Assembly (NCBI RefSeq): GCF_000092245.1
Contig: NC_014166.1
Span: 2,170,001 to 2,234,000 of the forward strand
Reading direction: 5' to 3'
Length of the DNA stretch: 64,000 nt
Source: Arcobacter nitrofigilis DSM 7299
GTDB taxonomy: Bacteria; Campylobacterota; Campylobacteria; Campylobacterales; Arcobacteraceae
Positions 1 to 64,000 of this stretch are shown piece after piece (within the stretch, counting starts at the first letter, position 1; the number at the start of each line of letters is the position of its first letter). A program made the position numbers and the translations under genes. The notes beneath the pieces were generated by a model. The model was not told the DNA's origin. It ran no database searches and saw only the letters and a list, made by a program, of their open reading frames with translations.

Positions 1-1012
1 GATTTTTTGGTGGATTTGAAGTAGTTCCTGCCATCTTAAGTTTATATGGTAATAATATAGTTTGAGGATTTGAATTATCAATAATAAGACTAAGAAGTTG
101 TTTAAATGCTTCTTTCCCCATATCAAGAGAAGGCTGTACAACAGTAGAAAGAGTTGGATCTATTAATTCTCCAATTTTTATTCCATCAAAACCAATAACA
201 GATACATTATTAGGTACTTGAATATTTATTCTTTTTAATAAAGAAATTACATTTAAAGCTATTGCATCATTTGAACAAAAAAGTGCTGTGGGAGGATTTG
301 CTTTAGAATAAATTGATTTTAGTTCTTCTTCTATATTTGCTTCAGTTGAATCTATTTCAATTAGTTCAATTTTATTAAATCCTTTTTTATTTAAATAATT
401 AACAAAGGCTTGTTGTCGTAATATTGCCCTATCCGACAGATTTTGTGAGATACTTATCATCCCAAAACGTCTATGTCCCAAGTTTAAAAATGCTTTTGCC
501 ACATCTTCTGAGGCTTTTGCATTATCAATACTCACGATACTTCGATTAGGATTTAAAGTATTATTATAAAGTAAGACATAAGGGACTTTTTCTTTATCCA
601 ACTTTTTTAAAAGAAGACTATCTTGTTCACATGAGACAGTAAGAATAAGCCCATCTACACCATTGCTGAGTAAAGCTTCAATTGCACTTTCTTCATAAGA
701 AGAATCATATTCTGTATTTGTTATTAATATAGTATAACCATACTCTCTAGCCAATTGTTGAATACCTGTCATGGCATCTGAAAATACTGGATTAGAAAGG
801 CTTGGTAACATTACACCTATTAATTTAGATTTTCCAGTTCTTAGACTTCTTCCTATGATATTTGGTCTAAATTTTAGTTCTTCTATTGCGTGTTCTATTT
901 TTTTAGCAGTTTGAGGACTAACATTTCCTGTTTTATTAATGTATCGAGAAACAGAGGCTATTGAAACACCTGCACTTTTTGAAACATCTTTTATAGTTAA
1001 TCCCAAAATCAT
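1..1012 (-). CDS. LacI-family transcriptional regulator (3' end cut by window edge)
   Basis: Translating leftward from the ATG at 1010-1012 gives an uninterrupted frame to base 1, about 337 codons with no stop. The N-terminus starts LTIKDVSKSAGVSIASVSRY, the typical LacI/GalR helix-turn-helix. It is followed by the hinge-helix stretch and a periplasmic-binding-protein-like effector domain with the usual IGV and VSIDN segments. Family members are usually 330-345 aa, so only a few C-terminal residues should be missing. Such proteins repress sugar or nucleoside uptake and catabolism genes. The target lies outside the window, so the ligand cannot be named. The 88 bp to the next gene hold nothing clear. 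Confidence 0.9.
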   Translation of the reverse strand, partial: MILGLTIKDVSKSAGVSIASVSRYINKTGNVSPQTAKKIEHAIEELKFRPNIIGRSLRTGKSKLIGVMLPSLSNPVFSDAMTGIQQLAREYGYTILITNTEYDSSYEESAIEALLSNGVDGLILTVSCEQDSLLLKKLDKEKVPYVLLYNNTLNPNRSIVSIDNAKASEDVAKAFLNLGHRRFGMISISQNLSDRAILRQQAFVNYLNKKGFNKIELIEIDSTEANIEEELKSIYSKANPPTALFCSNDAIALNVISLLKRINIQVPNNVSVIGFDGIKIGELIDPTLSTVVQPSLDMGKEAFKQLLSLIIDNSNPQTILLPYKLKMAGTTSNPPKN

Positions 1013-1100
1013 CCTTTAAACTAATAAATAATTAATAAAATGATTCTATCTTTTTTCTAATTTAAATGGACTTACAAAATAAAAAATAATTTTATACAAT

Positions 1101-4100
1101 TTACTCTTTCTCATATAGAACAAATCTATTTCTTCCACTCTCTTTTGCTTTATACAAAGCACTATCTGTATGATTATAAATATGTTCAGATATTTCTATT
1201 TCATCTGCATAAGCTACATATAATCCAAGAGATGCAGTTATATAATCACTTGCTTTATTGTGTTTATGTTCGATTTTCAAATCTTCTATTTTTTCATTAA
1301 TCAATTTAGCAAAATTAAGAGCATCTTCTTTATCTTTTGGAATAAATATTATAGCAAACTCTTCTCCACCTATTCTAAATGGAATATCAGTTGAGCGTTT
1401 ACATACTTCTTTTAGTCTTTTACCAATACTTTCTAAAACATAATCACCTTTTTGATGCCCATAAAAATCATTGTATTGTTTGAAAAAATCTACATCTAAA
1501 ATAATCAATGCAAAAAAATGATTAGTACGTTTTACACGGCTTAACTCTTTTTCAAAAATCTCATTAAAATGTCTTCTATTATATAGTTTTGTCAATTCAT
1601 CTGTAATTGATATACTCTCAATTGTCTTCTTATCACTTATATCATGGCGAATTGCTGTATAACCTATAATATTTTTCTTTTTATCAAAAATAGGGGAAAT
1701 CGTTGCATCTACCCAATAATAACCTCCATTTTTCTTTTTATTTTTTATTTCGCCTGTCCATTTTTTTCCACTTGAAATAGTACTCCATAATTCAGAAAAT
1801 AACTCTTTTGGCATATCTTCATGTCTTATTATTCTGTGATTATTACCTAATAATTCTTCTTTTGTATAGCCACTAATATCACAAAATGCTTGAGAAACAG
1901 AGACTATTATTCCTTTTTTGTCTGTTGAAGAAGTTAAAACATTCTCATCTACCATATTTAAATATTCTGATAGTTTATTATTAAGTTTATTTATCGCTCT
2001 ATTTTTAATTATAATAATAAAAAGAATAATAGAAAAAATAAGAATAACATAAAATAAAGGTTTAAAATTTATATTCTCTTCATATTTTATCGATAACCAT
2101 TTATTTAAAATCTCTTTATTTTTTTCTTCTGATATATTTGATATTAATTTATTCATTATTTCATTTAATTGAGGTTCATCATTTCTTGTTGCCATAGGGA
2201 AACCTATTATTTTATCCAATTTACCAGCTATTTTTAGATTTGCAACAAAATTCTCTTGAATATTATAAGCTACAAGAGGAAGAACATCTATAAAACCATA
2301 AACCTCGTTATTGTCAACTTTTGCTAATCCCTCTTTTGCATCTTTAACTTCTACAATATTTATGTCAGGATATTCATTTTTAAGTATTTCAGCATATCCA
2401 TAACCTTTTACAACAGCTAATTTTTCAAATTCTAAACTCGAAATATCATTCACAAAAGGTTTATCAACTTTTGTTGCAATCACTAAATTCATATTCACCA
2501 AGTTTTTAGTAATATTAAAACCTGTACTATATTTTTTCCTATTTTTCATCATAGTTATAAAATCACAAGCTCTATTTTGTGCTAAAGAAATAGTATCTAA
2601 CCAATTTTTGCTTTTGACTAATTCAATAGGAATAGGCAACTCTTTTTCAAAGAGTTTGATATATTCAGAAGCTATTCCCTCATATTTACCTTTTTCTATT
2701 TTTTCAAAAGGCAACCAATTTGGATCTATGCACATTTTTAGTTTTTTCTTATTTAATAAATATTTATACTCTTCATCTGTAAAGTTTACTTTACTTGATG
2801 GTTTTATATTTAACCACTTATCTTTTAAGTCTATAACTTTATTATGAGACATTTCTCTATTTGCTTTTTCTAATATAGATTTAAGAAGATTATTTCCCTT
2901 CGAAACTCCCATATATAAGAGTGTTTCGTTGGGTATATATTTTACATTTTTAAATTGTATTATTTCTAAATTACTTAACCAATGTTGTTTAATATAATAT
3001 TCTGTAGTCGCCAAATTACCGATAAAAGCATCTGCTAAACCAGTAGATACTGCTTCCGCTCCTTTTTTTGTGCTAGATGCTAAATATAGTTTTTGATTAG
3101 GATATTTATTTTTCAAAATAGTATGCAAAAATGATTTATTTAATACAGCTATTGTCTTATCTTTTAAATCACCAAAAGAATTAATACCGGAACCCTTTCT
3201 AATGGCTAAACTTGGCTGATAAGTTATGTGCTCAATATCAGTAAAATCAAGGAATTCACTTCTTTCTTTATTAATTGCTATATGAGGTATAATATCAAGT
3301 TTCCCATCTTTTATCATATCAAGATATTCTTTCCAACTCTTTTGTCCAACAAACTCTATTTTAACCCCAAGAATTTTTGCTAACAAATTCATGTAATCTA
3401 CTGTATAACCTTGAGGTTTATTATTTTCATAAAAGTTATAAGGTGGAAAGGCACTTAAATTTTGCACTTTTAAGACAGGATGATTTTCTAGATATTCTTT
3501 TTCTTCTTGGGTCAGATTTATCTTTGCCTTATCTATAATATAATCTTTAAATATAAAATCATTTACATTAAATGACTTTACATTTGAACCAAACTCTTTA
3601 TATAAATCTGAGATATATCTAATTCTACCTTTATCAATACTTCCTAAAGGTATTATTTCTCTGGAAATGAGTTTTTCTATGGCTTTTGCTTCATATCGTA
3701 AATGTTCAACTGACTTTGAAGAATTATATTTATTATGTATTAATTGAATAATCTCTTCTTGGTGTTCTAAAGCATAATTCCAACCTTTTAATGTCGCTTC
3801 TTTAAACTTTTTGACTCTTTGGGGATGGTTTTTTGCTTCATTTTCACTTGTAAACAAAATATCTCCATAAAAGTCAAAACCATAATTAGAAGGATTGATA
3901 ATATTGATATCTATATTATTTTTTTTAAAATAAAAAGGCTCATTACTCAAATATACAGGAGAAGCATCAACTTTCTTATCCAAAAGTTTTAGATAATCAT
4001 CTTTTTCTCTTTCTCTAATAAAGTTTGGTTTTATTTTTAACTTTTGCAGCATAGCTAATATTGCAAAGCCATCTGTATCATTAGGATAAAAAAGAACATT

Positions 4101-4475
4101 TTTTCCCTCTAAATCATAAGGGGAGTTAATACCACTATTTTTTAAAGATATTAAAGCACTAGCACTATGTTGGAAAATAGGAGATACAATAACTACAGGT
4201 TCAGCATGTGCTTTATACAGTATCAGTATAGAATCTGAAACTCCATACTGGGCTTTACCTTTTACTACTTCTTCTATATTATTATATTTAAGGTCTCTTT
4301 GCTTAATCTCAACATCTAAGCCAACATCTTTATAAAAGCCTTTTTCTTTTGCTGCATAATATCCTGCAAATTGGAATTGATGGAACCATTTAAGCTGTAA
4401 AGTTACTTTTTCATCTGAATAAAGAAAAGTAAATAAAAATGCTATTAAAATGAATTTTAAAGTTATTTTTGCCAT
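1101..4475 (-). CDS. Membrane diguanylate cyclase with three tandem periplasmic binding domains, PAS and GGDEF
   Basis: This 1124-aa sensor probably makes cyclic di-GMP in response to a periplasmic small molecule. Order: signal peptide (about 1-20), NMT1/THI5-like binding domain (about 22-300), two bacterial extracellular solute-binding family 3 domains (about 330-555 and 578-790), one transmembrane helix (about 804-826), a PAS domain (about 838-955) and a C-terminal GGDEF domain. The active-site motif is GGEEF starting at residue 1036. An intact RxxD inhibitory site (R1027 to D1030) sits five residues before it, so product inhibition is expected. No EAL domain follows. Solute-binding family 3 domains often bind amino acids and NMT1 domains bind thiamine-pyrimidine-like compounds, but the ligands here are not predictable. 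It stands alone between oppositely functioning neighbours. Confidence 0.92.
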   Translation of the reverse strand: MAKITLKFILIAFLFTFLYSDEKVTLQLKWFHQFQFAGYYAAKEKGFYKDVGLDVEIKQRDLKYNNIEEVVKGKAQYGVSDSILILYKAHAEPVVIVSPIFQHSASALISLKNSGINSPYDLEGKNVLFYPNDTDGFAILAMLQKLKIKPNFIREREKDDYLKLLDKKVDASPVYLSNEPFYFKKNNIDINIINPSNYGFDFYGDILFTSENEAKNHPQRVKKFKEATLKGWNYALEHQEEIIQLIHNKYNSSKSVEHLRYEAKAIEKLISREIIPLGSIDKGRIRYISDLYKEFGSNVKSFNVNDFIFKDYIIDKAKINLTQEEKEYLENHPVLKVQNLSAFPPYNFYENNKPQGYTVDYMNLLAKILGVKIEFVGQKSWKEYLDMIKDGKLDIIPHIAINKERSEFLDFTDIEHITYQPSLAIRKGSGINSFGDLKDKTIAVLNKSFLHTILKNKYPNQKLYLASSTKKGAEAVSTGLADAFIGNLATTEYYIKQHWLSNLEIIQFKNVKYIPNETLLYMGVSKGNNLLKSILEKANREMSHNKVIDLKDKWLNIKPSSKVNFTDEEYKYLLNKKKLKMCIDPNWLPFEKIEKGKYEGIASEYIKLFEKELPIPIELVKSKNWLDTISLAQNRACDFITMMKNRKKYSTGFNITKNLVNMNLVIATKVDKPFVNDISSLEFEKLAVVKGYGYAEILKNEYPDINIVEVKDAKEGLAKVDNNEVYGFIDVLPLVAYNIQENFVANLKIAGKLDKIIGFPMATRNDEPQLNEIMNKLISNISEEKNKEILNKWLSIKYEENINFKPLFYVILIFSIILFIIIIKNRAINKLNNKLSEYLNMVDENVLTSSTDKKGIIVSVSQAFCDISGYTKEELLGNNHRIIRHEDMPKELFSELWSTISSGKKWTGEIKNKKKNGGYYWVDATISPIFDKKKNIIGYTAIRHDISDKKTIESISITDELTKLYNRRHFNEIFEKELSRVKRTNHFFALIILDVDFFKQYNDFYGHQKGDYVLESIGKRLKEVCKRSTDIPFRIGGEEFAIIFIPKDKEDALNFAKLINEKIEDLKIEHKHNKASDYITASLGLYVAYADEIEISEHIYNHTDSALYKAKESGRNRFVLYEKE

Positions 4476-4570
4476 AAATATCCAATTCTTTTTGTTTAGT
4501 ATATCAAAATATTAAATAATATGAAACTTACTAAACATTTTAGTTATAAAAAAATTATATTAAGTAAGCT

Positions 4571-5401
4571 TTATTTTTTTACTTCTTCATACGCTAATAT
4601 AACTCTCTTACGATTTATACCCCATCTATATCCAGCCATTGTTGCACTTTTTGAAATGACTCTATGACAAGGGATTAAATAAGCAATATGATTTGCTCCA
4701 ATTGCACTTGCTACTGCTCTTACTGCTTTTGGTTTACCAAGTAAATTTGCTACATCTGAATAATTTAAAACTTTACCTTTGGGAATATTTATTAGTGCTT
4801 TCCAAACATTTATTTGAAAATTTGTTCCTTTTATAAAAATATCTGTTTTTTCATTATTGATAAAAATTTTATCCAATAACTTTTGTGCTTTTTTATCATC
4901 TTGGATAAAATTTGCACTCTCCCAAGAGGATTTGAGTCTCTTTAAAACCTCAGCATAACTATCATCATAAAACTCCAAAGCACATATACCTTTTTTGGTA
5001 CTTGCAAGCATAGTTTTACCAAAAGTTGAGAATCCAAAACCATAAGTTATATCAAGATTTTCACCCATTTTTTTATATTCATTTGGTGTCACTCCTATAA
5101 AATTAACAAAGAGTTCATGTAGTCTACTAGAACTTGATAATCCCAAATCAATAGAAGTATCAAGTATAGATTTAGAATTAAGAAGTTTCTCTTTTGCATA
5201 AGAAAAAGTAGTTGCTTGTAAAAACTGCATAGGAGTTACTCCCACATACTCTTTAAATATTCTTGAAAAATGATGTTTACTCATTCCTACATATTTAGCT
5301 ACCTCATCCAAGTTTGGTTGAAAAGAGTAGTTTTCATCAAAATATCCAATAGCTTTTTTAATGTCTTCGTAGTATTTACTTTTTTCTTCTAGTTTATTCA
5401 T
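4571..5401 (-). CDS. AraC-type regulator fused to O6-alkylguanine-DNA methyltransferase (Ada-like)
   Basis: The 276-aa protein has an AraC-type double helix-turn-helix domain (about 15-115) and a methylated-DNA-protein cysteine methyltransferase domain (about 120-276). The active-site motif PCHRVI is present with the acceptor cysteine near residue 245, so it should repair O6-methylguanine by suicidal methyl transfer. It lacks the N-terminal zinc-cysteine methyl-phosphotriester domain of E. coli Ada, which is about 355 aa. Inducer sensing by that route is therefore absent, and the DNA-binding domain may simply tether the repair enzyme. Shortened Ada forms like this are known in several bacteria. 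It is transcribed alone, 51 bp downstream of the thioredoxin-like gene on the same strand. Confidence 0.9.
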   Translation of the reverse strand: MNKLEEKSKYYEDIKKAIGYFDENYSFQPNLDEVAKYVGMSKHHFSRIFKEYVGVTPMQFLQATTFSYAKEKLLNSKSILDTSIDLGLSSSSRLHELFVNFIGVTPNEYKKMGENLDITYGFGFSTFGKTMLASTKKGICALEFYDDSYAEVLKRLKSSWESANFIQDDKKAQKLLDKIFINNEKTDIFIKGTNFQINVWKALINIPKGKVLNYSDVANLLGKPKAVRAVASAIGANHIAYLIPCHRVISKSATMAGYRWGINRKRVILAYEEVKK

Positions 5402-5452
5402 AATAGAAGTATATTATTTAAAACAAAAATTTACAATCCGAATCTTGCTATT

Positions 5453-5947
5453 TTATTTACTCAGTAACATTCTAATATAAAGACCAATTGTACTTGTGTA
5501 CCCTACTTCACTAAATCTTAGCTTTTTGTCTTTATTATAAATAAATGTTGTAGGGAAACCTTTGATATTAAACTTTTGAGAATAAAGTCCATCTTCATCA
5601 TTTACAACTTTAAAGGTGAGTTTATTATCCTTTAAATACTTTTGTATCTCTTCTTTACTTCCAGATTGAACTGCTATAGTTATTACCTCATACTCTTTAG
5701 AGATTTTTTCTATATTTGAGGCTTCTACTTTACAAATAGGACACCATGCGGCCCAAAAATGAATAAGTACGGGCTTATCTTTAGGTATATCATAAGTTTT
5801 GCCATCAAGAAGAGTGAAGGTATTTATATCTAGTCTATCTTTGTTTAAATCAAGCGATTTATAATAACTAATCCCATTCATAGCTATTATCAACATCAAT
5901 ACAATTATAATACCCTCTTTAAGATACTTTTTTATTTTGTCTTTCAT
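5453..5947 (-). CDS. Membrane-anchored thioredoxin-like protein (TlpA/ScsD type)
   Basis: The 164-aa protein has one N-terminal transmembrane segment (about 12-29) followed by a periplasmic thioredoxin fold. The redox motif is WCPIC with cysteines at about 69 and 72, and a GFPTTF segment supplies the cis-proline loop. The layout matches TlpA/ResA/ScsD-type thiol-disulfide proteins that act on periplasmic cysteines, for example in cytochrome c maturation or copper tolerance. No cytochrome maturation or copper genes are adjacent, so the partner is unknown. The gene ends 51 bp before the Ada-like gene and may be co-transcribed with it. Its own start region faces the divergent AraC-type regulator. 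Confidence 0.85.
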   Translation of the reverse strand: MKDKIKKYLKEGIIIVLMLIIAMNGISYYKSLDLNKDRLDINTFTLLDGKTYDIPKDKPVLIHFWAAWCPICKVEASNIEKISKEYEVITIAVQSGSKEEIQKYLKDNKLTFKVVNDEDGLYSQKFNIKGFPTTFIYNKDKKLRFSEVGYTSTIGLYIRMLLSK

Positions 5948-6083
5948 CTTTTACCTTACTTGAAATTCTAAGAATAGTAATTATAGTTTTATATTGTTGG
6001 TAATGTGTTTAGGTGAAATTTATTTTTAGGTTAATTATAAATTTCATTTTAAGTTAAAAAGAGTTATTATTCTATAAACATAT

Positions 6084-6102
6084 AATAATAATGATTATTA
6101 TT
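6084..6102. promoter_or_regulatory. Fur-box-like palindrome upstream of the AraC regulator
   Basis: The 19-base site AATAATAATGATTATTATT is a perfect 9-1-9 inverted repeat. By hand count it matches the GATAATGATAATCATTATC Fur consensus at 14 of 19 positions. It ends 27 bp before the regulator start codon. The base composition is very AT-rich, so a chance match is possible. The perfect symmetry and the similar sites at three other island promoters support iron control. Confidence 0.55.
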
Positions 6103-6129
6103 GTTATTATTTAAATTTAAAGGTTATCT

Positions 6130-7116
6130 ATGTCAATAATTTTACAAAGAAAAGAATATTTAGAAAAAGTTGAAAAAATATATCCTTTAGACACTCCACA
6201 AAAAAAGAGTGCCAACTTTAATAACAAAATTTTTAAAAAAACATCTTTTTATCATTATAGAATGGGATTAGGAATTTCATATTTATTCTTTAATTCTAGT
6301 TTTGAGAAAAACATTACTATGGAATCAAAACATGAAGCTAATGACATTTCATTTATAACATTTAATCAATCTATACACCCTATAAAACTGCAAGATTTTA
6401 GTAAAAAGAATGACTACATCTTCAAACCTAAACATTACACAATAGGAAAAATAAATGAAAACTTTCAATCTTATAATACCTATTCAAGTAATAAAGAATA
6501 TTGTACACATTATATTTTTTTTGAAAATAAAATATTTCAAGATTTGTTAAAAGAAGATTTAACTCAAAAGTCATTGTATGAAGTAGATGGCTTTAAAATC
6601 ATGGAAGAGATGATAACCAATGAAAAACAAAAATTAATTTTAAATGAATTGCCAACATTATTCTCCCTTGAAGGCAAACTCCAAGAGTTATATTTAGAAT
6701 CAAAAATTATAGATTTAATTTATATAACATTAAATGATATAAAAAATTTATCTTTAAAAGAGAGTTTTGAACTCAATTCAAAAGATATTGAATGCTTGTA
6801 TAAAGCAAAAGAAATTTTAACAAAAAATATTTCAAATCCTCCATCTTTAAAAATGTTAGCACATCAATCTGCAATCAATGAATTTAAACTTAAAAAAGGA
6901 TTTAAGAAACTTTTTGGCAATACTGTTTTTGGATTTTTACAAGAATATAGACTAAATGAAGCTAAAAAGATACTTCTAAATAATGAAATAAATATTAATG
7001 AAGTTTCTTCATTGGTTGGATATAAAAATGTTAGTCATTTTAGTAAAATATTTAAAGAATATTTTGGTGTAAACCCCATACAAATTAAAAAAAACCAGAA
7101 AAAAGTTTATATTTAA
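6130..7116 (+). CDS. AraC-family regulator of the metallophore island (YbtA/PchR-like role)
   Basis: The 328-aa protein has a poorly conserved N-terminal region (about 1-220) and a C-terminal AraC-type DNA-binding domain (about 225-325), including the second-helix signature region around VGYKNVSHFSKIFKEYFGV. In yersiniabactin and pyochelin loci, AraC-type proteins (YbtA, PchR) activate biosynthesis and receptor genes when bound to the ferric siderophore. This gene's size, layout and position just upstream of the synthase operon suggest the same role. The inferred ligand is the product of this cluster. A Fur-like palindrome lies in its own promoter. The nearest start is ATG 6130 with AAAGG upstream. 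Function is inferred from context; only the family assignment is direct. Confidence 0.82.
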   Translation: MSIILQRKEYLEKVEKIYPLDTPQKKSANFNNKIFKKTSFYHYRMGLGISYLFFNSSFEKNITMESKHEANDISFITFNQSIHPIKLQDFSKKNDYIFKPKHYTIGKINENFQSYNTYSSNKEYCTHYIFFENKIFQDLLKEDLTQKSLYEVDGFKIMEEMITNEKQKLILNELPTLFSLEGKLQELYLESKIIDLIYITLNDIKNLSLKESFELNSKDIECLYKAKEILTKNISNPPSLKMLAHQSAINEFKLKKGFKKLFGNTVFGFLQEYRLNEAKKILLNNEININEVSSLVGYKNVSHFSKIFKEYFGVNPIQIKKNQKKVYI

Positions 7117-7452
7117 TATTTACTTTTTCAAGTTCTTATTAATAAAATAATTAAGTTTCTTTTAATAGTTTAAAATATAATTATCGGCCTTAAACTTTGC
7201 AGTAAAATTCCAAATTAAATTAAACTATTTTAATTCATTTATAGTTGCACATTTAATTAAGTTTTCTTATTCTTTATAGTGATTATTAAAGCTTTATCTT
7301 TTATATCTTTCTTTTAGGGTTAACTGTGTGAATTTTTTCCTAAATATTTTCCTATTTTGTGGTAAAAAAGGATATCAAATATTTTGTTAATCCTTCCCAT
7401 CCCTTATTTCTAGAAATTATGCATTTATGATTTGATTGGGGAAACCATTCTT

Positions 7453-7484
7453 TATTTGAATAATATATGAATTCATTTCAAATA
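7453..7484. promoter_or_regulatory. Inverted repeat, candidate AraC-type activator site
   Basis: TATTTGAA (7453-7460) and TTCAAATA (7477-7484) form a perfect 8-bp inverted repeat with 16 bases between them. A second palindrome, ATGAATTCAT, lies inside at 7467-7476. The repeat ends about 35 bases before the predicted -35 element, where AraC-type activators of siderophore operons commonly bind. The regulator assignment is inference; I found no second copy upstream of the receptor gene. Confidence 0.35.
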
Positions 7485-7515
7485 CAATAAATTAAAATCC
7501 TCTCAACATAAAAAT

Positions 7516-7549
7516 AATATTGATAATCATTATAATATTTATATATAAT
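7516..7549 (+). promoter_or_regulatory. Predicted Fur-repressed sigma-70 promoter of the biosynthetic operon
   Basis: Bases 7516-7534 match the 19-base Fur consensus at 16 positions, the best match in the window. TTGATA (7520-7525) and TATAAT (7544-7549) are spaced by 18 bases and make a good -35/-10 pair. The Fur site covers the -35 element and the start of the spacer, the classic arrangement for iron repression. A second TATAAT at 7531-7536 is an alternative -10. Transcription would start near 7556, leaving a leader of about 145 bases. Confidence 0.6.
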
Positions 7550-7699
7550 ATCAAAAGAAATAACAAAGAATAGTAAAAAAAACCAAAAATAATCTATTCT
7601 CAATAAAAGAAAAAATCTCAAAAAGTTACCAATTTATTTTAATTTTTTGGATTTAATAATTTTATTTCTAACAATAATATAATTTTGGGAGTAATAAAG

Positions 7700-9793
7700 A
7701 TGAAAAACTTAGGACAAGTATTAGAATATTATGCTTTAAAATATCCAGAAAAAGTAGCTATACGTTTTTTAGCAAGAGGAGAAGATGAAACAGACTCTAT
7801 AACTTATTTACAATTAAAACAACAATCTCATGCAATAGCAACTCAATTGTTAACCCAGTATAAAAGAGGAGATACCGCCCTACTTATTTTTGATGCAAGT
7901 ATTGATGTAGTTGTCACATTTTGGGGATGTGTTTATGCTGGAATTATTGCAGTCCCAATTCCTATTCCAAATGGAAATAAAGGAATGGATAATGTAGCAC
8001 ATATAGTAGAAGATGCAGAAATTAGTTTAATTATTAGTCATACTTCGGTTGAAAGTCGTTTAAGTAAGAAATTTAAAGAAAATATCCAATTGAAAAGACT
8101 AGATTGGCTGATTGTTAATAAGAAAAATTTTAAAGAAAATATATTTTTAGATAAGGATGTTTTTTCATCTAATCAATTATTATTATTACAATACACTTCA
8201 GGTTCTACAAATAAACCTAAAGGAGTAAAAGTATCTCATCAAAATATGATAGCACACCAAGAAGGATTAAAAGAAGCATTTTATAGTGATGAAAATTCTG
8301 TTGTGGTTAGTTGGTTACCATATTACCATGATATGGGATTAATTGGGAAAATAATACATGCAACTTTTTGTGGTGCAACCCTTATTTTAATGCCACCAAT
8401 TGCATTTGTACAAAATCCATTTCGTTGGTTACAAGCAATTAGTAAATATCAGGGAACTAATAGTGCTGCTCCAAATTTTGCCTATGAGGATTGTTTACGA
8501 AATATAACAAATGAACAATTAAGCCAATTAAATCTAAGTTCTTGGAAAGTTGCATGGAATGCTGCTGAACCAATACATGCAAATACAGTTGTAAATTTTT
8601 GCAATAGGTTTTCACAATGTGGATTTAATCCTCAATCATTGACAACAGCTTATGGAATGGCTGAATCTACCTTAGCAATTTCAGTTGCGGATATAAAATC
8701 AAAACTAAAACTATTAGCAATAGATGAAAATGAATTTAAACAAGGAAATATCAAAGTTATTAAAGAACTCTTTATTGATAGCAACCTAGAAGAAATCTCC
8801 CAATATAAAAAAGTAGTAGTAGATTGTGGAAATTGTATTTCAAACCATCAAATAAAAATAGTAGATCCAAAAAACAGATTGTTATGCTCCGATTATAAAA
8901 TTGGAGAAGTATGGTTTAGTGGCAAAAGTGTAGCAAATGGATATTGGAAAAAAGAAACATTAAGCCAAAGTACTTTTTTCGCAACTATTCAAAATAATAA
9001 TAATTCTGAAACTTATTTACGTACAGAAGATATGGGTTTTATGGACAAAAACAAAAATCTTTTTATAGTGGGACGGCATAAAGATATGATAATCATTCAT
9101 GGAGAAAATTATGCACCTCAAGATTTAGAGTTTAGTATTTTTAACTCTCATGAAGCTTTTGTAGAAAGTGGTTGTTCTGCATTTTCAGTAATGTCTCAGG
9201 GGAAAGAGAAAGTAGTTATAGTCCAAGAAATTAAACGTACACAAAGAAAAAAAGTTGATTTTGAAAAATTATTATCACATGTTAAAAATATACTTTCACA
9301 AGAGTATCAATTACAGTTATTTGCTTTAGTTTTCATCCATCAAGCAAACCTTCCTAAAACCACAAGTGGAAAAGTCCAACGTAAATTATGTAAGCACTTA
9401 TTTATTAATGAAGAGTTTTCTCCTTTATATTCTTGGGTTCCACAACAATTAGATGAACAGCAACTATTAAATGAAAAAGTATCTGAACAAAATCTTCACA
9501 TTGAATCTTCATCAAATCAATTGTCTTATGAGAAACTAATACATTGGTTAGAAGAATGGATTCAAAAAACTATCCCTGCAATAGAAAGTTTTGAGAAATC
9601 TAGTAACTTTTCTAGTTATGGTATGGATTCAAAAACTACTGCACTAATGGCTTATGATTTAGAAAGTTATATTGGATATGAGCTTGATCCAACATTATGT
9701 TGGAACTACCCAAATCCTGATACTTTAATAAATCATCTTATAGATGAAATAAAAACTAATCAACTTATCCCTTTAAAAGGTAATCTAAAATGA
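7700..9793 (+). CDS. Fatty-acyl-AMP ligase fused to acyl carrier protein (starter-loading module)
   Basis: The adenylation domain (about 1-590) has the P-loop-like motif YTSGSTNKPKGVKVSH and the GMAESTLAIS segment typical of fatty-acyl-AMP ligases (FAAL), which activate free fatty acids as acyl adenylates for carrier proteins rather than CoA. The C-terminal carrier domain carries YGMDS with the phosphopantetheine serine at about 644. It should therefore load a fatty acid onto its own carrier and pass it to the ketosynthase of the next protein. I chose ATG 7700, 697 aa, because GGGAG lies about eight bases upstream; an in-frame TTG at 7685 would add five residues. The stop overlaps the next start codon (ATGA at 9790), indicating translational coupling. 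Chain length of the substrate is unknown. Confidence 0.9.
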   Translation: MKNLGQVLEYYALKYPEKVAIRFLARGEDETDSITYLQLKQQSHAIATQLLTQYKRGDTALLIFDASIDVVVTFWGCVYAGIIAVPIPIPNGNKGMDNVAHIVEDAEISLIISHTSVESRLSKKFKENIQLKRLDWLIVNKKNFKENIFLDKDVFSSNQLLLLQYTSGSTNKPKGVKVSHQNMIAHQEGLKEAFYSDENSVVVSWLPYYHDMGLIGKIIHATFCGATLILMPPIAFVQNPFRWLQAISKYQGTNSAAPNFAYEDCLRNITNEQLSQLNLSSWKVAWNAAEPIHANTVVNFCNRFSQCGFNPQSLTTAYGMAESTLAISVADIKSKLKLLAIDENEFKQGNIKVIKELFIDSNLEEISQYKKVVVDCGNCISNHQIKIVDPKNRLLCSDYKIGEVWFSGKSVANGYWKKETLSQSTFFATIQNNNNSETYLRTEDMGFMDKNKNLFIVGRHKDMIIIHGENYAPQDLEFSIFNSHEAFVESGCSAFSVMSQGKEKVVIVQEIKRTQRKKVDFEKLLSHVKNILSQEYQLQLFALVFIHQANLPKTTSGKVQRKLCKHLFINEEFSPLYSWVPQQLDEQQLLNEKVSEQNLHIESSSNQLSYEKLIHWLEEWIQKTIPAIESFEKSSNFSSYGMDSKTTALMAYDLESYIGYELDPTLCWNYPNPDTLINHLIDEIKTNQLIPLKGNLK

Positions 9794-12700
9794 ATAAAAC
9801 ATATGAACCTATTGCTATTATAGGAACCTCTTGTCGTTTACCAGGAGAAATTAATGATTTAAATGATCTTTGGCATAAATTAAGTGCTTCTTATGATGCA
9901 GTTGTTGATATTCCAAGTGAACGTTGTTTACAAGATAATATTTATAATAACACACCACAAGTTGGTAAAAGTTATGCAAAAAAAGCTGGATTACTTAATA
10001 ATATAGCTAACTTTGATGCAAAATTTTTTGGTATTTCAGATGAAGAAGCTACTGCAATGGATCCACAACAGAGACTATTACTTGAAGCAGCTTGGCATGC
10101 ATTAGAAGATTCAGGTCAATTTAAAAATGACGATTTATTAAAGGAAACAGGATTCTATGTAGGTATTGCTACAGACGATTATAGCCAAATAGGAATACAT
10201 AAGCACAAATTAGATGAAGTTAGTACATATACTACATTAGGATCATTAAGATCAATTAGTGCAGGTCGAGTAGCATATCATCTTAATCTAAATGGTCCTG
10301 TTAGTCAAATAGACACTGCTTGTTCTTCTTCACTCATGGCAATTCATCAAGCGTGCCAAAGTTTACGTTTAAATGAGGCAGATTGTATGTTGGCTGGTGG
10401 AATCAACTTATTAATATCCCCTCAAACTATGGTTGAACTAAGTCAAATAAAAGCATTATCCTTAAGTAACCGTTGTAGTGTTTTTGATAATAGTGCAGAT
10501 GGCTATGTAAGAGGAGAAGGTTATGGATTAGTTGTATTAAAAAGATTAAGTGATGCAGAAGCAAACAACGACAATATTATTGCTGTAATCAAAGGCTCTT
10601 TAACTAACCATGATGGATCAAGTAATGGATTAACTGCACCAAATGGTTTAGCACAAGAAAAACTTCTTAAAAAAACTCTTAAAATTTCAAATATTAATTC
10701 ACATGAAGTTAGCTATGTTGAAACTCATGGGACAGGAACACTATTTGGTGACCCCATAGAAGTAAACAGTATTATTAATGTATATGGGAAAAATAGAAAT
10801 AAAGATAATCCACTATTTTTAGGTTCAATTAAAAGTAGTATTGGACATTTAGAAGCAGCAGCTGGTGTTGCAGGAATACTGAAAGTTTGCTCTTCAATAA
10901 CAAATAAGCAATTAATTCCAAATTTAAATTTTTCAACACCTAATCCTTATATTAATTGGGACAAGGCTCCTATTAAAGTTATTGATACTTTAAAACCTTG
11001 GTCTAACAAGGATAAAGAACTAAGAACTGCTACTATGAGTTCATTTGGCTTTAGTGGAACAAATGTACATATGATTATTCAAGAGTATCAAAATAATAAA
11101 GAAGATTTAACAGCAAATAAATTAACAAATGAACTTTATATAATACCAATATCAGCAAAAAGCTTAACTTCATTAAAAAATTTAGTAAAGGCATGGTTAG
11201 AGGCAGATTATTTAACAAAGGAATCTATTGCTAATATAGCATATAGTGCTACTGTTACTAGAAAACATTTTGAATATAAACTACTAGTTCTAGTAAAAAA
11301 CTATGAAGATTTAAAACTTAAGTTAAAATCTTGGTTCCATAATAAAGAAACAGATTTATTATGGAGCAGTATTAATTTTAAACCACTTACTGATAAGTGC
11401 AATATTAATAAAAACTACATTGATATTATAAATAACTACTTTACAAATAATCATATTGATTGTGAAGATTTATATGGTAAGAATAAAATTTCCCATTGTA
11501 AGCTACCTAGTTATACCTTTGATAGTAAAATCTACTGGTGGGAAAAACCATATGATTTTACCATAAGAACTTCTGATAAATTAATAGAAAATAAAAATAT
11601 ATCATATAAATTACAATGGGAAGAATATAGCATAAATGAAAGCATATCAACTAATCATAATATACAAATAATTGCAGATAGTACAAATAACAATATAATT
11701 AAACTATTAGAAAAAAGTTCTGAAGAATCAAATTATATAAGTCAAAGTACAAATGAATTTTTAAATACACCTGTTAATAAAGATACAAATTATATTTATT
11801 TTATTCATATAAGTGAAGACATAGATATACTTGAAAATAACATAGCTAAGATATGGTCTATAGTACAATATTTTAATAAAAATAATAACTCATCTAAAAT
11901 ATGGATTATTACAGAGCAATCACAACATTTTGAAAAAGATGATATTACCAATATAAATGCCTCTTCAATTTGGGGATTATTTCGCTCATTAAGAATAGAA
12001 CTAGGAACTAGTTGGGGTGGAATAATTGATATGCCTCAAAATATAACAAAAGATATTATAAATAAGATGTTTATGTGCTTTTATCAGCAAAACGATGAAG
12101 ATCAATATGTACTTCGGGATAAAAAAGTATATATACCTAGATTATTACCACATACATTAGATACACAAAATGTTTTCTCTTTTGATTTAAAAGCCTCATA
12201 TCTTATTACGGGTGGGTTAGGCGCTTTAGGAATAGAATTAATAACTTACTTAATTTCTTTAGGAATTAATCATATTATTCTAGCTTCAAGAAGAGGAGAA
12301 GATACCTTAAAAAATAAGAAAGATTTTGCTAATAAAATTAAAGAATGGAGAAGACAAGGAAAACAAATTGATATTTATAAATTAGACCTTAGTAATGAAC
12401 TTCAAGTATCAGATTTTTTTGAAAATCTGAAAAAAGAAAGTATTAATTTAAAAGGGATAGCCCACCTTTCTGGTGTTATTAGCAAACAAGATTTAAGTAA
12501 AAGTCCAAAAGAAAAAGATATTCATAATTTTATGGCTGCAAAAACTAAAGGGGCTTGGTATTTACATAAATATTCACAAGTATTTCATTTAGATTTCTTT
12601 TTATTATTCTCTTCAGTTACAGCCCTATTTGGGATGAAAGATTTAGCTTTTTATAGTGCAAGTAATGCTTTTTTAGACGCTTTAGCTTTACATCGAAGTA

Positions 12701-15700
12701 AACAAGGATTAAAAGCACTATCAATAAACTGGGGAAGATTTGATATAGATGGTATGGTTGATAATCAAGATGCTAAAGTATTAGATACATTAGGTGTTGC
12801 TAAAATGAAAACAACAAATACTTTTACAAAAATGACTCATTATATGCAATATACCAATAATATTTGTATAACAGATGTAAATTGGGACAAATTTACATCT
12901 TATTTTAAACAATTATCTAGCATTAATTTATTTACTCATTTATTACCTAAGTCAAATCATCTAATAAGTACTCAAAAAATTGAAACAAAAGAACACTTTA
13001 AGAAATATTTTATTGATATTATTAGGAAAGCACTAAAACTAGAAAAAAATAAAATATCAACAACACAAAACTTATTCTCAATAGGTCTTAACTCTATGCT
13101 TTCAATGTATATTAGACAAGCACTTGAAGAGAATTTGAAACTAACAACAGAAGCCACATTATTTTTTAAAAAACAAACTATAGAGCTATTGGTTGAATAT
13201 TTATGGGAACAATACCAAAACAATAACAATAATAAAATGATTAATACTCAATTAAATAATGAAGATGGGAAAATTATATTTTTATTTAGTGGTCAAGGTA
13301 CCCAATATCCAGGAATGGGAAAAACACTTTATACTAATAATGAAAAGTTTAAACAATCAATTGATTATTGTATAAATTTTTTACAAAAAGAATTTGACTT
13401 AGATTTTAAATATATTTTATTTGATGATAAATCTAAGTTATTAAAAGAAACAAAATATGCTCAATTATCCTTATTTATTATTGAATATTCATTATATAAA
13501 TTATGGCAAGAAAAAAATATTCATGCTGATTATTTTATAGGGCATAGTGTAGGAGAATATGTTGCAGCTTGCCTTGCTGGAGTATTTAGCCTTGAAGATG
13601 CATTAAGATTGCTAAAAGTTCGGGGAAAACTTATGCAAAGCTTAGAAAACCATGGTGATATGATGGTAGTTTTTGATTCATTTGAAAACATACCTACTCT
13701 TCCGAATTCTTTAGATATAGCTGCTATAAATAGCCCTTGGCAAACTGTTATATCTGGGAATATAAATCATCTTAAAAATTATGAAAAAAAATTATCAGAA
13801 AAGAATATAAAAACACAATTATTAAATACACAAAAAGCCTTCCACTCAAGTTTAATGATGCCTATACTAAAAGAGTTCCAAAAATTTGCAAGTACAATTA
13901 CTTATAAAAGTCCCAATATACCAATTATTACTAATATTAATGCTACTGTGGCTAAAGAAGATATTGCTTGTGCAAAATATTGGGTAGATCATATTATAAA
14001 TACTGTCCAATTTGCGCCAAGTATTCAAAAAGCTTATGAAAAAGGTTGTAGATACTTCATTGAAGTTGGGCCTGGTAGTGTTCTTAAAAATTTAGCAGAA
14101 GAAAACATAATACAAAAAAATATCAACTGTCATTATTTTAATTCATTGATTAATGAAGATAAGCCTAAAGAATATTTACTAAAACAACAAGAAAAATTAA
14201 AATTATCTCAAAAAAGTTTAATTAATCATAAAGATGATTCCATAAAAGAAAATTTATTAAGACCAATTATACATAATGAACAAGATAAATTTAAACCTTT
14301 TGCTTTAACTTCTATGCAACATGCTTATTGGTTAGGAAGAAATGAGGAAATTGCAGAAGGTGGTGTTGCTATCCACATGTATTTAGAACTTGATATAAAA
14401 TATTTTAATAAAGAAAATTTTACAAATGCATGGAAAACACTTGTTGAAAGACATGATATGTTACATGCTATAGTTGATAGAAATGGAGAGCAACAAATAT
14501 TAAAACAAATTCCTGAATTTTCTATTCTAGAGCACTCTTTAAAAAATAAAGATGAAAATGAAAAAGAAATATATTTAGAAGATATACGACATGAGTTATC
14601 TCATCAAAATGTATCTCTTGAAAAATGGCCTCAATCTGAAATAAGAATAACTAAACTTGATGATAATAATTCAAGGGTACATATTAGTATTGATGGATGG
14701 ACTATTGATGGGTGGAGTTATCAAGTTTTATTCCACGAATTACATGAACTATACCATAATCCAAAATTAACACTACCTACAATCAATATTAGCTTTAGAG
14801 ATTATGTTTTGCAATTAAAAGAGATAGAAAATAGTGCCTTTTATCAAAAACACTTGACAAAATGGAGAGAACGATTAAAAGTATTACCCAAAGCTCCCCA
14901 ATTACCTATGAATAAGAATAAAACTAATACTAATCGTTTTAAACGTTGGGAGTATTTTATAAATAAAGAACAATATGCATCATTAAAAAAATATGCTAGT
15001 GATAAGTCCTTAACAACAGTAACCACCCTACTTTCAGCTTATGCTTGGGTTCTTAGTCGCTATAGTAAAGAACAAGATATTACACTTAATATACCACGAT
15101 TTAATCGTTTACCATTACACTCTGATATTAATCGTGTTATAGGAGAATTTGCTAGTTTTACTTTACTTGCTTGTACAAGAAAAGAAGATACAACATTTAA
15201 TGAATATGCTAATAAAATACAAAAACAACTATGGGAAGATGTGGAAAACCCTTGGGTTCCCGGAGTTACTTTATTAAGGGAATTAGCAAAAATTTCTAAT
15301 CAATCAAATACAATGATGCCTTTTGTTTTTACAAATATGCCAGAAGAGAGTCTTGATGGGAAAAAATTAGAATTTTTAAATGAATGGAGCAAAAGTGCAG
15401 ATATTCCATACTTCTTAACTCAAACACCTCAAGTACAAGTTGATTGTCAATACCATGATAAAGATGATGGACTATTTGTATTTTGGGATGTTTTAATAGA
15501 TAAATTCGAACCTGAAATAATTGATAATTTATTCTCTAGTTATATTGATTTAATACAAAACTTATCATCTTCTGACAAAGCGTGGAATCAAAACTCTTTA
15601 CCTATGAAAAAAAGTTCATCTCTTATTGCAAATGAAGAACAAATACCAAAACAAGGCCTATATGAACAATTTACAAATACTGCACAAAAAAATAAAAAAA

Positions 15701-17499
15701 ATATTGCTATTTATAGTGAAAATAAAACATTAACTTATGAAGACCTATATATTAAATCTCAAAAATTAGGAACTTATATTAAAAATAATATAAACTTCAA
15801 AAATGAAACTCCTACAATAGCAATTATTATGAACAAAGGATGGCAACAAATTGTAGCTGTCATGTGTACACTTGCAAGTGGAGCTATATTTTTACCTTTA
15901 GATAGCAATCTTCCAAAAGATAGAATGCAATATGCTTTACAAAATGCAAATACAAAAATGGTAATAAGTAAAGAAAATCAAATATCTCAAATCAAAGAAA
16001 AACTTGAAAATATAGATATACCTTTAATCTCTATTGACGATGAAAGCCTCTACAAAACAAGTGAAGCAATTTTACCTATAAAATATGAAGATTTAGTTTG
16101 CATTATTTATACATCTGGTTCAACAGGTTTACCAAAAGGTGTTATGGTCACTCAAAAAGCACTTATCAACAATATAAATTATACTAATAATAGGTTTAAG
16201 GTAGATACAAATGATGCTATTTTATCACTCACTCCTATATACCATGACTTAGTATTATTTGATATATTTGGGGCACTTACAGCAGGTGCTAGTATTGTAA
16301 TACCAGAAGAGGAAAAAAGAAAAGATCCAGAACATTGGCTTGCTCTCATTAAACAATATAGAGTAAGCATATGGAATAGCGTACCAACTATGATGGAAAT
16401 GTTAATTAAATTTAGTAGTACAAACCAAATCCAAAATAAACAACTATTATCATCTCTTAGATTATGTATTCTGGGAGGTGATTGGATTCCACTTACTATT
16501 CCACCTGGATTAAAAGAGTTAAATACAAAAACTACACTTGTAAGTATTGGAGGGCCTACTGAAACTACTGTATGGAATATTATGTATGAAATTAAAGAGT
16601 TTGACACTAATTGGAAGAGTATTCCTTATGGAAAACCTATTACAAATACAACATATTATATTTTAAATGATTTATTAGAAGAATGTCCAATTGGCGTAAC
16701 TGGTGAGTTATATGTAAGTGGTATTAGTTTAGCAGCTGGGTATATTAATGATTTAGAAAAAACTCAAGAAGTTTTTATTAATCATCCTAAAACAAAAGAA
16801 CGTATGTACAAAACAGGAGATTTAGGAAAATTACTTTCTAATGGTCTGATTGAATTTATGGGAAGAAGTGATAATCAAGTTCAAATATCAGGTTATCGTA
16901 TTGAACTTAGCGAAATAGAATCATTAGCACATAAACAAATAGAAATTAATAGAGCACAAGCCTTATTAATAAAAGATAATAATACTCCCCATATTGCTTT
17001 AGTTTATAGTTGTAATGATGGTGATATTTCAGAAAATAAATTAAAAGAACAACTTAAAGCCTCTCTTCCACAAGAAATAATTCCTAAAAAACTACTTAAA
17101 ATAAAACAATTTCCATTAACTGTTAATGGGAAAATAGACAGAAATGCTCTAATTCAATTATTAAATACTAAAAATGAACAACATGTCCATACTAAAAGAA
17201 TAGTTGAAAATGAAATTCAAAAACACTTAATGAGTCTATGGCAAAAGCATTTACAAAGAGAAAATATTGGCTTATATGAAAATTTTTTTGAAGCAGGAGG
17301 TAACTCATTATTAGCAACAGAGTTATTTATCCAAATACGTCAAGAATTTCCAATAATTAACTCAGTTGTGCTTCTTTATGAACATACAAGTATATACGAA
17401 TTATCTCAATTTATTGAAAAACAAACAACAGTAAAAAATGTAGCAAAAAAGAATACAAGAGGGCTACAACGTCGTAAAAGATTATTAGCAAAAAATTGA
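9790..17499 (+). CDS. Hybrid PKS-NRPS: KS-(no AT)-KR-ACP-AT-Cy-A-PCP
   Basis: This 2569-aa megasynthase extends the FAAL-loaded starter and then adds a cyclized amino acid. KS (about 5-430) has DTACSSS with Cys178, HGTGT and GHLEAAAG. The normal KS-AT linker runs straight into a post-AT linker (LPSYTFDSKIYWWEKP, near 575), with no AT between. KR (about 800-985) has Ser941/942, Tyr955 and Asn959, so it looks active. ACP serine is about 1102, in GLNS. A complete AT (about 1162-1450) follows the ACP, with GHSVG (Ser1253) and AFH (1350-1352), suggesting malonyl-CoA. Cy (about 1500-1930) has DxxxxDxxS at D1635, D1640 and S1643. The A domain (about 1960-2460) has YTSGSTG; its ten-residue code reads by eye as DLFNIGIVWK, not a standard code I know. 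PCP serine is about 2506. The displaced AT is unusual. Confidence 0.9.
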   Translation: MNKTYEPIAIIGTSCRLPGEINDLNDLWHKLSASYDAVVDIPSERCLQDNIYNNTPQVGKSYAKKAGLLNNIANFDAKFFGISDEEATAMDPQQRLLLEAAWHALEDSGQFKNDDLLKETGFYVGIATDDYSQIGIHKHKLDEVSTYTTLGSLRSISAGRVAYHLNLNGPVSQIDTACSSSLMAIHQACQSLRLNEADCMLAGGINLLISPQTMVELSQIKALSLSNRCSVFDNSADGYVRGEGYGLVVLKRLSDAEANNDNIIAVIKGSLTNHDGSSNGLTAPNGLAQEKLLKKTLKISNINSHEVSYVETHGTGTLFGDPIEVNSIINVYGKNRNKDNPLFLGSIKSSIGHLEAAAGVAGILKVCSSITNKQLIPNLNFSTPNPYINWDKAPIKVIDTLKPWSNKDKELRTATMSSFGFSGTNVHMIIQEYQNNKEDLTANKLTNELYIIPISAKSLTSLKNLVKAWLEADYLTKESIANIAYSATVTRKHFEYKLLVLVKNYEDLKLKLKSWFHNKETDLLWSSINFKPLTDKCNINKNYIDIINNYFTNNHIDCEDLYGKNKISHCKLPSYTFDSKIYWWEKPYDFTIRTSDKLIENKNISYKLQWEEYSINESISTNHNIQIIADSTNNNIIKLLEKSSEESNYISQSTNEFLNTPVNKDTNYIYFIHISEDIDILENNIAKIWSIVQYFNKNNNSSKIWIITEQSQHFEKDDITNINASSIWGLFRSLRIELGTSWGGIIDMPQNITKDIINKMFMCFYQQNDEDQYVLRDKKVYIPRLLPHTLDTQNVFSFDLKASYLITGGLGALGIELITYLISLGINHIILASRRGEDTLKNKKDFANKIKEWRRQGKQIDIYKLDLSNELQVSDFFENLKKESINLKGIAHLSGVISKQDLSKSPKEKDIHNFMAAKTKGAWYLHKYSQVFHLDFFLLFSSVTALFGMKDLAFYSASNAFLDALALHRSKQGLKALSINWGRFDIDGMVDNQDAKVLDTLGVAKMKTTNTFTKMTHYMQYTNNICITDVNWDKFTSYFKQLSSINLFTHLLPKSNHLISTQKIETKEHFKKYFIDIIRKALKLEKNKISTTQNLFSIGLNSMLSMYIRQALEENLKLTTEATLFFKKQTIELLVEYLWEQYQNNNNNKMINTQLNNEDGKIIFLFSGQGTQYPGMGKTLYTNNEKFKQSIDYCINFLQKEFDLDFKYILFDDKSKLLKETKYAQLSLFIIEYSLYKLWQEKNIHADYFIGHSVGEYVAACLAGVFSLEDALRLLKVRGKLMQSLENHGDMMVVFDSFENIPTLPNSLDIAAINSPWQTVISGNINHLKNYEKKLSEKNIKTQLLNTQKAFHSSLMMPILKEFQKFASTITYKSPNIPIITNINATVAKEDIACAKYWVDHIINTVQFAPSIQKAYEKGCRYFIEVGPGSVLKNLAEENIIQKNINCHYFNSLINEDKPKEYLLKQQEKLKLSQKSLINHKDDSIKENLLRPIIHNEQDKFKPFALTSMQHAYWLGRNEEIAEGGVAIHMYLELDIKYFNKENFTNAWKTLVERHDMLHAIVDRNGEQQILKQIPEFSILEHSLKNKDENEKEIYLEDIRHELSHQNVSLEKWPQSEIRITKLDDNNSRVHISIDGWTIDGWSYQVLFHELHELYHNPKLTLPTINISFRDYVLQLKEIENSAFYQKHLTKWRERLKVLPKAPQLPMNKNKTNTNRFKRWEYFINKEQYASLKKYASDKSLTTVTTLLSAYAWVLSRYSKEQDITLNIPRFNRLPLHSDINRVIGEFASFTLLACTRKEDTTFNEYANKIQKQLWEDVENPWVPGVTLLRELAKISNQSNTMMPFVFTNMPEESLDGKKLEFLNEWSKSADIPYFLTQTPQVQVDCQYHDKDDGLFVFWDVLIDKFEPEIIDNLFSSYIDLIQNLSSSDKAWNQNSLPMKKSSSLIANEEQIPKQGLYEQFTNTAQKNKKNIAIYSENKTLTYEDLYIKSQKLGTYIKNNINFKNETPTIAIIMNKGWQQIVAVMCTLASGAIFLPLDSNLPKDRMQYALQNANTKMVISKENQISQIKEKLENIDIPLISIDDESLYKTSEAILPIKYEDLVCIIYTSGSTGLPKGVMVTQKALINNINYTNNRFKVDTNDAILSLTPIYHDLVLFDIFGALTAGASIVIPEEEKRKDPEHWLALIKQYRVSIWNSVPTMMEMLIKFSSTNQIQNKQLLSSLRLCILGGDWIPLTIPPGLKELNTKTTLVSIGGPTETTVWNIMYEIKEFDTNWKSIPYGKPITNTTYYILNDLLEECPIGVTGELYVSGISLAAGYINDLEKTQEVFINHPKTKERMYKTGDLGKLLSNGLIEFMGRSDNQVQISGYRIELSEIESLAHKQIEINRAQALLIKDNNTPHIALVYSCNDGDISENKLKEQLKASLPQEIIPKKLLKIKQFPLTVNGKIDRNALIQLLNTKNEQHVHTKRIVENEIQKHLMSLWQKHLQRENIGLYENFFEAGGNSLLATELFIQIRQEFPIINSVVLLYEHTSIYELSQFIEKQTTVKNVAKKNTRGLQRRKRLLAKN

Positions 17500-17517
17500 A
17501 TATATAAAGGAAAATAA

Positions 17518-20500
17518 ATGGAAAATACAGATACGTCTATGGATGTGGCAATAATTGGTATGGCTGGAAAGTTTCCAGGAGCAGATAGTATACAAAAACT
17601 TTGGGATAATATATGTCAAAGTGTAGATGTTCGCCAAGAATTTAGTGATGAAGATTTAAAGCCTTTTGCAAAAGATATGAGCCAAATAAATAAAAGTGAC
17701 TTTGTAAGAAAAGGATATATGATAAAAGATGTAGCTAAATTTGATGCTAAATTTTTTAATCTAACACCTAAACAAGCTAAAATAATGGACCCTCAACAAC
17801 GATTATTTTTAGAAACTGCATGGCAAGGGCTAGAAAATGCAGGATATGCCTCAACAGATGAATCACAACACATTGGAGTATATGCAGGAGCAAACTTTAA
17901 TAATTATATTTTTAATGTTGGGGAACACCTTGAAATGAGAGATATTGTTTCTTATTTTGATGCTATGATAGCAAATGATAAAGATTATCTTACATCAAGA
18001 GTTGCATATCATTTAAACTTAACAGGTCCTGCAATAAGTATACAAACCTCGTGTTCTAGTTCATTAGCAGCAATCTCAATAGCTTACCAAGCCCTATTAG
18101 ATTATCAATGTGATATGGCAATTGCAGGAGGGGTTGGATTAAATATTCCTCAAGAAAGAGGTTATAGATATTATAAAGAAGGTGGCTTATCAAAAGATGC
18201 TGCGTGCCATTCTTTTGATAAAGATGCTTCTGGAGTAATGCATGGTAATGGCCTTGGTGTAGTTATATTAAAAAGGTTAGAAGATGCTTTAGAAGATGAA
18301 GATAATATTATCTCCGTAATTAAAGGTGCGACTATAAATAATGATGGTAGTAAAAAAGTAGCTTATTTTACACCAAGTGTTGAAGGTCAAATGGATGCCA
18401 TTAGTGAGACCCTTTCCGTTACAAACATTGACCCTCAAAATATACACTACATGGAAGCACATGGACCAGGAACACCAGTAGGAGATCCAATAGAGTTTAA
18501 AGCATTAAGTCAGGCATATGATGTTGATAGCTCAAAACATTATGAAAAAACATGCGCCTTAGGTTCTATTAAAAGTCACCTTGGACACCTAGGTGCTGCA
18601 TCAGGAGTTGCAGGACTTATTAATGCATCTTTAATTCTTAAAAATAGAAAAATCCCAGCTACTATGCATTTTAAAGATATAAATCCAGAAATAAATATTG
18701 AAAATAGTCCATTTTATATTAATACTCAACTAAAAGATATGGATTCAACATATCCGGAAAGCCTTAATGCAGCTATCAGTTCATTTGGTATAGGAGGAAC
18801 AAATGCACATATTATCATACAGTCAGCACCAAAAATAGATTATAAAAATAAATCTTGGGAAGATAGTTTTTATTTCTTTCCCCTTAGTGCAAAAAATGAA
18901 AAATCATTACAATATCAAACAAAACAATTAAATGAGTATATTTTAGAAAATAGAGATCTTTCATTAGCTGATATTTCATATACTTTACAACAAAGAAGGC
19001 AACACTTTAACCATAGACGATTTATTGTTGCTAAAAACTATGAAGATTTACAAAATCAATTAATATTAGAACCTATACCAAAAAATCAGACACTTATTAC
19101 AAATGACAAGAATAAAATACGTTCTATAGTGTTTATGTTTCCAGGAGTTGGTGATCAGTATATTAATATGGGTAGAGACTTATATTATCAACAAAAAGTA
19201 TTTAAAGATACAATTGATGAGTGTGCACATCTAGCACAGGAATATTTAAATGGCATTGATATTCGAGAAGTTTTATATCCAAAAAATGAAGACATAACTC
19301 AGTCAAATAAACTTATCCATAAAGCAGAAATAACATTAACTATTTTATTATCTGTTGAATATGCTTTGACTAAACAATTAGAGTACTATGGAATTGTGCC
19401 AAATCAAATGATTGGCCATAGTTTAGGTGAATATTGTGCAGCATTAGTTTCAGGTGTATTTACTTTAAAACAAGCATTATCCTTAGTTGCATTTCGAGGA
19501 AAACTTATACAAAGTTGTGAACCAGGATCTATGCTTGTAGTAAATAAAGATACAGATAAATTAAAAGAAATTTTACCTCAATCACTATCCTTAGCTGTAA
19601 TTAATGCAGAACAATTAAATATGATTTCAGGGACAATTATAGAAATTGAAAAATTTGAAATAGAATTAAAAAATACTAATATTAGTTATACAAAACTGCC
19701 AGGAGGTAGAGCTGGTCACTCAAGTACTCTTGATCCTATTCTTGGAGAGTTTGAATCTTTCATCGAGAATATGGATTTACAAACACCTTCTATTGATTTT
19801 ATTTCAAATGTGACAGGTGATTGGATAAAAGATGAAGAAGCAATTTCTGCTAAATATTGGACAAAACATTTACGTCAAACAGTTGAGTTTCATAAAGGCT
19901 TATCTGTATTAATAGAACAAGAAAATACAGCATTTATTGAAATAGGAGCAGGAAGAGGTTTAACAACTATAGCAAAAAGACATCCAAAAGCAAAACGTTC
20001 TTTATCTGCATATGCGAGTATGAAAAGTTCTAATAAAAAAACAGATGATAACAATGTATTGTATGAATTATTAGGTTCACTATGGCTTGAACAATATAAA
20101 ATAGAATGGGAGGCTTTAACTCCAAAACAACATTGTCACCTTTTAGAATTACCGACTTATGCTTTTGATAGACAATCATATTGGTTAGAACGAACATTTA
20201 ATGAAATTCAACCGGATAGTACAAATCCTAAAAAAAGAGAAGATTTCAATACTTGGTTTTATTCTCCTTCTTGGATTAAACTTTCAGAAAATAACCAAAA
20301 TAATTTAGATGAAAAAAAGAAAAACTATATTGTATTTAACACTCATGATAAAGTTCTTAATAAAACTATTAATTATTTAGAAGAAAATGATAATAATGTT
20401 ATTTGTATCAACTATGGAGAGTTATACAAAAAAATAGATAATCAGAACTATATTATAAATGCAAATGAAATGAATGATTATAATAAATTATTTAATGATT

Positions 20501-22191
20501 TAATGGAATATTTTGATAACTCGTTTTGTATAATTCATGGATGGATGATTAGTGAAATGGATTCTATATTAGAAAATAATATAGATAAATTTTACACTTC
20601 AAATTCACAAGTCTTAGGTTACTACAGCATTACTTCATTAATGCGTGTTCTAACACAATATAACCTAATCTCAAAAACTAGACTAGTTATATTATCAAGT
20701 CAACTTTATAATATAATAGGTGAAGAAATATTATCACCTGATAAATCAACACTGATTGGTCCTTGTAAAGTTATTCCTTATGAATTTCCAGAATTAGACT
20801 TTATACATATGGATATTGATACAAAATCTCTTTTGGATGATAAAGCCTTCGATTCCTTTATTAGAGATATTACAAGCAATAAACCCCATGATAAATATTT
20901 ATCCCTTGCTTATAGAAATGGTATTCGATGGAAACCATATTACCATCCACTTAGTTCTGAACTTATTAAAAATAAAAGCGAAGAAAACCTTAATATTAAA
21001 AATAATGGTATTTACTTAATTACGGGTGCATTTGGAGGAATAGGTACAGTAGCTTCAAATTGGTTAATGGAAGAGACTTCAAATATCACTTTAATTTTAC
21101 TAAGTAGAACAAACTTACCAAAAAAAGAACAATGGGAAGAATACTTAGCAAAAGAAAAAGATATTGATATTTGTAAGAGAATCAAACATATACAATCATT
21201 AGAAAATAAAGGGGCAACTGTTCTCACTTATTCAATTGATGTTAGTGATGAAAATAAAATGCATGAATTGCAGAAAAAAATATATAAAGAAGTGGGACAA
21301 GTCAATGGAATCATCCATGCAGCAGGAGTTGTTGGAGGAGGATTAATAGAATTAGAAGAGAGTATTAATTTTCATGAAAACTTAAATACAAAAGTAATTG
21401 GAACAAAACTATTATATAAATTATTTGCAAATAATGACTTAGATTTTATTTTATTATGTTCATCACTTGGTTCACTTGTAGGTGCCTTAGGTCAAATGGA
21501 AAACACTTCTGCCAACTCATTTTTAGATGCTTTTTCTCAAGCACTTTCAAAAAACCCTAGCTCAACAAAAGTTATGGCAATCAATTGGGATTATTGGTTA
21601 GAAGTGGGAATGATTTTAGAGTTAGCTGATCGTCACAAACAAATAGCAGGAGATGAAATAAGTATTGGTATTTTGCCTAAAGAAGGTAAAAAGTGTTTCT
21701 CAATACTATTAAACCTTTTAAATATGCCAAATGTAGTCATTTCAACAGCAGATATCCACCAACTATTAAAACTACGTTCTGAAGTAACACATAAAACATT
21801 AAAAATGTTTCAAGATGCAAATATAACAAAGGAAAATAATGATGAAAGAAACAATCTATCAACTCAATATTTAGCACCAAGAAATTCAATTGAAAAAGTA
21901 TTAGTTTCATTATGGGAAAATCGATTAGGAATAAAAATTGGAGTAAATGATAACTTTTTTGAGCTAGGGGGTGATTCAATGGTTGCACTTCCACTTATGG
22001 CTGATATGAGAGATACTTTACATTTTGATTTACCAATTCAATCATTATTTAATGAACAAGATGTAGCTTCAATTGCTACGTTTATCTTTGAAAATGAAAC
22101 TTCTCCCGGTACAACAGAACAAATTGCAGAAGTATATTTACAAATACAAAACTTATCAAATACAGAAGTTAAACAAGCTTTAGAAAACTAA
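17518..22191 (+). CDS. Type I PKS module: KS-AT(RAGH)-KR(Tyr lost)-ACP
   Basis: The 1557-aa protein is one polyketide extension module. KS (about 5-440) has TSCSSS with Cys179, a variant HGPGT and GHLGAASG. AT (about 535-840) has GHSLG with Ser635, and the specificity motif that is HAFH in malonyl and YASH in methylmalonyl enzymes is R731-A-G-H734; xAGH variants are known in ethylmalonyl-type ATs. A structural half-KR precedes a catalytic KR (about 1150-1360) with the TGAFGGIG nucleotide motif and SS. Where Tyr is expected in YxxxN it has Asn1329 (N1329-T-S-A-N1333), so reduction is doubtful. The carrier motif GGDS has Ser1487. It starts 18 bp after the previous gene. By colinearity it acts between the first and second azoline-forming modules. 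The KR defect would leave a ketone. Confidence 0.9.
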   Translation: MENTDTSMDVAIIGMAGKFPGADSIQKLWDNICQSVDVRQEFSDEDLKPFAKDMSQINKSDFVRKGYMIKDVAKFDAKFFNLTPKQAKIMDPQQRLFLETAWQGLENAGYASTDESQHIGVYAGANFNNYIFNVGEHLEMRDIVSYFDAMIANDKDYLTSRVAYHLNLTGPAISIQTSCSSSLAAISIAYQALLDYQCDMAIAGGVGLNIPQERGYRYYKEGGLSKDAACHSFDKDASGVMHGNGLGVVILKRLEDALEDEDNIISVIKGATINNDGSKKVAYFTPSVEGQMDAISETLSVTNIDPQNIHYMEAHGPGTPVGDPIEFKALSQAYDVDSSKHYEKTCALGSIKSHLGHLGAASGVAGLINASLILKNRKIPATMHFKDINPEINIENSPFYINTQLKDMDSTYPESLNAAISSFGIGGTNAHIIIQSAPKIDYKNKSWEDSFYFFPLSAKNEKSLQYQTKQLNEYILENRDLSLADISYTLQQRRQHFNHRRFIVAKNYEDLQNQLILEPIPKNQTLITNDKNKIRSIVFMFPGVGDQYINMGRDLYYQQKVFKDTIDECAHLAQEYLNGIDIREVLYPKNEDITQSNKLIHKAEITLTILLSVEYALTKQLEYYGIVPNQMIGHSLGEYCAALVSGVFTLKQALSLVAFRGKLIQSCEPGSMLVVNKDTDKLKEILPQSLSLAVINAEQLNMISGTIIEIEKFEIELKNTNISYTKLPGGRAGHSSTLDPILGEFESFIENMDLQTPSIDFISNVTGDWIKDEEAISAKYWTKHLRQTVEFHKGLSVLIEQENTAFIEIGAGRGLTTIAKRHPKAKRSLSAYASMKSSNKKTDDNNVLYELLGSLWLEQYKIEWEALTPKQHCHLLELPTYAFDRQSYWLERTFNEIQPDSTNPKKREDFNTWFYSPSWIKLSENNQNNLDEKKKNYIVFNTHDKVLNKTINYLEENDNNVICINYGELYKKIDNQNYIINANEMNDYNKLFNDLMEYFDNSFCIIHGWMISEMDSILENNIDKFYTSNSQVLGYYSITSLMRVLTQYNLISKTRLVILSSQLYNIIGEEILSPDKSTLIGPCKVIPYEFPELDFIHMDIDTKSLLDDKAFDSFIRDITSNKPHDKYLSLAYRNGIRWKPYYHPLSSELIKNKSEENLNIKNNGIYLITGAFGGIGTVASNWLMEETSNITLILLSRTNLPKKEQWEEYLAKEKDIDICKRIKHIQSLENKGATVLTYSIDVSDENKMHELQKKIYKEVGQVNGIIHAAGVVGGGLIELEESINFHENLNTKVIGTKLLYKLFANNDLDFILLCSSLGSLVGALGQMENTSANSFLDAFSQALSKNPSSTKVMAINWDYWLEVGMILELADRHKQIAGDEISIGILPKEGKKCFSILLNLLNMPNVVISTADIHQLLKLRSEVTHKTLKMFQDANITKENNDERNNLSTQYLAPRNSIEKVLVSLWENRLGIKIGVNDNFFELGGDSMVALPLMADMRDTLHFDLPIQSLFNEQDVASIATFIFENETSPGTTEQIAEVYLQIQNLSNTEVKQALEN

Positions 22192-22204
22192 AATAGGAAA
22201 AGAT

Positions 22205-25200
22205 ATGACAGAATTATCAAAAGAACAACGTGAACTAATGGCAAAACTATTAAAAGAGAAAGGACTATCTGATAATCCAACACCTAAAGAAAATAGTATT
22301 ACTATTAATCCAGATGAAATAAATCGCTATGAGCCCTACCCTTTAACTGATATTCAACAAAGCTATTTATTAGGTCGTAGTCAAAAATTTCTATTAGGTA
22401 ATGTAGCAAGTCATGCTTATATTGAAATGGATATTGAAAATTTGGATATAAGCCAATATGAATATGCATGGCAAAAAATAATAGAAAGACATGATATGCT
22501 GCGTACAATTGTCAATCAAAATGGATTACAACAAACCCTTAAGGATGTTCCAAAGTTTAAAGTAACTACACATGACTTAACAAACTTACCAGATGAAAAG
22601 AGAAAAGTAAAGGCATTATTAGAGATAAGAGATTCTTTATCTCATCAAATTCTACCAACAGATCAATGGCCATTATTTAATATCCATGTGAGTAATATTG
22701 ATAATACTCAATATAAAATACATTGGAGTTTTGATGCTATTATTTCAGATGTTTATAGTAATTTTATTTTTCAAGAAGAATTATATAACTATTATCACCA
22801 ATCAAATAGCTCCTATGCTCCACTAAAACTTACCTTTAGAGATTATGTCCTTACATTAAAAAATCAAGAAGAAACTTCATTTTATGAAAATGCAAAAAAC
22901 TATTGGTTGAAAAAAATCAAAACATTGCCTTCTGCTCCAATGCTACCATTAAAAAGAGATTTGTCAGAAATAGAAAAACCACATTTTAAGCGCTTAAAAT
23001 TTACTATGGAGAATACTCAATGGAAAATAATTAAACAAAAATCAAAAACCTATGGTCTAACTACCACAAGCGTTTTATTAACAGTATTCTCTCATATACT
23101 TCATCGTTGGAGTAGAAATCCTGATTTTACTTTAAATATGACAGTTTTTAATCGCCCACCTTGGCATAAAGAGATGGATAAAATTGTAGGAGACTTTACA
23201 ATTACCATGCTCTTAGGAATTGATGCTTTAAGTGGAGATAATAAAATCTTTAAAGATCTTGCAAAAAACATTCAATCAAAATTATTTACTGATTTAGAAC
23301 ACCGTTTATATAGTGGAGTAAATGTTATGCAACAATGGTCTAAGATTAGTGGTAATAAACAAATTGCTCCTATTGTTTTTACCAGCGCTTTAACAGTAGG
23401 AGATATTAGTTCTAAGCTAGATGCAGATAAAAATCAACTGGGTCAAATGACTTATTCTATTACCCAAACACCACAAGTTTTATTAGATCATCAAGTATAT
23501 GAAGAAGATGGAAAACTTATTATACATTGGGATTATGTAGAAGAGGCATTTGAAGAAAATTTACTTTCTATAATGTTTGACTCTTATATAAACGCTTTAA
23601 ATCTTTTAGGAAAAGATAATACAAGTTGGGAAGAAGAACTATCTATTCATATGCCATCACTACAAAAAGAGTTACGTATTTCATATAATAATACAAAAGA
23701 TGAAGAGTTATTAAACCTTTCAAATAAACCCATTTATTATTCTTTTATTGAACAAGTTAAAAAACAAGCAACTGCAACTGCAATAGTATCTACTAATAAA
23801 ACTTTAACATATGAAGAGTTAGCGTATAGAGCCTATGCTTTAAATATACAATTACAAAAAAGAGGTCTAGGTGGGGGAGATAATATTGCAATTATTTTAC
23901 CTAAAGGGTGGCAACAAGTTGTAGCAGTATTAGGAGTACTTGCTAGTGGAGCAAGCTATATTCCAATAGATAATAACTCTCCCAAACAAAGACTTAATAA
24001 GATACTAAAAGATACTAATTGTAAATATGTTATTAGTATAGAACAATGCTACAAATCTTTATCATTAACTGACGAGATAATATGTTTATTTATAGAAGAT
24101 GAGTTAGCTAAAAAAGATCCCCAAGCAGTAGATTTTTGGCCAATTAAACATACTAATGATGATATTGCATATATTATATATACTTCAGGTTCAACAGGGA
24201 TGCCAAAAGGTGTGATGATGAGCCATAATTCAGTGATGAATACAGTATTAGACATCAATAAACGATTTAATATTAATAAAGAAGATAGTATTTTTGGTTT
24301 ATCTGCACTTAACTTTGATTTATCAGTATACGATATATTTGGTACACTTGCAGCAGGAGCGACTTTAGTTTTACCTGATGCAAAACAAGAAAAAAATCCA
24401 CAGCATTGGCAAGAATGTTTAAAGAATCATCCTTGTACAGTATGGAATAGTGTTCCTGCTTTACTTCAAATATTTTTAGAATATACACCAAATAAAACTA
24501 TTTTAGAATCCTTTAAAACCGTAATGGTTAGTGGAGATAAAATTCCTTTAAATCTAGTTAACATAGTCTATGAAAAGATGCCTAATACACATCTTTTTAG
24601 TTTAGGTGGTGCAACAGAAGCTGCAATTTGGTCTATATATTATCCAATCAAAAAACTCACTAATAATTTTAAAAATATTCCCTATGGAATACCTCTTAGT
24701 AATCAAAGCATACATATCTTAGATGAGAATTATCGACCTTGCCCTGATTATGCAGTAGGGAAATTATATATTGGAGGTATTGGTTTATCAAAAGGTTACT
24801 TTAATGATAAGATAAAAACACACAAGCACTTTATACAAAATCCTCATACAAAAGAATTTTTATATGACACAGGAGATTTAGGCTCATTTAATCCGTCAAA
24901 TGGTGGTTATGTTGAATTTAAAGGAAGAGAAGATAATCAAATTAAACTTAGTGGATTTAGAATTGAATTAGGTGAAATAGAAAATAATTTAAATGAACAT
25001 CCAGATATTAACAAAGCTATTGTTGTATTAGTTGAAGATAAAAGCTTAAAAAAATCTAAACAAGTTTTAGTTGCTTATATAGCAACAAATAAAATAATAG
25101 ATGAAAATAAAATTAAACAATATCTTAATGATCATTTACCAGAGTATATGATTCCTAGATTTTATATTACTTTAGATGAAATACCATTAAGTATTAATGG

Positions 25201-25603
25201 AAAAATTGATTATAAACATTTACCAAAAATAGATATTCTAGAAAAATACCATGCAAATTATGTAGCACCTAAAAATAAATTAGAAACAACTATCCAAAAT
25301 ATTATTTCAGAACACTTATCTATTGAAAAAGTTAGTGTTGAAGAGAGTTTATTTGATTTAGGTGCTACTTCTTTAGATGTGGTAACTATACATAATCAAT
25401 TAGAAACAAAATTAAATATAAACTTATCAATTTTAGATTTATTTGATAAACCAACAATAAGAACACTTTGTCTTCATATTGAACAAAAAGATAATCAAGT
25501 CAATAATATTTTAACTCAAGCAAGACAAAAAGCTAAAACTACTAGCCGAAGACAAAGATTAATACAAAGACAAAATAAAATAGGAGAAGAGAATGAACTA
25601 TAA
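22205..25603 (+). CDS. NRPS module Cy-A(Cys)-PCP
   Basis: The 1132-aa protein condenses and cyclizes a cysteine. The Cy domain (about 40-470) has DxxxxDxxS at D177, D182 and S185 in place of the HHxxxDG of ordinary condensation domains; Cy domains form thiazoline or oxazoline rings. The A domain (about 490-1000) has YTSGSTG (659-665), and its code reads by eye as DLYNMSLIWK, one change from the well-known cysteine code DLYNLSLIWK. The carrier domain has GATS with Ser1056 instead of the common GGDS. It starts 13 bp after the PKS gene, with AGGAAAAG before the ATG, and its end overlaps the next start by 11 bp. No methyltransferase, oxidase or epimerase domain is present, so a simple thiazoline is expected. 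Confidence 0.92.
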   Translation: MTELSKEQRELMAKLLKEKGLSDNPTPKENSITINPDEINRYEPYPLTDIQQSYLLGRSQKFLLGNVASHAYIEMDIENLDISQYEYAWQKIIERHDMLRTIVNQNGLQQTLKDVPKFKVTTHDLTNLPDEKRKVKALLEIRDSLSHQILPTDQWPLFNIHVSNIDNTQYKIHWSFDAIISDVYSNFIFQEELYNYYHQSNSSYAPLKLTFRDYVLTLKNQEETSFYENAKNYWLKKIKTLPSAPMLPLKRDLSEIEKPHFKRLKFTMENTQWKIIKQKSKTYGLTTTSVLLTVFSHILHRWSRNPDFTLNMTVFNRPPWHKEMDKIVGDFTITMLLGIDALSGDNKIFKDLAKNIQSKLFTDLEHRLYSGVNVMQQWSKISGNKQIAPIVFTSALTVGDISSKLDADKNQLGQMTYSITQTPQVLLDHQVYEEDGKLIIHWDYVEEAFEENLLSIMFDSYINALNLLGKDNTSWEEELSIHMPSLQKELRISYNNTKDEELLNLSNKPIYYSFIEQVKKQATATAIVSTNKTLTYEELAYRAYALNIQLQKRGLGGGDNIAIILPKGWQQVVAVLGVLASGASYIPIDNNSPKQRLNKILKDTNCKYVISIEQCYKSLSLTDEIICLFIEDELAKKDPQAVDFWPIKHTNDDIAYIIYTSGSTGMPKGVMMSHNSVMNTVLDINKRFNINKEDSIFGLSALNFDLSVYDIFGTLAAGATLVLPDAKQEKNPQHWQECLKNHPCTVWNSVPALLQIFLEYTPNKTILESFKTVMVSGDKIPLNLVNIVYEKMPNTHLFSLGGATEAAIWSIYYPIKKLTNNFKNIPYGIPLSNQSIHILDENYRPCPDYAVGKLYIGGIGLSKGYFNDKIKTHKHFIQNPHTKEFLYDTGDLGSFNPSNGGYVEFKGREDNQIKLSGFRIELGEIENNLNEHPDINKAIVVLVEDKSLKKSKQVLVAYIATNKIIDENKIKQYLNDHLPEYMIPRFYITLDEIPLSINGKIDYKHLPKIDILEKYHANYVAPKNKLETTIQNIISEHLSIEKVSVEESLFDLGATSLDVVTIHNQLETKLNINLSILDLFDKPTIRTLCLHIEQKDNQVNNILTQARQKAKTTSRRQRLIQRQNKIGEENEL

Positions 25604-28600
25604 GAATATAAGTGATAATCCAGATGCAATTGCTGTTATTGGTATGTCTGGAATATTTCCCCAAGCAAAAGACATCAACAAATATTGGGATAATCTTATC
25701 AATGGTGTTGAGTCTATTATTCAATTTAGTAATGAAGAATCATCAACAAAAGGTCATTTTGTTCGTGCCGCTGCAACAGTAGATGATATAGATTGCTTTG
25801 ATGCAAAATTTTTTAATTATAGTGCCTATGAAGCAGAGATATTAGATCCCCAACAAAGACTATTTTTAGAGTGTTGTTGGCATGCATTAGAAGAAGCTGG
25901 ATATTCTCCAGATAAAGCTGGAAATGTAGGAGTATTTGCAGGAAGCAATATTAGCACCTATTTACTATTAGCGCAACAGTCCATCTTAGCTAAAGGAGAT
26001 ACTACACATTTACTACAACTACTTATGGGAAATGATAAAGACTATCTCGCCACAAGAGTATCTTATAAATTAAACTTGACAGGACCAAGTATCTGCGTTC
26101 AAAGTGCTTGTTCAACATCTTTATTATCAATCCATACAGCTGTACAAAGCTTATTAAATGGAGAGTGTAAAATGGCACTAGCAGGTGGAGTAAATATATC
26201 TATTCCCCAAGAGCTTGAGTATGAATATAAAGAAGGCATGATATTTTCTCCTGATGGACATTGTAGAGCTTTTGATGCTGATGCAAAGGGTACAGTTGCA
26301 GGAAATGGTGTAGGTGCAGTAGTACTTAAACCTCTTAGCGATGCAATTGAAGATGGGGATTCTATTCATGCTGTTATCTTAGGTTCAGCTGTAAATAATG
26401 ATGGGGCAAGAAAAATAGGATATACAGCCCCTAGTATAGAAGGACAATCTAGTGTAATAGCACAAGCTATAGCATTAGCAGATATTCCAGTTAATACTAT
26501 AGACTATATTGAAACTCATGGTACAGGAACCCCATTAGGTGACCCCATTGAAATTAGATCACTTAGTCAAGTATTCCAAAATGAAACCAAAGAGAAAGGC
26601 TTTTGTGCAATAGGTTCTGTTAAACCAAATATCGGTCATTTAAATTGTGCAGCAGGTATTGCAAGTTTTATAAAGACCGTATTATCACTAAAAAATGCAC
26701 AAATTCCACCTAGTTTACATTACAAAAAAGCCAATCCTGAAATTGATTTTATTAATACTCCATTTTTTGTCAATGATAAAGCGTCATTATGGCCTAAAAG
26801 AAATCACCCTCGTAGAGCAGGCGTAAGTTCTTTTGGTTTTGGAGGAACTAACGTACATATGATTTTAGAACAAGCACCAGAAAAAATAGAAACAAATATA
26901 AAAAAAGATGATGAAATAAACCTTGTTGTTTTATCAGCACAAAGTCAAAAACAATTACATACTCTTGCTGAAGATTATAATAATTACTTACAAAACACAG
27001 AGGAATCTTTGCAAAATATAAGTTTTACTAGTATAGAAGGAAGAAATCATCACAATGAGAGATTAGCCATTGTTGCAAAAAATCATAATCATTTGAAACA
27101 ACAAGTTCAAGAATTTTTAAATACAAAGGAAAATATACAAGGATATATAGGTACAAAAAATTATTCTACTAAAATTGCTTGTTTATTTACAGGACAAGGT
27201 TCAAGCTATCCAAATATGGCAAAAGAACTCTATACATCAAATAAACTCTTTCATAAAAATTTAAATTTATGTGCGAAGGAATTAGAAAACTTATTGGATA
27301 TACCATTAATAGATCTTATATTTGGTAAAGAAGAGCATACTAATTTACTTACACAAACTAAGTATGCTCAGCCAGCCATATTTGCAATAGAATACTCTTT
27401 ATATAATATGTATAGAGGAATGGGTATAGAATTTAGTGTATTAGCTGGACATAGTGTAGGTGAAATAGTCGCTGCTTGTGTAGCTGATGTTTTTAATTTA
27501 AAGGATGCTCTTAAATTAATTACTTCAAGGGGTCAACTAGTTCAAAACTTAGAAACAAATAAAGGTGGAATGTTAGCAATATTTACAAATCAAGAAATCA
27601 TAGATAAATATATAAACATCTACCCTCAATTATCAATAGCTGCACATAATGGACCTAATCATTTTGTCTTATCAGGTGAAAATATAATATTAGAAAAACT
27701 CATAGAACAGCTAGATAAAGACAATATTGAATATAGTAAACTAAAAGTATCTCACGCCTTCCATAGCTCTTTACTTGATCCAATATTGGATGATTTTGAG
27801 AAATTAGTAGCTTCATTTGATATGAAAATACCAAATACACAAATTGTATCTAACCTATATGGACGTATTGTTAAAAACGAAGAAATAACTACAGCAAAAT
27901 ATTGGCGTGAACACATGCGTAAGCCAGTTTTATTTATGGAAAGTATTAATACCTTAGAAAACATGGATATAAATTGTTTCTTAGAGTGTGGACCTCATCC
28001 TGTTCTAACTAATATGGGTAAAAAATGTGTAAGTAATACAGATTATCAATGGATTCATTCTTTACAACGAAATCAAGAAGATAAAAAAATTATTTTATCA
28101 GCTGTTGCCCAATTATATTGCAAGGGTATTGATATACAATGGGAAGGATTAGCTCATAATAAAGATTATCAAAGAGTATCCTTACCAACTTATCCATTTG
28201 ATAAGCAAAAATATTGGTTAAGTACTGTAGCTGATAGTTTACAAACACATAAGCAAGATGGCCCCTTAACTATTTGGAATAACATATTAAGTTCAGGAAA
28301 TAAACAAGCAAAAGAAGGAAGTAAAGCTTTAAATATTTCTCAACTAAAATATGATGAAAAAGTATTAATAACTCTAGCTCAAAGTTTTATTATAAAAGCA
28401 CTAAGATCTTTAGATTTATTCACTGATGATAAAAAGTATAGTTTAGATTCTATACTTCAAAAAGTAATTCCACAATATCATCAATTAATACAAAGGTTTT
28501 TAGAAGAGTTAAATGTTGTTGGATTATTAAAATCAAAAGATAAGCAATTTTGGCAATTAAAAGATATAAATAATCAAATAATAAAAGAACAAAAAAATGA

Positions 28601-31600
28601 TTGCAAAGATGTGTTTCTAGCAAACCCAGCTTTTGAATCAGTATTTATTAATTCAGGTGAGCAACTAGCAGACGTACTAAGTGGAAAGACAAAAGCTATA
28701 GATGCCATGATGATGGAAACATCCATAGATGAAGCAAAAGAAATCTATGCTGATCTACCAACTTCATATTATTTTAATGCTTTATTACGAGAAACAGTTA
28801 AAAGTTGGGTTTCAAATATGCCCAATAATATCCCCCTTAAAATTTTAGAAATTGGCGCAGGAACAGGTGCAACAAGTGAACAATTATTGCCATTATTACC
28901 AAAAGATAGAAGTACATATTATTATACAGATGTATCTCCTATATTTTTACAACGAGCTAATAAAAACTTTGAAGAATATAACTTTGTAAACTATACCCTG
29001 TTTGATATCAATAAAAATCCTAAGGAACAAGGACTAGATTATAATAGCTTTGATTTAATAATTGCTTCAAATGTTTTACATGCTGCTGATGATTTGCAAC
29101 ATACTATGAACAATGTATCAAAACTATTAAAACCAAATGCTATGTTATTTATGTATGAAATTATAAAAGAAACATTAATTGGAGAACTTACTACGGGCTT
29201 ATTATTACCTATAGTTAAAGATACAGAACTACGAGGAATGCAACCTTTTATGACAAAAAATCAATGGGAATCTCTATTGATAAAATTAGGTTTTAAAAAT
29301 TTCCATTCCATACCTGAAGAAAATACAGATACTTCTTTCATAGGAGAAAGAATTTTATTAGCACAACAAAAAGAAGTAATAAGTGAAGAAAAAGAATATA
29401 ATAATTATTTCCATCATATTCAGTGGGATAAAAATGAAGTTCCAATAGAAAAAATTAATCATTTATTAAAAGAAAGCTCAAACTGGCTCATTTGCAGTGA
29501 TAAAGTAGGATATACACAAGAACTTACCTCATTACTTAAACAACATAATCAAAATGTATCTAATATTGAATTAGATATATCTTCAAAATTGCTTAATGAA
29601 AAAATAAAAGAAACATTTAATAATAATAAACCTGTTCAAATTTTATATTTATGGGGAGTTGAAAATATATCATTAAATCAATTATCAGGTTCTCAATTAC
29701 AAGAAAAGCAAGCAGTTTCATCCTTAAAATTACTAGATATATTATCTGCATTATCACAAATAAATTTAAAAAATTTAAAAAATCTAAGTATTATAACAAA
29801 TGGATCTCAACATACTAGTGCCATTCCTAATCAAAATATTGCATTATCCCAAGCCACACTTTGGGGTTTTTCTCAAGTTGTTGCATTAGGTCACCCTGAA
29901 TTAAAAGTCAAACTAATTGATTTTGATACAGAAATGTCTATAAAAGATAATAGTATAGATTTATTAAAGAATCTTCTAAGTAAAAATAATTCAAATGAAT
30001 ACCAACTTATTTTACGTAAAAACAATTGCTATTTACCTCGTATACGATCTTTAGAAAATACTGATATAACTCCAACTATCCAAAAAGTAAATATTGATGC
30101 TAATGGATGGTATGTAATTGCAGGTGGATTAGGTGGATTAGGTTTAAAAACAGCTTCTTGGCTAATAGAAAATGGGGCAAAAAATATTTTACTTATTGGT
30201 CGTAGTAAGCCTAATATTCAGGCAAAAGAGGAAATAGACAACTTTACTAAATTAGGAATTAATATTAAAGTAGCACAGCTTGATATTACAGATTATGAGT
30301 CTCTAGAAAAATTAATTAATAATCTTGATTTACCCCTTAAAGGTGTAATACATAGTGCAGTTGTTCGTGATACTAAAACCCTAGGAGAAATGTCACAAAA
30401 GGAAAGAACCCTTGCTGTTATTTCACCAAAACTTGAAGGTGCTTGGAATTTACATAAAATTACTCAGAACCATAAAGAGTTAGATTTATTTATATTATAC
30501 TCTTCTTCTGTATCTTTAATCCCAGCAAGAGGTTTACCAGAATATGTTGCAAGTAATGCCTTCTTAGATGCATTAGCACACTATAGAAAATCTAAAAATT
30601 TACCAGCCATAAGTATTAGTTGGGGAGCTTGGGCGGAAGTTGGAACAGTTGCTAACACAAGTCAAGAAGAACAATTAAGACAAAATGGCTTAAATAGTAT
30701 TGGAGTAAAACAATCTTTTAATTGCTTAGAACAAATTATTACAGGAGATTTTAAAGATACCCACATGGGAATATTTGATGTAAATTGGAATAAACTACTA
30801 CAAAATCATCCAAAAAATCAACTATCTAGCTATTTTAAAGATGTATTAACAGTATCATATATTGAACAAAAACAAGGGAGTGAAGAAAATTTAGCTCAAC
30901 AACAACATAAATTGCTAGAAAATCTTAAATCATCTAAAAATTCTGGACAATCCTTAGAGTTCATTAGTGATTATTTAAAACAAAAAATTTCTGTATTATT
31001 ACGCATAAATGTAGATGATGTACCTTCAGAAAAAGATTTATTGCACTTGGGAATTGACTCTTTAATGTTTTTAGATTTACTAAATAATCTTAATCAAGTA
31101 TTACAAATCAAAGTAAAACCAAATGAAGTAATGGCAAATTTAAATATAAATGCCATAAGTGAACATTTATTAAAAGCTATGCAAAGTACAAATCATTCTG
31201 ACATAGCAGAGTTACTCCTAGTTGATAAAGATTCTTTAACAAAACCTTTTCCTCTAACAGATATTCAACAAGCCTATTGGATTGGTAGAGATCAGCATAT
31301 GGATTTAGGAAATATTGCTTGCCATGGATATATGGAAATTGAGTGTAAAGATTTAGATATAGCGTTATTAGAAGATGCGTGGAACAAACTAATTCAAAGA
31401 CATGAAATGTTATGTTGCATAATTCATCCTTATGGACAACAACAAATATTAGACAATGTAAAAGAATATCATTTTGAAGTAAGAGATTTTAGTAAAACTG
31501 CAAAAAAAGTTAGTGATAAAGCATTGGAAGAAATACGAACAGAATTATCACATAGAGTACCTCAAACTGATAAATGGCCACTATTTGATATACATGCCAC

Positions 31601-34600
31601 TAAACTGCAAAACAATGTTACAAGACTACATATTAGTCTAGATAATATCATGACAGATGGTCGGAGTATTGGTATTATGCTAAGTGAATGGGTGCATATA
31701 TATAATAATCCTCAAGATACTTTACCTAACTTATCTCTGACATTTCGAGATTATATTATGACTTTTGAAGCATACAAACAAACAGAGGATTATCATAAAG
31801 CTAAAAAGTATTGGGTAGATAGGTTAGATGAAATTTATCCTTCACCACAATTACCCCTTGCTAAAGATCCATCTAAAGTTAGTACTCCTAAATTTATTCG
31901 TAGAGAATTTCATTTAAGTGAAGAAAAATGGCAAATATTAAAAAGCTTAGGAGCACAAAAGGCAGGACTTACTCCTTCTGGAATTTTACTTTCAGTATAT
32001 GCACAAGTATTATCTCTTTTTAGTAATAGTGCAAAATTTACTTTAAATGTACCAACATTTAATCGTTTGGCTGTACATCCCCAAGTTAATGATATTATTG
32101 GAGAATTTACTTCTCTTATTTTACTAAGTGTTGATTTTAGCAAGCAATTATCTTTTAAAGAACAAGCAAATATCTTGCAAAAACAACTTTTGAAAGACCA
32201 ATCTTATGATTCTTTTAGTGGTGTTTCTGTTATGAGAGAACTAGCAAAACATTCTAAACAAGCCAATATGCCAGTTGTATTTACTAGTACCTTTGGTTTA
32301 GCTGAAAATGTTAATACCACTTTTAGTGAACATGAAAGCCAAGCCAAAGAGCTTGGAAAACAGATTTATACAATAAGTCAAACACCTCAAGTTTATATTG
32401 ATAATCATGTTCATGACTATGGTGGTTCTTTAAATGTATATTGGGATTGTGTAGATGAGTTATTTCCAGAAGGAATGCTTGATAGTATGTTTGAGGCATA
32501 TGGTAATTTATTGGAACAATTAGCTAATAATGAACAAGTATGGGAATCAACCCAAGCAATTAAAATACCTATATCACAAGAACAAAAACGTATTCAGTAC
32601 AATAATACTCAAAACTTTGATTATTTACCAAAGCAAGATGATTTATTAAGTGGTTTTTTACGTCAAGTGAAACAATCTCCTAATCACTCTGCATTAATTA
32701 CAAATAATGAAAATCTAAGCTATAAGGAATTATTTGAAAGATCTTGCTTTTTTGCTTGGCAATTACAAGAATCAGATATAAACCCCTTAGAAAAAGTAGC
32801 TATCATATTACCAAAAGGATGGCAACAAATATCTTCTATAATTGCTACACTTGGTGTCAATGGGACATATGTACCTTTTGATTATAAATTACCAGAAAAA
32901 AGGTTATTACAGTTATTAGAAGTAGCCAAAATCTCTTATGTAATTACTTCTAAAGAAATGAAAGATAATTTTACTTGGCCAAAAAATATAAAATTAATAA
33001 CTACTCCATCAAATTGGGGAAAAGAAGAAGAGAAAATTGTACAAAATAACAATATTGAATTTATGCCATCAAACAATCAACAGTTGGCATATATTATATA
33101 TACTTCTGGTTCTACGGGTATACCTAAGGGAGTGATGATAAGTCATCATAGTGCATTAAATACTATACTTGATATTAATGATAGATTTAAAATAACAAGT
33201 GATGATATAGTATTTGGTTTATCAGGAGTACATTTTGATTTATCAGTATATGATATATTTGGTACATTAAATGCAGGAGCTTGCCTAGTATTACCAAATG
33301 AAGAAGGGACAAAAGATCCAAATCATTGGATAGATCTCATTGAAAAACATAAAATTACTATTTGGAACAGTGTACCTGCATTATGCGAAATGCTACTTAT
33401 TCAAACAAATGCAAATAAAGTAACTATGCAAGAGATGCGATTAGTCCTATTGAGTGGAGATTGGATACCACTATCACTCAAAGACAAGCTACAAAAAAGT
33501 ACAAAAAATGCAAAACTTTATAGTCTTGGTGGTGCTACAGAAGCATCTATTTGGTCTATTTATTATCCTATTGAAGATATTGACCCTACTTGGAATAGTA
33601 TTCCCTATGGAAGGCCTCTAGCAAATCAACAATTTTATGTTTTAAATGAAAAATATAATGATTGCCCACAATTAGTTATAGGTGATTTATATATTGGAGG
33701 AGAAGGCTTATTTATGGGCTACTGGCAAGATGAAGGAAAAACAAAAGAATCATTTATTATCCATCCAATAAGTGGAGAGAAACTATATAAAACTGGAGAT
33801 AAAGGTCGTTTTCATCCTAATGGTTATATTGAATTTTTAGGACGAAATGACTTACAAGTAAAAATCAATGGACACCGTATTGAACTAGGAGAAATAGAAT
33901 CTTCACTTCTTCAAAATGAGCTTATTCAAAATGTTGTAGTTACAGCTATTGACACCTATGGAAATAGTGAAATATCTACTAGTATAAAAGATAATAAACA
34001 AAAACTTATCGCCTATTGTGTGTGCAAAGAGAAAAACTTAAGTGAAATTGAAAGTAAATTAAAAATATGGACTAAAGAACGATTACCAAATTATATGGTA
34101 CCCAATCATTTCTTTATATTAAATAGTATACCTTTAACAAAAAATGGTAAGTTAGATAGAAAAGCATTACCTTTACCAAGTAATGAAAAAAAAGAAATCA
34201 AAAGTAGTACTCCTCAAACAGAAAATGAAAAATTATTATTATCTATATGTAGGGAAATTTTACAAGTAGATGATATTAATATACATAGTGACTTTTTTGA
34301 TATTGGAGGAGATTCTCTTCAGGCAACAAGACTAAGTATATCATTACAAAAAGAAGGCTTTAATCTATCTGTAAATCAGATATTTATGAACCCCTTCTTA
34401 GAAGATATGGCACAGTTTATAAAAGCCCAAAATGATTCTTCTCTGGAAAATAAAAAACAAGAAATGATAAGCTTAGAGTTTAATAATTCGTCTAGTATTT
34501 TAACATCCTTTAATACTATTAGTGAAGAAAAACCAAATATATTTTGTATACATGGTAGTGATGGAGGAGTTTTTGTATTTAATGAATTAGCAGATCAATT

Positions 34601-35309
34601 AGAAAATGATTTTAATATTTATGGTATTGCTGCTCAATCGACTATTGAAAAAAACAACATTTCAGACATTGCAAGTAGCTATTTAGAACAAATAAATACA
34701 AGGGACACAGCCTATCCACCTATTATTTGCGGATTTAGTTCTGGAGGATTTGTTGCGTGGGAAATTGCTCGTCAATTAAAAGAAAGAGGAGAAGACTTAA
34801 CTCAATTAATTTTAATTGATACTCAGTTTTTACCACAAGAATTAAAAGATAACTCTTTATTAATCCTAGTTCTATTTGCTTTATCTTTTAACATGAATAT
34901 AGAGCTTCTTCCAATAAAAGAAGAACTAATAGTAAAATTGAAGAATAATACATATACAAATAGTGAGTTAAATGAAATACAAAAACTAAATGAAGAAGAA
35001 TTTGAAGATTTATTTGAACAACTAATTGATTCAAATAGCTTATTAAATAATGATAGCACTAATTTACGTCGGAAGTTTAATATTTTTAAACAGTATGTAG
35101 AGTTTACAATAGAGTATGATATGCCACATCTATCAAGTGTTGATACATTACTTCTTCAAGCGAAACAAAGTGTAAAAAATCACCAAAGTTGGAATAGTTT
35201 CGGTGATAAAATACAACATATTGAAGTGGATGGAAACCATATGAGTTGCTTACAATACCCAAATGTAAGTTCAATATCTAATACAATACAAAATTTTAGT
35301 AAAAAGTAG
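25593..35309 (+). CDS. Hybrid PKS-NRPS with release: KS-AT-MT-KR-ACP-Cy-A(Cys)-PCP-TE
   Basis: The 3238-aa terminal synthase resembles yersiniabactin HMWP1 in domain order but carries its own A domain. KS (about 12-430) has SACSTS with Cys173 and HGTGT. AT (about 525-830) has GHSVG with Ser621 and HAFH (721-724), indicating malonyl-CoA. A C-methyltransferase (about 1000-1270) has the SAM motif LEIGAGTGA. KR (about 1504-1690) has GGLGGLG and an intact Tyr1651/Asn1655. ACP serine is about 1823. Cy has D2017, D2022 and S2025. The A domain (about 2360-2870) reads exactly as the cysteine code DLYNLSLIWK. PCP serine is about 2908. The thioesterase has GFSSG with Ser3049 and a candidate catalytic His3216. 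It should add a methylated, reduced C2 unit, form a final thiazoline and release the acid by hydrolysis or cyclization. Confidence 0.93.
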   Translation: MNYKNISDNPDAIAVIGMSGIFPQAKDINKYWDNLINGVESIIQFSNEESSTKGHFVRAAATVDDIDCFDAKFFNYSAYEAEILDPQQRLFLECCWHALEEAGYSPDKAGNVGVFAGSNISTYLLLAQQSILAKGDTTHLLQLLMGNDKDYLATRVSYKLNLTGPSICVQSACSTSLLSIHTAVQSLLNGECKMALAGGVNISIPQELEYEYKEGMIFSPDGHCRAFDADAKGTVAGNGVGAVVLKPLSDAIEDGDSIHAVILGSAVNNDGARKIGYTAPSIEGQSSVIAQAIALADIPVNTIDYIETHGTGTPLGDPIEIRSLSQVFQNETKEKGFCAIGSVKPNIGHLNCAAGIASFIKTVLSLKNAQIPPSLHYKKANPEIDFINTPFFVNDKASLWPKRNHPRRAGVSSFGFGGTNVHMILEQAPEKIETNIKKDDEINLVVLSAQSQKQLHTLAEDYNNYLQNTEESLQNISFTSIEGRNHHNERLAIVAKNHNHLKQQVQEFLNTKENIQGYIGTKNYSTKIACLFTGQGSSYPNMAKELYTSNKLFHKNLNLCAKELENLLDIPLIDLIFGKEEHTNLLTQTKYAQPAIFAIEYSLYNMYRGMGIEFSVLAGHSVGEIVAACVADVFNLKDALKLITSRGQLVQNLETNKGGMLAIFTNQEIIDKYINIYPQLSIAAHNGPNHFVLSGENIILEKLIEQLDKDNIEYSKLKVSHAFHSSLLDPILDDFEKLVASFDMKIPNTQIVSNLYGRIVKNEEITTAKYWREHMRKPVLFMESINTLENMDINCFLECGPHPVLTNMGKKCVSNTDYQWIHSLQRNQEDKKIILSAVAQLYCKGIDIQWEGLAHNKDYQRVSLPTYPFDKQKYWLSTVADSLQTHKQDGPLTIWNNILSSGNKQAKEGSKALNISQLKYDEKVLITLAQSFIIKALRSLDLFTDDKKYSLDSILQKVIPQYHQLIQRFLEELNVVGLLKSKDKQFWQLKDINNQIIKEQKNDCKDVFLANPAFESVFINSGEQLADVLSGKTKAIDAMMMETSIDEAKEIYADLPTSYYFNALLRETVKSWVSNMPNNIPLKILEIGAGTGATSEQLLPLLPKDRSTYYYTDVSPIFLQRANKNFEEYNFVNYTLFDINKNPKEQGLDYNSFDLIIASNVLHAADDLQHTMNNVSKLLKPNAMLFMYEIIKETLIGELTTGLLLPIVKDTELRGMQPFMTKNQWESLLIKLGFKNFHSIPEENTDTSFIGERILLAQQKEVISEEKEYNNYFHHIQWDKNEVPIEKINHLLKESSNWLICSDKVGYTQELTSLLKQHNQNVSNIELDISSKLLNEKIKETFNNNKPVQILYLWGVENISLNQLSGSQLQEKQAVSSLKLLDILSALSQINLKNLKNLSIITNGSQHTSAIPNQNIALSQATLWGFSQVVALGHPELKVKLIDFDTEMSIKDNSIDLLKNLLSKNNSNEYQLILRKNNCYLPRIRSLENTDITPTIQKVNIDANGWYVIAGGLGGLGLKTASWLIENGAKNILLIGRSKPNIQAKEEIDNFTKLGINIKVAQLDITDYESLEKLINNLDLPLKGVIHSAVVRDTKTLGEMSQKERTLAVISPKLEGAWNLHKITQNHKELDLFILYSSSVSLIPARGLPEYVASNAFLDALAHYRKSKNLPAISISWGAWAEVGTVANTSQEEQLRQNGLNSIGVKQSFNCLEQIITGDFKDTHMGIFDVNWNKLLQNHPKNQLSSYFKDVLTVSYIEQKQGSEENLAQQQHKLLENLKSSKNSGQSLEFISDYLKQKISVLLRINVDDVPSEKDLLHLGIDSLMFLDLLNNLNQVLQIKVKPNEVMANLNINAISEHLLKAMQSTNHSDIAELLLVDKDSLTKPFPLTDIQQAYWIGRDQHMDLGNIACHGYMEIECKDLDIALLEDAWNKLIQRHEMLCCIIHPYGQQQILDNVKEYHFEVRDFSKTAKKVSDKALEEIRTELSHRVPQTDKWPLFDIHATKLQNNVTRLHISLDNIMTDGRSIGIMLSEWVHIYNNPQDTLPNLSLTFRDYIMTFEAYKQTEDYHKAKKYWVDRLDEIYPSPQLPLAKDPSKVSTPKFIRREFHLSEEKWQILKSLGAQKAGLTPSGILLSVYAQVLSLFSNSAKFTLNVPTFNRLAVHPQVNDIIGEFTSLILLSVDFSKQLSFKEQANILQKQLLKDQSYDSFSGVSVMRELAKHSKQANMPVVFTSTFGLAENVNTTFSEHESQAKELGKQIYTISQTPQVYIDNHVHDYGGSLNVYWDCVDELFPEGMLDSMFEAYGNLLEQLANNEQVWESTQAIKIPISQEQKRIQYNNTQNFDYLPKQDDLLSGFLRQVKQSPNHSALITNNENLSYKELFERSCFFAWQLQESDINPLEKVAIILPKGWQQISSIIATLGVNGTYVPFDYKLPEKRLLQLLEVAKISYVITSKEMKDNFTWPKNIKLITTPSNWGKEEEKIVQNNNIEFMPSNNQQLAYIIYTSGSTGIPKGVMISHHSALNTILDINDRFKITSDDIVFGLSGVHFDLSVYDIFGTLNAGACLVLPNEEGTKDPNHWIDLIEKHKITIWNSVPALCEMLLIQTNANKVTMQEMRLVLLSGDWIPLSLKDKLQKSTKNAKLYSLGGATEASIWSIYYPIEDIDPTWNSIPYGRPLANQQFYVLNEKYNDCPQLVIGDLYIGGEGLFMGYWQDEGKTKESFIIHPISGEKLYKTGDKGRFHPNGYIEFLGRNDLQVKINGHRIELGEIESSLLQNELIQNVVVTAIDTYGNSEISTSIKDNKQKLIAYCVCKEKNLSEIESKLKIWTKERLPNYMVPNHFFILNSIPLTKNGKLDRKALPLPSNEKKEIKSSTPQTENEKLLLSICREILQVDDINIHSDFFDIGGDSLQATRLSISLQKEGFNLSVNQIFMNPFLEDMAQFIKAQNDSSLENKKQEMISLEFNNSSSILTSFNTISEEKPNIFCIHGSDGGVFVFNELADQLENDFNIYGIAAQSTIEKNNISDIASSYLEQINTRDTAYPPIICGFSSGGFVAWEIARQLKERGEDLTQLILIDTQFLPQELKDNSLLILVLFALSFNMNIELLPIKEELIVKLKNNTYTNSELNEIQKLNEEEFEDLFEQLIDSNSLLNNDSTNLRRKFNIFKQYVEFTIEYDMPHLSSVDTLLLQAKQSVKNHQSWNSFGDKIQHIEVDGNHMSCLQYPNVSSISNTIQNFSKK

Positions 35310-35315
35310 ATTTTA

Positions 35316-36059
35316 ATGGATTCAATAACAAAAAACAAATGGATACAATACGAAGAAAAAGAAAATGTTAAATTACGTCTATTTTGCTTGCCATATGCAG
35401 GAGGAGGATCATCTATTTATCGGCTTTGGCAAAAATCAATGCCAGAGCATATACAAGTATGCAAAATTCAACTACCAGGTAGAGAAAATCGTATAGATGA
35501 GCAAGCAATAGATTCTATGGAAGACTTAGTAAAAACCCTAGCAAAGCAACTCTTTAATTATTTAGATAAACCATTTGCTCTCTTTGGTCATAGTATGGGA
35601 GCAATGGCTACATATGAACTTGCTAAATATTTATCAAATAATACCCCTTATAGTCCTAAGCATGTATTTGTATCTGGATGCAGAACACCTAATACTCCTC
35701 ATAACCATATAACATATCACCTAGAAGGTGAAGAGTTTATTGATTCGCTAAGACAAAGGGGAGGAACAAATGAAGTGCTATTAAATAATAAAGACTATAT
35801 GAAAATGGTCGAACCGACATTGCGTGCTGACTTAAAACTTATTGAAAGATGGCATCACAATGACATAGAAACCCTTAATTGCCCATTAACAGTATTAGGG
35901 GGAGTAAATGATACCTTAGTTTTACCAACTAACTTAAAACAATGGCATCAGTATACAAACAAAATATTTGAATTAAAATTATTTGAAGGTGACCACTTTT
36001 TTATAAATGATGATTCACATAATATTGCTTCAATAGTGGCAAATACATTAAAACAATAA
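35316..36059 (+). CDS. Type II (editing) thioesterase, YbtT-like
   Basis: The 247-aa alpha/beta hydrolase has FCLPYAGGG near the N-terminus, the nucleophile motif GHSMG with Ser93, and GDHFFIND with the catalytic His near the C-terminus. This is the standard type II thioesterase pattern (GrsT, YbtT, PchC). Such enzymes remove wrong or stalled acyl groups from carrier proteins in PKS/NRPS lines. It starts only 6 bp after the terminal synthase, so it belongs to the same operon. It probably clears mis-primed carriers among the many carrier domains here. Confidence 0.93.
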   Translation: MDSITKNKWIQYEEKENVKLRLFCLPYAGGGSSIYRLWQKSMPEHIQVCKIQLPGRENRIDEQAIDSMEDLVKTLAKQLFNYLDKPFALFGHSMGAMATYELAKYLSNNTPYSPKHVFVSGCRTPNTPHNHITYHLEGEEFIDSLRQRGGTNEVLLNNKDYMKMVEPTLRADLKLIERWHHNDIETLNCPLTVLGGVNDTLVLPTNLKQWHQYTNKIFELKLFEGDHFFINDDSHNIASIVANTLKQ

Positions 36060-36086
36060 AATAAATTATAAAGAAAGGATAGAAGA

Positions 36087-37448
36087 ATGTCAGAAACAAA
36101 AAAAATAATAGAAATGATTGAAAATGATAATACAACGCAAAAAGATTATGAAAATATAAAATTACCCAGTTCAATGAATGCTTTAGTAACCTTAAAAGAA
36201 GAAGAGAATATTTTTGGGGAAATGGAAACTGAAGATAAAGATATTTCAAAAACATTACATTACAAAGAAGTAACTATTCCTGAAGTTGGAGATGATGAAG
36301 TATTAATTGCTGTTATGGCTTCTGGAGTTAATCATAACACAGTATGGTCTGCAACTTTTGAGCCATTGCCAACTTTTAATTTTTTATCCCACTATGCTAA
36401 ATCAAATCCAAAAAATAAAAAACATAACTTAACTTATCATATATTAGGAAGTGATGCAGCAGGAGTTATTGTAAAACTTGGAACTAAAGTTCATGATAAT
36501 TGGAAATTAGGAGACAGAGTTGTTATTTGCCCAGCAGTTACTTCTAATACAAACCCTCAGTCTTATAAAGATTCGATGTCAGATCCAAACACAAAAGCTT
36601 GGGGATATGAAACAAATTTTGGTGGATTAGCAGAATTTTGTTTAGTTAAATCTACCCAACTAATGAAAAAACCAGAACACTTAACTTGGGAAGAAGCAGC
36701 CTCTTTATCTCTTGTTTCAAGTACAGCATATAGAATGTTAGTTTCTCAACATGGTGCAGAAATGAAACAAGGAGATAATGTCCTAGTTTGGGGAGGTGCA
36801 GGTGGAATGGGTGCAATGGGTATTCAATATGTACTAAATGGTGGAGGAAGACCTATTGCAGTTGTTTCTAGTGAAAAAAAAGCAGAACTAGTAAAAAAAC
36901 TAGGTTGTGAATATGTAGTAAATAGAGCAAAGAAAAATTTTAATTTCTTTAAAGAAGATGGAAGTATTAATAAAAGGCATCTTATTGCATTTAAAAGTAC
37001 AGTTGAACGCTTAATAGATAAAGAATCTGCTGATATTGTTTTTGAACATACAGGTAGAGAGACTTTTGGAGCAAGCGTTTTTGTTGCTAAAAGTGGAGGG
37101 AAAATTGTCACGTGCGGTTCTACTACAGGTTATGAGCATACATTTGATAATCGTTATTTATGGATGTATGTAAAATCTATCATAGGTTCACATGGAGCTA
37201 ATATCTATGAAGCCTATAATGCTAATAGATTATCATGCTTAGGAAAAATAAACCCTATATTATCAGAAGTGTATACCCTTGAAAACTCTATTGAAGGTTG
37301 CATAAAAGTTAAAAACAATCAACATATTGGGAAAGTTGGTATTTTATGCTTATCTCCCAAAGAAGGATTAGGTATCAAAGACCATGAATTACGTCAAAAA
37401 GTAGGTGAAGATAAAATTAATATCTTTAGAAACTTAAAAAATAAGTAA
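36087..37448 (+). CDS. Crotonyl-CoA carboxylase/reductase-like enzyme (alkylmalonyl-CoA supply)
   Basis: The 453-aa medium-chain reductase has the CCR length and hallmarks: NHNTVW near 82, WGYET near 172 and GGAGGMGAMG (236 onward). Tyr174-Glu175 and His369 line up with the Phe-Glu and His that, as I recall, hold CO2 in characterized CCRs. CCRs reductively carboxylate a 2-enoyl-CoA with NADPH to an alkylmalonyl-CoA, for example crotonyl-CoA to ethylmalonyl-CoA. The residue after His369 is Gly370 (SHGAN) where crotonyl-type enzymes commonly have Phe (SHFAN). As I recall, a Gly here is found in the octenoyl-CoA enzyme CinF and widens the pocket. It is the last gene of the operon, 27 bp after the thioesterase, with an AAAGGA ribosome site, and likely feeds the AT with the RAGH motif. 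Confidence 0.88.
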   Translation: MSETKKIIEMIENDNTTQKDYENIKLPSSMNALVTLKEEENIFGEMETEDKDISKTLHYKEVTIPEVGDDEVLIAVMASGVNHNTVWSATFEPLPTFNFLSHYAKSNPKNKKHNLTYHILGSDAAGVIVKLGTKVHDNWKLGDRVVICPAVTSNTNPQSYKDSMSDPNTKAWGYETNFGGLAEFCLVKSTQLMKKPEHLTWEEAASLSLVSSTAYRMLVSQHGAEMKQGDNVLVWGGAGGMGAMGIQYVLNGGGRPIAVVSSEKKAELVKKLGCEYVVNRAKKNFNFFKEDGSINKRHLIAFKSTVERLIDKESADIVFEHTGRETFGASVFVAKSGGKIVTCGSTTGYEHTFDNRYLWMYVKSIIGSHGANIYEAYNANRLSCLGKINPILSEVYTLENSIEGCIKVKNNQHIGKVGILCLSPKEGLGIKDHELRQKVGEDKINIFRNLKNK

Positions 37449-37450
37449 AT

Positions 37451-38155
37451 TTATTTATATAAATTATAAGCATCAAAATATGACATAGTTACATTAGGAC
37501 TTTGAATACACATAGCTCCTAAGTACTGTGTTGATATATTTAAAGGATACAAAAACCATTCTTTTATTTGAAAATTATCAATAGGTATTTCTTTAGTATT
37601 TTGAGGAATAACATGAAAACTATCAAGGGGAATACTAAGTCCTAAGCCCAATGCTTTAATATAAGCTTCTTTTCTCACCCAACAGTAAATAAAAGCCTCT
37701 TTTTGCTTCTCTAGGGCTAGGTTTTTTATCCAAAGTCTTTCTCTTTTTGTAAAATATCTTGTTGAAATATCTATGATATTGCTATCACAATTCATATTTT
37801 CCAAATCAATTCCAATCTCATTATTTCTTGAAAATGTGATTATAGACATATCTGTACTATGACTTATATTAAAATAAAGGTTGCTTCCTTTTATATATAT
37901 CTTGCCATAATTATTTTTATATAAAGTAATTGAATATGAATCATTATCAAGGTAATACTTAAGTAGTATTTTTAGCGTTATCCTTGTAGTAATGTATGCT
38001 TTTTTTTTATTGCTAATTCGATATTTATTAGCACGATTTAATTCATCGGGAGTTAATAATTCACTATATTTATAAATATCTTCAGATATTTTATCTATTT
38101 CTATTTTCCAAATATGTACATTATTATTAAATAAAGGAACCATAAGGTTTTCCAT
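37451..38155 (-). CDS. 4'-Phosphopantetheinyl transferase, Sfp type
   Basis: The 234-aa protein carries both Sfp-type motifs: GIDLE with Asp117 and Glu119 binding magnesium, and WVRKEAYIKA with Glu163 and Lys167. Sfp-type enzymes attach the phosphopantetheine arm to carrier domains. This cluster needs it for the six carrier domains of the FAAL and the four synthases. It converges on the CCR gene with only two bases between the stop codons, so there is no room for a separate terminator. Broad-range Sfp enzymes are commonly linked to siderophore NRPS loci, as EntD is. Confidence 0.93.
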   Translation of the reverse strand: MENLMVPLFNNNVHIWKIEIDKISEDIYKYSELLTPDELNRANKYRISNKKKAYITTRITLKILLKYYLDNDSYSITLYKNNYGKIYIKGSNLYFNISHSTDMSIITFSRNNEIGIDLENMNCDSNIIDISTRYFTKRERLWIKNLALEKQKEAFIYCWVRKEAYIKALGLGLSIPLDSFHVIPQNTKEIPIDNFQIKEWFLYPLNISTQYLGAMCIQSPNVTMSYFDAYNLYK

Positions 38156-38255
38156 TCTCTACATCTTCTGTAAATATTATCATATATTTCATTATTAATT
38201 ATCTATTCATAATATCTGTTCTGACAGATTTTAAATTTACTTTACACTTAAAAAT

Positions 38256-38285
38256 AAAAATAGAAGTATTCCTACTTCTATTTTT
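38256..38285 (-). terminator. Rho-independent terminator of the TonB receptor gene
   Basis: A perfect 13-bp stem (38256-38268 with 38273-38285) encloses the tetraloop TTCC. Read on the minus strand it is followed by a T-rich tract. The right arm touches the receptor's stop codon. Confidence 0.8.
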
Positions 38286-40369
38286 TAAAATCTATATCTA
38301 GCACCTATCCCAAAAAACCTTGGGTCACCAAATGTTGCCATTGTAAATAAACTATTTGCTTCATAAGTATTAATATATTTTTCATCTGTTAAATTTTTAC
38401 CATATACATAAATATCCCAATCAGAAAATTTATATCCTACTTTAACATCAACTAAAGTATAACCATCTTCTTTAGGAAAAGTTTTATGGGCATCATCATA
38501 AAATGACATTGAACCTTGATTTCTCACATCTGTACGGGCATAAAATCCATTGGGATGATAATAAGCTACACTTAAATTTGCTGTATGACTAGGTGTAGTT
38601 TCTATTTCTTTACCACTAAAATCATTATCTCCAGCAACATAAGAATCATATTTTGTTTTTATAAAACCAAGTGCCCCACTTACTTCTATCCTATCTGTAG
38701 GAAAATATCTAAAGTCAAATTCGATACCTTCTGAATGTGCTTTATCAGCATTGTCGGTATAATAATTAGTTGTGGCACCAACCGTTTCTTGTCTATTAAT
38801 ATGAATATCTTTTATATCCATTCTAAATATTGCAGCAGTAAACATAAAATCACCTACTGACCCTTTAATACCTATTTCATAATTTGTAGATCTTTCTGGT
38901 TCAAATCTATTATCCTCTTTTTTAGAATTTCTAGCTAATACATTAAATCCTCCTGGCATATAACCTTTAGAAACAGATACATAAGGAGAAAAATTTTCAT
39001 TTATTTTATAATCTAAAGCAACTTTGGGAATAAATACATTCCAACTTCTTTTATCATTATATTCATTATTTTTAGTAGTATTTGAAAAGCCATTCAAGTC
39101 AATTTCTCTTTTGATTTTCTGATACCTACCACCAAGAGTTAATTTCAATTGTTTATTTAAAGGAATCATTGCTTGCCCAAAAATAGCTTGAGTAGTACTA
39201 TCAATAGAAGAAACAGTATTAGTCTTTCCAAAGTTAACACCATTCATTATTGTTTCACTTCCATAAGCATCTTTATTCTTTTCTTCTTTATCTAAATATA
39301 ATCCAGTAACCCAACGAATACCATCATTTTCTTTATTAGACAATCTTATTTCTTGAGAATATGTATCTGAAGAAGCATCATTAAATAAATAAGAACCATC
39401 AAGAGTAGTTCCATTTGTAAAATCAGCATCATAATTACCTTTTAAATTAGTCTTTCTATGTACAGTCACAGCATCAAATATATAGTTATCACTTTCATAT
39501 TTAATATCAATACTTTGAGAATCAATGGAATTTTTTTCAAGCATTGGTTCTTCAAAACTAGTATTTTCAGCATTCTTTCTTTTAAATTCATATAAATTGG
39601 TACTTCCTACTATTCCATAACCTTTAAATCCATAGTTTTTAATTTTTTCTTTTTTTAATACTAATTTTGTTGAAAGTTTATCTGTTGCTTTATAATATAA
39701 AGATGTTCCAAAACTCTTATCATCTTCTTTTGCTGCTTTTTTATCACCTTTATATTTATTATTAATCCATCCATCTGTTGATGTTATCTCACCATTAAGA
39801 TTGAAGAAAAGTTTATTATCAATTATTGGTGTATTTACATTAAAGGTTGTTCTTTTATAATTATTACTACCATACTCAACCCCTATATTCCCACTTGTAT
39901 AATTAGTAGGTTCTTTTGTTATGATATTTATAACACCACCTATGGCATCTTTCCCATAAAGTGTTCCTTGTGGGCCCCTTAAAACTTCTATTCTCTCAAC
40001 ATTTTCTAAAGAAGTATTAAAAGCACGCTTGGATGAAGTAGGAATTCCATCAACATAAACTACAATAGGATTATTTTCAGTAAATAAAGAAGCGTTTAAG
40101 CCTCTAAAGTTCACCTTAACTCCACGGTCAGGTATAGATGCCATATTTGGTATTTCATTTATCACATCTACAATCGTTTTAATACCTCTTTCTTCTAGCA
40201 CTTCTCCACTTATGACAGTAATACTTTGAGGAACATCTTGAATATTCTCTTCAACCTTATTTGCTGTTACAGTAATATTATCCATCTCTTGTGCAGAATC
40301 TTTACCATAAAGCGTAGTTGATGTTGATAAAGATATTACAGATAGTATTATCAATTCTCTAATTTTCAT
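38285..40369 (-). CDS. TonB-dependent outer-membrane receptor for ferric metallophore
   Basis: The 694-aa protein has a signal peptide (about 1-22), a TonB-box-like DNITVTA near 30, a plug domain (about 40-155, with VPQSITVISGEVLEERG and RGPQGTLYGKDAIGG) and a 22-strand-type barrel ending in an aromatic RYRF C-terminus. Size and plug motifs match siderophore receptors such as FyuA, but I cannot assign the ligand from sequence. Its place at the edge of the biosynthetic genes, with a Fur-like box in its promoter and GGAGG before the start, makes uptake of the cluster's own ferric product the likely role. No inner-membrane ABC importer for the complex is in the window. Confidence 0.92.
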   Translation of the reverse strand: MKIRELIILSVISLSTSTTLYGKDSAQEMDNITVTANKVEENIQDVPQSITVISGEVLEERGIKTIVDVINEIPNMASIPDRGVKVNFRGLNASLFTENNPIVVYVDGIPTSSKRAFNTSLENVERIEVLRGPQGTLYGKDAIGGVINIITKEPTNYTSGNIGVEYGSNNYKRTTFNVNTPIIDNKLFFNLNGEITSTDGWINNKYKGDKKAAKEDDKSFGTSLYYKATDKLSTKLVLKKEKIKNYGFKGYGIVGSTNLYEFKRKNAENTSFEEPMLEKNSIDSQSIDIKYESDNYIFDAVTVHRKTNLKGNYDADFTNGTTLDGSYLFNDASSDTYSQEIRLSNKENDGIRWVTGLYLDKEEKNKDAYGSETIMNGVNFGKTNTVSSIDSTTQAIFGQAMIPLNKQLKLTLGGRYQKIKREIDLNGFSNTTKNNEYNDKRSWNVFIPKVALDYKINENFSPYVSVSKGYMPGGFNVLARNSKKEDNRFEPERSTNYEIGIKGSVGDFMFTAAIFRMDIKDIHINRQETVGATTNYYTDNADKAHSEGIEFDFRYFPTDRIEVSGALGFIKTKYDSYVAGDNDFSGKEIETTPSHTANLSVAYYHPNGFYARTDVRNQGSMSFYDDAHKTFPKEDGYTLVDVKVGYKFSDWDIYVYGKNLTDEKYINTYEANSLFTMATFGDPRFFGIGARYRF

Positions 40370-40400
40370 TTTTCCTCCAATTTAATTAAATATTGGTCTA

Positions 40401-40433
40401 ATTATATTGTAAACAAAACTAATAATCATTATT
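40401..40433 (-). promoter_or_regulatory. Predicted Fur-controlled promoter of the TonB receptor
   Basis: On the minus strand TATAAT (40401-40406) is a good -10 element. A Fur-like site at 40415-40433, with core AATAATCATTATT, matches the 19-base consensus at 14 positions and overlaps the expected -35 region 17 bases upstream. A strong GGAGG ribosome site follows at 40375-40379. Confidence 0.55.
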
Positions 40434-40595
40434 AAAAATGGAATTGAAAGGATTTTTTATACCGCTAAGAGTATTTTATAAGTAAGCAAATATCTTATCA
40501 AATAAATCAAGAATAAATTACTTTTTAGTAAATTTAACATTCCATATAAAATATAATACTTTTATAATCAGATAAAATCCCTTTAGAACAAGAAA

Positions 40596-40614
40596 ATTAT
40601 TGATAATAATTCTC
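40596..40614 (+). promoter_or_regulatory. Fur-box-like site upstream of the LolA-barrel-MMPL operon
   Basis: The site contains an exact GATAAT hexamer and matches the Fur consensus at 14 of 19 positions by hand count. It lies 52 bp before the start codon at 40667. A TATTAT at 40641-40646 or TAAAAT at 40634-40639 could be the -10. The 297-bp divergent region it shares with the receptor holds no gene. Confidence 0.5.
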
Positions 40615-40666
40615 ATTTAGTGTAGCATTCATCTAAAATATATTATCTTATTAATGGAGCCATACA

Positions 40667-41431
40667 ATGATTAAAAAAATAACAATAGTATCTCTTTTTA
40701 TTTCACAAGTCTTTGCCCTCACCCCTTTTGAAATAGCAATAAATGTTAAAAAAAATTCAGATGGATATGGGAGCTCAAAAAGTGTATTAGAGATGATTTT
40801 ATTGGATCAAGCTAAAAACAAATCAAAAAGAATAATGGAATCAATCTCTTTTGAAAATAAAAATCATTATGGCATAAATGGAGATAAATCATTAATGGAA
40901 TTTAAAACACCATTAGATGTAAAAGGTACAAAATTCTTAACCCATGAAAAAATAAATAAAAATAACAACCAATGGTTATATCTACCTGTACTAAAACGTA
41001 TAAAACGTATAACTAGTAAAAATAAAAGTGGTTCTTTTATGGGAAGTGAATTTTCTTATGAAGATATATCTTCAAGGGAACCTTCAAAATATACTTATTC
41101 TACTAGCACAGAAGATACTAAGATAGGCAATATAGACGTTTATAAATATGAAAGATACCCTAAAGATAAAAATTCAGGATATTCAAAACAAATACTTTTT
41201 GTGGATAAGACTAAATTTGTAATTTTAAAAGTAGAGTTTTTTGATAAGAAAAATGAACTTCTCAAAACTGCAAAATATACTTATAGAAAAATAAAAAATA
41301 TATATAGAGTTGCCAAAATACAAATGAATAATCATCAAAATTTAAAATCTACTACCTTAACTTATGTAAAAGATGACATCAAATTAAATCTAGATGAAAA
41401 GCTTTTTTCAAAAAGATACTTAAAAGACTAA
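40667..41431 (+). CDS. LolA-like outer-membrane lipoprotein-sorting family protein
   Basis: The 254-aa protein has a signal peptide (about 1-17) and the family pattern LPVLKRIKRI...KSGSFMGSEFSYEDIS around residues 105-140, typical of periplasmic proteins with a LolA-like fold (outer membrane lipoprotein-sorting protein family). These carry hydrophobic ligands and are often encoded with MMPL-type transporters. It is the first gene of a three-gene operon and starts behind a Fur-like box. It may shuttle a lipid-like substrate between the MMPL pump and the outer membrane. Here the inferred substrate is the lipid-started metallophore, or a lipid altered during iron limitation. Confidence 0.82.
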   Translation: MIKKITIVSLFISQVFALTPFEIAINVKKNSDGYGSSKSVLEMILLDQAKNKSKRIMESISFENKNHYGINGDKSLMEFKTPLDVKGTKFLTHEKINKNNNQWLYLPVLKRIKRITSKNKSGSFMGSEFSYEDISSREPSKYTYSTSTEDTKIGNIDVYKYERYPKDKNSGYSKQILFVDKTKFVILKVEFFDKKNELLKTAKYTYRKIKNIYRVAKIQMNNHQNLKSTTLTYVKDDIKLNLDEKLFSKRYLKD

Positions 41432-41434
41432 TTT

Positions 41435-42586
41435 TTGAAAAAAATATTATTTAGTTCTTTACTTCTAGTAAATATTGTCCTAGCTAAAAATGAGATAAAA
41501 AGTTATATTGGATATGAGTATAAATCTTATTTAAAAACAAAAGGTGATACTAGAAATTATAACAGTGCCATTACCTTTCAAAATGAGTTTAAATACTCTT
41601 TTGAAGACTCATATTTATATTCAAAAATAAATATTTTAAAAGATAGCAGTGAAGGACAAAGAGATTATGTCAATATATCAGAGCTTTATTACTCTAAAGC
41701 ATTTGAAAATTTTGATTTAAATTTAGGTAAAAAAATTATATTTTTAGGAAGTTTAGAAGCTAATAATATAGTAAATATATTTAATCGTCAAAATTATCAA
41801 AAAGATTCTTTAAGCATTTATAAAAAAGGTTCAATTATGGCAAACCTGAACTATTTTTTTAATGATGATTCTACTTTAAAACTATATGTAAAAAGTTTTG
41901 AAGAAAACATAAAACTACCAAGTACAAACTCCCCTTATAGCCCTTTTAAAACAAATATATACTCAAAAAAAATAAATTTTTCAAATAAAAGAGAACAACC
42001 ATCTTTCTTAGCTGTATATTCAAAAAGTTATGATGATGAAATAATCGCAGATATAAATATGGGCTTTTTTTACGGCTATGATGAGAATATACTCTATCAA
42101 AAAACAAATAATAAAATAAACCCTTATCTTTTCCAAAGTGCAAAACTTTTTACATATGATACTTTTGTACTAAACTCCACACTTTATAAGATTGAAGCTA
42201 GTTATACAAAAGTAGAAAAAGATGGAGAATTTGATATAAAAAATTTTTATGAAATTGGTATTGGTAGCGAATATACTATAGAACAAATTTATAAAAATAA
42301 TAGCTTAGGATTAATAGCTGAATATTATAAAAGTGATAACAAAAATACAAGCTTTGATAATGATCTATTTTTAGCACTAAGATATTCATTAAATGACAAA
42401 GATTCCAGTGAATTTTTAACAGGAATTATAAAAGATACAAAAAAAAGTGATATGAGTGCATATATAAAATATAGTGGAAGATTAATTGATAATTTAAATG
42501 TATCAGCAGATATAAGATATCTAAAAAGTGACAACTATATTGGTGAGCATTTACGCTTTGGTTGTGAAATAAAGTACTACTTTTAA
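41435..42586 (+). CDS. Putative outer-membrane beta-barrel protein
   Basis: I do not recognise a named family. The 383-aa protein starts with TTG, three bases after the previous stop. The choice is supported by the signal peptide it gives (KKILFSSLLLVNIVLA) and the absence of a nearby ATG. The mature part is full of alternating hydrophobic and aromatic strands (for example IGYEYKSYLK, YSKINILK, LRFGCEIKYYF) and ends in Phe, as outer-membrane barrels do. Between a LolA-like protein and an MMPL pump, it may form the outer-membrane part of the same export route. The function is inferred from context only. Confidence 0.7.
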   Translation: MKKILFSSLLLVNIVLAKNEIKSYIGYEYKSYLKTKGDTRNYNSAITFQNEFKYSFEDSYLYSKINILKDSSEGQRDYVNISELYYSKAFENFDLNLGKKIIFLGSLEANNIVNIFNRQNYQKDSLSIYKKGSIMANLNYFFNDDSTLKLYVKSFEENIKLPSTNSPYSPFKTNIYSKKINFSNKREQPSFLAVYSKSYDDEIIADINMGFFYGYDENILYQKTNNKINPYLFQSAKLFTYDTFVLNSTLYKIEASYTKVEKDGEFDIKNFYEIGIGSEYTIEQIYKNNSLGLIAEYYKSDNKNTSFDNDLFLALRYSLNDKDSSEFLTGIIKDTKKSDMSAYIKYSGRLIDNLNVSADIRYLKSDNYIGEHLRFGCEIKYYF

Positions 42587-42607
42587 TAAAATAGGAGATA
42601 AATAAAA

Positions 42608-44905
42608 ATGAATAAAAAAGAAAAACTTGCACATAATATTATAAAATATAGATGGTCAATAGCTATTTTGATTCCTATTCTTATAATAATTATTTTTGCG
42701 TTAAATATACATAAAGCAGGAGTTGAAACAGATTGGAAAATATGGTTTGATAAAGATTCAAAAGTTATGAAAAACTTTACACACTTTAAAGAAACTTTTG
42801 GTTCAGATGATAGAATTATGATAGTATTAAGTGATAAAAATAGTATCTTTAAAAAAGATATATTAAAAAACATAAAAACTATTACAGAGAGTTTATGGCA
42901 GACAAAACTTATAGCAAGAGTTGATTCTATTACAAACTATCAATACTCTCATGTAAGTAAAGAAGATGAAGATGAGATAATTGTTGAAGACTTCATTGAT
43001 AATATTGATTCTCTAACAAAAAAAGATTTAGAAGAAAAAAAAGAAATAGCAATAAGCGATCCACAAACAAAAAACTTATTAATCTCAGCTGATGGAAAAT
43101 CTGCAATCATAATCGCAAGAATAGTTTACAAAGAAAATATAAAAGCAAATGATTATATAACTTTATATAATGCTTCAAAAAAACTTATTGAAGAAAATAA
43201 AATCAAAGGTGTTGAATACCATATAGTAGGTGTACCGGCTTTTACAGATGCTTTTATCAATGCCATTAAATCAAATTTTATAATGTTTATGCCACTTTTA
43301 TTTATTTGTATTGTCGTTCTACTTGCATTGATTTTTAGAAATATTTGGGCTGTAGTTTTACCCCTAACTATAGTTATTTTAACTATTCTTTTTATTGCTG
43401 GATTCTCTTTTGGTTTAGGATATAAACTAAATACACTAACTTCTATGTTTCCTATTTTTGTTATAGCTATAGGAATAGCTGACTCCATACATATTTTTTG
43501 GGTTTGGATACATAAAAGAAAAGAAGGTTTAAACAATGAAGAAAGTATAGTCTTTTCTATAAATAAAAACTTTACTCCTGCCTTAATCACCTCTCTTACA
43601 ACTTTTGTAGGATTTTTGTCACTAGGAGTAAGTAAAATAATTCCACTTCAAGCCTTCGGTATAGTTGTAGCTTCAGGAGCTATTATTGCATTTATATTAA
43701 GTATTTTATTTTTACCTGCCATGTTAAGCATACTAAACCCTAAGATAAAAGAACAAAAACAAAAAGTTTATAAAACACATGAACGAATAAAATCATATAC
43801 TAATTTTGTAGTAAAAAATGATAAAGCTATCATAATATCGTGTCTTATAGTTATTAGTATTTGTTTTATAGGACTAAAAGACACTACTATTGATACAGAT
43901 TTTCTAAAACAATTTTCTAAAACAACAGATATAAGAAAAAGTACTGATTTTGTGGAAAAAAATATAGGTGGAACTATCTCTATGGAAATTATAATAGATA
44001 GTAAAAAAGCTTCAGGTATAAATAAACCTGACTTTATGAAAGATGTCGAAAAATTCAAAATTGAATTTAAAAATCACTTTTCAAAAGTAAGACATATAAA
44101 TTCTATAACTGATGTAGTAAAAAAATACAATCAACTTATGAATGGAAATAAAAAAGAATTTTATAAAATACCTGATTCTAAAGAACTAATTTCCCAATAT
44201 TTACTTTTATATTCATTATCTCTTCCACAAGGAATGGGAATAAATGATATGATGGATACAAAAAACAGATACTTAAGACTAACCTCTATGAACAACCTTG
44301 CAAGTGAACAAGAAAAACTCAAAATGTATAGATGGACTGAAGACTGGTGGAAACAAAACAGTAAATATTCTGCAACCCTAGAAGGATTGACTTTAGTTAC
44401 AGCACATATGAAAATTGAGCTTACAAATACTATGATTAAATCCGTATTACTTGCACTTTTATTCGTAACCTTGATTTTTTGGTTTACATTTAAATCAAAA
44501 TTCTATATGTTAATCTCCGCCGTTCCAAATATAGCTCCACTTCTCATAGCAATGGGTATAACTGGATGGATAGGCATAAATATGGATTTAGGTATGGCTA
44601 TAGTTTTTGTAATCATTATAGGAATTGCTATTGATGATACTGTTCATTTTCTCTCAAAATATAAAGATGCCATATCAAAAGGATATACAACCCGTGATGC
44701 CATAGAAAAAGCCTTACTTTTGAGCGGAAGTGCTATAGTGATTACTACGGTTATATTAGTTACTGCATTGGGAATATTTTTATTAAGCGATTTCACTATT
44801 TATTCAAATTTTGGATTTGTAAGTAGTATTGCATTATTTTGTGCAATGATTTTGGATTTACTCCTACTTCCAGCAAGCTTAAGTTATATGAGTAAAATAA
44901 AATAA
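42608..44905 (+). CDS. MMPL/RND-superfamily exporter
   Basis: The 765-aa membrane protein has the two-fold MMPL layout: a helix near 15-35, a large periplasmic loop, a bundle of helices (about 210-375), a second loop, and a final bundle (about 600-760). The final bundle includes the conserved GIAIDDTVHFLSKY segment with the paired Asp residues expected for proton use. Relatives move lipids, hopanoids or lipopeptides; mycobacterial MmpL4 and MmpL5 export siderophores. It follows the barrel gene by 21 bp and shares the Fur-like promoter at 40596. Export of the cluster product is the most economical reading, but a lipid-transport role independent of the cluster is possible. Confidence 0.85.
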   Translation: MNKKEKLAHNIIKYRWSIAILIPILIIIIFALNIHKAGVETDWKIWFDKDSKVMKNFTHFKETFGSDDRIMIVLSDKNSIFKKDILKNIKTITESLWQTKLIARVDSITNYQYSHVSKEDEDEIIVEDFIDNIDSLTKKDLEEKKEIAISDPQTKNLLISADGKSAIIIARIVYKENIKANDYITLYNASKKLIEENKIKGVEYHIVGVPAFTDAFINAIKSNFIMFMPLLFICIVVLLALIFRNIWAVVLPLTIVILTILFIAGFSFGLGYKLNTLTSMFPIFVIAIGIADSIHIFWVWIHKRKEGLNNEESIVFSINKNFTPALITSLTTFVGFLSLGVSKIIPLQAFGIVVASGAIIAFILSILFLPAMLSILNPKIKEQKQKVYKTHERIKSYTNFVVKNDKAIIISCLIVISICFIGLKDTTIDTDFLKQFSKTTDIRKSTDFVEKNIGGTISMEIIIDSKKASGINKPDFMKDVEKFKIEFKNHFSKVRHINSITDVVKKYNQLMNGNKKEFYKIPDSKELISQYLLLYSLSLPQGMGINDMMDTKNRYLRLTSMNNLASEQEKLKMYRWTEDWWKQNSKYSATLEGLTLVTAHMKIELTNTMIKSVLLALLFVTLIFWFTFKSKFYMLISAVPNIAPLLIAMGITGWIGINMDLGMAIVFVIIIGIAIDDTVHFLSKYKDAISKGYTTRDAIEKALLLSGSAIVITTVILVTALGIFLLSDFTIYSNFGFVSSIALFCAMILDLLLLPASLSYMSKIK

Positions 44906-44925
44906 AATTTATAAATATTTTATTT
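44900..44925 (+). terminator. Weak AT-only hairpin after the MMPL gene
   Basis: AAATAAAAT (44900-44908) pairs with ATTTTATTT (44917-44925) around an 8-base loop. The stem has no G-C pairs, so it is only a weak terminator candidate for the exporter operon. Confidence 0.25.
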
Positions 44926-45047
44926 ATTAATAAGCACCTATATAAGTAAACTCTAATTCTACGATGATATAAGCACTAATTTGATAAAATACAGCTCTTA
45001 ATTAGTTTTATAATCAAAACGAAGTTTATTTAAAAGGTTTATTAATA

Positions 45048-47312
45048 ATGAGTGAGCACAAAGATTTTTTACGAGTCAAAGTTGAAGAAGACTTAAAATC
45101 AGGCAAATACGAAAAAGTAGTTACAAGATTTCCCCCTGAGCCTAATGGTTTCCCACATATAGGACATGCTAAATCTATTTGTATAAATTTTGGTATTGCA
45201 CGAGACTTTGATGGTCACTGTAACCTAAGAATGGACGATACTGATCCAACTAAAGAAGATACAAAATATGTTGATGCACTAAAAGATGCTGTAAAATGGC
45301 TAGGCTTTGAGTGGGGAGAGACTGAATATTATACTTCTGATTATTTTCCACGAATTTATGACTATGCTATTGAGCTTATCAAAATGGGTAAAGCCTATGT
45401 TGATAGCTTAAATGAAGAAGAGATAAGAGAATATAGAGGAACTGTCACACAAGCTGGGAAAAGAAGTAAATATGCCGAACGTTCTATTGAAGAAAACTTA
45501 GACCTTTTTGAAAGAATGAAAAAGGGTGAGTTTAAAGATGGGGAACATATTTTAAGAGCTAAAATTGATATGAGCGCAGCAAATATGAAAATGAGAGATC
45601 CACTTTTATACAGAATCAGACATGCCCACCACTATAGAGCTGGTGATGAATGGTATGTTTATCCTATGTATGATTTTGCCCATTGTCTATCTGATTATAT
45701 TGAAGGAGTTACTCACTCTATTTGTACACTTGAATTTGAAAACAATCGAGAGATTTATGATTGGGTACTTGATAATCTTAACTTAAAACCACCAAGACCA
45801 TACCAACATGAATTTGCAAGACTTGGTATCAATTATACAGTTATGAGTAAAAGAAAGCTTCTAGAACTAGTAGAAGGGAAATATGTAAGTGGTTGGGATG
45901 ACCCAAGAATGCCAACAATTGCTGGATATAAAAGAAGAGGATATACACCTGAGTCTATTTTAAACTTCTGTGACCAAATAGGTATTGCAAAGGCAAACTC
46001 TATGGTTGATGTATCACAACTTGAATTTTGTATTAGAGATGATTTAAATCAAAAAGTACCAAGAGTTATGTGTGTACTTGACCCAATAAAAGTAACAATT
46101 GAAAACTATGAAGGAAGTGAAAGCATTGAGGCTTCATACTACCCACATGATGTTCCTAAAGAGGGTTCTAGAAAAATACCTTTCTCAAATGAAGTTTATA
46201 TTGAAAGGGAAGATTTTAGTGAAAACCCAGTAAAAGGTTATAATAGATTAACTCCAAATCAAGCAGTAAGACTTAGACATGCATATATAATCACTTGCAA
46301 AGAAATAATAAAAGATGCAAATGGAAATATCATAGAGATAAAAGCCCAATATAATCCTAATTCTAAAAGTGGCCAAGATACAAGTGGTATCAAAGTAAAA
46401 AGTGCAATACAATGGGTTGATGCAAAAGAAGCAAAACAAATCGAAGTAAGACTTTATGATAGATTATATAAAGATGAAGCACCTGAAGGTCTAGAAGATT
46501 TAAATCCAGACTCTTTACAAATCATCAAAAATGCTCTTATAGAACCTGCTGTTATCACTGAAAAAGCAGATGAAAGATTTCAGTTTGAAAGACAAGGGTA
46601 TTTTTATGCTGACCCTATTGATTATTCAAATGAAAAACCTGTATTTAATAAAATAGTTGGACTAAAAGATTCTTGGACAAAAAAAGCAAAAACAACTGAA
46701 ACTACACCTAAACCTACACCTAAACAAGAAGTAAAAAAAGAAGTAGTACATGGTGAAGCCCAAGCTTTAAATGAAGAACAAAAAGTACTTTTTGATAAAT
46801 ACACCTCTGAATTTAAACTAAATAATGAACTTGCAAATATCTTAGCAAGAGATGAAGTTCTTTCAGCATTTTATGAAGAAGCATTATCAGAATTAAATAG
46901 CCCTATTGCACTAGCAAATATTGTGGCAAATGATGTGGCAAAAGAGTTAAAAGAGAGAGAATTAAGTGAACTAAAATTTACAGCTTCTCAAATAGCACAG
47001 CTTGTTAAAATGGTAGATGATGAAACTATCTCAAGTAAAATTGCAAAACAAGTATTTGAAGAGATGAATAAATCAGGAGCTAACCCTAAAAAAATAGTTG
47101 AAGATAAAGGGCTTGTACAAATAAGTGACCCAAGCATTATTTTACCAATTATCGATGAAATCATCGCAAAAAATCCAGACAACGTAGAAAAATACAAAGC
47201 TGGGAATACAAAACTTCTAGGATTTTTTGTAGGACAAGTTCTAAAAACTACAGGTGGAAAAGCAAATCCACAAGTGGTAAATGAATTAGTTGCTAAGCAA
47301 TTAAATTCATAA
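45048..47312 (+). CDS. glnS: Glutaminyl-tRNA synthetase with C-terminal YqeY-like domain
   Basis: The 754-aa enzyme charges tRNA-Gln with glutamine. The class I catalytic core has the HIGH motif at 37-40 and an MSKRK version of KMSKS near 267, followed by the GlnRS anticodon-binding barrel (about 340-550). A Pro/Thr/Lys-rich linker (about 558-580) leads to a YqeY/GatB-tail-like domain (about 585-754), a tRNA-binding module from the amidotransferase pathway. This fused form is known from some bacteria, including relatives of Arcobacter as I recall. It is a single-gene unit with a clear terminator downstream. A direct GlnRS means the cell need not rely only on Glu-tRNA-Gln amidation. Confidence 0.95.
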   Translation: MSEHKDFLRVKVEEDLKSGKYEKVVTRFPPEPNGFPHIGHAKSICINFGIARDFDGHCNLRMDDTDPTKEDTKYVDALKDAVKWLGFEWGETEYYTSDYFPRIYDYAIELIKMGKAYVDSLNEEEIREYRGTVTQAGKRSKYAERSIEENLDLFERMKKGEFKDGEHILRAKIDMSAANMKMRDPLLYRIRHAHHYRAGDEWYVYPMYDFAHCLSDYIEGVTHSICTLEFENNREIYDWVLDNLNLKPPRPYQHEFARLGINYTVMSKRKLLELVEGKYVSGWDDPRMPTIAGYKRRGYTPESILNFCDQIGIAKANSMVDVSQLEFCIRDDLNQKVPRVMCVLDPIKVTIENYEGSESIEASYYPHDVPKEGSRKIPFSNEVYIEREDFSENPVKGYNRLTPNQAVRLRHAYIITCKEIIKDANGNIIEIKAQYNPNSKSGQDTSGIKVKSAIQWVDAKEAKQIEVRLYDRLYKDEAPEGLEDLNPDSLQIIKNALIEPAVITEKADERFQFERQGYFYADPIDYSNEKPVFNKIVGLKDSWTKKAKTTETTPKPTPKQEVKKEVVHGEAQALNEEQKVLFDKYTSEFKLNNELANILARDEVLSAFYEEALSELNSPIALANIVANDVAKELKERELSELKFTASQIAQLVKMVDDETISSKIAKQVFEEMNKSGANPKKIVEDKGLVQISDPSIILPIIDEIIAKNPDNVEKYKAGNTKLLGFFVGQVLKTTGGKANPQVVNELVAKQLNS

Positions 47313-47315
47313 ACC

Positions 47316-47348
47316 AAATAAAAGCCAGTGAACTACTGGTTTTTATTT
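47316..47348 (+). terminator. Rho-independent terminator of glnS
   Basis: AAATAAAA-G-CCAGT (47316-47329) pairs with ACTGG-T-TTTTATTT (47335-47348) around the loop GAACT. That is 14 pairs including one G-T. The run of T in the right arm serves as the U-tract. It begins four bases after the glnS stop. Confidence 0.8.
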
Positions 47349-47422
47349 AATTTCTCATAATCAATTACTCTATGCATAAAATCTTGCAAGTTGTAATATT
47401 TTTAAATACCACTCTTTTTTAC

Positions 47423-47431
47423 TGATATAAT
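47423..47431 (+). promoter_or_regulatory. Extended -10 promoter element
   Basis: TGATATAAT has a perfect -10 hexamer preceded by TG plus one base. It lies 33 bases before the start codon at 47464, with AAAAGGA just upstream of the ATG. The -35 region is simply T- and A-rich, as is common in Campylobacterota. Confidence 0.5.
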
Positions 47432-47463
47432 AACATCGTATTAATCATATAAAAGGATAAAGA

Positions 47464-47793
47464 ATGGATGGCAAAATGATAGTAACTTACAAAATATTGT
47501 GCAAAAATGACTTCAACCTAGAACTTACTCTTGAAAAGTTATTCTCAAATGACAAGGTATCAAAGATTATAAAAAGTGAATTTGCAAAAGGAATTAGAAA
47601 TATTGATATTGTTACAAAAGAGAGTAATGCAAAGATTAAAATAGAAACTCAAAAAGAGTTATATCAATTTGAAGTAAATAAAAATGACTTTGCAGATTTA
47701 ATATCACTTGCAGAAGAAGATGCAAAGACAAGAAAACTTACAAAAAAAGATTGTGCAGACATAGAACTTGTGAATATAGAGACTATAGATTAA
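47464..47793 (+). CDS. Small protein of unknown function
   Basis: I do not recognise this 109-aa protein. It is lysine- and glutamate-rich, has no signal peptide or membrane segment, and looks like a small soluble alpha/beta protein. Support for a real gene is an AAAAGGA ribosome site, an extended -10 element 33 bp upstream, and an end that overlaps the convergent neighbour by only four bases. An alternative start at Met5 (47476) cannot be excluded. No function can be inferred from its neighbours. Confidence 0.65.
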   Translation: MDGKMIVTYKILCKNDFNLELTLEKLFSNDKVSKIIKSEFAKGIRNIDIVTKESNAKIKIETQKELYQFEVNKNDFADLISLAEEDAKTRKLTKKDCADIELVNIETID

Positions 47794-48251
47794 TCTTTAT
47801 TTTTACTAATAAACTCTTCCAAGGCAGAACTTTTTATAGGTATTCTTTTTGTAAATTTAACAATGTCTTCATCAATTGGCATTCCACCTATTTTGCTTTG
47901 CATCAAATCTATATAGAAAGAGTCATCTTTTAGAGAGAATCGTGCATAATTATAATAAACAGAAGACTCTTTGTCTATCTCATCAAACTTTATTGTTTCA
48001 ACTCGTAAAGAAGTATAATCAAGCTTTCCCTTTCCCTCTACTTGGGTAAAGATAAAATATGGGAATATATTTGGATTTAGGTTATCTTCACTTATATTTA
48101 ACTCAGATTGTTTAGTAAACATATCATTTACAATCTTTTCAAAATAATCTGGATGAATTCTCCCTACCCCTTTTAATACTTCACTATTAATAAACTCATA
48201 TATCAAAGATGAGTTCTCTTTTATAAAATCTTTTAATTTATTTACTTGCAT
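47790..48251 (-). CDS. Protein of unknown function
   Basis: The 153-aa soluble protein has no family I recognise. It is acidic, without signal peptide or membrane helices, with a predicted mixture of helices (about 1-50) and strands (about 68-125). The start is supported by AGGAAGAG about five bases before the ATG. Its stop overlaps the convergent gene's stop by four bases. No functional partner is visible. Confidence 0.65.
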   Translation of the reverse strand: MQVNKLKDFIKENSSLIYEFINSEVLKGVGRIHPDYFEKIVNDMFTKQSELNISEDNLNPNIFPYFIFTQVEGKGKLDYTSLRVETIKFDEIDKESSVYYNYARFSLKDDSFYIDLMQSKIGGMPIDEDIVKFTKRIPIKSSALEEFISKNKD

Positions 48252-48349
48252 ATACTCTTCCTATAAAATAATAACTTCGTCATAATAATTAATTGCAACT
48301 TACAGTAAAGTAAGTACTCTAAAGAAATAGAATCAAACTTTTAGTAATA

Positions 48350-48793
48350 CTAATTTAAATTATCACCAAAATTTGCAAAAGCACTTTCAACATTTGGAAT
48401 ATTTTTATAAGAAGTCTTGGATAGTCTTACTTTTTTAGTTTTGAGATCACATATAGCAATTTTAAAACTTGAGCCTATAAATGGCTCTACAACACAAACA
48501 ATTTTGTCTTCAACCTGTCGTGTGGCATAAATAGTGCCTTGAAGATTAGTAAAATAATATTGAGGATAACTTAATGGTGTTATTTCAACAATATCAATAG
48601 CTTCTGTATTTTCAAGAGTTTTTAATATAATCATAGCGTCTTCATAACTCTCAAAATGAATACACCAATCATCAAATTTTTTATTAAAATGTTCTAAATC
48701 TTCATCTAGAAATCCGCCAGCTAAAGATTGTAAAGCAAAAATAGACACAAAAATCACCTTCAAAAATATATTGTTTAATGTTGATTTTAACAT
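48350..48793 (-). CDS. Small exported protein of unknown function
   Basis: Using the ATG at 48793 gives 147 aa with a hydrophobic leader (about 6-24, IFLKVIFVSIFALQSLAG), read as a signal peptide or membrane anchor. An upstream in-frame ATG at 48829 adds twelve residues in front of it. Neither has a clear ribosome site, so the start is uncertain. The mature part has two or three cysteines and no recognised domain. It is probably a periplasmic protein; nothing else can be said. Confidence 0.55.
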   Translation of the reverse strand: MLKSTLNNIFLKVIFVSIFALQSLAGGFLDEDLEHFNKKFDDWCIHFESYEDAMIILKTLENTEAIDIVEITPLSYPQYYFTNLQGTIYATRQVEDKIVCVVEPFIGSSFKIAICDLKTKKVRLSKTSYKNIPNVESAFANFGDNLN

Positions 48794-48935
48794 ATGTTTT
48801 TTATAAAAGAGGATAAAAATCATGCTCAAATTTACTTTTGACTTAATAAAATTTTTTAAATCTTATTATTGCCATGTATTTCAATTACTTATGTTAAAAC
48901 TATTAATAAATAAAAATTAATGGATAAATATAAAT

Positions 48936-50624
48936 ATGAAAAAAATAGATACATTTGATGAACTTACCAAATTGAGTGATTACTCTTTTGTAGAAAATCT
49001 TAATTGTGATCCTGATGCAAAATCCAATGCCGATAATAAAACACCAAGAGAGGTTTTTAGTGGACACTATGTACCAGTAGAGCCTACTGCTTTAAAAGAA
49101 CCTATATATCTCTCTCACAGTGCTAATTTTTGTGAAGAATTAGGCTTTACTCAAAACCTAATAAAATCAGAAGATTTTATCAAAATGTTTTCTGGTGATA
49201 TTTCTAATGTTCCTAAACCTATGAAAAATCTAGGCTGGGCAACTGGATATGCTCTATCTATTTATGGCACTGAGTATTATGCACAATGTCCTTTTCAAAC
49301 GGGAAATGGATATGGTGATGGTAGAGCTATTTCAGTTCTTGAAGCTGTTATAAATGGCAAAAGATGGGAATTCCAACTAAAAGGTGGGGGAAAAACACCT
49401 TATTGTAGAGGTGCCGATGGACGTGCAGTTTTAAGATCAAGTGTTCGTGAGTTTTTAGCTCAAGAGCATATGCACTCTTTGGGTATTCCTACATCAAGGT
49501 CTTTGACTCTTTTTACCTCTAAGAAAGAGCAAGTATCAAGACCTTGGTTTAGGGGAAACTCTTACTCAAAAGACCCTGAAGTTATGATTGAAGAAGATGT
49601 TGCAATAACAACTAGAGTAGCACCTTCATTTATTCGTGTGGGACAACTTGAACTTTTTGGAAGACGTGCTAGAAAAAATGAGCACCCAAAAGCTTTAGAA
49701 GAGTTAGAAATGCTAGTTTTACATTTGATTGATAGAGAGTATAGTGAGCTAATCAACGAAAATTTAAAGTTAGAAGAAAAACTTATTTTACTAGCAAATG
49801 AGTTCAAAAATCGCCTTACTTCTTTAGTAGCTAACTGGATACGAGTGGGATATTGTCAAGGTAACTTCAACAGTGATAACTGTGCAGCAGGAGGCTTTAC
49901 ACTAGATTACGGACCATTTGGCTTCATTGATATGTTTGACCCCAAATATCAATCTTGGACAGGTGGAGGATTGCATTTTTCATTTTTCAATCAACCCCAA
50001 GCCGCCTATAAAAATTTTCAATCATTTTGTAGTGCTTTAAAACCATTACTTAATTCACACCCTGATTCTTTGCAAGAGCTTGAAAAGATTGAAAACAGTT
50101 TTCCTTTAGCTATGCAAGAAGAAATTGATAATATGTGGGCTAAAAAGCTAGGAATAAGTAAATTTGACTTGGAGTTATTTTCTGAACTTATTGATCTAAT
50201 GATAGAGACTAAAGTTGACTATACTATATTTTTTAGGGAACTTTCAAATATACCTGAGAATGTCAAAGCACTTAGAAAAAGTTTTTATAGTGCTGATTTT
50301 GAAAATGAAGATATTAACTCCAGATGGAATAATTGGCTAGAAAAATGGAAATCACATCTAGATATAAGTTCAAAAAAGTCTAAAGAAAAAGTTTCAAATC
50401 AAATGAAATTAACTAATCCAAAATATACTTTAAGAGAGTGGTATCTAGTAGAAGCATATCAAGAGGCAGAAAATGAAGATTATAAACTAATAGAAGAGTT
50501 ACAAGGGATAATGACAAACCCATACGATGAACAAACAAAAGAAATAGAAGAAAAATATTATACAAAAAAACCTCTAGACTTTTTTGGAATAGCTGGAATA
50601 TCTCATGTTAGTTGTTCATCATAA
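48936..50624 (+). CDS. selO: Protein adenylyltransferase SelO (YdiU/UPF0061)
   Basis: The 562-aa protein shows the SelO pseudokinase pattern: [20 protein letters not shown], then [31 protein letters not shown] and [20 protein letters not shown]. SelO binds ATP in an inverted orientation and transfers AMP to Ser, Thr or Tyr of target proteins, linked to redox stress. The conserved C-terminal cysteine is present three residues from the end (SCSS), corresponding to the selenocysteine position of animal SelO. Many relatives are about 480 aa; the extra length here is in the middle and C-terminal part. It appears to be a single gene. Confidence 0.93.
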
Positions 50625-50636
50625 ATAAATATTAAC

Positions 50637-50679
50637 TTTATGCTTGATAAGTGTACAATGTAGACAAATAAAGCATAAA
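50637..50679. repeat. 9-bp inverted repeat in the selO downstream region
   Basis: TTTATGCTT (50637-50645) and AAGCATAAA (50671-50679) form a perfect inverted repeat with a 25-base spacer. The spacer contains TACAATGTA. It might be a weak terminator for selO or an operator before 50708. The loop is long and there is no U-tract, so I cannot decide. Confidence 0.3.
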
Positions 50680-50707
50680 TAGTAAGGAATAAAATTGAAA
50701 AGCAACA

Positions 50708-51187
50708 ATGGCTGATATAAGTGATATGATAATTGGCTCATTGTCAAAAGTATGGCATTTAGTACCACTAGTGGTTTTTATTATCTTAGTGAAAAAATTT
50801 ATGCATAATAAAGACAATAAACGAAGAATAAATATAAATAAAGAACATGAAAAAAAAGGTCAAAGCCTAGAATTACGGACAATAGAAAAATACAAAAAAC
50901 TAGGCTTTAAGACGCAGAAGAGTAAAGAAGAAGGTATAGATATAATTTGCACTAAAGATGAGCAAACATACCTATTAAAATGCAATAACAACTCAAAATC
51001 AAAATCAATCAAAGCCGAAGATATAAAAACCTTTCATAAAAATGCAATCAAATATCTAAAAACAAATAATTTAGAAGAAAAGAATGTGTACTTTAGATAT
51101 GTGGTACTTTTCAATGATGTATTAGATAAATCAGCACTTGCTATACTCAAAGATGATAGTTACAATTGTAAGTATGTGATTATATAA
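50708..51187 (+). CDS. Membrane-anchored Mrr-like nuclease-fold protein
   Basis: The 159-aa protein has one N-terminal membrane segment (about 14-31), a charged linker, and a C-terminal domain resembling the restriction-endonuclease-like (Mrr_cat/PD-(D/E)XK) fold. The visible pattern is KGQSLE, then YKKLGFKTQKSKEEGIDIIC with GID, and a hydrophobic strand ending in K (YLLKCN) at the position of the catalytic lysine. The usual Q before K is Leu. Such membrane-tethered domains are common and poorly understood; roles in DNA cleavage or quality control have been suggested. No methyltransferase or specificity subunit is adjacent, so it is not a standard restriction system. Confidence 0.6.
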   Translation: MADISDMIIGSLSKVWHLVPLVVFIILVKKFMHNKDNKRRININKEHEKKGQSLELRTIEKYKKLGFKTQKSKEEGIDIICTKDEQTYLLKCNNNSKSKSIKAEDIKTFHKNAIKYLKTNNLEEKNVYFRYVVLFNDVLDKSALAILKDDSYNCKYVII

Positions 51188-51193
51188 AAGACA

Positions 51194-51209
51194 TGGCACG
51201 CTTTTTGTA
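51194..51209 (+). promoter_or_regulatory. Sigma-54-type (-24/-12) promoter
   Basis: TGGCAC (51194-51199), five bases, then TTGTA (51205-51209) match the sigma-54 consensus TGGCAC-N5-TTGCW with one change and exact spacing. It stands about 29 bases before the start codon at 51238, placing the transcription start near 51219. I see no obvious activator site in the short upstream stretch. Confidence 0.6.
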
Positions 51210-51237
51210 TATTAAAAAATAAACATAAGGTAATAAT

Positions 51238-51567
51238 ATGGTTTGTAAATTTCAAGAAATAAGCGATTTTTTTCATAAGTACCCACAACTTTTGGAAGGT
51301 ATTGAAGATCAAGAGTTAAAAGAGCTATTAGAAACATTTCCACATGCATGTAAATTTGTAAAATCACTTGATGAAGATATTGTTAATTGTGATGATTTAG
51401 AGTTAGTATCACAAAAAACTCTAGAGTTATTTGATAATGCCTATGAGCATGAATATACAAAAGATGATATTCTAAAGTTTGCAGGTGTAACATGTAAAAT
51501 ATTCGATATCGTTAGTGCACCAAAACACCATGTTCCATTTATTTTAGTTATGTTGGCAAAACTTTGA
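51238..51567 (+). CDS. Small protein of unknown function behind a sigma-54-type promoter
   Basis: The 109-aa acidic protein is predicted to be all helical and soluble. It contains three cysteines (residues 3, 38 and 50, with another near 87) and I recognise no family. The start is supported by AAGG upstream and by the sigma-54-type promoter 29 bp before it. In Campylobacterota sigma-54 chiefly drives flagellar rod, hook and other middle-class genes, so a motility or surface role is possible, but nothing in the sequence proves it. Confidence 0.65.
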   Translation: MVCKFQEISDFFHKYPQLLEGIEDQELKELLETFPHACKFVKSLDEDIVNCDDLELVSQKTLELFDNAYEHEYTKDDILKFAGVTCKIFDIVSAPKHHVPFILVMLAKL

Positions 51568-51647
51568 TACTTATCATTTAACCGAAGAAAAAATAACCTA
51601 ACATATATAGTAAGCTTCCTCTTGAAAAGCTAAAGCTTTCCGCTCCA

Positions 51648-51701
51648 TACTTTCTTTAATGTAAAGAAAGTAAGCAAAGAAAACTCAACGGCTTCGAAGC
51701 C
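51648..51701. repeat. Cluster of palindromes in the 51568-51718 gap
   Basis: TACTTTCTTT (51648-51657) and AAAGAAAGTA (51663-51672) form a perfect 10-bp hairpin with loop AATGT. GGCTTCGAAGCC (51690-51701) is a perfect 12-bp palindrome. An AAGCT/AGCTT pair lies just upstream near 51627. Intergenic runs of the form CTTTCTTT-loop-AAAGAAAGTAAGCAAAGAAA recur in many bacterial genomes as dispersed repeats, so this may be one copy. Confidence 0.45.
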
Positions 51702-51718
51702 AAAGGTTCCCTCACTTA

Positions 51719-52525
51719 TTATTTTTCTTGACCAACTTTTAAATATTCTTCTAAAAGGATTGAATATTTTTTTTCAAATTCATCAACACCATCAATTTCT
51801 TTACTAAATGCAAATAATATAGAATAGACACATTGAGATATACTTAACATTAGTGTTATAATAGTTTCATATCCATGCTGAATCATTCCTTCTACACTAA
51901 ATTTATTATTCTTCTTATTAACTATTCCAAGCATATGTCTTGCACCATATAAAGTTCCATGAATAATATCTGATGAAGTTCTATAAATAGTTAAATGAGA
52001 TAGTTGTAAAAATCTTGATACTGTATCACCATATTTTTTATTAATTATCTCTATTCGATTTTCAATATTTATACTTTTACCATTCTCTTTTTGTGTCCAA
52101 TCTCTTGGATCTCCTTTCATTTTAAAAGGATTATTCTTAGCAAAACCAACAGAATGATTCTCTCCATCAAAAGTAATAAAAACAGATTCTTTATCAATAG
52201 TTATCGAACGTTTAGCTTCATATTTTGATTTTTCATCTGTATATTTAATCATATCATCCATAGCATCAAAATTTGTAGCTGCAATATATAAAACATTTAT
52301 GGTAGTTTCATATATCATTCTTGAAATAGCATAACAATCTCTCATTTTATTAATTTTACTTAGAATAGATAATGTGCTTAATGAGTCAGATATACTTAAT
52401 AAAAGTAAAAATAATTCTTCACTATGCTTTGCATTAGATTTTAATATAAAATCACAAGCTTCTTTATAAACACAAATCTTTTTATCAAATATTTCAGCTA
52501 ACTTATGTACTTTCTCTATGTTCAT
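51719..52525 (-). CDS. Helical protein of unknown function, DUF5677-like
   Basis: The 268-aa protein is mainly helical, with a pattern (DCYAISRMIYETTINVLYIA, then SSDIIHGTLYG with a conserved His) that reminds me of the DUF5677 family. That assignment is from memory and uncertain. There is no signal peptide, though a hydrophobic helix near 220-240 could be buried or membrane-associated. The function of the family is unknown. It is a lone gene between palindrome-rich gaps and beside the tRNA-Asn pair, so recent acquisition is possible but unproven. Confidence 0.5.
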   Translation of the reverse strand: MNIEKVHKLAEIFDKKICVYKEACDFILKSNAKHSEELFLLLLSISDSLSTLSILSKINKMRDCYAISRMIYETTINVLYIAATNFDAMDDMIKYTDEKSKYEAKRSITIDKESVFITFDGENHSVGFAKNNPFKMKGDPRDWTQKENGKSINIENRIEIINKKYGDTVSRFLQLSHLTIYRTSSDIIHGTLYGARHMLGIVNKKNNKFSVEGMIQHGYETIITLMLSISQCVYSILFAFSKEIDGVDEFEKKYSILLEEYLKVGQEK

Positions 52526-52621
52526 TAAACACCTACTTAAAATTCAATTAGTATTATCAATTTATTATATCTATAATAAAATTAAGTAGATATACATTTT
52601 CAATCAAATCAATTTAGTGAA

Positions 52622-52731
52622 TAATATTTTGAAAGAGTTCAAGGCAAATTAATTTTTTGGTTTAGGAGTTACCGTCTGGTAATGAGTAAATCAAAAAATT
52701 GATTTAACGCTGAAATATTTTAAAAGATTGT
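52622..52731. repeat. Long imperfect palindrome / structured element beside tRNA-Asn
   Basis: The best-paired core runs from 52646 to 52705. A 19-bp helix (52646-52664 with 52687-52705) has 17 Watson-Crick pairs and two wobble-compatible mismatches. It encloses an internal loop GGAG/TGAG, then a 5-bp stem TTACC/GGTAA capped by GTCT. Looser pairing extends outward on both sides to about 52622 and 52731. It may act as a terminator for the tRNA transcript, be a small miniature repeat (MITE- or REP-like), or be a structured RNA. Confidence 0.5.
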
Positions 52732-52767
52732 TTAATAAATTGATTTCTTTTCGAAGTAAAAGGATAG

Positions 52768-52842
52768 TGGCTCCGGCACCTGGGTTCGAACCAGGGACCA
52801 AATGATTAACAGTCATCTACTCTACCGCTGAGCTATGCCGGA
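52768..52842 (-). tRNA. tRNA-Asn (GTT), second of the pair in transcription order
   Basis: Read on the minus strand it forms a full cloverleaf: acceptor stem TCCGGCA/TGCCGGA, D-arm TAGCTCAGCGGTAGAG, anticodon loop CTGTTAA with anticodon GTT, and the T-arm sequence GGTTCGAACC. The CCA end is encoded. It is identical across its 75 bases to the copy 33 bp upstream in transcription order. Confidence 0.96.
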
Positions 52843-52875
52843 ACTTGTATAAAAGGTATTTAAAAAGAAGTTTGA

Positions 52876-52950
52876 TGGCTCCGGCACCTGGGTTCGAACC
52901 AGGGACCAAATGATTAACAGTCATCTACTCTACCGCTGAGCTATGCCGGA
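52876..52950 (-). tRNA. tRNA-Asn (GTT), first of the pair in transcription order
   Basis: Same cloverleaf and encoded CCA as the neighbouring copy, with anticodon GTT and 75 bases. It directly follows a near-consensus sigma-70 promoter on the minus strand, so the two copies are very likely transcribed together and cut apart. Identical tandem copies usually arise by duplication. Confidence 0.96.
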
Positions 52951-52977
52951 ATCTTTCTTCTCTTTAAATGGAGTGGA

Positions 52978-53006
52978 AGTATAGTAAAATTTGTTTTTAT
53001 TGTCAA
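52978..53006 (-). promoter_or_regulatory. Sigma-70 promoter of the tRNA-Asn pair
   Basis: On the minus strand a perfect -35 TTGACA (53001-53006) and -10 TATACT (52978-52983) are separated by 17 bases. The predicted start is near 52971, about 20 bases before the first tRNA. This is the strongest canonical promoter seen in the window. Confidence 0.85.
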
Positions 53007-53022
53007 GGAATTTTTACGAAAA

Positions 53023-53931
53023 TTAGCAAATTTTATAGAAATTTAAGCCTGCACTATCTACTAATGAAATTTTTGCCATTTCTACTAGCTTTTCTAGCTC
53101 TATTTTACTATTTTCATCAAACATATTATTGATATCTTCTAAGGTCAAAGGTCGTCTCTCTAGCATAGATAATATCTCTTCACTACTATATGAGTTTATC
53201 TGTTTTGGTCTATTTTTATAGGCGATATTTACGTTTATATTTTCAAATCTTTTTGCTATACTTTCTAGTGTCTCAAAGCTTACTGGTTTGACTTCATAAG
53301 CTGGTGGTCTATCAATAGTACCAATATCAACTCTATGAGGATTTATCTTTTTAACAGCTTCATATAACAGTTCTATCTCTTCGTCTTTATCATTTAGATT
53401 TTTTACAAAAAGTATCTCTAATACAAAGCTTTTGTTTGTCTTTTTTTTAAACTCTATCATTGATTCGATTATTTTTTCTACATCGATATTATTGTGGATT
53501 CTATCTAGTTTTTTAAAACACTTTTGACTTACACAATCAAGTGATAATTTCACTGTATCAAATTTCAATAAAGCATCAAAAATCTTTTTATCATATATAG
53601 TACCACCATTTGATAATATCAAAGTCTTAGTATCATTTTTGATTTCATCTATTTTTGTAATTAGTTCATCAAGTTTAGGATAGAGTGTTGGCTCTCCATT
53701 TGCAGTGATTGTTATAACATCAATTTTTGGGTGTTTCTCATAAGAGTCTTTAATAGCCTCTAAGACTTCATCTACACTTGGGTATGAATCCATCTTATCA
53801 ACTGTTTTTGCAGGCTTTAATTCACAGTATAAGCAGTCAAAATTACACTGTTTTGTATCAGGGGATAAATCTACTCCCAAAGAGATACCAAATCTTCTTG
53901 AGGGAATAGGACCAAAGATTATATTAGACAC
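53023..53931 (-). CDS. Radical SAM protein
   Basis: The 302-aa protein has the radical SAM iron-sulfur motif CNFDCLYC (C29, C33, C36), in a family starting FGPIPSRRFGISLGVDLSP. The GEP-like stretch ITANGEPTLYP binds SAM. Members cleave S-adenosylmethionine to a radical, but the substrate of this subfamily is not known to me. It starts with GTG, whose first base is the last base of the hemE stop codon (TAGTG overlap), so it is coupled to hemE. It is the last gene of the gyrA-asd-yqhA-hemE operon. A role tied to tetrapyrrole or tRNA modification would be speculation. Confidence 0.85.
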   Translation of the reverse strand: MSNIIFGPIPSRRFGISLGVDLSPDTKQCNFDCLYCELKPAKTVDKMDSYPSVDEVLEAIKDSYEKHPKIDVITITANGEPTLYPKLDELITKIDEIKNDTKTLILSNGGTIYDKKIFDALLKFDTVKLSLDCVSQKCFKKLDRIHNNIDVEKIIESMIEFKKKTNKSFVLEILFVKNLNDKDEEIELLYEAVKKINPHRVDIGTIDRPPAYEVKPVSFETLESIAKRFENINVNIAYKNRPKQINSYSSEEILSMLERRPLTLEDINNMFDENSKIELEKLVEMAKISLVDSAGLNFYKIC

Positions 53932-54962
53932 TATTTTTTACTAACTCTTTGGCACTCTTTTACAAAGTGAATAGCATTCTCAACTGGAACATCTGGCAAA
54001 ATACCATGACCTAAGTTAAAAATATGTCCATCACCTTGCATAATATTTTGAAGTGCTTCAACACACATAGTTGTAGCTTCTTTTGAATATAATCTACAAG
54101 GTTCCATATTACCTTGTAAAACATACTTATCACCTAATTTTTCTTTAGCTAGTGCCATTGGAGTTCCCCAATCTACACCAAATACATCAAAGTTTCCATA
54201 TACTTTATCTAAAAATGCAGGAACACCTTTTGGGAACATAATAATAGGAATATGTGGATATTTTTCTTTTAAATAATCAGCTATCTCTACCATATATTTC
54301 CAAGAAAACTCATCGTATTTTGCTGGCTCAATTGCTGCTGCCCATGAATCAAAGATTTGAACAACATCTGCCCCTGCTTTGATTTGGTTTTCCATATATA
54401 GTTTTACTACTTCAGTTACTTTTTTCAAAATCTTATGTAGAAGTTCTGGGTTTGAGTACATCATCTTTTTACAGATATTATATGTCTTTGTACCTTGTCC
54501 TTCTATCATATAAGTTGCTAATGTCCAAGGAGCACCCGTAAATCCAATAAGAGCTTTATCTTCTGGTAGTTGTTGTTTTAATAACTTAATAGTTTCATAT
54601 ACATAAGTTAATTTATCAGCAGCTTCACTTCCACCAAGTAAAGCATCAACCTCAGCCTCTGTTTTAATTGGGTCTTTGAAGATTGGACCTTCACCTTTGA
54701 TAAACTCTAAGTGCATACCCATTTCATTTGGAATAACTAAAATATCACTAAATAAAATAGCTGCATCAACACCAACTATATCAAGTGGTTGGATAGTAAC
54801 TTCAGCTGCTAGTTTTGGATTGTGACATAGATTTAAAAAGTTTCCAGCTTGTGCTCTTACTTTCATATACTCAGGTAAATATCTACCTGCTTGTCTCATC
54901 ATCCATACAGGAGTATAAGGAGTTGGTTTTCTAAAACATGCGTCTACAAATATTTTTGACAT
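53931..54962 (-). CDS. hemE: Uroporphyrinogen decarboxylase
   Basis: The 343-aa enzyme decarboxylates the four acetate side chains of uroporphyrinogen III to give coproporphyrinogen III in haem synthesis. The N-terminal signature [15 protein letters not shown] is intact, as are [16 protein letters not shown] and the conserved FDSWA region. I chose the ATG at 54962, preceded by AAAGGAAAAT; a start 12 codons upstream would lie inside the yqhA-like gene and lacks a ribosome site. It follows the yqhA-like gene and overlaps the radical SAM gene by one base. The length fits the family (about 340-360 aa). Confidence 0.96.
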
Positions 54963-54984
54963 ATATAATTTTCCTTTAGTATTC

Positions 54985-55497
54985 TTAATGTTTTCCAACT
55001 TTTCCTAGAAAGAAAAGTCCAACTGCTAGTGCAGTAACAGCAAGGGCGAAATATAACATTTCTAGTGCGCCATTGTATTGAGTATGTAAAACTCTTTGGA
55101 AGAAATTAACAACTAAAACCATAACAATAACTTTTGCTATTTTATCTTTTAGTTGATCTAATGTTGTGATTGATAGAATCTTTGAATCTTCTTTTGCATC
55201 TTCTGAATGATCAATTGGAGAGATAAAAAGTTCATATACACCAAATGAAAATATTAACATAACAACAGCAATAAGATATAAATCAACTGCTCCTATAATA
55301 CCACCAACAATATCTTCATGAAAATCTTGAGGATGAGCGTGGGTAATTATAGTTTTAAAAGCATATTCTGCCATAGCATATATATCCATGCTAGCGATTA
55401 CAAAAAGAACTAATGCACCGATTAATCCAAAGATAACTGCAGAGAGGACAAGAAATCTTGTCTTCCACATGCAAGCTTCAAAAAGCTTTTCTATCAT
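54985..55497 (-). CDS. yqhA: YqhA-family (UPF0114) membrane protein
   Basis: The 170-aa protein has about four membrane helices (roughly 8-30, 58-85, 118-135 and 145-165) and the UPF0114/YqhA layout, including the [13 protein letters not shown] start and the LFISPID segment. Its function is unknown. The start at 55497 shares one base with the asd stop (TAATG), so translation is coupled. A longer reading would begin inside asd and is less likely. It is conserved between asd and hemE here, which suggests a stable operon rather than shared function. Confidence 0.85.
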
Positions 55498-56534
55498 TAA
55501 ATTTCGTTTTCCATTTCTATCCATTTAAGAGCTATTCTAACAGAGTTTGTTGCAGCCCCTACTCTTACTTGGTCAGCTACATTAAAATAATGAACAACAT
55601 TAGAAGAATAGATATCTTTTCTAATTCTTCCTACAAATGTAGTATCAGTATCTGTTGAAACAATTGGCATTGGATAGGCATTATTTTCAAGATCATCTAT
55701 TACTTCTACATTTTCAAATTTTGCTAAAGCTTCTCTTACTGCATTTACATCTACATCTACACCATCTTCAAATGTAACAGTGATTGATTCTGAGTGACTT
55801 CTTAAAACAGGAACTCTTACACAAGTAGCAGCTATTTGCATACTTTTGTGCATGATTTTCTGAGTCTCTTTTACCATTTTCATCTCTTCTTTAGTGAAAC
55901 CATTAGGCTGTGCTACATCTATTTGAGGAATAACATTATTTACAATTCTATGTGCAAAAGCTTCAATTTTTGTATCATCTAATTTGAAACTTAACATATC
56001 TTGCATTTGTTTTATAAGTTCTTCCATACCTTTTTTACCAGCTCCAGAAACAGCTTGATAAGTAGATACATCAACTCTTTTTATTCCATAAAGTTCATCA
56101 AGTGGTTTTAAAGACAGAACCATTTGAATAGTAGAACAATTTGGATTTGCAATAATTCCAGTCTCTTTCCATAAAGCTATATCTTGTGGATTTACTTCTG
56201 GTACTACTAAAGGTACATTTTCATCCATTCTAAAGTGACTTGTATTATCAATAACTACAGCCCCCGCTTCAACAGCATATTTTGCAAATTTTTCAGAAAT
56301 AGAACCACCTGCACTAAAAAATGCAATATCTACTTCATTTTCTTCAAAACAAGTTTCAGTTAACTCTAAAACATTTATTTCTTTGTTTTTATATTCAATA
56401 GTACTACCTAAACTTCTTGCACTTGCTAATGGAACGATTTTGTTAATAGGAAAGTCATATGCTTCCATAACTCTAAACAGTTCTTCACCAACTGCACCAG
56501 TAGCACCAACTACTGCTACATTAAATCTTCTCAT
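55497..56534 (-). CDS. asd: Aspartate-semialdehyde dehydrogenase
   Basis: The 345-aa enzyme reduces aspartyl phosphate to aspartate semialdehyde, feeding lysine, diaminopimelate, threonine and methionine synthesis. The N-terminal NADP-binding motif VVGATGAVGEE and the catalytic NPNCST with Cys133 are present. The conserved late His is in the AHRIVNNV region. It starts two bases after the gyrA stop, with AGGAGAAG inside the end of gyrA, and overlaps the yqhA-like gene by one base. The length is normal for the family. Confidence 0.96.
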   Translation of the reverse strand: MRRFNVAVVGATGAVGEELFRVMEAYDFPINKIVPLASARSLGSTIEYKNKEINVLELTETCFEENEVDIAFFSAGGSISEKFAKYAVEAGAVVIDNTSHFRMDENVPLVVPEVNPQDIALWKETGIIANPNCSTIQMVLSLKPLDELYGIKRVDVSTYQAVSGAGKKGMEELIKQMQDMLSFKLDDTKIEAFAHRIVNNVIPQIDVAQPNGFTKEEMKMVKETQKIMHKSMQIAATCVRVPVLRSHSESITVTFEDGVDVDVNAVREALAKFENVEVIDDLENNAYPMPIVSTDTDTTFVGRIRKDIYSSNVVHYFNVADQVRVGAATNSVRIALKWIEMENEI

Positions 56535-56536
56535 TT

Positions 56537-59107
56537 TTAATCTTCTCCTAAAATATTATCTTCTTTATTATTAGTATCGTTATTTTCTTCTTCAGGTTTA
56601 TCTTTAAGATTAAACTCATCTAAATTGATACCATCCATAGTATCAGCATTTTCGATATCTAATTCATCATCATCTTCTTTTGGACATTTTGCTATTGAAA
56701 CAACTTTATCTTTTGCATCAACATTTACAATAATTACACCAGATGTATTTCTTCCAGCTTTTCTAATTGTTTGCATATCCACTCTAATCATTTTACCAAT
56801 AGAAGTTAATATCATCAAGTCTTGTGCTTCATCAACTAACACAGCACCTACAACATTTCCTGTTTTAGCGCTTAGTTTCATAGAAATAACACCAGAACCT
56901 GCTCTATTTGTCTCTCTATACTCTTCTACTGTTGTTCGTTTTCCGATACCTTTTTGAGATACAGTTAATAACTCTTGTTCGATGTTATCAACAACATTTG
57001 CATCAACTACGAAGTCCGTATCATGTTTAAACTTGATACCTCGTACCCCTCTTGTACTTCTACCTTGCTCTCTTGTTTTTTCAACATCAAATCTAATACA
57101 TTGACCTAAACTTGTGAAAATCATCAAATATTGAGTACTAGGAGTTGTAATCTTAGCTGTAACAATCTCATCAGCATCATCAAGAACAATTGCTCTTACA
57201 CCATTGCTTCTTATATTACTAAATTCTGATAATGATGTTCTTTTAACAACACCATTTCTTGTAAAGAAGGCTAAAGATTTAGACTCATCAAAGTCACTTG
57301 TTGGAATAATCTCCATAATCTTCTCATCAGGTCTTAAGTTGATTAAGTTAACAACTGCTTTACCTTTTGCAGTTCTACTTCCTTCTGGGATTCTATAAAC
57401 TTTCAACCAGTATAATTGCCCCATGTTTGTAACAAACATCAAGGTATCATGGGTATTGGTTACAAAGAATCTTTCTATAAAGTCATCATCGTGCGTTGTA
57501 ACTGCAACTTTACCTTTTCCACCTCTTCTTTGTTTTTCATAAGATTTGATTGGTACTCTTTTCACGTAACCATTATGAGTAATAGTAACTACCATTGGCT
57601 CATTTGGAATTAAGTCTTCAATATCAATCTCATCATAAGAATCTTCAATATCAGTTAATCTTTTAGATGAATATTTTTCTCTAATTTCACTTAATTCTTC
57701 TTTTATAATTTCAACTAATTTTTCTTCTGATTTTAGAATTGATTCAAGTTCTGCAATTATAGCCATCAACTCTTGGTATTCAGCTTCTAATTTATCTCTT
57801 TGAAGACCTGTTAATCTTCCTAATCTCATATCTAAAATAGCTTGTGATTGAATTGGACTTAATCCGAATCTTAATTCTAATTTTTCTTTTGCATCACTAT
57901 CATTTGCACTTGCTCTGATGATTTTTACCACTTCATCAATGTTATCAAGGGCGATTTTTAGACCTTCTAAGATATGTGCTCTTGCTTTTGCTTTTTCTAA
58001 ATCAAATATTGTTCTTCTGATAATTACAGTTTTTCTATGTGAAATAAATACATTTAATAACTCAGGTAAAGTAAATACTTTTGGCTCTTTATTATATACA
58101 GCTAAAAGAATAATTCCAAAAGTTGTCTCCATAGGAGTTGACTTATATAAGTTATTCATAACTATTTCACTCATGGCATCTTTTTTAAGTTCAATTACAA
58201 CTCTAATACCATCTCTATCTGATTCATCTCTAACTTCTGAGATACCTTCTATTTGTTTATCTTTTGTAAGATTTGCAATAAGCTCAATAAGTCTTGCTTT
58301 ATTTACTTGATAAGGCAATTCATCAAGTACAATAATCTCTTTCTTACCTCTTGTTTCAATATGGTGCTTAGCTCTGATTCTAACTCGTCCACGTCCTGTA
58401 TTATATGCGTCAATAATACCTCTTCGTCCAAAGATAGTTCCACCTGTTGGGAAATCTGGACCTTGAATAAATTCCATTAATTCATCAGCCGTTGCTTCTG
58501 GATTATCAAGAATATGCATTGTTGCATCAAGTAACTCATTTAAATTATGAGGAGGAATCTTTGTAGCCATACCAACTGCAATACCTTCAGAACCATTCAT
58601 AAGTAGCGTAGGAACTCTTGTAGGTAAAACTGATGGCTCTTTTAAAGTATCATCATAGTTTGCTGTAAAGTTAACTGTATCTTTATCTATATCTTTTAAA
58701 ATATCTTCTGATATTTTAGTAAATCTTGATTCTGTATATCTCATCGCTGCTGCACTATCACCATCTACTGAACCGAAGTTTCCTTGTCCATCAATAAGTG
58801 GTTCTCTCATAGAGAAACTTTGTGCCATTCTTACAAGTGCATCATAAACTGAAGTATCACCATGTGGATGGTACTTACCAATAACATCTCCAACGATTCT
58901 CGCTGATTTTTTATAAGGTGCTCTTGCACTCATATTTAAATCATGCATTGCAAATAGTATTCTTCTGTGTACTGGCTTCAATCCATCTTTAGCATCTGGT
59001 AAAGCTCGACCAATAATTACACTCATCGAGTAGTCTAAATATGAAGACTTTACGGAATCTTCGATATTAATATCTATAATATCTTGATTTTCAAAAAGGT
59101 TTTCCAT
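56537..59107 (-). CDS. gyrA: DNA gyrase subunit A
   Basis: The 856-aa subunit breaks and rejoins DNA during negative supercoiling with GyrB. The quinolone-resistance region reads [17 protein letters not shown], with Thr at the position of E. coli Ser83 and the acidic Asp87 equivalent kept. Thr is usual in Campylobacterota, so there is no resistance signature. The catalytic Tyr is in AAAMRYTE. The GyrA-box QRRGGKG in the C-terminal DNA-wrapping domain and an acidic tail (about 825-856) are present. I chose ATG 59107, preceded by AAGG; an upstream in-frame start at 59146 adds 13 atypical residues. It heads an operon with asd. Confidence 0.97.
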
Positions 59108-59172
59108 TGATATTGCCTTGTTATAAAATTTAGATATTTTATCCAAATCTTACTTAGTATTTGTGAATAAAA

Positions 59173-59201
59173 AAGGGGGAAAGCTTAAAACTTTCCCCCT
59201 T
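59173..59201 (-). terminator. Rho-independent terminator of the YdcH-like gene
   Basis: AAGGGGGAAAG (59173-59183) and CTTTCCCCCTT (59191-59201) form a perfect 11-bp stem with a 7-base loop. On the minus strand it is followed by a run of six T. It separates the small gene from gyrA. Confidence 0.9.
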
Positions 59202-59221
59202 GTAAAAATTTAAGCTAATTT

Positions 59222-59443
59222 TTATAAATTATTTTCTTTTTTGTATTTAATAATAGCATTGAAAACTTCATCTTTTAATTTTAGTTTCTCTTTTTTCTTT
59301 GCTTCAATAGTAAACTCATCTCCATGAGATTTTACTAGACTTTCAATCTCTTCATCTAACGCATTATGCTTTTCAAATAGATTGTGAAAATAGTTATCAC
59401 TTGCCTTTAATTTTGTTATTTCTTCTCTATATTCATGAAACAT
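59222..59443 (-). CDS. YdcH-family (DUF465) small helical protein
   Basis: The 73-aa protein is a predicted coiled coil or helical hairpin with the DUF465/YdcH pattern: a start MFHEYREEI, the central HNALDEEI and the KKEKLKLKDE stretch. The function is unknown. It has AAGGA before its ATG, an extended -10 element about 30 bp upstream and a strong terminator after its stop, so it is an independent one-gene unit. Confidence 0.88.
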   Translation of the reverse strand: MFHEYREEITKLKASDNYFHNLFEKHNALDEEIESLVKSHGDEFTIEAKKKEKLKLKDEVFNAIIKYKKENNL

Positions 59444-59472
59444 CTTAAATCCTTTTGTTGAATTGTAGGTAC

Positions 59473-59481
59473 ATTATATCA
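59473..59481 (-). promoter_or_regulatory. Extended -10 promoter of the YdcH-like gene
   Basis: On the minus strand the site reads TGATATAAT, a perfect -10 hexamer with the TG extension. It lies about 30 bases before the start codon at 59443. The -35 region is weak. Confidence 0.55.
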
Positions 59482-59587
59482 GGTAAATTCTTAGACTTTT
59501 ATGTTTTATAAATTAGATTTATTTTATATTTTAAAATATAGAAATTAGAATCTTTAATCTGAAATTATCTTTATATCTTTATAAGGG

Positions 59588-59612
59588 CAAAAGTGACAAG
59601 AAGTCACTTTTG
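59588..59612 (-). terminator. Hairpin after argJ, probable terminator
   Basis: CAAAAGTGAC (59588-59597) and GTCACTTTTG (59603-59612) form a perfect 10-bp stem with loop AAGAA, 10 bases after the argJ stop. The T-run lies within the stem arm and the tract after it is poor, so termination may be partial. Confidence 0.6.
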
Positions 59613-59622
59613 AAATATTTAA

Positions 59623-60804
59623 TTATGATCTATAATCTGCATTTATTTTTACATATTCATAACCCAAGTCACAACCATATGCTATGAAGCTTTCAGTTCC
59701 TAGTCCTATATCACAAACGATTTTGAACTCTTTATTTTGTAAAACTTTTCCAGCATCTTCTTCACATTTTGCATCAAATACTATTTCACCTTTGTTAAAT
59801 ACAACAACATCATTATAAGCGATAACTAAACTGTTCTCATCACACTCTATTCTACTAGCTCCTATTGTTGAAGCGATTCGTCCAAAGTTTGGGTCTTCTC
59901 CAAATAGTGCTGTTTTTACAAGTAATGAGTTTGATAAAGCCTTAGCAGCAGTTATAGCATCTTCTTTTGTTGCTGCATTTATTACTTCAAAAGCAACAGC
60001 CTTTTTAGCACCTTCACCATCTGCAACCATTAACATAGCCATATCATGCATTACAAGCTTTAAAGCCTCTTTAAATGCTTCTTTATCATAAGCATTTGAT
60101 TTTCCATTTGCTAGTACTAAAACTGTATCATTAGTAGAAGTATCTCCATCAACTGAGATTGCATTAAAAGTTGTCTCTTTATTTTCATTTAATGCTTCTT
60201 CAATATCTTTTTTTGAAACTTTTGCATCAGTACAAATAAAACATAACATCGTCGCAAGATTTGGGTTAATCATACCTGCACCCTTTGCAACTGCACCTAT
60301 TTTAAAACTACTTCCATCTTCAAGTTTTACTTCATACAAACAAGCTTTTGGATATGCATCTGTTGTCATAATTGCTTGGCTTAGATTTTCACCATTTTTA
60401 CTTGATAAATCAAAAGTGTTCGCACCGTCAACTATTTTTTGTATTGGAAGTCTATTTCCAATAACTCCAGTTGAACTCATAATAGGATTTGTAATATCAA
60501 ATTTTAATGAAGAAAATATTGTATTAATATCTTCAATACCTTTTTCACCCGTAAGTGCATTTGCATTTTTTGAATTTATAAGTACAAAATTTGTTTTAAA
60601 ATCATTTTCATATCTTTGATAATGTCTTAAAGGTGCAGCTTGAAATTTATTGTTAGTAAGAACAGCTCCAACATCACATAAAGTATCACTATAAATAAAA
60701 CCAATATCTTTTTTATTGTTTGGTTTTAATCCAGCTGAAACTCCATCACAATAAAAACCATCAATTTGGTCTATGAAACCTTTTATTGGAAAAATTGAAA
60801 ACAT
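59623..60804 (-). CDS. argJ: Glutamate N-acetyltransferase / amino-acid acetyltransferase
   Basis: The 393-aa protein recycles the acetyl group between N-acetylornithine and glutamate in arginine synthesis; bifunctional forms also make N-acetylglutamate from acetyl-CoA. The self-cleavage region KGAGMINPNLATML is present, with the nucleophilic Thr at the start of the new beta chain. The start at 60804 overlaps the channel gene's stop by one base (TAATG); an ATG four codons upstream is less likely. No other arg gene is in the window. It is the last gene of the rpmB-kch-argJ run and is followed by a hairpin. Confidence 0.94.
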   Translation of the reverse strand: MFSIFPIKGFIDQIDGFYCDGVSAGLKPNNKKDIGFIYSDTLCDVGAVLTNNKFQAAPLRHYQRYENDFKTNFVLINSKNANALTGEKGIEDINTIFSSLKFDITNPIMSSTGVIGNRLPIQKIVDGANTFDLSSKNGENLSQAIMTTDAYPKACLYEVKLEDGSSFKIGAVAKGAGMINPNLATMLCFICTDAKVSKKDIEEALNENKETTFNAISVDGDTSTNDTVLVLANGKSNAYDKEAFKEALKLVMHDMAMLMVADGEGAKKAVAFEVINAATKEDAITAAKALSNSLLVKTALFGEDPNFGRIASTIGASRIECDENSLVIAYNDVVVFNKGEIVFDAKCEEDAGKVLQNKEFKIVCDIGLGTESFIAYGCDLGYEYVKINADYRS

Positions 60805-61934
60805 TATTTTGTACACTCCTCTGGCATATATTTTTGATTGACTAATATTTTAGCTTTTGCTATACCTTTTTGATTCCCTACTAAAAGTAATTTACAATTA
60901 CCTTCTATAATAATAGTTCCCTTAGGCATTTGAATAAATCTTCCTCTTTTTTCTGTAATTCCTATTACAGAAACTTTATACCTATCCCTTAGATGAATAT
61001 CTTTTAATTGTCTAGATACTAACCAAGAATCTTCTTTTACAAGTACCTCTTCCATATCAATTGGAGTATCTGGTTTATATAAAAACTCTTCAAGTACATT
61101 TTCCATATCAGGACGAACAGCCATTGCTGAAACTCTTTTTGCCATCAAAGATGGAGAAGCAACAACTTTATCAGCTCCAAGTTTTTTAAGTCTCTCTTTA
61201 TCATGTTGAGTCTCAGCATTTGAGATAATCAAAAATGGTTTATTTCGTCCTAACTCTTTTTCATAAAGTCTTACAGAAGCAATTAAAGTAATATTATCAG
61301 AAATATTTCTTGATAAAGTTATAACACCTTTTGCAGATGATAAGTGAGATTTTAAGAATGCTTTTTCAGTAAATGATTCTTCGCATACATAATATGGGTA
61401 GTGATATTCATTTGCTATCTCCTCCATATCCTCTCGTGGATCAACAACTACAAAAGGTACATGATTTTCTCTAAATTGTCTTGCTAATTGAATTGTATAT
61501 TCATTATGATGAAATATTACAAAATGTCTACGAAGTCTTGCAATTTTATAAAGCATGTTTCTTTCCTTATATAGTTCAATTAGGTTACCTTTTATAATTG
61601 CTTCAATAAGTACAGCAATTGAAAGGGTAAACAAAGCGAACCCGATAATAATAAGTGTGACAGTAAAAAATCTACCTGCATCTGAAATAGGAGCAACTTC
61701 TCCAAAACCAACTGTTGTAAAGGTAATACCTGTTTGATAAATAGCATCTAAAATTGGGAAACCATCAATAAGAACATATCCAACTGTTCCAATCATCATC
61801 AATAGTTGTACTAGTACTAATGGTACTCTAAAAGGTTTTAGTTGTTGGTATATTAAAGGGTTAAGGTCGTATTCAGGTTTAGAAGATCTAAGTTCCCAGC
61901 CAAGGGACTTTTTTAATTTATGAAAGATGCTCAT
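60804..61934 (-). CDS. Potassium channel protein with RCK (TrkA-N/TrkA-C) domains
   Basis: The 376-aa protein has two membrane helices (about 35-55 and 90-112) flanking a pore with selectivity filter TVGFGE, then a cytoplasmic RCK domain (TrkA-N, about 130-250) and a TrkA-C-like domain (about 290-370). This is the Kch/MthK layout of ligand-gated bacterial potassium channels. The RCK nucleotide motif is imperfect: the usual GxGxxG region reads FVIFHHNEYT, so NAD binding is doubtful. A hairpin ends one base before its start codon. It is coupled to argJ by a TAATG overlap. Confidence 0.9.
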   Translation of the reverse strand: MSIFHKLKKSLGWELRSSKPEYDLNPLIYQQLKPFRVPLVLVQLLMMIGTVGYVLIDGFPILDAIYQTGITFTTVGFGEVAPISDAGRFFTVTLIIIGFALFTLSIAVLIEAIIKGNLIELYKERNMLYKIARLRRHFVIFHHNEYTIQLARQFRENHVPFVVVDPREDMEEIANEYHYPYYVCEESFTEKAFLKSHLSSAKGVITLSRNISDNITLIASVRLYEKELGRNKPFLIISNAETQHDKERLKKLGADKVVASPSLMAKRVSAMAVRPDMENVLEEFLYKPDTPIDMEEVLVKEDSWLVSRQLKDIHLRDRYKVSVIGITEKRGRFIQMPKGTIIIEGNCKLLLVGNQKGIAKAKILVNQKYMPEECTK

Positions 61935-61959
61935 AGAAGCACTTTATTTTAGTGCCTCT
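61935..61959 (-). promoter_or_regulatory. Hairpin between rpmB and the channel gene
   Basis: AGAAGCACT (61935-61943) pairs with AGTGCCTCT (61951-61959), with one mismatch and a 7-base loop. On the minus strand it fills the whole rpmB-channel gap and includes the only GAGG-like ribosome site. It could lower translation of the channel or cause partial termination after rpmB. There is no clear U-tract. Confidence 0.4.
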
Positions 61960-61960
61960 A

Positions 61961-62149
61961 TTATGAGTTTTTCTTAAGAGTTCTTAACTCTTTTGCCGAT
62001 ATTTTAATCTTTTGTGTAGTACCATCATCTAAAGTAACTCTTACAGTTCTTAAGTTAGGTAAAAATCTTCTTTTTGTTCTGTTTTTAGCATGACTTACGT
62101 TGTTTCCAGACATAGGTCCTTTTCCAGATATTGCACATCTTCTTGACAT
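61961..62149 (-). CDS. rpmB: 50S ribosomal protein L28
   Basis: The 62-aa protein starts [20 protein letters not shown] and has the conserved [11 protein letters not shown] region of bL28, a component of the large ribosomal subunit. I chose ATG 62149, preceded by AAGGAAAAA; an upstream in-frame ATG would add seven untypical residues. The length is normal for the family. A TATAAT-like -10 lies about 35 bases upstream. Confidence 0.97.
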
Positions 62150-62181
62150 TATTTTTCCTTCTGTTTTCAAAATATCTGCGA

Positions 62182-62187
62182 ATTATA
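62182..62187 (-). promoter_or_regulatory. Predicted -10 element of rpmB
   Basis: The minus strand reads GATATAAT, with a perfect TATAAT hexamer 33 bases before the rpmB start. The -35 region overlaps the end of the upstream glycosyltransferase gene and is not recognisable. Confidence 0.4.
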
Positions 62188-62209
62188 TCTTTTTTATCTT
62201 AAGTTTAAT

Positions 62210-63082
62210 TTAAATATTTAAAACTATATCTTTTAATCTTCGAAATTGAGCATCAAATAAAAACTCCGAACAACTCTCTTTATTAGTTTTTTTGATAGTT
62301 TTTAGTTCACCTTTATTTGATAATAAAGCTTCAACTTTAAATTGCATTGATCTATCTGTTGGAGAATCCATAGTCGAAAAGATATCAATAACTTCTTTAG
62401 AGGCACTATTAGCACTTACAAAAACAGCTGTTTTATAAAACATAGCTCTTAAAACATTAGATGAAAAAGCTTTTACATATGTAGGCAAAATAAAAATGTC
62501 AGCAGCACTATATAATAAATCAATATTTTTATAATCATCTATGAATATAACTTTATCATCTAAATTGTACTTTGTAAATTTAAACTTTAATGAATAAATT
62601 TGATTTTTGCTTCCAGCAATTATTGCTTTATAGTTATCATTACTTAAAGAAGCTAGAATATCTAGGAATTCTAAAGCACCATTTTTCAACAAATTTTTAG
62701 AATGAAAAAGAATAATTTTATCTTTTTTATCAAAATTAAACTCTTGAGATACAATCTCTTTTGAATCTTTTGGTTTAAGATAAGTAGATGTAATAGTTGG
62801 ATAAATAACCTCTACTTTATCATTTGTAATATCGCAAGTTTTTATTATCTCAATTTTCATAGTATAAGAGTTAACTATAATTTTTTTAGCATTTTCAATC
62901 ATCTCAATAGCTTCTTCATCTAAAGGACCATTATGAAAATAAACATCAGGATAAGTTTTAGCCTTGAAAGTAAGCTTTTGAAAAATAGATTGTTTTTTAT
63001 ATAGACTTATATTTTCATCTTTTAGAAGTTCTTCAATAAGTACATTATTTAATTTATAATAAATAGATAATTTTTTATTCAT
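62210..63082 (-). CDS. Glycosyltransferase, GT4-like (family 1 domain)
   Basis: The 290-aa protein resembles the C-terminal part of GT-B glycosyltransferases: ILFHSKNLLKNGALEFLDIL, then VIFIDDYKNIDLLYSAADIFILPTYVKAFSSNVLRAM, where an E/S-rich motif usually binds the nucleotide sugar. The normal EGFG-like motif is weak here. It overlaps the heptosyltransferase gene by eight bases, so both likely act on the same lipopolysaccharide or lipooligosaccharide core. Donor and acceptor cannot be named. It is shorter than typical members (350-400 aa), the N-terminal acceptor-binding half being reduced. Confidence 0.8.
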   Translation of the reverse strand: MNKKLSIYYKLNNVLIEELLKDENISLYKKQSIFQKLTFKAKTYPDVYFHNGPLDEEAIEMIENAKKIIVNSYTMKIEIIKTCDITNDKVEVIYPTITSTYLKPKDSKEIVSQEFNFDKKDKIILFHSKNLLKNGALEFLDILASLSNDNYKAIIAGSKNQIYSLKFKFTKYNLDDKVIFIDDYKNIDLLYSAADIFILPTYVKAFSSNVLRAMFYKTAVFVSANSASKEVIDIFSTMDSPTDRSMQFKVEALLSNKGELKTIKKTNKESCSEFLFDAQFRRLKDIVLNI

Positions 63083-64000
63083 TTATCACCTTTAATACAT
63101 CTTCTGCTTTGATTAGTTTCATACAATCATGATGACCTAGTGGACATACCCTTTTCATGCAAGGGGCACAATCTAAGTTTTTAGTAATAATGTGTTCATT
63201 TGGATTATTCCATTGATTTGTTTCTTTGTATCTTGTAGGTCCAAAAATACTATATGTTTGTACTTTGAAAGCTGCGGCAATATGCATAGGTCCAGAATCA
63301 TTTGTAATAAAAATATCTAATCCTGCAATTTTTTCAATTAATTCAGAAACTGTAGTTTTGCCAGCTAGATTTTGATAGTTTGATATTCCACTATTCTTTA
63401 ATAACTCTTCAATATCTCTCGCAATATCAACTTCACCAGGACCTCCAAAAATAACAATGTCATATTTTGAAGCTAAATTTATGGCTACCTTTGCAAACTC
63501 CGCAGGATACCATCTTTTTGCACTTCCATAAGTTGCACCTGGATTTATTCCTAAAGTTGGTTTTTTATATTCAAAGGGTTTATAATAAAGTTTTAAATCC
63601 CCTACTTCATTTTTTTGTTTTAGAATTTTATTTATAAAGTCATTATATTTTAAAACTTGATGCATATGCTTTTTTATTTTTTTATATCTAAATCTTTTAG
63701 GTGAGCCCACAAAAAATAAAAATAACTTTGTAGAAAAAGAACTTCGAAAGCTAACAGATATATCAAACTTACCAATCTCTTTTGATAACTTATATAATGC
63801 CACATAACGATTTTTTTTCTTCTTTGTTTCATCTATAACTATAGTATTAACTCTTGGATGGTTTTTAAAAACTGATGTAGCAACAAAAGAACCCAAAATA
63901 GTAACACTAGCCTTGGGATAATGATTTAAAAGATTTTCAATAGCAGGAGTTGCCATAATAGCATCACCAAGCCAAGTTGGTATTTCAATTAATAACTTCA
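63075..64000 (-). CDS. waaF: ADP-heptose-LPS heptosyltransferase II (start cut by window edge)
   Basis: The frame is open to the right edge. The last two bases visible (63999-64000) read TG on the minus strand, followed by AAG TTA TTA ATT, so the start codon ATG is probably missing only its first base. The protein begins KLLIEIPTWLGDAIMATP, the usual heptosyltransferase start. NPGATYGSAKRWYP and ITNDSGPMHIAAA match the GT9 family, with the second binding ADP-heptose. It adds heptose to the inner core of LPS at the cytoplasmic side of the membrane. The visible part is 308 codons. Confidence 0.92.
   Translation of the reverse strand, partial: KLLIEIPTWLGDAIMATPAIENLLNHYPKASVTILGSFVATSVFKNHPRVNTIVIDETKKKKNRYVALYKLSKEIGKFDISVSFRSSFSTKLFLFFVGSPKRFRYKKIKKHMHQVLKYNDFINKILKQKNEVGDLKLYYKPFEYKKPTLGINPGATYGSAKRWYPAEFAKVAINLASKYDIVIFGGPGEVDIARDIEELLKNSGISNYQNLAGKTTVSELIEKIAGLDIFITNDSGPMHIAAAFKVQTYSIFGPTRYKETNQWNNPNEHIITKNLDCAPCMKRVCPLGHHDCMKLIKAEDVLKVINE

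Follow-up and report, generated by a model that had tools for sequence, protein, structure and literature searches.

The window, a stretch of 64,000 nucleotides from Arcobacter nitrofigilis DSM 7299, contains a 39-kb island (5962..44958, no strand) that carries polyketide and nonribosomal peptide synthase genes together with regulatory, uptake and candidate export genes. A. nitrofigilis is a nitrogen-fixing member of the Campylobacterota and a salt-marsh root bacterium, and its genome contains nifH. Genome comparison revealed that the island is an insertion found in A. nitrofigilis and the congener G001 but missing from the congener G002, in which the counterparts of window positions 1469-5961 and 44959-47307 are separated by ~0.6 kb. 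In G001 the island is near-identical (mostly 97-100%), versus 87-95% for its flanks. Given the empty site in G002 and this identity profile, the island is, by sequence comparison, a single 39-kb unit that appears to have been recently exchanged. Its borders agree with the 6130-44905 of a preliminary description of this DNA, every island gene is an intact open reading frame at the coordinates given there, and the KS, AT, Cy, A, ACP/PCP, TE and C-MT motifs of the synthases are intact. Chance reading frames or an assembly artefact were ruled out by the same island in G001 and by an ortholog in Veronia pacifica.

The first gene of the island encodes an AraC-family regulator (6130..7116, +; Pfam HTH_18) with a 35% match to an AraC protein of the Veronia cluster. 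Fur-box-like sites, none assigned to a strand, lie upstream of this gene (TAATAATGATTATTA, 6086..6100, 12/14 match), of the biosynthetic operon (TGATAATCATTATAA, 7521..7535, 13/14), of the TonB receptor gene (TAATAATCATTATTA, 40420..40434, 12/14) and of the LolA-like/MMPL operon (TGATAATAATTCTCA, 40601..40615, 13/14). A match of the grade of TGATAATCATTATAA is expected 0.03 times per 64 kb, and TAATAATCATTATTA is unchanged in G001 although the surrounding region is only 82.5% identical. The 1.05 kb of island promoter DNA, comprising three promoter regions, thus holds four boxes of at least 12/14, while more than two were obtained in 0/2000 simulated promoter sets. Iron regulation had been proposed for this locus without evidence; four predicted sites above expectation, along with another in Veronia, make it probable.

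Downstream of the second box, p2 (7685..9793, +) is predicted to load the starter. It comprises a fatty acyl-AMP ligase (FAAL) and an ACP, and its matches to NCBIfam FAAL models and to the FAALs of PDB entries 7r7e and 3kxw bear out the FAAL start suggested earlier; the listed start codon is TTG, with an ATG at 7700 as a possible alternative. In p3 (9790..17499, +; assigned by Pfam, motifs and KS tree) the AT sits after the ACP, giving the order KS-[post-AT linker, no AT]-KR-ACP-AT-Cy-A-PCP. The p3 A-domain code, DLFNIGIVWK, is ambiguous, and the amino acid that it would select is uncertain: Cys, possibly Thr or Ser.

The fatty-acid start is not without precedent: FAAL-started thiazoline siderophores are already known in micacocidin, massiliachelin and cyanochelin B. 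The starter protein of massiliachelin and micacocidin has the order FAAL-ACP-KS-AT-KR-ACP-Cy-A-PCP (PMC6604713, PMC10291242), which the preliminary description had not weighed as the alkylsalicyl-head builder of micacocidin-type pathways. The p2 and p3 domain set equals that of this protein, and the same set occurs in all three micacocidin-like clusters that we picked by architecture as stand-ins for MicC (Serratia symbiotica, Rhizobium rhizoryzae and Undibacterium). If p2 and p3 likewise acted iteratively, with three malonyl rounds and one ketoreduction, they would build a 6-alkylsalicyl head, and the product would be a siderophore of the alkylphenol-thiazoline type that carries one additional, keto-linked thiazoline; a phenolate-thiazoline head would also explain how iron could be bound strongly when no salicylate synthase is present. 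The best KS tree, however, places the p3 KS beside linear FAAL-started cyanobacterial KSs (support 97/92) and outside the micacocidin-type clade (100/100), although AU tests did not reject its grouping with that clade (p = 0.104 for KS; p = 0.149 for FAAL+KS). Identities are also higher to the cyanobacterial FAAL-started proteins (FAAL 35-38%, KS 42-48%) than to the micacocidin-type proteins (FAAL 28-33%, KS 41-42%), and the thiazolinyl reductase, epimerase-like MT and tandem Cy-PCP of the micacocidin-like clusters are missing from the island. One of the cyanobacterial FAAL clusters adjoins a TonB siderophore receptor gene. The cluster on Leptolyngbya NIES-3755 plasmid 2, at first sight the nearest FAAL cluster, turned out to be that of cyanochelin B. 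Overall, we consider an alkylsalicyl head rather unlikely, and a linear, non-aromatic head probable.

The extension modules follow. p4 (17518..22191, +; Pfam, motifs) has the order KS-AT(RAGH)-KR-ACP, and Asn occupies the catalytic Tyr position of its KR, a change shared with Veronia. p5 (22205..25603, +; Pfam) is a Cy-A-PCP protein with a 54% identical Veronia ortholog, and p6 (25593..35309, +; Pfam), with a full-length Veronia ortholog at 53%, forms the terminal module KS-AT-MT-KR-ACP-Cy-A-PCP-TE. The A-domain codes of p5 (DLYNMSLIWK) and p6 (DLYNLSLIWK) both indicate Cys. Cy domains with the DxxxxD motif are present in p3, p5 and p6, in agreement with the initial description of three Cy modules linked through PKS modules; the reading of all three azolines as thiazolines stands for p5 and p6, while the ambiguous p3 A domain leaves the first one less certain. 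In the KS tree, the azolinyl-extending clade formed by HMWP1 and MicG-like KSs (support 100/100) includes the KSs of p4 and p6, which fits the requirement of the proposed module order.

A type II (editing) thioesterase gene (35316..36059, +; PF00975; 45% identical to its Veronia ortholog) is followed by one for a crotonyl-CoA carboxylase/reductase (CCR; 36087..37448, +) that scores 475 bits against TIGR01751 (cut-off 379) and is predicted to supply alkylmalonyl-CoA. The CCR was found only in G000 and G001 among 60 relatives. It is 64% identical to its Veronia counterpart and retains N81, E171 and H365 of the CO2 pocket with F170 replaced by Tyr, whereas the Veronia enzyme keeps all four residues. 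CCRs have been tied to alkylmalonyl supply in a study that gives no RAGH or xAGH motif (PMC6164871); we infer the specificity of the p4 AT from its RAGH motif, and with it that p4 would use the CCR product. An Sfp/HetI-type 4'-phosphopantetheinyl transferase is encoded on the opposite strand (37451..38155, -; PF01648).

Using a search with a Cy-domain alignment, we found the related cluster in an otherwise unrelated marine bacterium, the Vibrionaceae strain Veronia pacifica CAIM 1920 (NZ_LYBM01000008.1), where 21 kb of the contig was compared. It contains a collinear p4-p5-p6-TEII-CCR core with 45-64% identity and keeps the catalytic residues that were checked. An AraC gene with a Fur box beside it (13/14; 13 was reached in 0/200 shuffles) is likewise shared, but lies at the opposite end of the cluster, and no TonB or MMPL match was present within the 21 kb. 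The empty site in G002 and the orthologous core in Veronia together support the assignment of the TonB receptor, CCR and phosphopantetheinyl transferase to one system and, with the identity profile, the view of the island as one functional unit.

Genes for uptake and export complete the island. The TonB-dependent siderophore receptor (38285..40369, -) scores above the TIGR01783 cut-off. Three further genes encode a LolA-like outer-membrane lipoprotein-sorting protein (40667..41431, +; PF17131), a 383-residue outer-membrane candidate (41435..42586, +) and an MMPL/HAE3-family RND transporter (42608..44905, +; PF03176, TIGR00921), the first two being putative accessories of the third, a candidate exporter. 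The 383-residue protein matches no Pfam family; it is presumed to be a beta-barrel from a strand-rich, low-confidence AlphaFold model (pLDDT 35), and its homologs (32-40%) lie beside MMPL genes in other genomes. As the MMPL transporter is also present in Campylobacterota that lack the island synthases, it need not be the exporter. We rejected the idea that this trio is an unrelated neighbour: it is part of the inserted DNA, a Fur-like site precedes it, and identity falls only past its stop codon. No inner-membrane importer is recognizable among the island genes, and the island is therefore not as fully self-contained as had been claimed. Pfam scans of the island genes detected neither a salicylate synthase nor an aryl carrier, as noted earlier, nor a thiazolinyl imine reductase, and no phenolate, catecholate, hydroxamate or hydroxy-carboxylate chelator genes were found within the island.

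The island shares with yersiniabactin the terminal KS-AT-MT-KR-ACP-Cy order, the KS clade, an AraC regulator, a TonB receptor and a type II thioesterase, but it starts with a FAAL and lacks a salicylate synthase, an aryl carrier, a reductase and a second MT. p6 had been said to mirror HMWP1. This likeness is limited to the PKS half, since HMWP1 (...ACP-Cy-MT-PCP-TE), in the same scan, has a second MT and no A domain where p6 has one. With micacocidin and massiliachelin the island has in common the FAAL-ACP start, the KS-AT-KR-ACP-Cy-A-PCP set and a C-methylating terminal KS module, and the production of both compounds is iron-dependent. It differs in splitting the starter set over two proteins with a displaced AT, in the position of the p3 KS, in the extra p4/p5 module and CCR, in the A domain of p6 and in lacking a reductase. 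Cyanochelin B, for which chelation via thiazoline nitrogen and acyl hydroxyl has been proposed (PMC12628792), likewise has a FAAL-ACP-KS start and is a siderophore with a hydroxyacyl-thiazoline, but it contains a single thiazoline and chelates chiefly through the two beta-hydroxy-aspartates of its peptide. Lusichelins from Lusitaniella also bind metal and combine several Cys heterocycles, some C2 PKS-joined, with AraC and TonB genes; in contrast, they bear a salicyl cap with a salicylate synthase and have a thiazole oxidase, and neither FAAL nor CCR is reported.

Taken together, our data argue strongly that the island specifies a metallophore, and probably an iron-regulated, Cys-thiazoline PKS/NRPS one, most likely a siderophore. 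Under iron scarcity, Fur would leave the promoters and the AraC activator would switch on the operon. The FAAL would activate a fatty acid and transfer it onto its own ACP; p3 would add one malonyl unit, reduce it to the beta-alcohol and close the first azoline. p4 would then add an alkylmalonyl unit that, since its KR has no catalytic tyrosine, would stay a ketone; we are fairly confident of this ketone, and an ethyl or other alkyl branch at the same unit seems probable. After p5 had formed the second thiazoline, p6 would add a malonyl unit, C-methylate and reduce it, form the third thiazoline and release a free acid, giving R-CH(OH)-CH2-azoline-CO-CH(R')-thiazoline-CH(OH)-C(CH3)1-2-thiazoline-COOH. 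Metal would be held by the thiazoline nitrogens, the beta-keto/enol oxygen, the hydroxyls and the carboxylate, which would take the role that the phenolate has in yersiniabactin. Export of the product would fall to the MMPL/LolA/outer-membrane trio, and the metal complex would return through the TonB receptor.

There is a good chance that the main metal is iron. The boxes are similar to the consensus for Fur, the receptor matches the siderophore-receptor family, and the island contains no separate zinc or copper genes, all of which make it unlikely that the product chiefly serves zinc, copper or, for nitrogenase, molybdenum, with Fur-type control merely linking it to iron status. What speaks for such a metal is that thiazoline-N/keto-O donors are softer than catechols, that the host has nifH and that its genome encodes four regulators of the FUR family, some of them perhaps Zur-like. 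In addition, yersiniabactin is described as a zincophore (PMC8636617), and the related thiazoline metallophores leptochelins and fatuamide A bind Zn or Cu (PMC12210259, PMC11877528).

For A. nitrofigilis, an antiSMASH study calls an NRPS-T1PKS pathway for phthoxazolin and suggests that it plays a part in the interaction with plants (PMC10336517). As the only three condensation-type domains in the genome lie within the island, that call must refer to it. On such a reading the island would make a bioactive lipid, either an antibiotic or the cellulose inhibitor phthoxazolin, rather than a metallophore. Many lipid-thiazolines are indeed cytotoxic. The FAAL, the three Cy modules (two of them Cys-specific), the Fur-like sites, the siderophore receptor and the CCR nevertheless point to a metallophore and render a bioactive lipid highly improbable. 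The parts of the island presumably do not match a phthoxazolin cluster, and the published call looks wrong.

We tentatively propose, at somewhat less than even confidence, that the island and its Veronia counterpart represent a new metallophore family common to Campylobacterota and Vibrionaceae. Its metal site would be a beta-keto, alkyl-branched inter-thiazoline bridge (an enaminone-like N,O chelate), created by the conserved inactive KR and the dedicated CCR and replacing the phenolate or catecholate of its relatives; in Arcobacter it would travel as a transferable island that also carries a regulator and the genes for export and uptake. Metallophore prediction by chelator-gene rules (PMC12971057) would probably overlook the island because it contains no salicylate, catechol or hydroxamate genes. 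The metallophore reading accounts for the probably mistaken phthoxazolin annotation and yields a testable ligand design, with V. pacifica as a predicted second producer for comparison. If correct, it would place a dedicated metallophore assembly line, of which none is described for the phylum in the few papers that we found, in a nitrogen-fixing root bacterium with a high metal demand.

All genes named in the preliminary description of the island (5962-44958) were found in the window. The host, Arcobacter nitrofigilis DSM 7299, is a nitrogen-fixing isolate from Spartina roots (PMC3035288); its genome is complete (3,192,235 bp) and holds a nifH homolog. The genes at 7685-37448 share a strand and overlap or almost abut, as in a single operon, running from FAAL-ACP (p2) through p3 (KS-KR-ACP-AT-Cy-A-PCP; 9790-17499), p4 (KS-AT-KR-ACP), p5 (Cy-A-PCP) and p6 (KS-AT-MT-KR-ACP-Cy-A-PCP-TE) to a type II thioesterase (TEII) and a crotonyl-CoA carboxylase/reductase (CCR). 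Downstream, on the opposite strand, are PPTase and TonB receptor genes, and beyond the receptor, on the plus strand, genes for a LolA-like protein, a 383-aa presumed outer-membrane protein and an MMPL transporter; no inner-membrane importer was found in the island. The predicted working order, p2-p3-p4-p5-p6, follows gene order, and p3 (QRRKRLL) and p5 (SRRQRLI), each preceding a KS protein, have basic tails in common. In p3 the AT sits after the ACP and the usual post-AT linker still follows the KS, an unusual domain transposition.

Active-site motifs of the synthases are intact, with the sole exception of the p4 KR, which has Asn at the catalytic Tyr position. The A domains of p5 (DLYNMSLIWK) and p6 (DLYNLSLIWK) are predicted to be Cys-specific; the p3 code, DLFNIGIVWK, falls between Cys-like and Thr-like codes. 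AT motifs are malonyl-like in p3 (KAFH) and p6 (HAFH) and atypical in p4 (RAGH). The CCR scores above the TIGR01751 cut-off and, of the CO2-pocket residues (PMC10966969), retains N81, E171 and H365, with F170 replaced by Tyr. CCRs are a source of alkylmalonyl-CoA (PMC6164871), which p4 may use. In a tree of 35 KS domains, p4 and p6 clustered with HMWP1 and micacocidin-type terminal KSs (support 100/100), a placement that would fit azolinyl-chain extension.

The same tree placed p3 in another clade, adjoining FAAL-started cyanobacterial KSs (97/92). Alternatively, p2 and p3 could make an alkylsalicyl head, since their domain set is that of the massiliachelin/micacocidin starter protein, which converts hexanoate to 6-pentylsalicyl (PMC6604713, PMC10291242). 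The best KS tree leaves p3 outside a separate clade (100/100) of three clusters with micacocidin-type architecture, but p3 has a long branch and AU tests did not reject joining it to that clade (p = 0.104; FAAL+KS, 0.149). We prefer a linear beta-hydroxyacyl head, for which cyanochelin B is a precedent (PMC12628792). A siderophore-like cluster of the cyanobacterium Leptolyngbya sp. Heron Island J, with FAAL-ACP, then KS-AT-ACP-Cy-A-PCP, and a TonB receptor match, appears to have a similar starter design.

Fur-like sites were scored as matches out of 14 to TGATAATNATTATCA. The window holds two 13/14 sites versus 0.03 expected, at 7521 and 40601, both in island promoters, and 12/14 sites lie at 6086 and 40420. 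The three island promoter regions hold four sites of at least 12/14, versus a maximum of two in 2000 simulations whose null model was built from intergenic sequence of the window. In the congener G001 the 40420 site is identical within surroundings of 82.5% identity, and the 40601 site has two changes. The transporter trio (40667-44905) resembles a lipid-trafficking set of general use that was co-opted here and placed behind a Fur-like site, and its export role is putative. Several Campylobacterota that lack these synthases have MMPL homologs (30-43% identity), in some cases next to a LolA-like or outer-membrane-protein homolog.

In a second congener, G002, ~0.6 kb separates the left flank (to 5961) from the right flank (from 44959), so the intervening 39 kb is absent there. 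Between G001 and the host, the island is mostly 97-100% identical, versus 92-95% in the left flank, 87-93% in gltX and ~90-92% in the next regions. The high-identity block begins just 5' of the AraC promoter and ends just 3' of the MMPL stop codon which, with the empty site in G002, indicates that the whole unit was recently exchanged; this unit takes in regulator, synthases, CCR, receptor and transporter. Divergence within it is confined to the interval 38285-40666, in the 5' half of the TonB receptor and its promoter region (83-94% identity; 6-17% difference between host and G001), and suggests that the receptor has undergone diversifying selection or local recombination. In a family search of 104 genomes the p6-type terminal module occurred only in the host and G001, and the distributions from FAAL and CCR searches were consistent with this. 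Outside the island, 1101-4475 encodes a ligand-sensing diguanylate cyclase (NMT1-type and SBP_bac_3 periplasmic binding domains fused to PAS and GGDEF), and 52768-52950 holds two tandem tRNA-Asn (gtt) genes, a pair retained in G002.

When GTDB species genomes were scanned with a Cy-domain alignment, Veronia pacifica CAIM 1920 (Vibrionaceae) matched at 63%, and all other loci among the matches listed at no more than 48%. The Veronia locus (L072:1-17556), an apparently undescribed orthologous cluster core, has p4, p5, p6, TEII and CCR in the same order as the island; as read, it starts within p4, downstream of any starter genes. Identities are 54% for p4 (C-terminal 264 aa), 54% for p5, 53% for p6 over its full length, 45% for TEII and 64% for CCR. 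Among the 77 loci examined, a CCR gene was absent from all others. The catalytic residues checked are all retained, and the p4 KR Asn is common to Veronia and the island (ENTAAN versus ENTSAN). Conservation of this KR defect at ~50% identity argues that a p4-stage ketone would belong to the pathway design. The Veronia AraC gene is preceded by a 13/14 Fur box, a score reached in 0/200 shuffles. Desulfobacterium and Desulfobacula MAGs also carry PKS/NRPS lines with multiple Cy domains, similar to those of thiazoline metallophore pathways.

A comparative study assigned a 'phthoxazolin (NRPS-T1PKS)' pathway to A. nitrofigilis (PMC10336517). Since the only three condensation-type domains in the genome are all in the island, that call must refer to it; the island parts, taken by themselves, do not suggest phthoxazolin. 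Evidence for the predicted product structure is moderate, and there is good evidence, drawn from sequence, for the predicted Fur-type iron regulation and for the function class, a thiazoline metallophore pathway.

Follow-up and report, generated by a model that had tools for sequence, protein, structure and literature searches.

A displaced acyltransferase domain behind the ACP of a cis-AT-type PKS-NRPS synthase in Arcobacter nitrofigilis

The first hybrid synthase of a PKS-NRPS cluster in Arcobacter nitrofigilis DSM 7299 carries a complete AT domain behind its ACP, and the place between KS and KR is empty. We propose, with a probability of roughly 0.7, that this AT left the KS-AT cradle of an ordinary cis-AT module for the ACP-Cy linker, from where it continues to load ACP1 with malonyl. 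Synthase 1 (9790..17499, + strand, 2569 aa) lies in a window of 64 000 nucleotides, the whole stretch of DNA analyzed, to which all coordinates refer; its domain order is KS-KR-ACP-AT-Cy-A-PCP. A Pfam scan placed the KS at residues 6-381, a KS C-terminal extension at 384-496, a CurL-like linker at 450-512, the KR at 802-983, the ACP at 1073-1138, a single AT at 1163-1445 (176 bits), a condensation domain at 1505-1861 and the A domain at 1961-2318, with a second carrier after it. Custom-built profiles returned the same order (AT 1161-1473, second carrier 2473-2548), and together the two scans bear out the arrangement KS-(no AT)-KR-ACP-AT-Cy-A-PCP read in a preliminary description of this DNA. 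The frame of 2569 codons is open at 28% G+C in two genomes. The second, an independent genome of a congener, carries the same open frame at ~99% identity (99.7% for the synthase 1 gene), so the displaced AT is not an assembly error. This close identity leaves too few differences to read selection on AT1. Only 6 of 1516 synonymous sites differ between the two genomes in synthase 1, against 47 of 2910 in synthases 2 and 4 (Fisher p 0.0002), and this lower divergence suggests, from sequence comparison, a recent recombination of part of the cluster.

The empty slot is well delimited. KS1 (9790..11079, +) has Cys178, His313 and His353 intact (TACSSS, HGTGT, KSSIGH) and is followed by a retained KS-AT linker (residues 431-512; 11080..11325, +), recognized by the Pfam families KAsynt_C_assoc and CurL-like_PKS_C and by linker comparison. 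After a junction at the missing AT (residues 513-540; 11326..11409, +), which is without AT profile match and was compared with cis modules, a retained post-AT linker (11410..11535, +) is identified by PDB alignment, linker comparison and its motif LPSYTF (572-577); the sequence after the KS-AT linker reads NYIDIINNYFTNNHIDCEDLYGKNKISHCKLPSYTFDSKIYWW. About 60 residues separate the end of the KS-AT linker (near 512) from LPSYTF, too few for an AT of ~300 aa; in the cis modules of the same cluster, ~320 AT residues lie between the two linkers. Pfam gave no AT match in residues 512-802, between KS and KR, and residues 391-800 align without a break to AT-less ketosynthase regions in the PDB (7zma; PksL, 5e5n). 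Profiles, linker comparison and PDB alignment thus agree that the AT is missing as if cut out cleanly between the two linkers, as first described, and by these alignments the KS1-KR1 stretch contains no hidden AT. A structure model of KS1 with its linkers reached a pLDDT of 35 and was set aside. KR1 with its structural subdomain (11587..12768, +; Pfam, motifs TGGLGALG 807 and YSASN 955) and ACP1 (12988..13221, +; Pfam, custom profiles, phosphopantetheine serine 1102 in GLNS) follow. A search for flanking direct repeats that might scar such a move returned one pair only, 25 nt long and imperfect (80%), at 11405-11429 and 12998-13022, with one copy in the empty slot and the other at the start of ACP1 and neither at an AT boundary; it is likely a product of chance in A+T-rich DNA.

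AT1 itself (13270..14208, +; Pfam, PDB match, motifs, model) keeps a full set of catalytic motifs: GQGTQ at 1168, GHSVG at 1251 with Ser1253 as nucleophile, RGKLMQ with the carboxylate-binding Arg1278, and a malonyl-type AFHS at 1350, within QKAFHS, with His1352; the conserved Gln is also present. Across AT families, an F in AFHS is a sign of malonyl, and the Arg one of a carboxyacyl-CoA as substrate. The best PDB sequence match is the CurL AT (204 bits). An AlphaFold model of the ACP-AT piece has a pLDDT of 67-92 for most of the AT and a local drop to about 55-60, and matches solved PKS ATs (Foldseek E 6e-24; VIA Z 29.1 for the ZmaA AT, 26.7 for CurL) over model positions 96-404, about residues 1158-1466 of synthase 1. 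Motifs, Pfam and predicted fold therefore concur on a complete AT with GHSVG and AFH motifs after the ACP. We infer that AT1 works as a malonyl-specific transferase for ACP1. PksD-type proteins share the fold (Z 25.9), which is what speaks for reading AT1 as an acyl hydrolase with a proof-reading role, comparable to bacillaene PksD; yet Arg1278 is retained in RGKLMQ at the malonyl-carboxylate position and AT1 groups with cis ATs, and acyl hydrolases are, to our knowledge, without the carboxylate-binding Arg, so that we regard this reading as barely credible.

The new site of AT1 is otherwise an ACP-Cy linker, 17 residues long in synthase 4. Sixteen Asn-rich residues (13222..13269, +) tether AT1 to ACP1 and 26 residues (14209..14286, +), which linker comparison found to be without a post-AT linker motif, tether it to Cy1; no KS-AT linker or LPTYPF-type motif accompanies AT1 at its borders, and its codon usage and G+C are not distinct from the surroundings. 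Cy1 (14287..15594, +; Pfam, custom profiles) carries the heterocyclisation motif DxxxxDxxS as DGWTIDGWS (1635-1643) and is followed by the adenylation domain A1 (15652..17169, +; Pfam, motif reading), whose specificity residues read by eye as DLFNIGIVW, and by PCP1 (17206..17433, +; custom profiles, GGNS 2503). AT-flanking linkers matter for the efficiency of AT-ACP transfer in DEBS (PMC6164871), so AT1 without linkers could be weak or slower than a cradled AT.

Phylogenies place both halves of the module on the cis side. The KS tree assigns KS1 to the cis-AT clade (98/94), apart from trans-AT KSs, and this position holds under four-state SR4 recoding (99.5/100). The AT tree puts AT1 among the cis ATs and separates it from FabD and trans-ATs (100/99), a placement that is weak after recoding (80/52). 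The best identities of KS1 are to cyanobacterial cis-clade modules (47-49%) and those of AT1 to ATs of the same cyanobacterial group (42%); the same cyanobacterial PKSs dominate both clades, and both domains match CurL well in the PDB. A sister pairing of KS1 and AT1 with a module of the relative G080 (97/93, 98/94) was lost under SR4 recoding and is left out of the argument. With KS1 in the cis-AT clade and AT1 among cis malonyl ATs, the fusion of a discrete AT to a trans-AT module is ruled out. Synthase 1 thus combines characters of two classes: as in cis-AT PKSs, its AT (residues 1161-1473) shares a polypeptide with KS and ACP, the KS belongs to the cis-AT clade and the AT is cis-type rather than FabD-like, but no AT is held between the KS-AT and post-AT linkers; as in trans-AT PKSs, joined linkers without AT follow the KS, but the KS lies outside the trans-AT clades and the cluster has no discrete FabD-like AT as a separate gene.

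Since KS1 and AT1 are both cis-AT and both linkers were left behind at KS1, a move within the module is favored. Among the readings offered in the preliminary description, domain relocation therefore fits best: the AT-flanking linkers stay at KS1, AT1 carries no remnant of them, and both domains fall in cis-AT clades. A remnant of module fusion fares worse, because no piece of a neighboring KS linker, post-AT linker or second ACP surrounds AT1. The cis type of AT1 suits relocation, but AT1 is close to AT4 in the AT tree while KS4 sits in a different KS clade from KS1, so that another module may be the source of AT1. Under that reading, the ACP-Cy linker received the AT of some other module, module 1 lost its original AT in a separate event, and the newcomer still loads ACP1. 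AT domains recombine freely, which counts in its favor, but it requires two events, no donor-AT linkers are present at the new site, and the top matches of AT1 are the same cyanobacterial cis modules as those of KS1; we consider it unlikely, if by no means negligible.

Module 1 could also be served in trans by AT2, AT4 or FabD, with AT1 surviving as a silent remnant of a module that was lost or fused. The KS1 linkers are joined as in AT-less KSs that use trans ATs, and the genome does encode FabD. A plasmid of Planktothrix agardhii NIES-204 (L038, 6869-8779) furthermore carries a stand-alone AT-less KS of the same cis clade with its AT-flanking linkers joined, so that AT loss from such a KS has occurred elsewhere. 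That every catalytic residue and the full AT fold are kept in AT1, and that a second KS, linker or ACP remnant is absent around it, makes a silent leftover decidedly unlikely.

The surrounding cluster frames how the relocated AT would work. Upstream, FAAL-ACP0, a fatty acyl-AMP ligase with a carrier (7685..9793, +; Pfam AMP-binding 15-421, DIP2-like AMP domain, PP-binding), has a stop that overlaps the synthase 1 start and is the probable loader of a starter acyl chain. Downstream, profiles identify synthase 2 (17518..22191, +; KS-AT-KR-ACP), a Cy-A-PCP NRPS (22205..25603, +; motif DAIISDVYS) and, with motifs, synthase 4 (25593..35309, +; KS-AT-MT-KR-ACP-Cy-A-PCP-TE); in both PKS-containing synthases the AT is in its usual place. 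A type II thioesterase (35316..36059, +) is followed in the cluster by a zinc-type dehydrogenase, a phosphopantetheinyl transferase (37451..38155, -) and a TonB-dependent receptor (38285..40369, -). With three Cy domains, and two A domains that by eye are cysteine-type (DLYN...W), a fatty acyl-ketide that contains thiazoline-type rings is the probable product; the TonB receptor prompts the guess that this is a metallophore. AT2 (19123-20091) has GVGDQ and GRAGHS instead of the GQGxQ and xxAFHS of the other ATs, and KS2 has HGPGT in place of HGTGT; such motif changes possibly reflect an unusual substrate or reduced activity.

The ancestor would have been a cis-AT module of the usual build (KS-AT-KR-ACP, then Cy-A-PCP), whose AT moved from the slot between the KS-AT and post-AT linkers into the ACP-Cy linker. 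In the present enzyme, FAAL-ACP0 would hand the acyl chain to KS1, AT1, ~16 residues behind ACP1, would transfer malonyl from malonyl-CoA to Ser1102 of ACP1 on its own chain or on the partner chain of a dimer, and after condensation by KS1 and reduction by KR1, Cy1 would pass the chain to the amino acid loaded by A1. In AT structures, the N-terminal GQG motif forms part of the active-site lining; with this end at the active site and a short tether to ACP1, loading in cis or across the dimer is compatible with the layout. Besides the three ATs embedded in PKSs, the genome encodes a single FabD, at a distance of ~100 kb from the window. As the cluster has three PKS modules, each with a KS, three extender ACPs and three ATs, one AT per ACP is the simplest model, with AT1 loading ACP1. 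The position of AT1 at the PKS-NRPS boundary, freed from its KS, would suit an AT that loads ACP1 and also carriers of neighboring modules, the third reading first offered, but modules 2 and 3 have their own ATs with Ser and His motifs and no carrier is without one. Nothing then requires AT1 to serve a neighbor, and we regard such sharing as very improbable. More tentatively, and at somewhat less than even odds, the relocated AT1 may be a cis-type AT freed from the KS platform yet still tethered, a natural cis/trans-AT intermediate that drives its module from behind the ACP without flanking linkers.

The layout appears to be rare. In a census of 29 plasmid records with 174 ATs, a non-random sample rich in Streptomyces and cyanobacteria, 153 ATs start 223-634 nt downstream of the KS C-terminal domain; the corresponding distance for AT1 is ~2,350 nt. 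The 21 exceptions comprise three second copies in KS-AT-AT tandems, one N-terminal loading AT, one AT that a transposase gene separates from its KS, and for the rest mostly FabD-like or trans-AT-type ATs in short frames of their own. No displaced in-module AT was recognized among them by coordinates and frame lengths, with part of them domain-scanned. On a plasmid of Anabaena sp. WA102 (L021, 8031-13614), a KS gene is separated from the AT-ACP gene expected after it by an IS1634 transposase gene, which may have broken this PKS. The plasmid pNY3A of Klebsiella grimontii (L033) holds a large trans-AT PKS cluster with Bacillus-type neighbors such as loaP, and the record is possibly mislabelled or contaminated. 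Within Arcobacteraceae, the synthase 1 gene occurs in 2 of 104 genomes (the window genome and the congener, but none of the other 102), and in a 397-genome sample of the phylum the KS-linker-KR stretch was found in the window's own genome only. Inspected by eye, the 16S rRNA gene resembles that of Arcobacter. The relatives G007 and G080 have PKS genes with the AT in its usual place, and other relatives in the family and order showed ordinary PKS layouts only. The best plasmid matches to ACP-AT-Cy proved to be ordinary KS-AT-ACP-Cy or KS-AT-DH-ACP-C, and the same query against genome contigs gave one weak, unrelated match only. A literature search for the string KR-ACP-AT returned Caenorhabditis elegans PKS-1 only (PMC4604110), plus general remarks on trans-AT domain order. 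The census, genomes and literature searched thus did not yield many known PKSs with this order, the observation that would have spoken against its being unusual; KS-KR-ACP-AT-Cy is a rare layout variant, of which other instances may exist beyond the material searched.

In cis-AT synthases, the KS-AT didomain and its two linkers are commonly regarded as a fixed structural core, and a main obstacle in PKS engineering lies in cutting or moving the AT. If true, the relocation of AT1 would show that the AT position between KS and KR is not essential. It would also give engineers a working pair of boundaries (about residues 512/541 and 1145/1474) and provide a concrete model of how cis-AT modules might turn into AT-less ones.

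Several known systems share parts of this architecture. The cyanobacterial cis-AT modules (curacin CurL, Tolypothrix, Gloeocapsa, Nostoc) have KS1 and AT1 in their clades and similar linkers, but hold the AT between these linkers and not behind the ACP. Trans-AT modules (bacillaene PksL, 7zma) resemble KS1 in passing from KS through joined linkers to processing domains, with an AT-less slot, whereas KS1 lies outside their KS clade and AT1, which is not FabD-like, forms a tethered part of the same chain. Colinear PKS-NRPS clusters that start with KS-AT-ACP-Cy occur on Klebsiella pneumoniae pC696_1 (L016) and Vibrio coralliilyticus pOCN014 (L018). Yersiniabactin-type hybrids (irp1/HMWP1; these Klebsiella and Vibrio plasmid synthases) likewise have a PKS feeding Cy-A-PCP, with a TonB receptor and thioesterases nearby, but the AT is in its usual place in those read, and the starter here would come from a FAAL. 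In Streptomyces plasmid KS-AT-AT tandems, one AT is likewise not directly behind the KS, but this second AT follows another AT and AT1 follows an ACP. The nemamide synthase PKS-1 of C. elegans, compared by its published string alone, contains KR-ACP-AT (PMC4604110); it is a giant animal enzyme with many AT-less modules, in which the AT is followed by DH/KS and not by Cy.

Follow-up and report, generated by a model that had tools for sequence, protein, structure and literature searches.

The biosynthetic operon found in a 64,000-nucleotide stretch of the Arcobacter nitrofigilis DSM 7299 genome (hereafter the window; NC_014166.1, positions 2,170,001 to 2,234,000) ends with a gene for an enoyl-CoA carboxylase/reductase (CCR), which raises the question of which enoyl-CoA this enzyme accepts and where the resulting extender unit is used. 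We consider it probable that the enzyme is a CinF-type CCR making an alkylmalonyl-CoA of medium chain length, roughly butyl to octyl, which module 2 would insert into a thiazoline metallophore primed by a fatty acyl-AMP ligase (FAAL). Substrate range, selectivity of the acyltransferase AT2, product and metal binding are what we infer from sequence.

Organisation of the cluster and its counterpart in Veronia

The operon is a same-strand gene run that starts with the FAAL gene at position 7685 and ends with the CCR gene. The genes considered, in window coordinates, are:

6130–7116, + strand, AraC-family regulator upstream of the operon (Pfam HTH_18)
7685–9793, + strand, FAAL-ACP, fatty acyl-AMP ligase starter (NCBIfam/Pfam)
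9790–17499, + strand, PKS1, KS-KR-ACP-AT1-Cy-A-PCP, with KAFH in AT1 (domain and motif search)
17518–22191, + strand, PKS2, KS-AT2-KR-ACP module (Pfam)
22205–25603, + strand, NRPS, Cy-A-PCP (domain and motif search)
25593–35309, + strand, PKS4, KS-AT3-MT-KR-ACP-Cy-A-PCP-TE, with HAFH in AT3 (domain and motif search)
35316–36059, + strand, type II thioesterase (Pfam Thioesterase)
36087–37448, + strand, CCR (enoyl-CoA carboxylase/reductase), CinF-like, final gene of the operon (TIGR01751, Foldseek)
37451–38155, − strand, phosphopantetheinyl transferase (NCBIfam HetI-type match below cut-off, 129.6 of 370 bits)
38285–40369, − strand, TonB-dependent siderophore receptor (TIGR01783, 240.7 bits, cut-off 223.5; Pfam)
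40667–41431, LolA-like lipoprotein-sorting protein, preceding the MMPL/RND gene
41435–42586, unknown protein of 383 aa, preceding the MMPL/RND gene
42608–44905, + strand, MMPL/RND-type transporter, putatively for export (RND and LolA-like counterparts by the Veronia cluster)

Heterocyclisation motifs (DxxxxDxxS) were found at 14692 (DGWTIDGWS), 22733 (DAIISDVYS) and 31641 (DNIMTDGRS), and the motif scan of the cluster returned no HHxxxDG. Two of the three A domains contain FDLSVYD, which we take to be a typical A-domain signature for cysteine selection; the A domain of PKS1 has YHDLVLFDIFG in its place near residue 2108 and may therefore select another amino acid. The AT of PKS1 (about 13276–14124) is located after the ACP and not after the KS, an order that looks conserved in the PKS1 of Veronia pacifica, which aligns nearly end to end.

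The three Cy motifs, the receptor, the AraC-family regulator and the FAAL priming together are consistent with a thiazoline metallophore resembling micacocidin and massiliachelin. From the order of the modules, the predicted chain would be fatty acyl, hydroxy-ketide, ring, hydroxy/alkyl-ketide, ring, methylated hydroxy-ketide and ring. The FAAL start, Cy-type domains, MT, TE and siderophore receptor are shared with massiliachelin/micacocidin and yersiniabactin-type lines, as described in the consulted part of PMC6604713. Unlike massiliachelin, for which that part of the source mentions no CCR, the window alternates three PKS and three Cy modules, and its product is predicted to contain an alkylmalonyl unit.

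An orthologous cluster with the same gene order is present in V. pacifica, with identities of 44 (FAAL), 46 (PKS1), 51 (PKS2), 54 (NRPS), 52 (PKS4), 45 (thioesterase) and 64% (CCR), and with TonB, RND and LolA-like genes close by. The only CCR match among 397 sampled genomes of the window's phylum was the window's own, and the only one among 247 sampled genomes of Veronia's family was that of Veronia itself. Horizontal transfer likely explains this sparse distribution, and the occurrence of the same machinery in a member of the Vibrionaceae points to transfer between phyla.

CCRs serve the central ethylmalonyl-CoA pathway in many bacteria, and the enzyme could belong to that pathway and lie beside the cluster by chance. 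This is scarcely credible here: the CCR gene follows the thioesterase gene on the same strand after 27 bp, the gene order is kept in Veronia, and no CCR match occurs in any of the 396 further genomes sampled from the phylum. The central-pathway assignment is moreover contradicted by the absence of a match to the methylmalonyl-CoA-mutase family (PF01642) in the window genome, while 8 of 14 control genomes match.

Pocket residues of the CCR

The CCR gene (36087–37448, + strand) encodes 453 aa, including IIGSHGANIYEA, and its product scores 475.3 bits against TIGR01751 (crot-CoA-red), above the curated cut-off of 378.55; it is the only CCR above the cut-off in the genome. With its AlphaFold model (mean pLDDT 86.4, weak at 346–350), Foldseek returned solved CCRs as top matches, including 6OWE, an ethylmalonyl-CoA complex, and 4A0S, which is CinF in complex with 2-octenoyl-CoA. 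The family active-site residues are present as N84, E175 and H369, which we take to be the active-site Asn, Glu and His of CCRs. In an alignment of 98 rows (80 homologues from genomes, 14 CCRs from plasmids, the window enzyme and 3 solved proteins) the Asn and His columns are invariant (98/98), and the Glu column is conserved in 95 of 98. Two features of the gene concern the acyl pocket:

36597–36599, + strand, Ala171 codon, corresponding to CinF Ala163; Ile in crotonyl-type CCRs
37191–37196, + strand, His369-Gly370 in SHGAN; Gly370 corresponds to CinF Gly362 and AntE Val350

An earlier note on this DNA had read SHGAN at His369-Gly370 where crotonyl enzymes have SHFAN, and the codons agree (His369, cat, 37191–37193; Gly370, gga, 37194–37196). 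The solved crotonyl-type CCRs compared here (3hzz, 6owe, 6na4, 6na3 and 3krt) all have SHFAN at the motif and the pocket pair Ile/Phe. The note had also pointed to a Gly at this position in CinF, and 4A0S indeed reads SHGAN, with Gly at 362. Beyond Gly370, Ala171 is a second pocket change of the CinF type: A163/G362 of CinF match A171/G370 of the window in the alignment, both pairs being 199 residues apart.

The variation at both pocket positions was counted in 80 aligned CCRs from named genome records. Position 370 is Phe in 73, Gly in 5, Cys in 1 and Ile in 1, and the pairs are Ile/Phe (73), Ala/Gly (5), Ala/Cys (1) and Ala/Ile (1); the two columns thus always covary in this set, all 7 sequences other than Ile/Phe having Ala with a non-Phe residue. 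Over the 98 rows the pairs are Ile/Phe 79, Ala/Gly 13, Ile/Gly 2, and Ala/Cys, Ala/Ile, Ile/Ala and Val/Val 1 each. The alignment check proposed earlier, for another bulky residue filling the pocket, found no bulky residue in place of Ile or Phe at either pocket column of the window enzyme. Strongly diverged alphaproteobacterial CCRs (L106–L109, n = 4) and a Burkholderia CCR (L110) are still Ile/Phe; a gene annotated meaA lies near the CCR of L106. At the class-separating columns 149, 150 and 344 the window enzyme carries the CinF residues, and at column 212 it has Ser, as in crotonyl-type enzymes, with Gly in CinF and Veronia.

It should be noted that Ile171 occurs together with Gly370 in 9KVA and in L111, so that Gly at position 370 alone is not diagnostic of a long chain. 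The window CCR has small residues at both positions (163/362 in CinF numbering), as the CinF type does. The Ala/Gly pair is retained in the V. pacifica CCR, and since this 64%-identical enzyme shares SHGAN, the motif was kept by descent and is no one-off.

The Gly370 position is also a known engineering site, that of V350 in the antimycin enzyme AntE. The AntE numbering was fixed by the difference between wild-type and V350A chains at residue 350, chain position 21 being residue 1. According to the consulted parts of PMC6164871 and PMC6117356, V350G broadened the substrate range of AntE, and butyl, pentyl and hexyl side chains were obtained from the engineered line. Unlike the window CCR, AntE belongs to another subfamily, has a Val/Val pocket and is promiscuous. 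One AntE-subfamily CCR (L099) was found to be Ala/Gly at both pocket positions, and the wide pocket has therefore perhaps arisen more than once.

Phylogenetic placement and Ala/Gly relatives

The 98 rows were placed in a maximum-likelihood tree by a quick method, and the program warned of long branches. The window and V. pacifica CCRs pair at support 100, and 72 Ile/Phe rows form a separate clade at support 96. The window/Veronia pair joins a 12-row CinF clade at support 92, below the 95 mark; because of the long-branch warnings, this join should be regarded as likely rather than secure. CinF itself, the 2-octenoyl-CoA carboxylase/reductase of cinnabaramide biosynthesis (4A0S/4A10), shares with the window CCR the Ala/Gly pair, SHGAN, the fold and probably also the side of the tree. 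It differs in that it comes from Streptomyces and is 46% identical in the structural alignment; the window CCR is set apart by Ser212 and by its place in a FAAL-primed assembly line for a thiazoline product. The CinF clade also holds an Ile/Ala CCR (L100), adjoining KASIII and 3-hydroxybutyryl-CoA dehydrogenase genes, so the two pocket residues are not inseparable.

Among other Ala/Gly CCRs, those of L051 and L097 are located in clusters of the actinonin/matlystatin/lydiamycin type, both of which contain MeaB and a gene of the methylmalonyl-CoA-mutase type; L097 has an epimerase in addition. A plasmid cluster of Rhodococcus fascians produces lydiamycin with a 2-pentyl-succinyl group, its CCR being LydM (PMC12130866, in the part consulted); we equate the L097 CCR with LydM on the basis of strain, plasmid and gene content. 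For actinonin and matlystatin, the route from octenoyl-CoA via hexylmalonyl-CoA is backed by feeding of labelled octanoate (PMC5719088, likewise in part). The window CCR is thus like LydM, MatL and ActF, the CCRs of hydroxamate or pentylsuccinyl clusters, in having the Ala/Gly pair seen in L097 and L051, and for clusters of their type the consulted parts of the same two sources give a hexylmalonyl-CoA route. These clusters, however, rearrange hexylmalonyl-CoA by a B12 mutase, which the window genome does not have.

Acyltransferases and the point of entry

The unit would enter the chain at the second PKS, where two features are relevant:

19129–20049, + strand, AT2 of PKS2, proposed alkylmalonyl-selective acyltransferase (Pfam Acyl_transf_1; GHSLGEY ... 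RAGHS)
19708–19719, + strand, RAGH selectivity motif of AT2, HAFH in malonyl ATs (motif comparison)

Malonyl-type motifs are found in AT1, as KAFH in the window and HAFH in Veronia, and in AT3, as HAFH in either cluster. AT2, with GHSLGE...RAGHS in both clusters, is the sole one of the three PKS ATs without such a motif, small residues taking the place of HAFH/YASH. For comparison we took the Veronia PKS2 (L085) and 15 further loci (L113–L127), of which L114 and L115 had no AT match and L116 was PKS4 of the window. In the remaining 12, all from genomes without a CCR match, every AT2-like domain inspected has (H/K/Q)(A/G)FHS (HAFHS, HGFHS, KAFHS or QAFHS); being 31–41% identical to AT2, these are relatives and not orthologues. 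In Veronia's family, 78 of the 247 sampled genomes have a PKS2 match, and AT motifs were inspected in those taken as loci. One of the loci, in another genome of the window's family (L113, G341:C1:129768-134195), encodes a PKS2-like protein (33%) with QAFHS and one in-frame TAG; no CCR match was found in that genome.

In the consulted parts of the respective sources, AGHS has been proposed as a hexylmalonyl AT motif common to DpnP2, PteA5 and CinA (PMC10888640), AAGH belongs to a proposed butylmalonyl AT (PMC6273641), and small-residue motifs are described for ATs of exotic units, including isobutylmalonyl ATs (PMC6490886). The XAGH motif is, in turn, reported for ethylmalonyl ATs (PMC7496768, in part), and near Ile/Phe CCRs we found RAGHS at L104 and VAGHS at L014 and L032. 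AT2 therefore says 'not malonyl' and does not give a chain length. The use of AT motifs near genome CCRs as a discriminator of long and short chains failed, as few ATs were in reach and xAGH occurs with Ile/Phe CCRs.

The ethylmalonyl motif and the RAGHS next to the Ile/Phe CCR of L104 are compatible with a CCR that makes ethylmalonyl-CoA from crotonyl-CoA, or that is promiscuous with C4 as its physiological substrate, module 2 then giving an ethyl branch. The existence of Ile/Gly CCRs argues in the same direction, as does crotonyl-CoA, which would also be an intermediate of the beta-oxidation route of this genome. We nevertheless regard an ethyl branch as unlikely, since both pocket columns hold the CinF residues, against Ile/Phe in 79 of 98 rows, and the Veronia orthologue retains the same pair.

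Supply of the enoyl-CoA

The preferred reading, a medium-chain alkylmalonyl unit, calls for a linear enoyl-CoA of corresponding length. The window genome has a gene run (L095) for FadD-like, FadI-like, FadJ-like and FadE-like proteins, a FadE of this type being present in 23 of 397 genomes of the phylum. A second acyl-CoA dehydrogenase locus in this genome (L096) resembles Rv1679/Rv1680. No KASIII or 3-hydroxyacyl-CoA dehydrogenase gene is among the annotated genes of the operon; L100 and L102 have them. Beta-oxidation is likely the source of the 2-enoyl-CoA, drawn from fadE/J/I/D-type genes rather than from a dedicated pathway, because none adjoins the CCR gene. Elsewhere, an Ala/Gly CCR gene (L060) adjoins acyl-CoA dehydrogenase, HMGL-like and aconitase-family genes, hinting at alpha-keto-acid chain elongation as the substrate source there.

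An enlarged pocket might instead accommodate a short enoyl-CoA that is branched, unsaturated or substituted (isobutyl-, allyl- or chloroethyl-type). SalG, a CCR for a C4 chloro-substrate, also has a small residue at the position of Gly370. An Ala/Ile CCR (L083), in whose locus an AT with RPGHS is found, may represent a further specificity class and demonstrates that variants exist in the clade, and the small-residue motifs of isobutylmalonyl ATs (PMC6490886, in the part consulted) are in keeping with such a substrate. Yet the operon's annotated genes include neither KASIII nor 3-hydroxyacyl-CoA dehydrogenase, and beta-oxidation yields linear enoyl-CoAs; we regard a substrate of this type as unlikely.

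Proposed route and significance

In the route that we favour, Ala171 and Gly370 in place of Ile and Phe would enlarge the acyl pocket of the CCR, which would reductively carboxylate a medium-chain trans-2-enoyl-CoA of about C6 to C10, most likely C8, taken from the fadE/J/I/D-type beta-oxidation genes. The product would be an alkylmalonyl-CoA, e.g. hexylmalonyl-CoA; AT2 of PKS2, with its RAGHS motif, would load this unit, and the chain begun with a FAAL-activated fatty acid would be extended by it. The thiazoline-type metallophore would thereby carry another alkyl tail, placed between two of the modules that form heterocycles. As the CCR has the two small pocket residues of CinF, the product probably bears this second oily side chain. 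The longer extender suggested in the earlier note, in place of ethylmalonyl-CoA, is thus supported by Ala171, the likely CinF-side position in the tree, the AT2 motif and the beta-oxidation genes, and only its 'long-chain' wording should give way to the safer 'medium-chain'.

The CCR is of a known type; what is newer is its occurrence in a thiazoline line primed by FAAL. A search for crotonyl-CoA carboxylase together with siderophores, covering titles and abstract openings and few subscription journals, returned no apparent report of such a cluster. More tentatively, and with some doubt, we suggest that a bacterium with AT-rich DNA, which is not among the classic producers, may make a two-tailed thiazoline metallophore, with one tail from the FAAL-activated fatty acid and the other from CCR-made alkylmalonyl-CoA fed directly by beta-oxidation. 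In that case the length of the side chain, and with it the balance of membrane anchoring and release, would vary with the fatty-acid diet of the cell. If true, CCR-made alkylmalonyl units would be known from a thiazoline metallophore as well. The product would then be an amphiphilic metal chelator, and because the CCR and the AT that determine its second tail have simple, readable motifs, the idea is open to direct testing.
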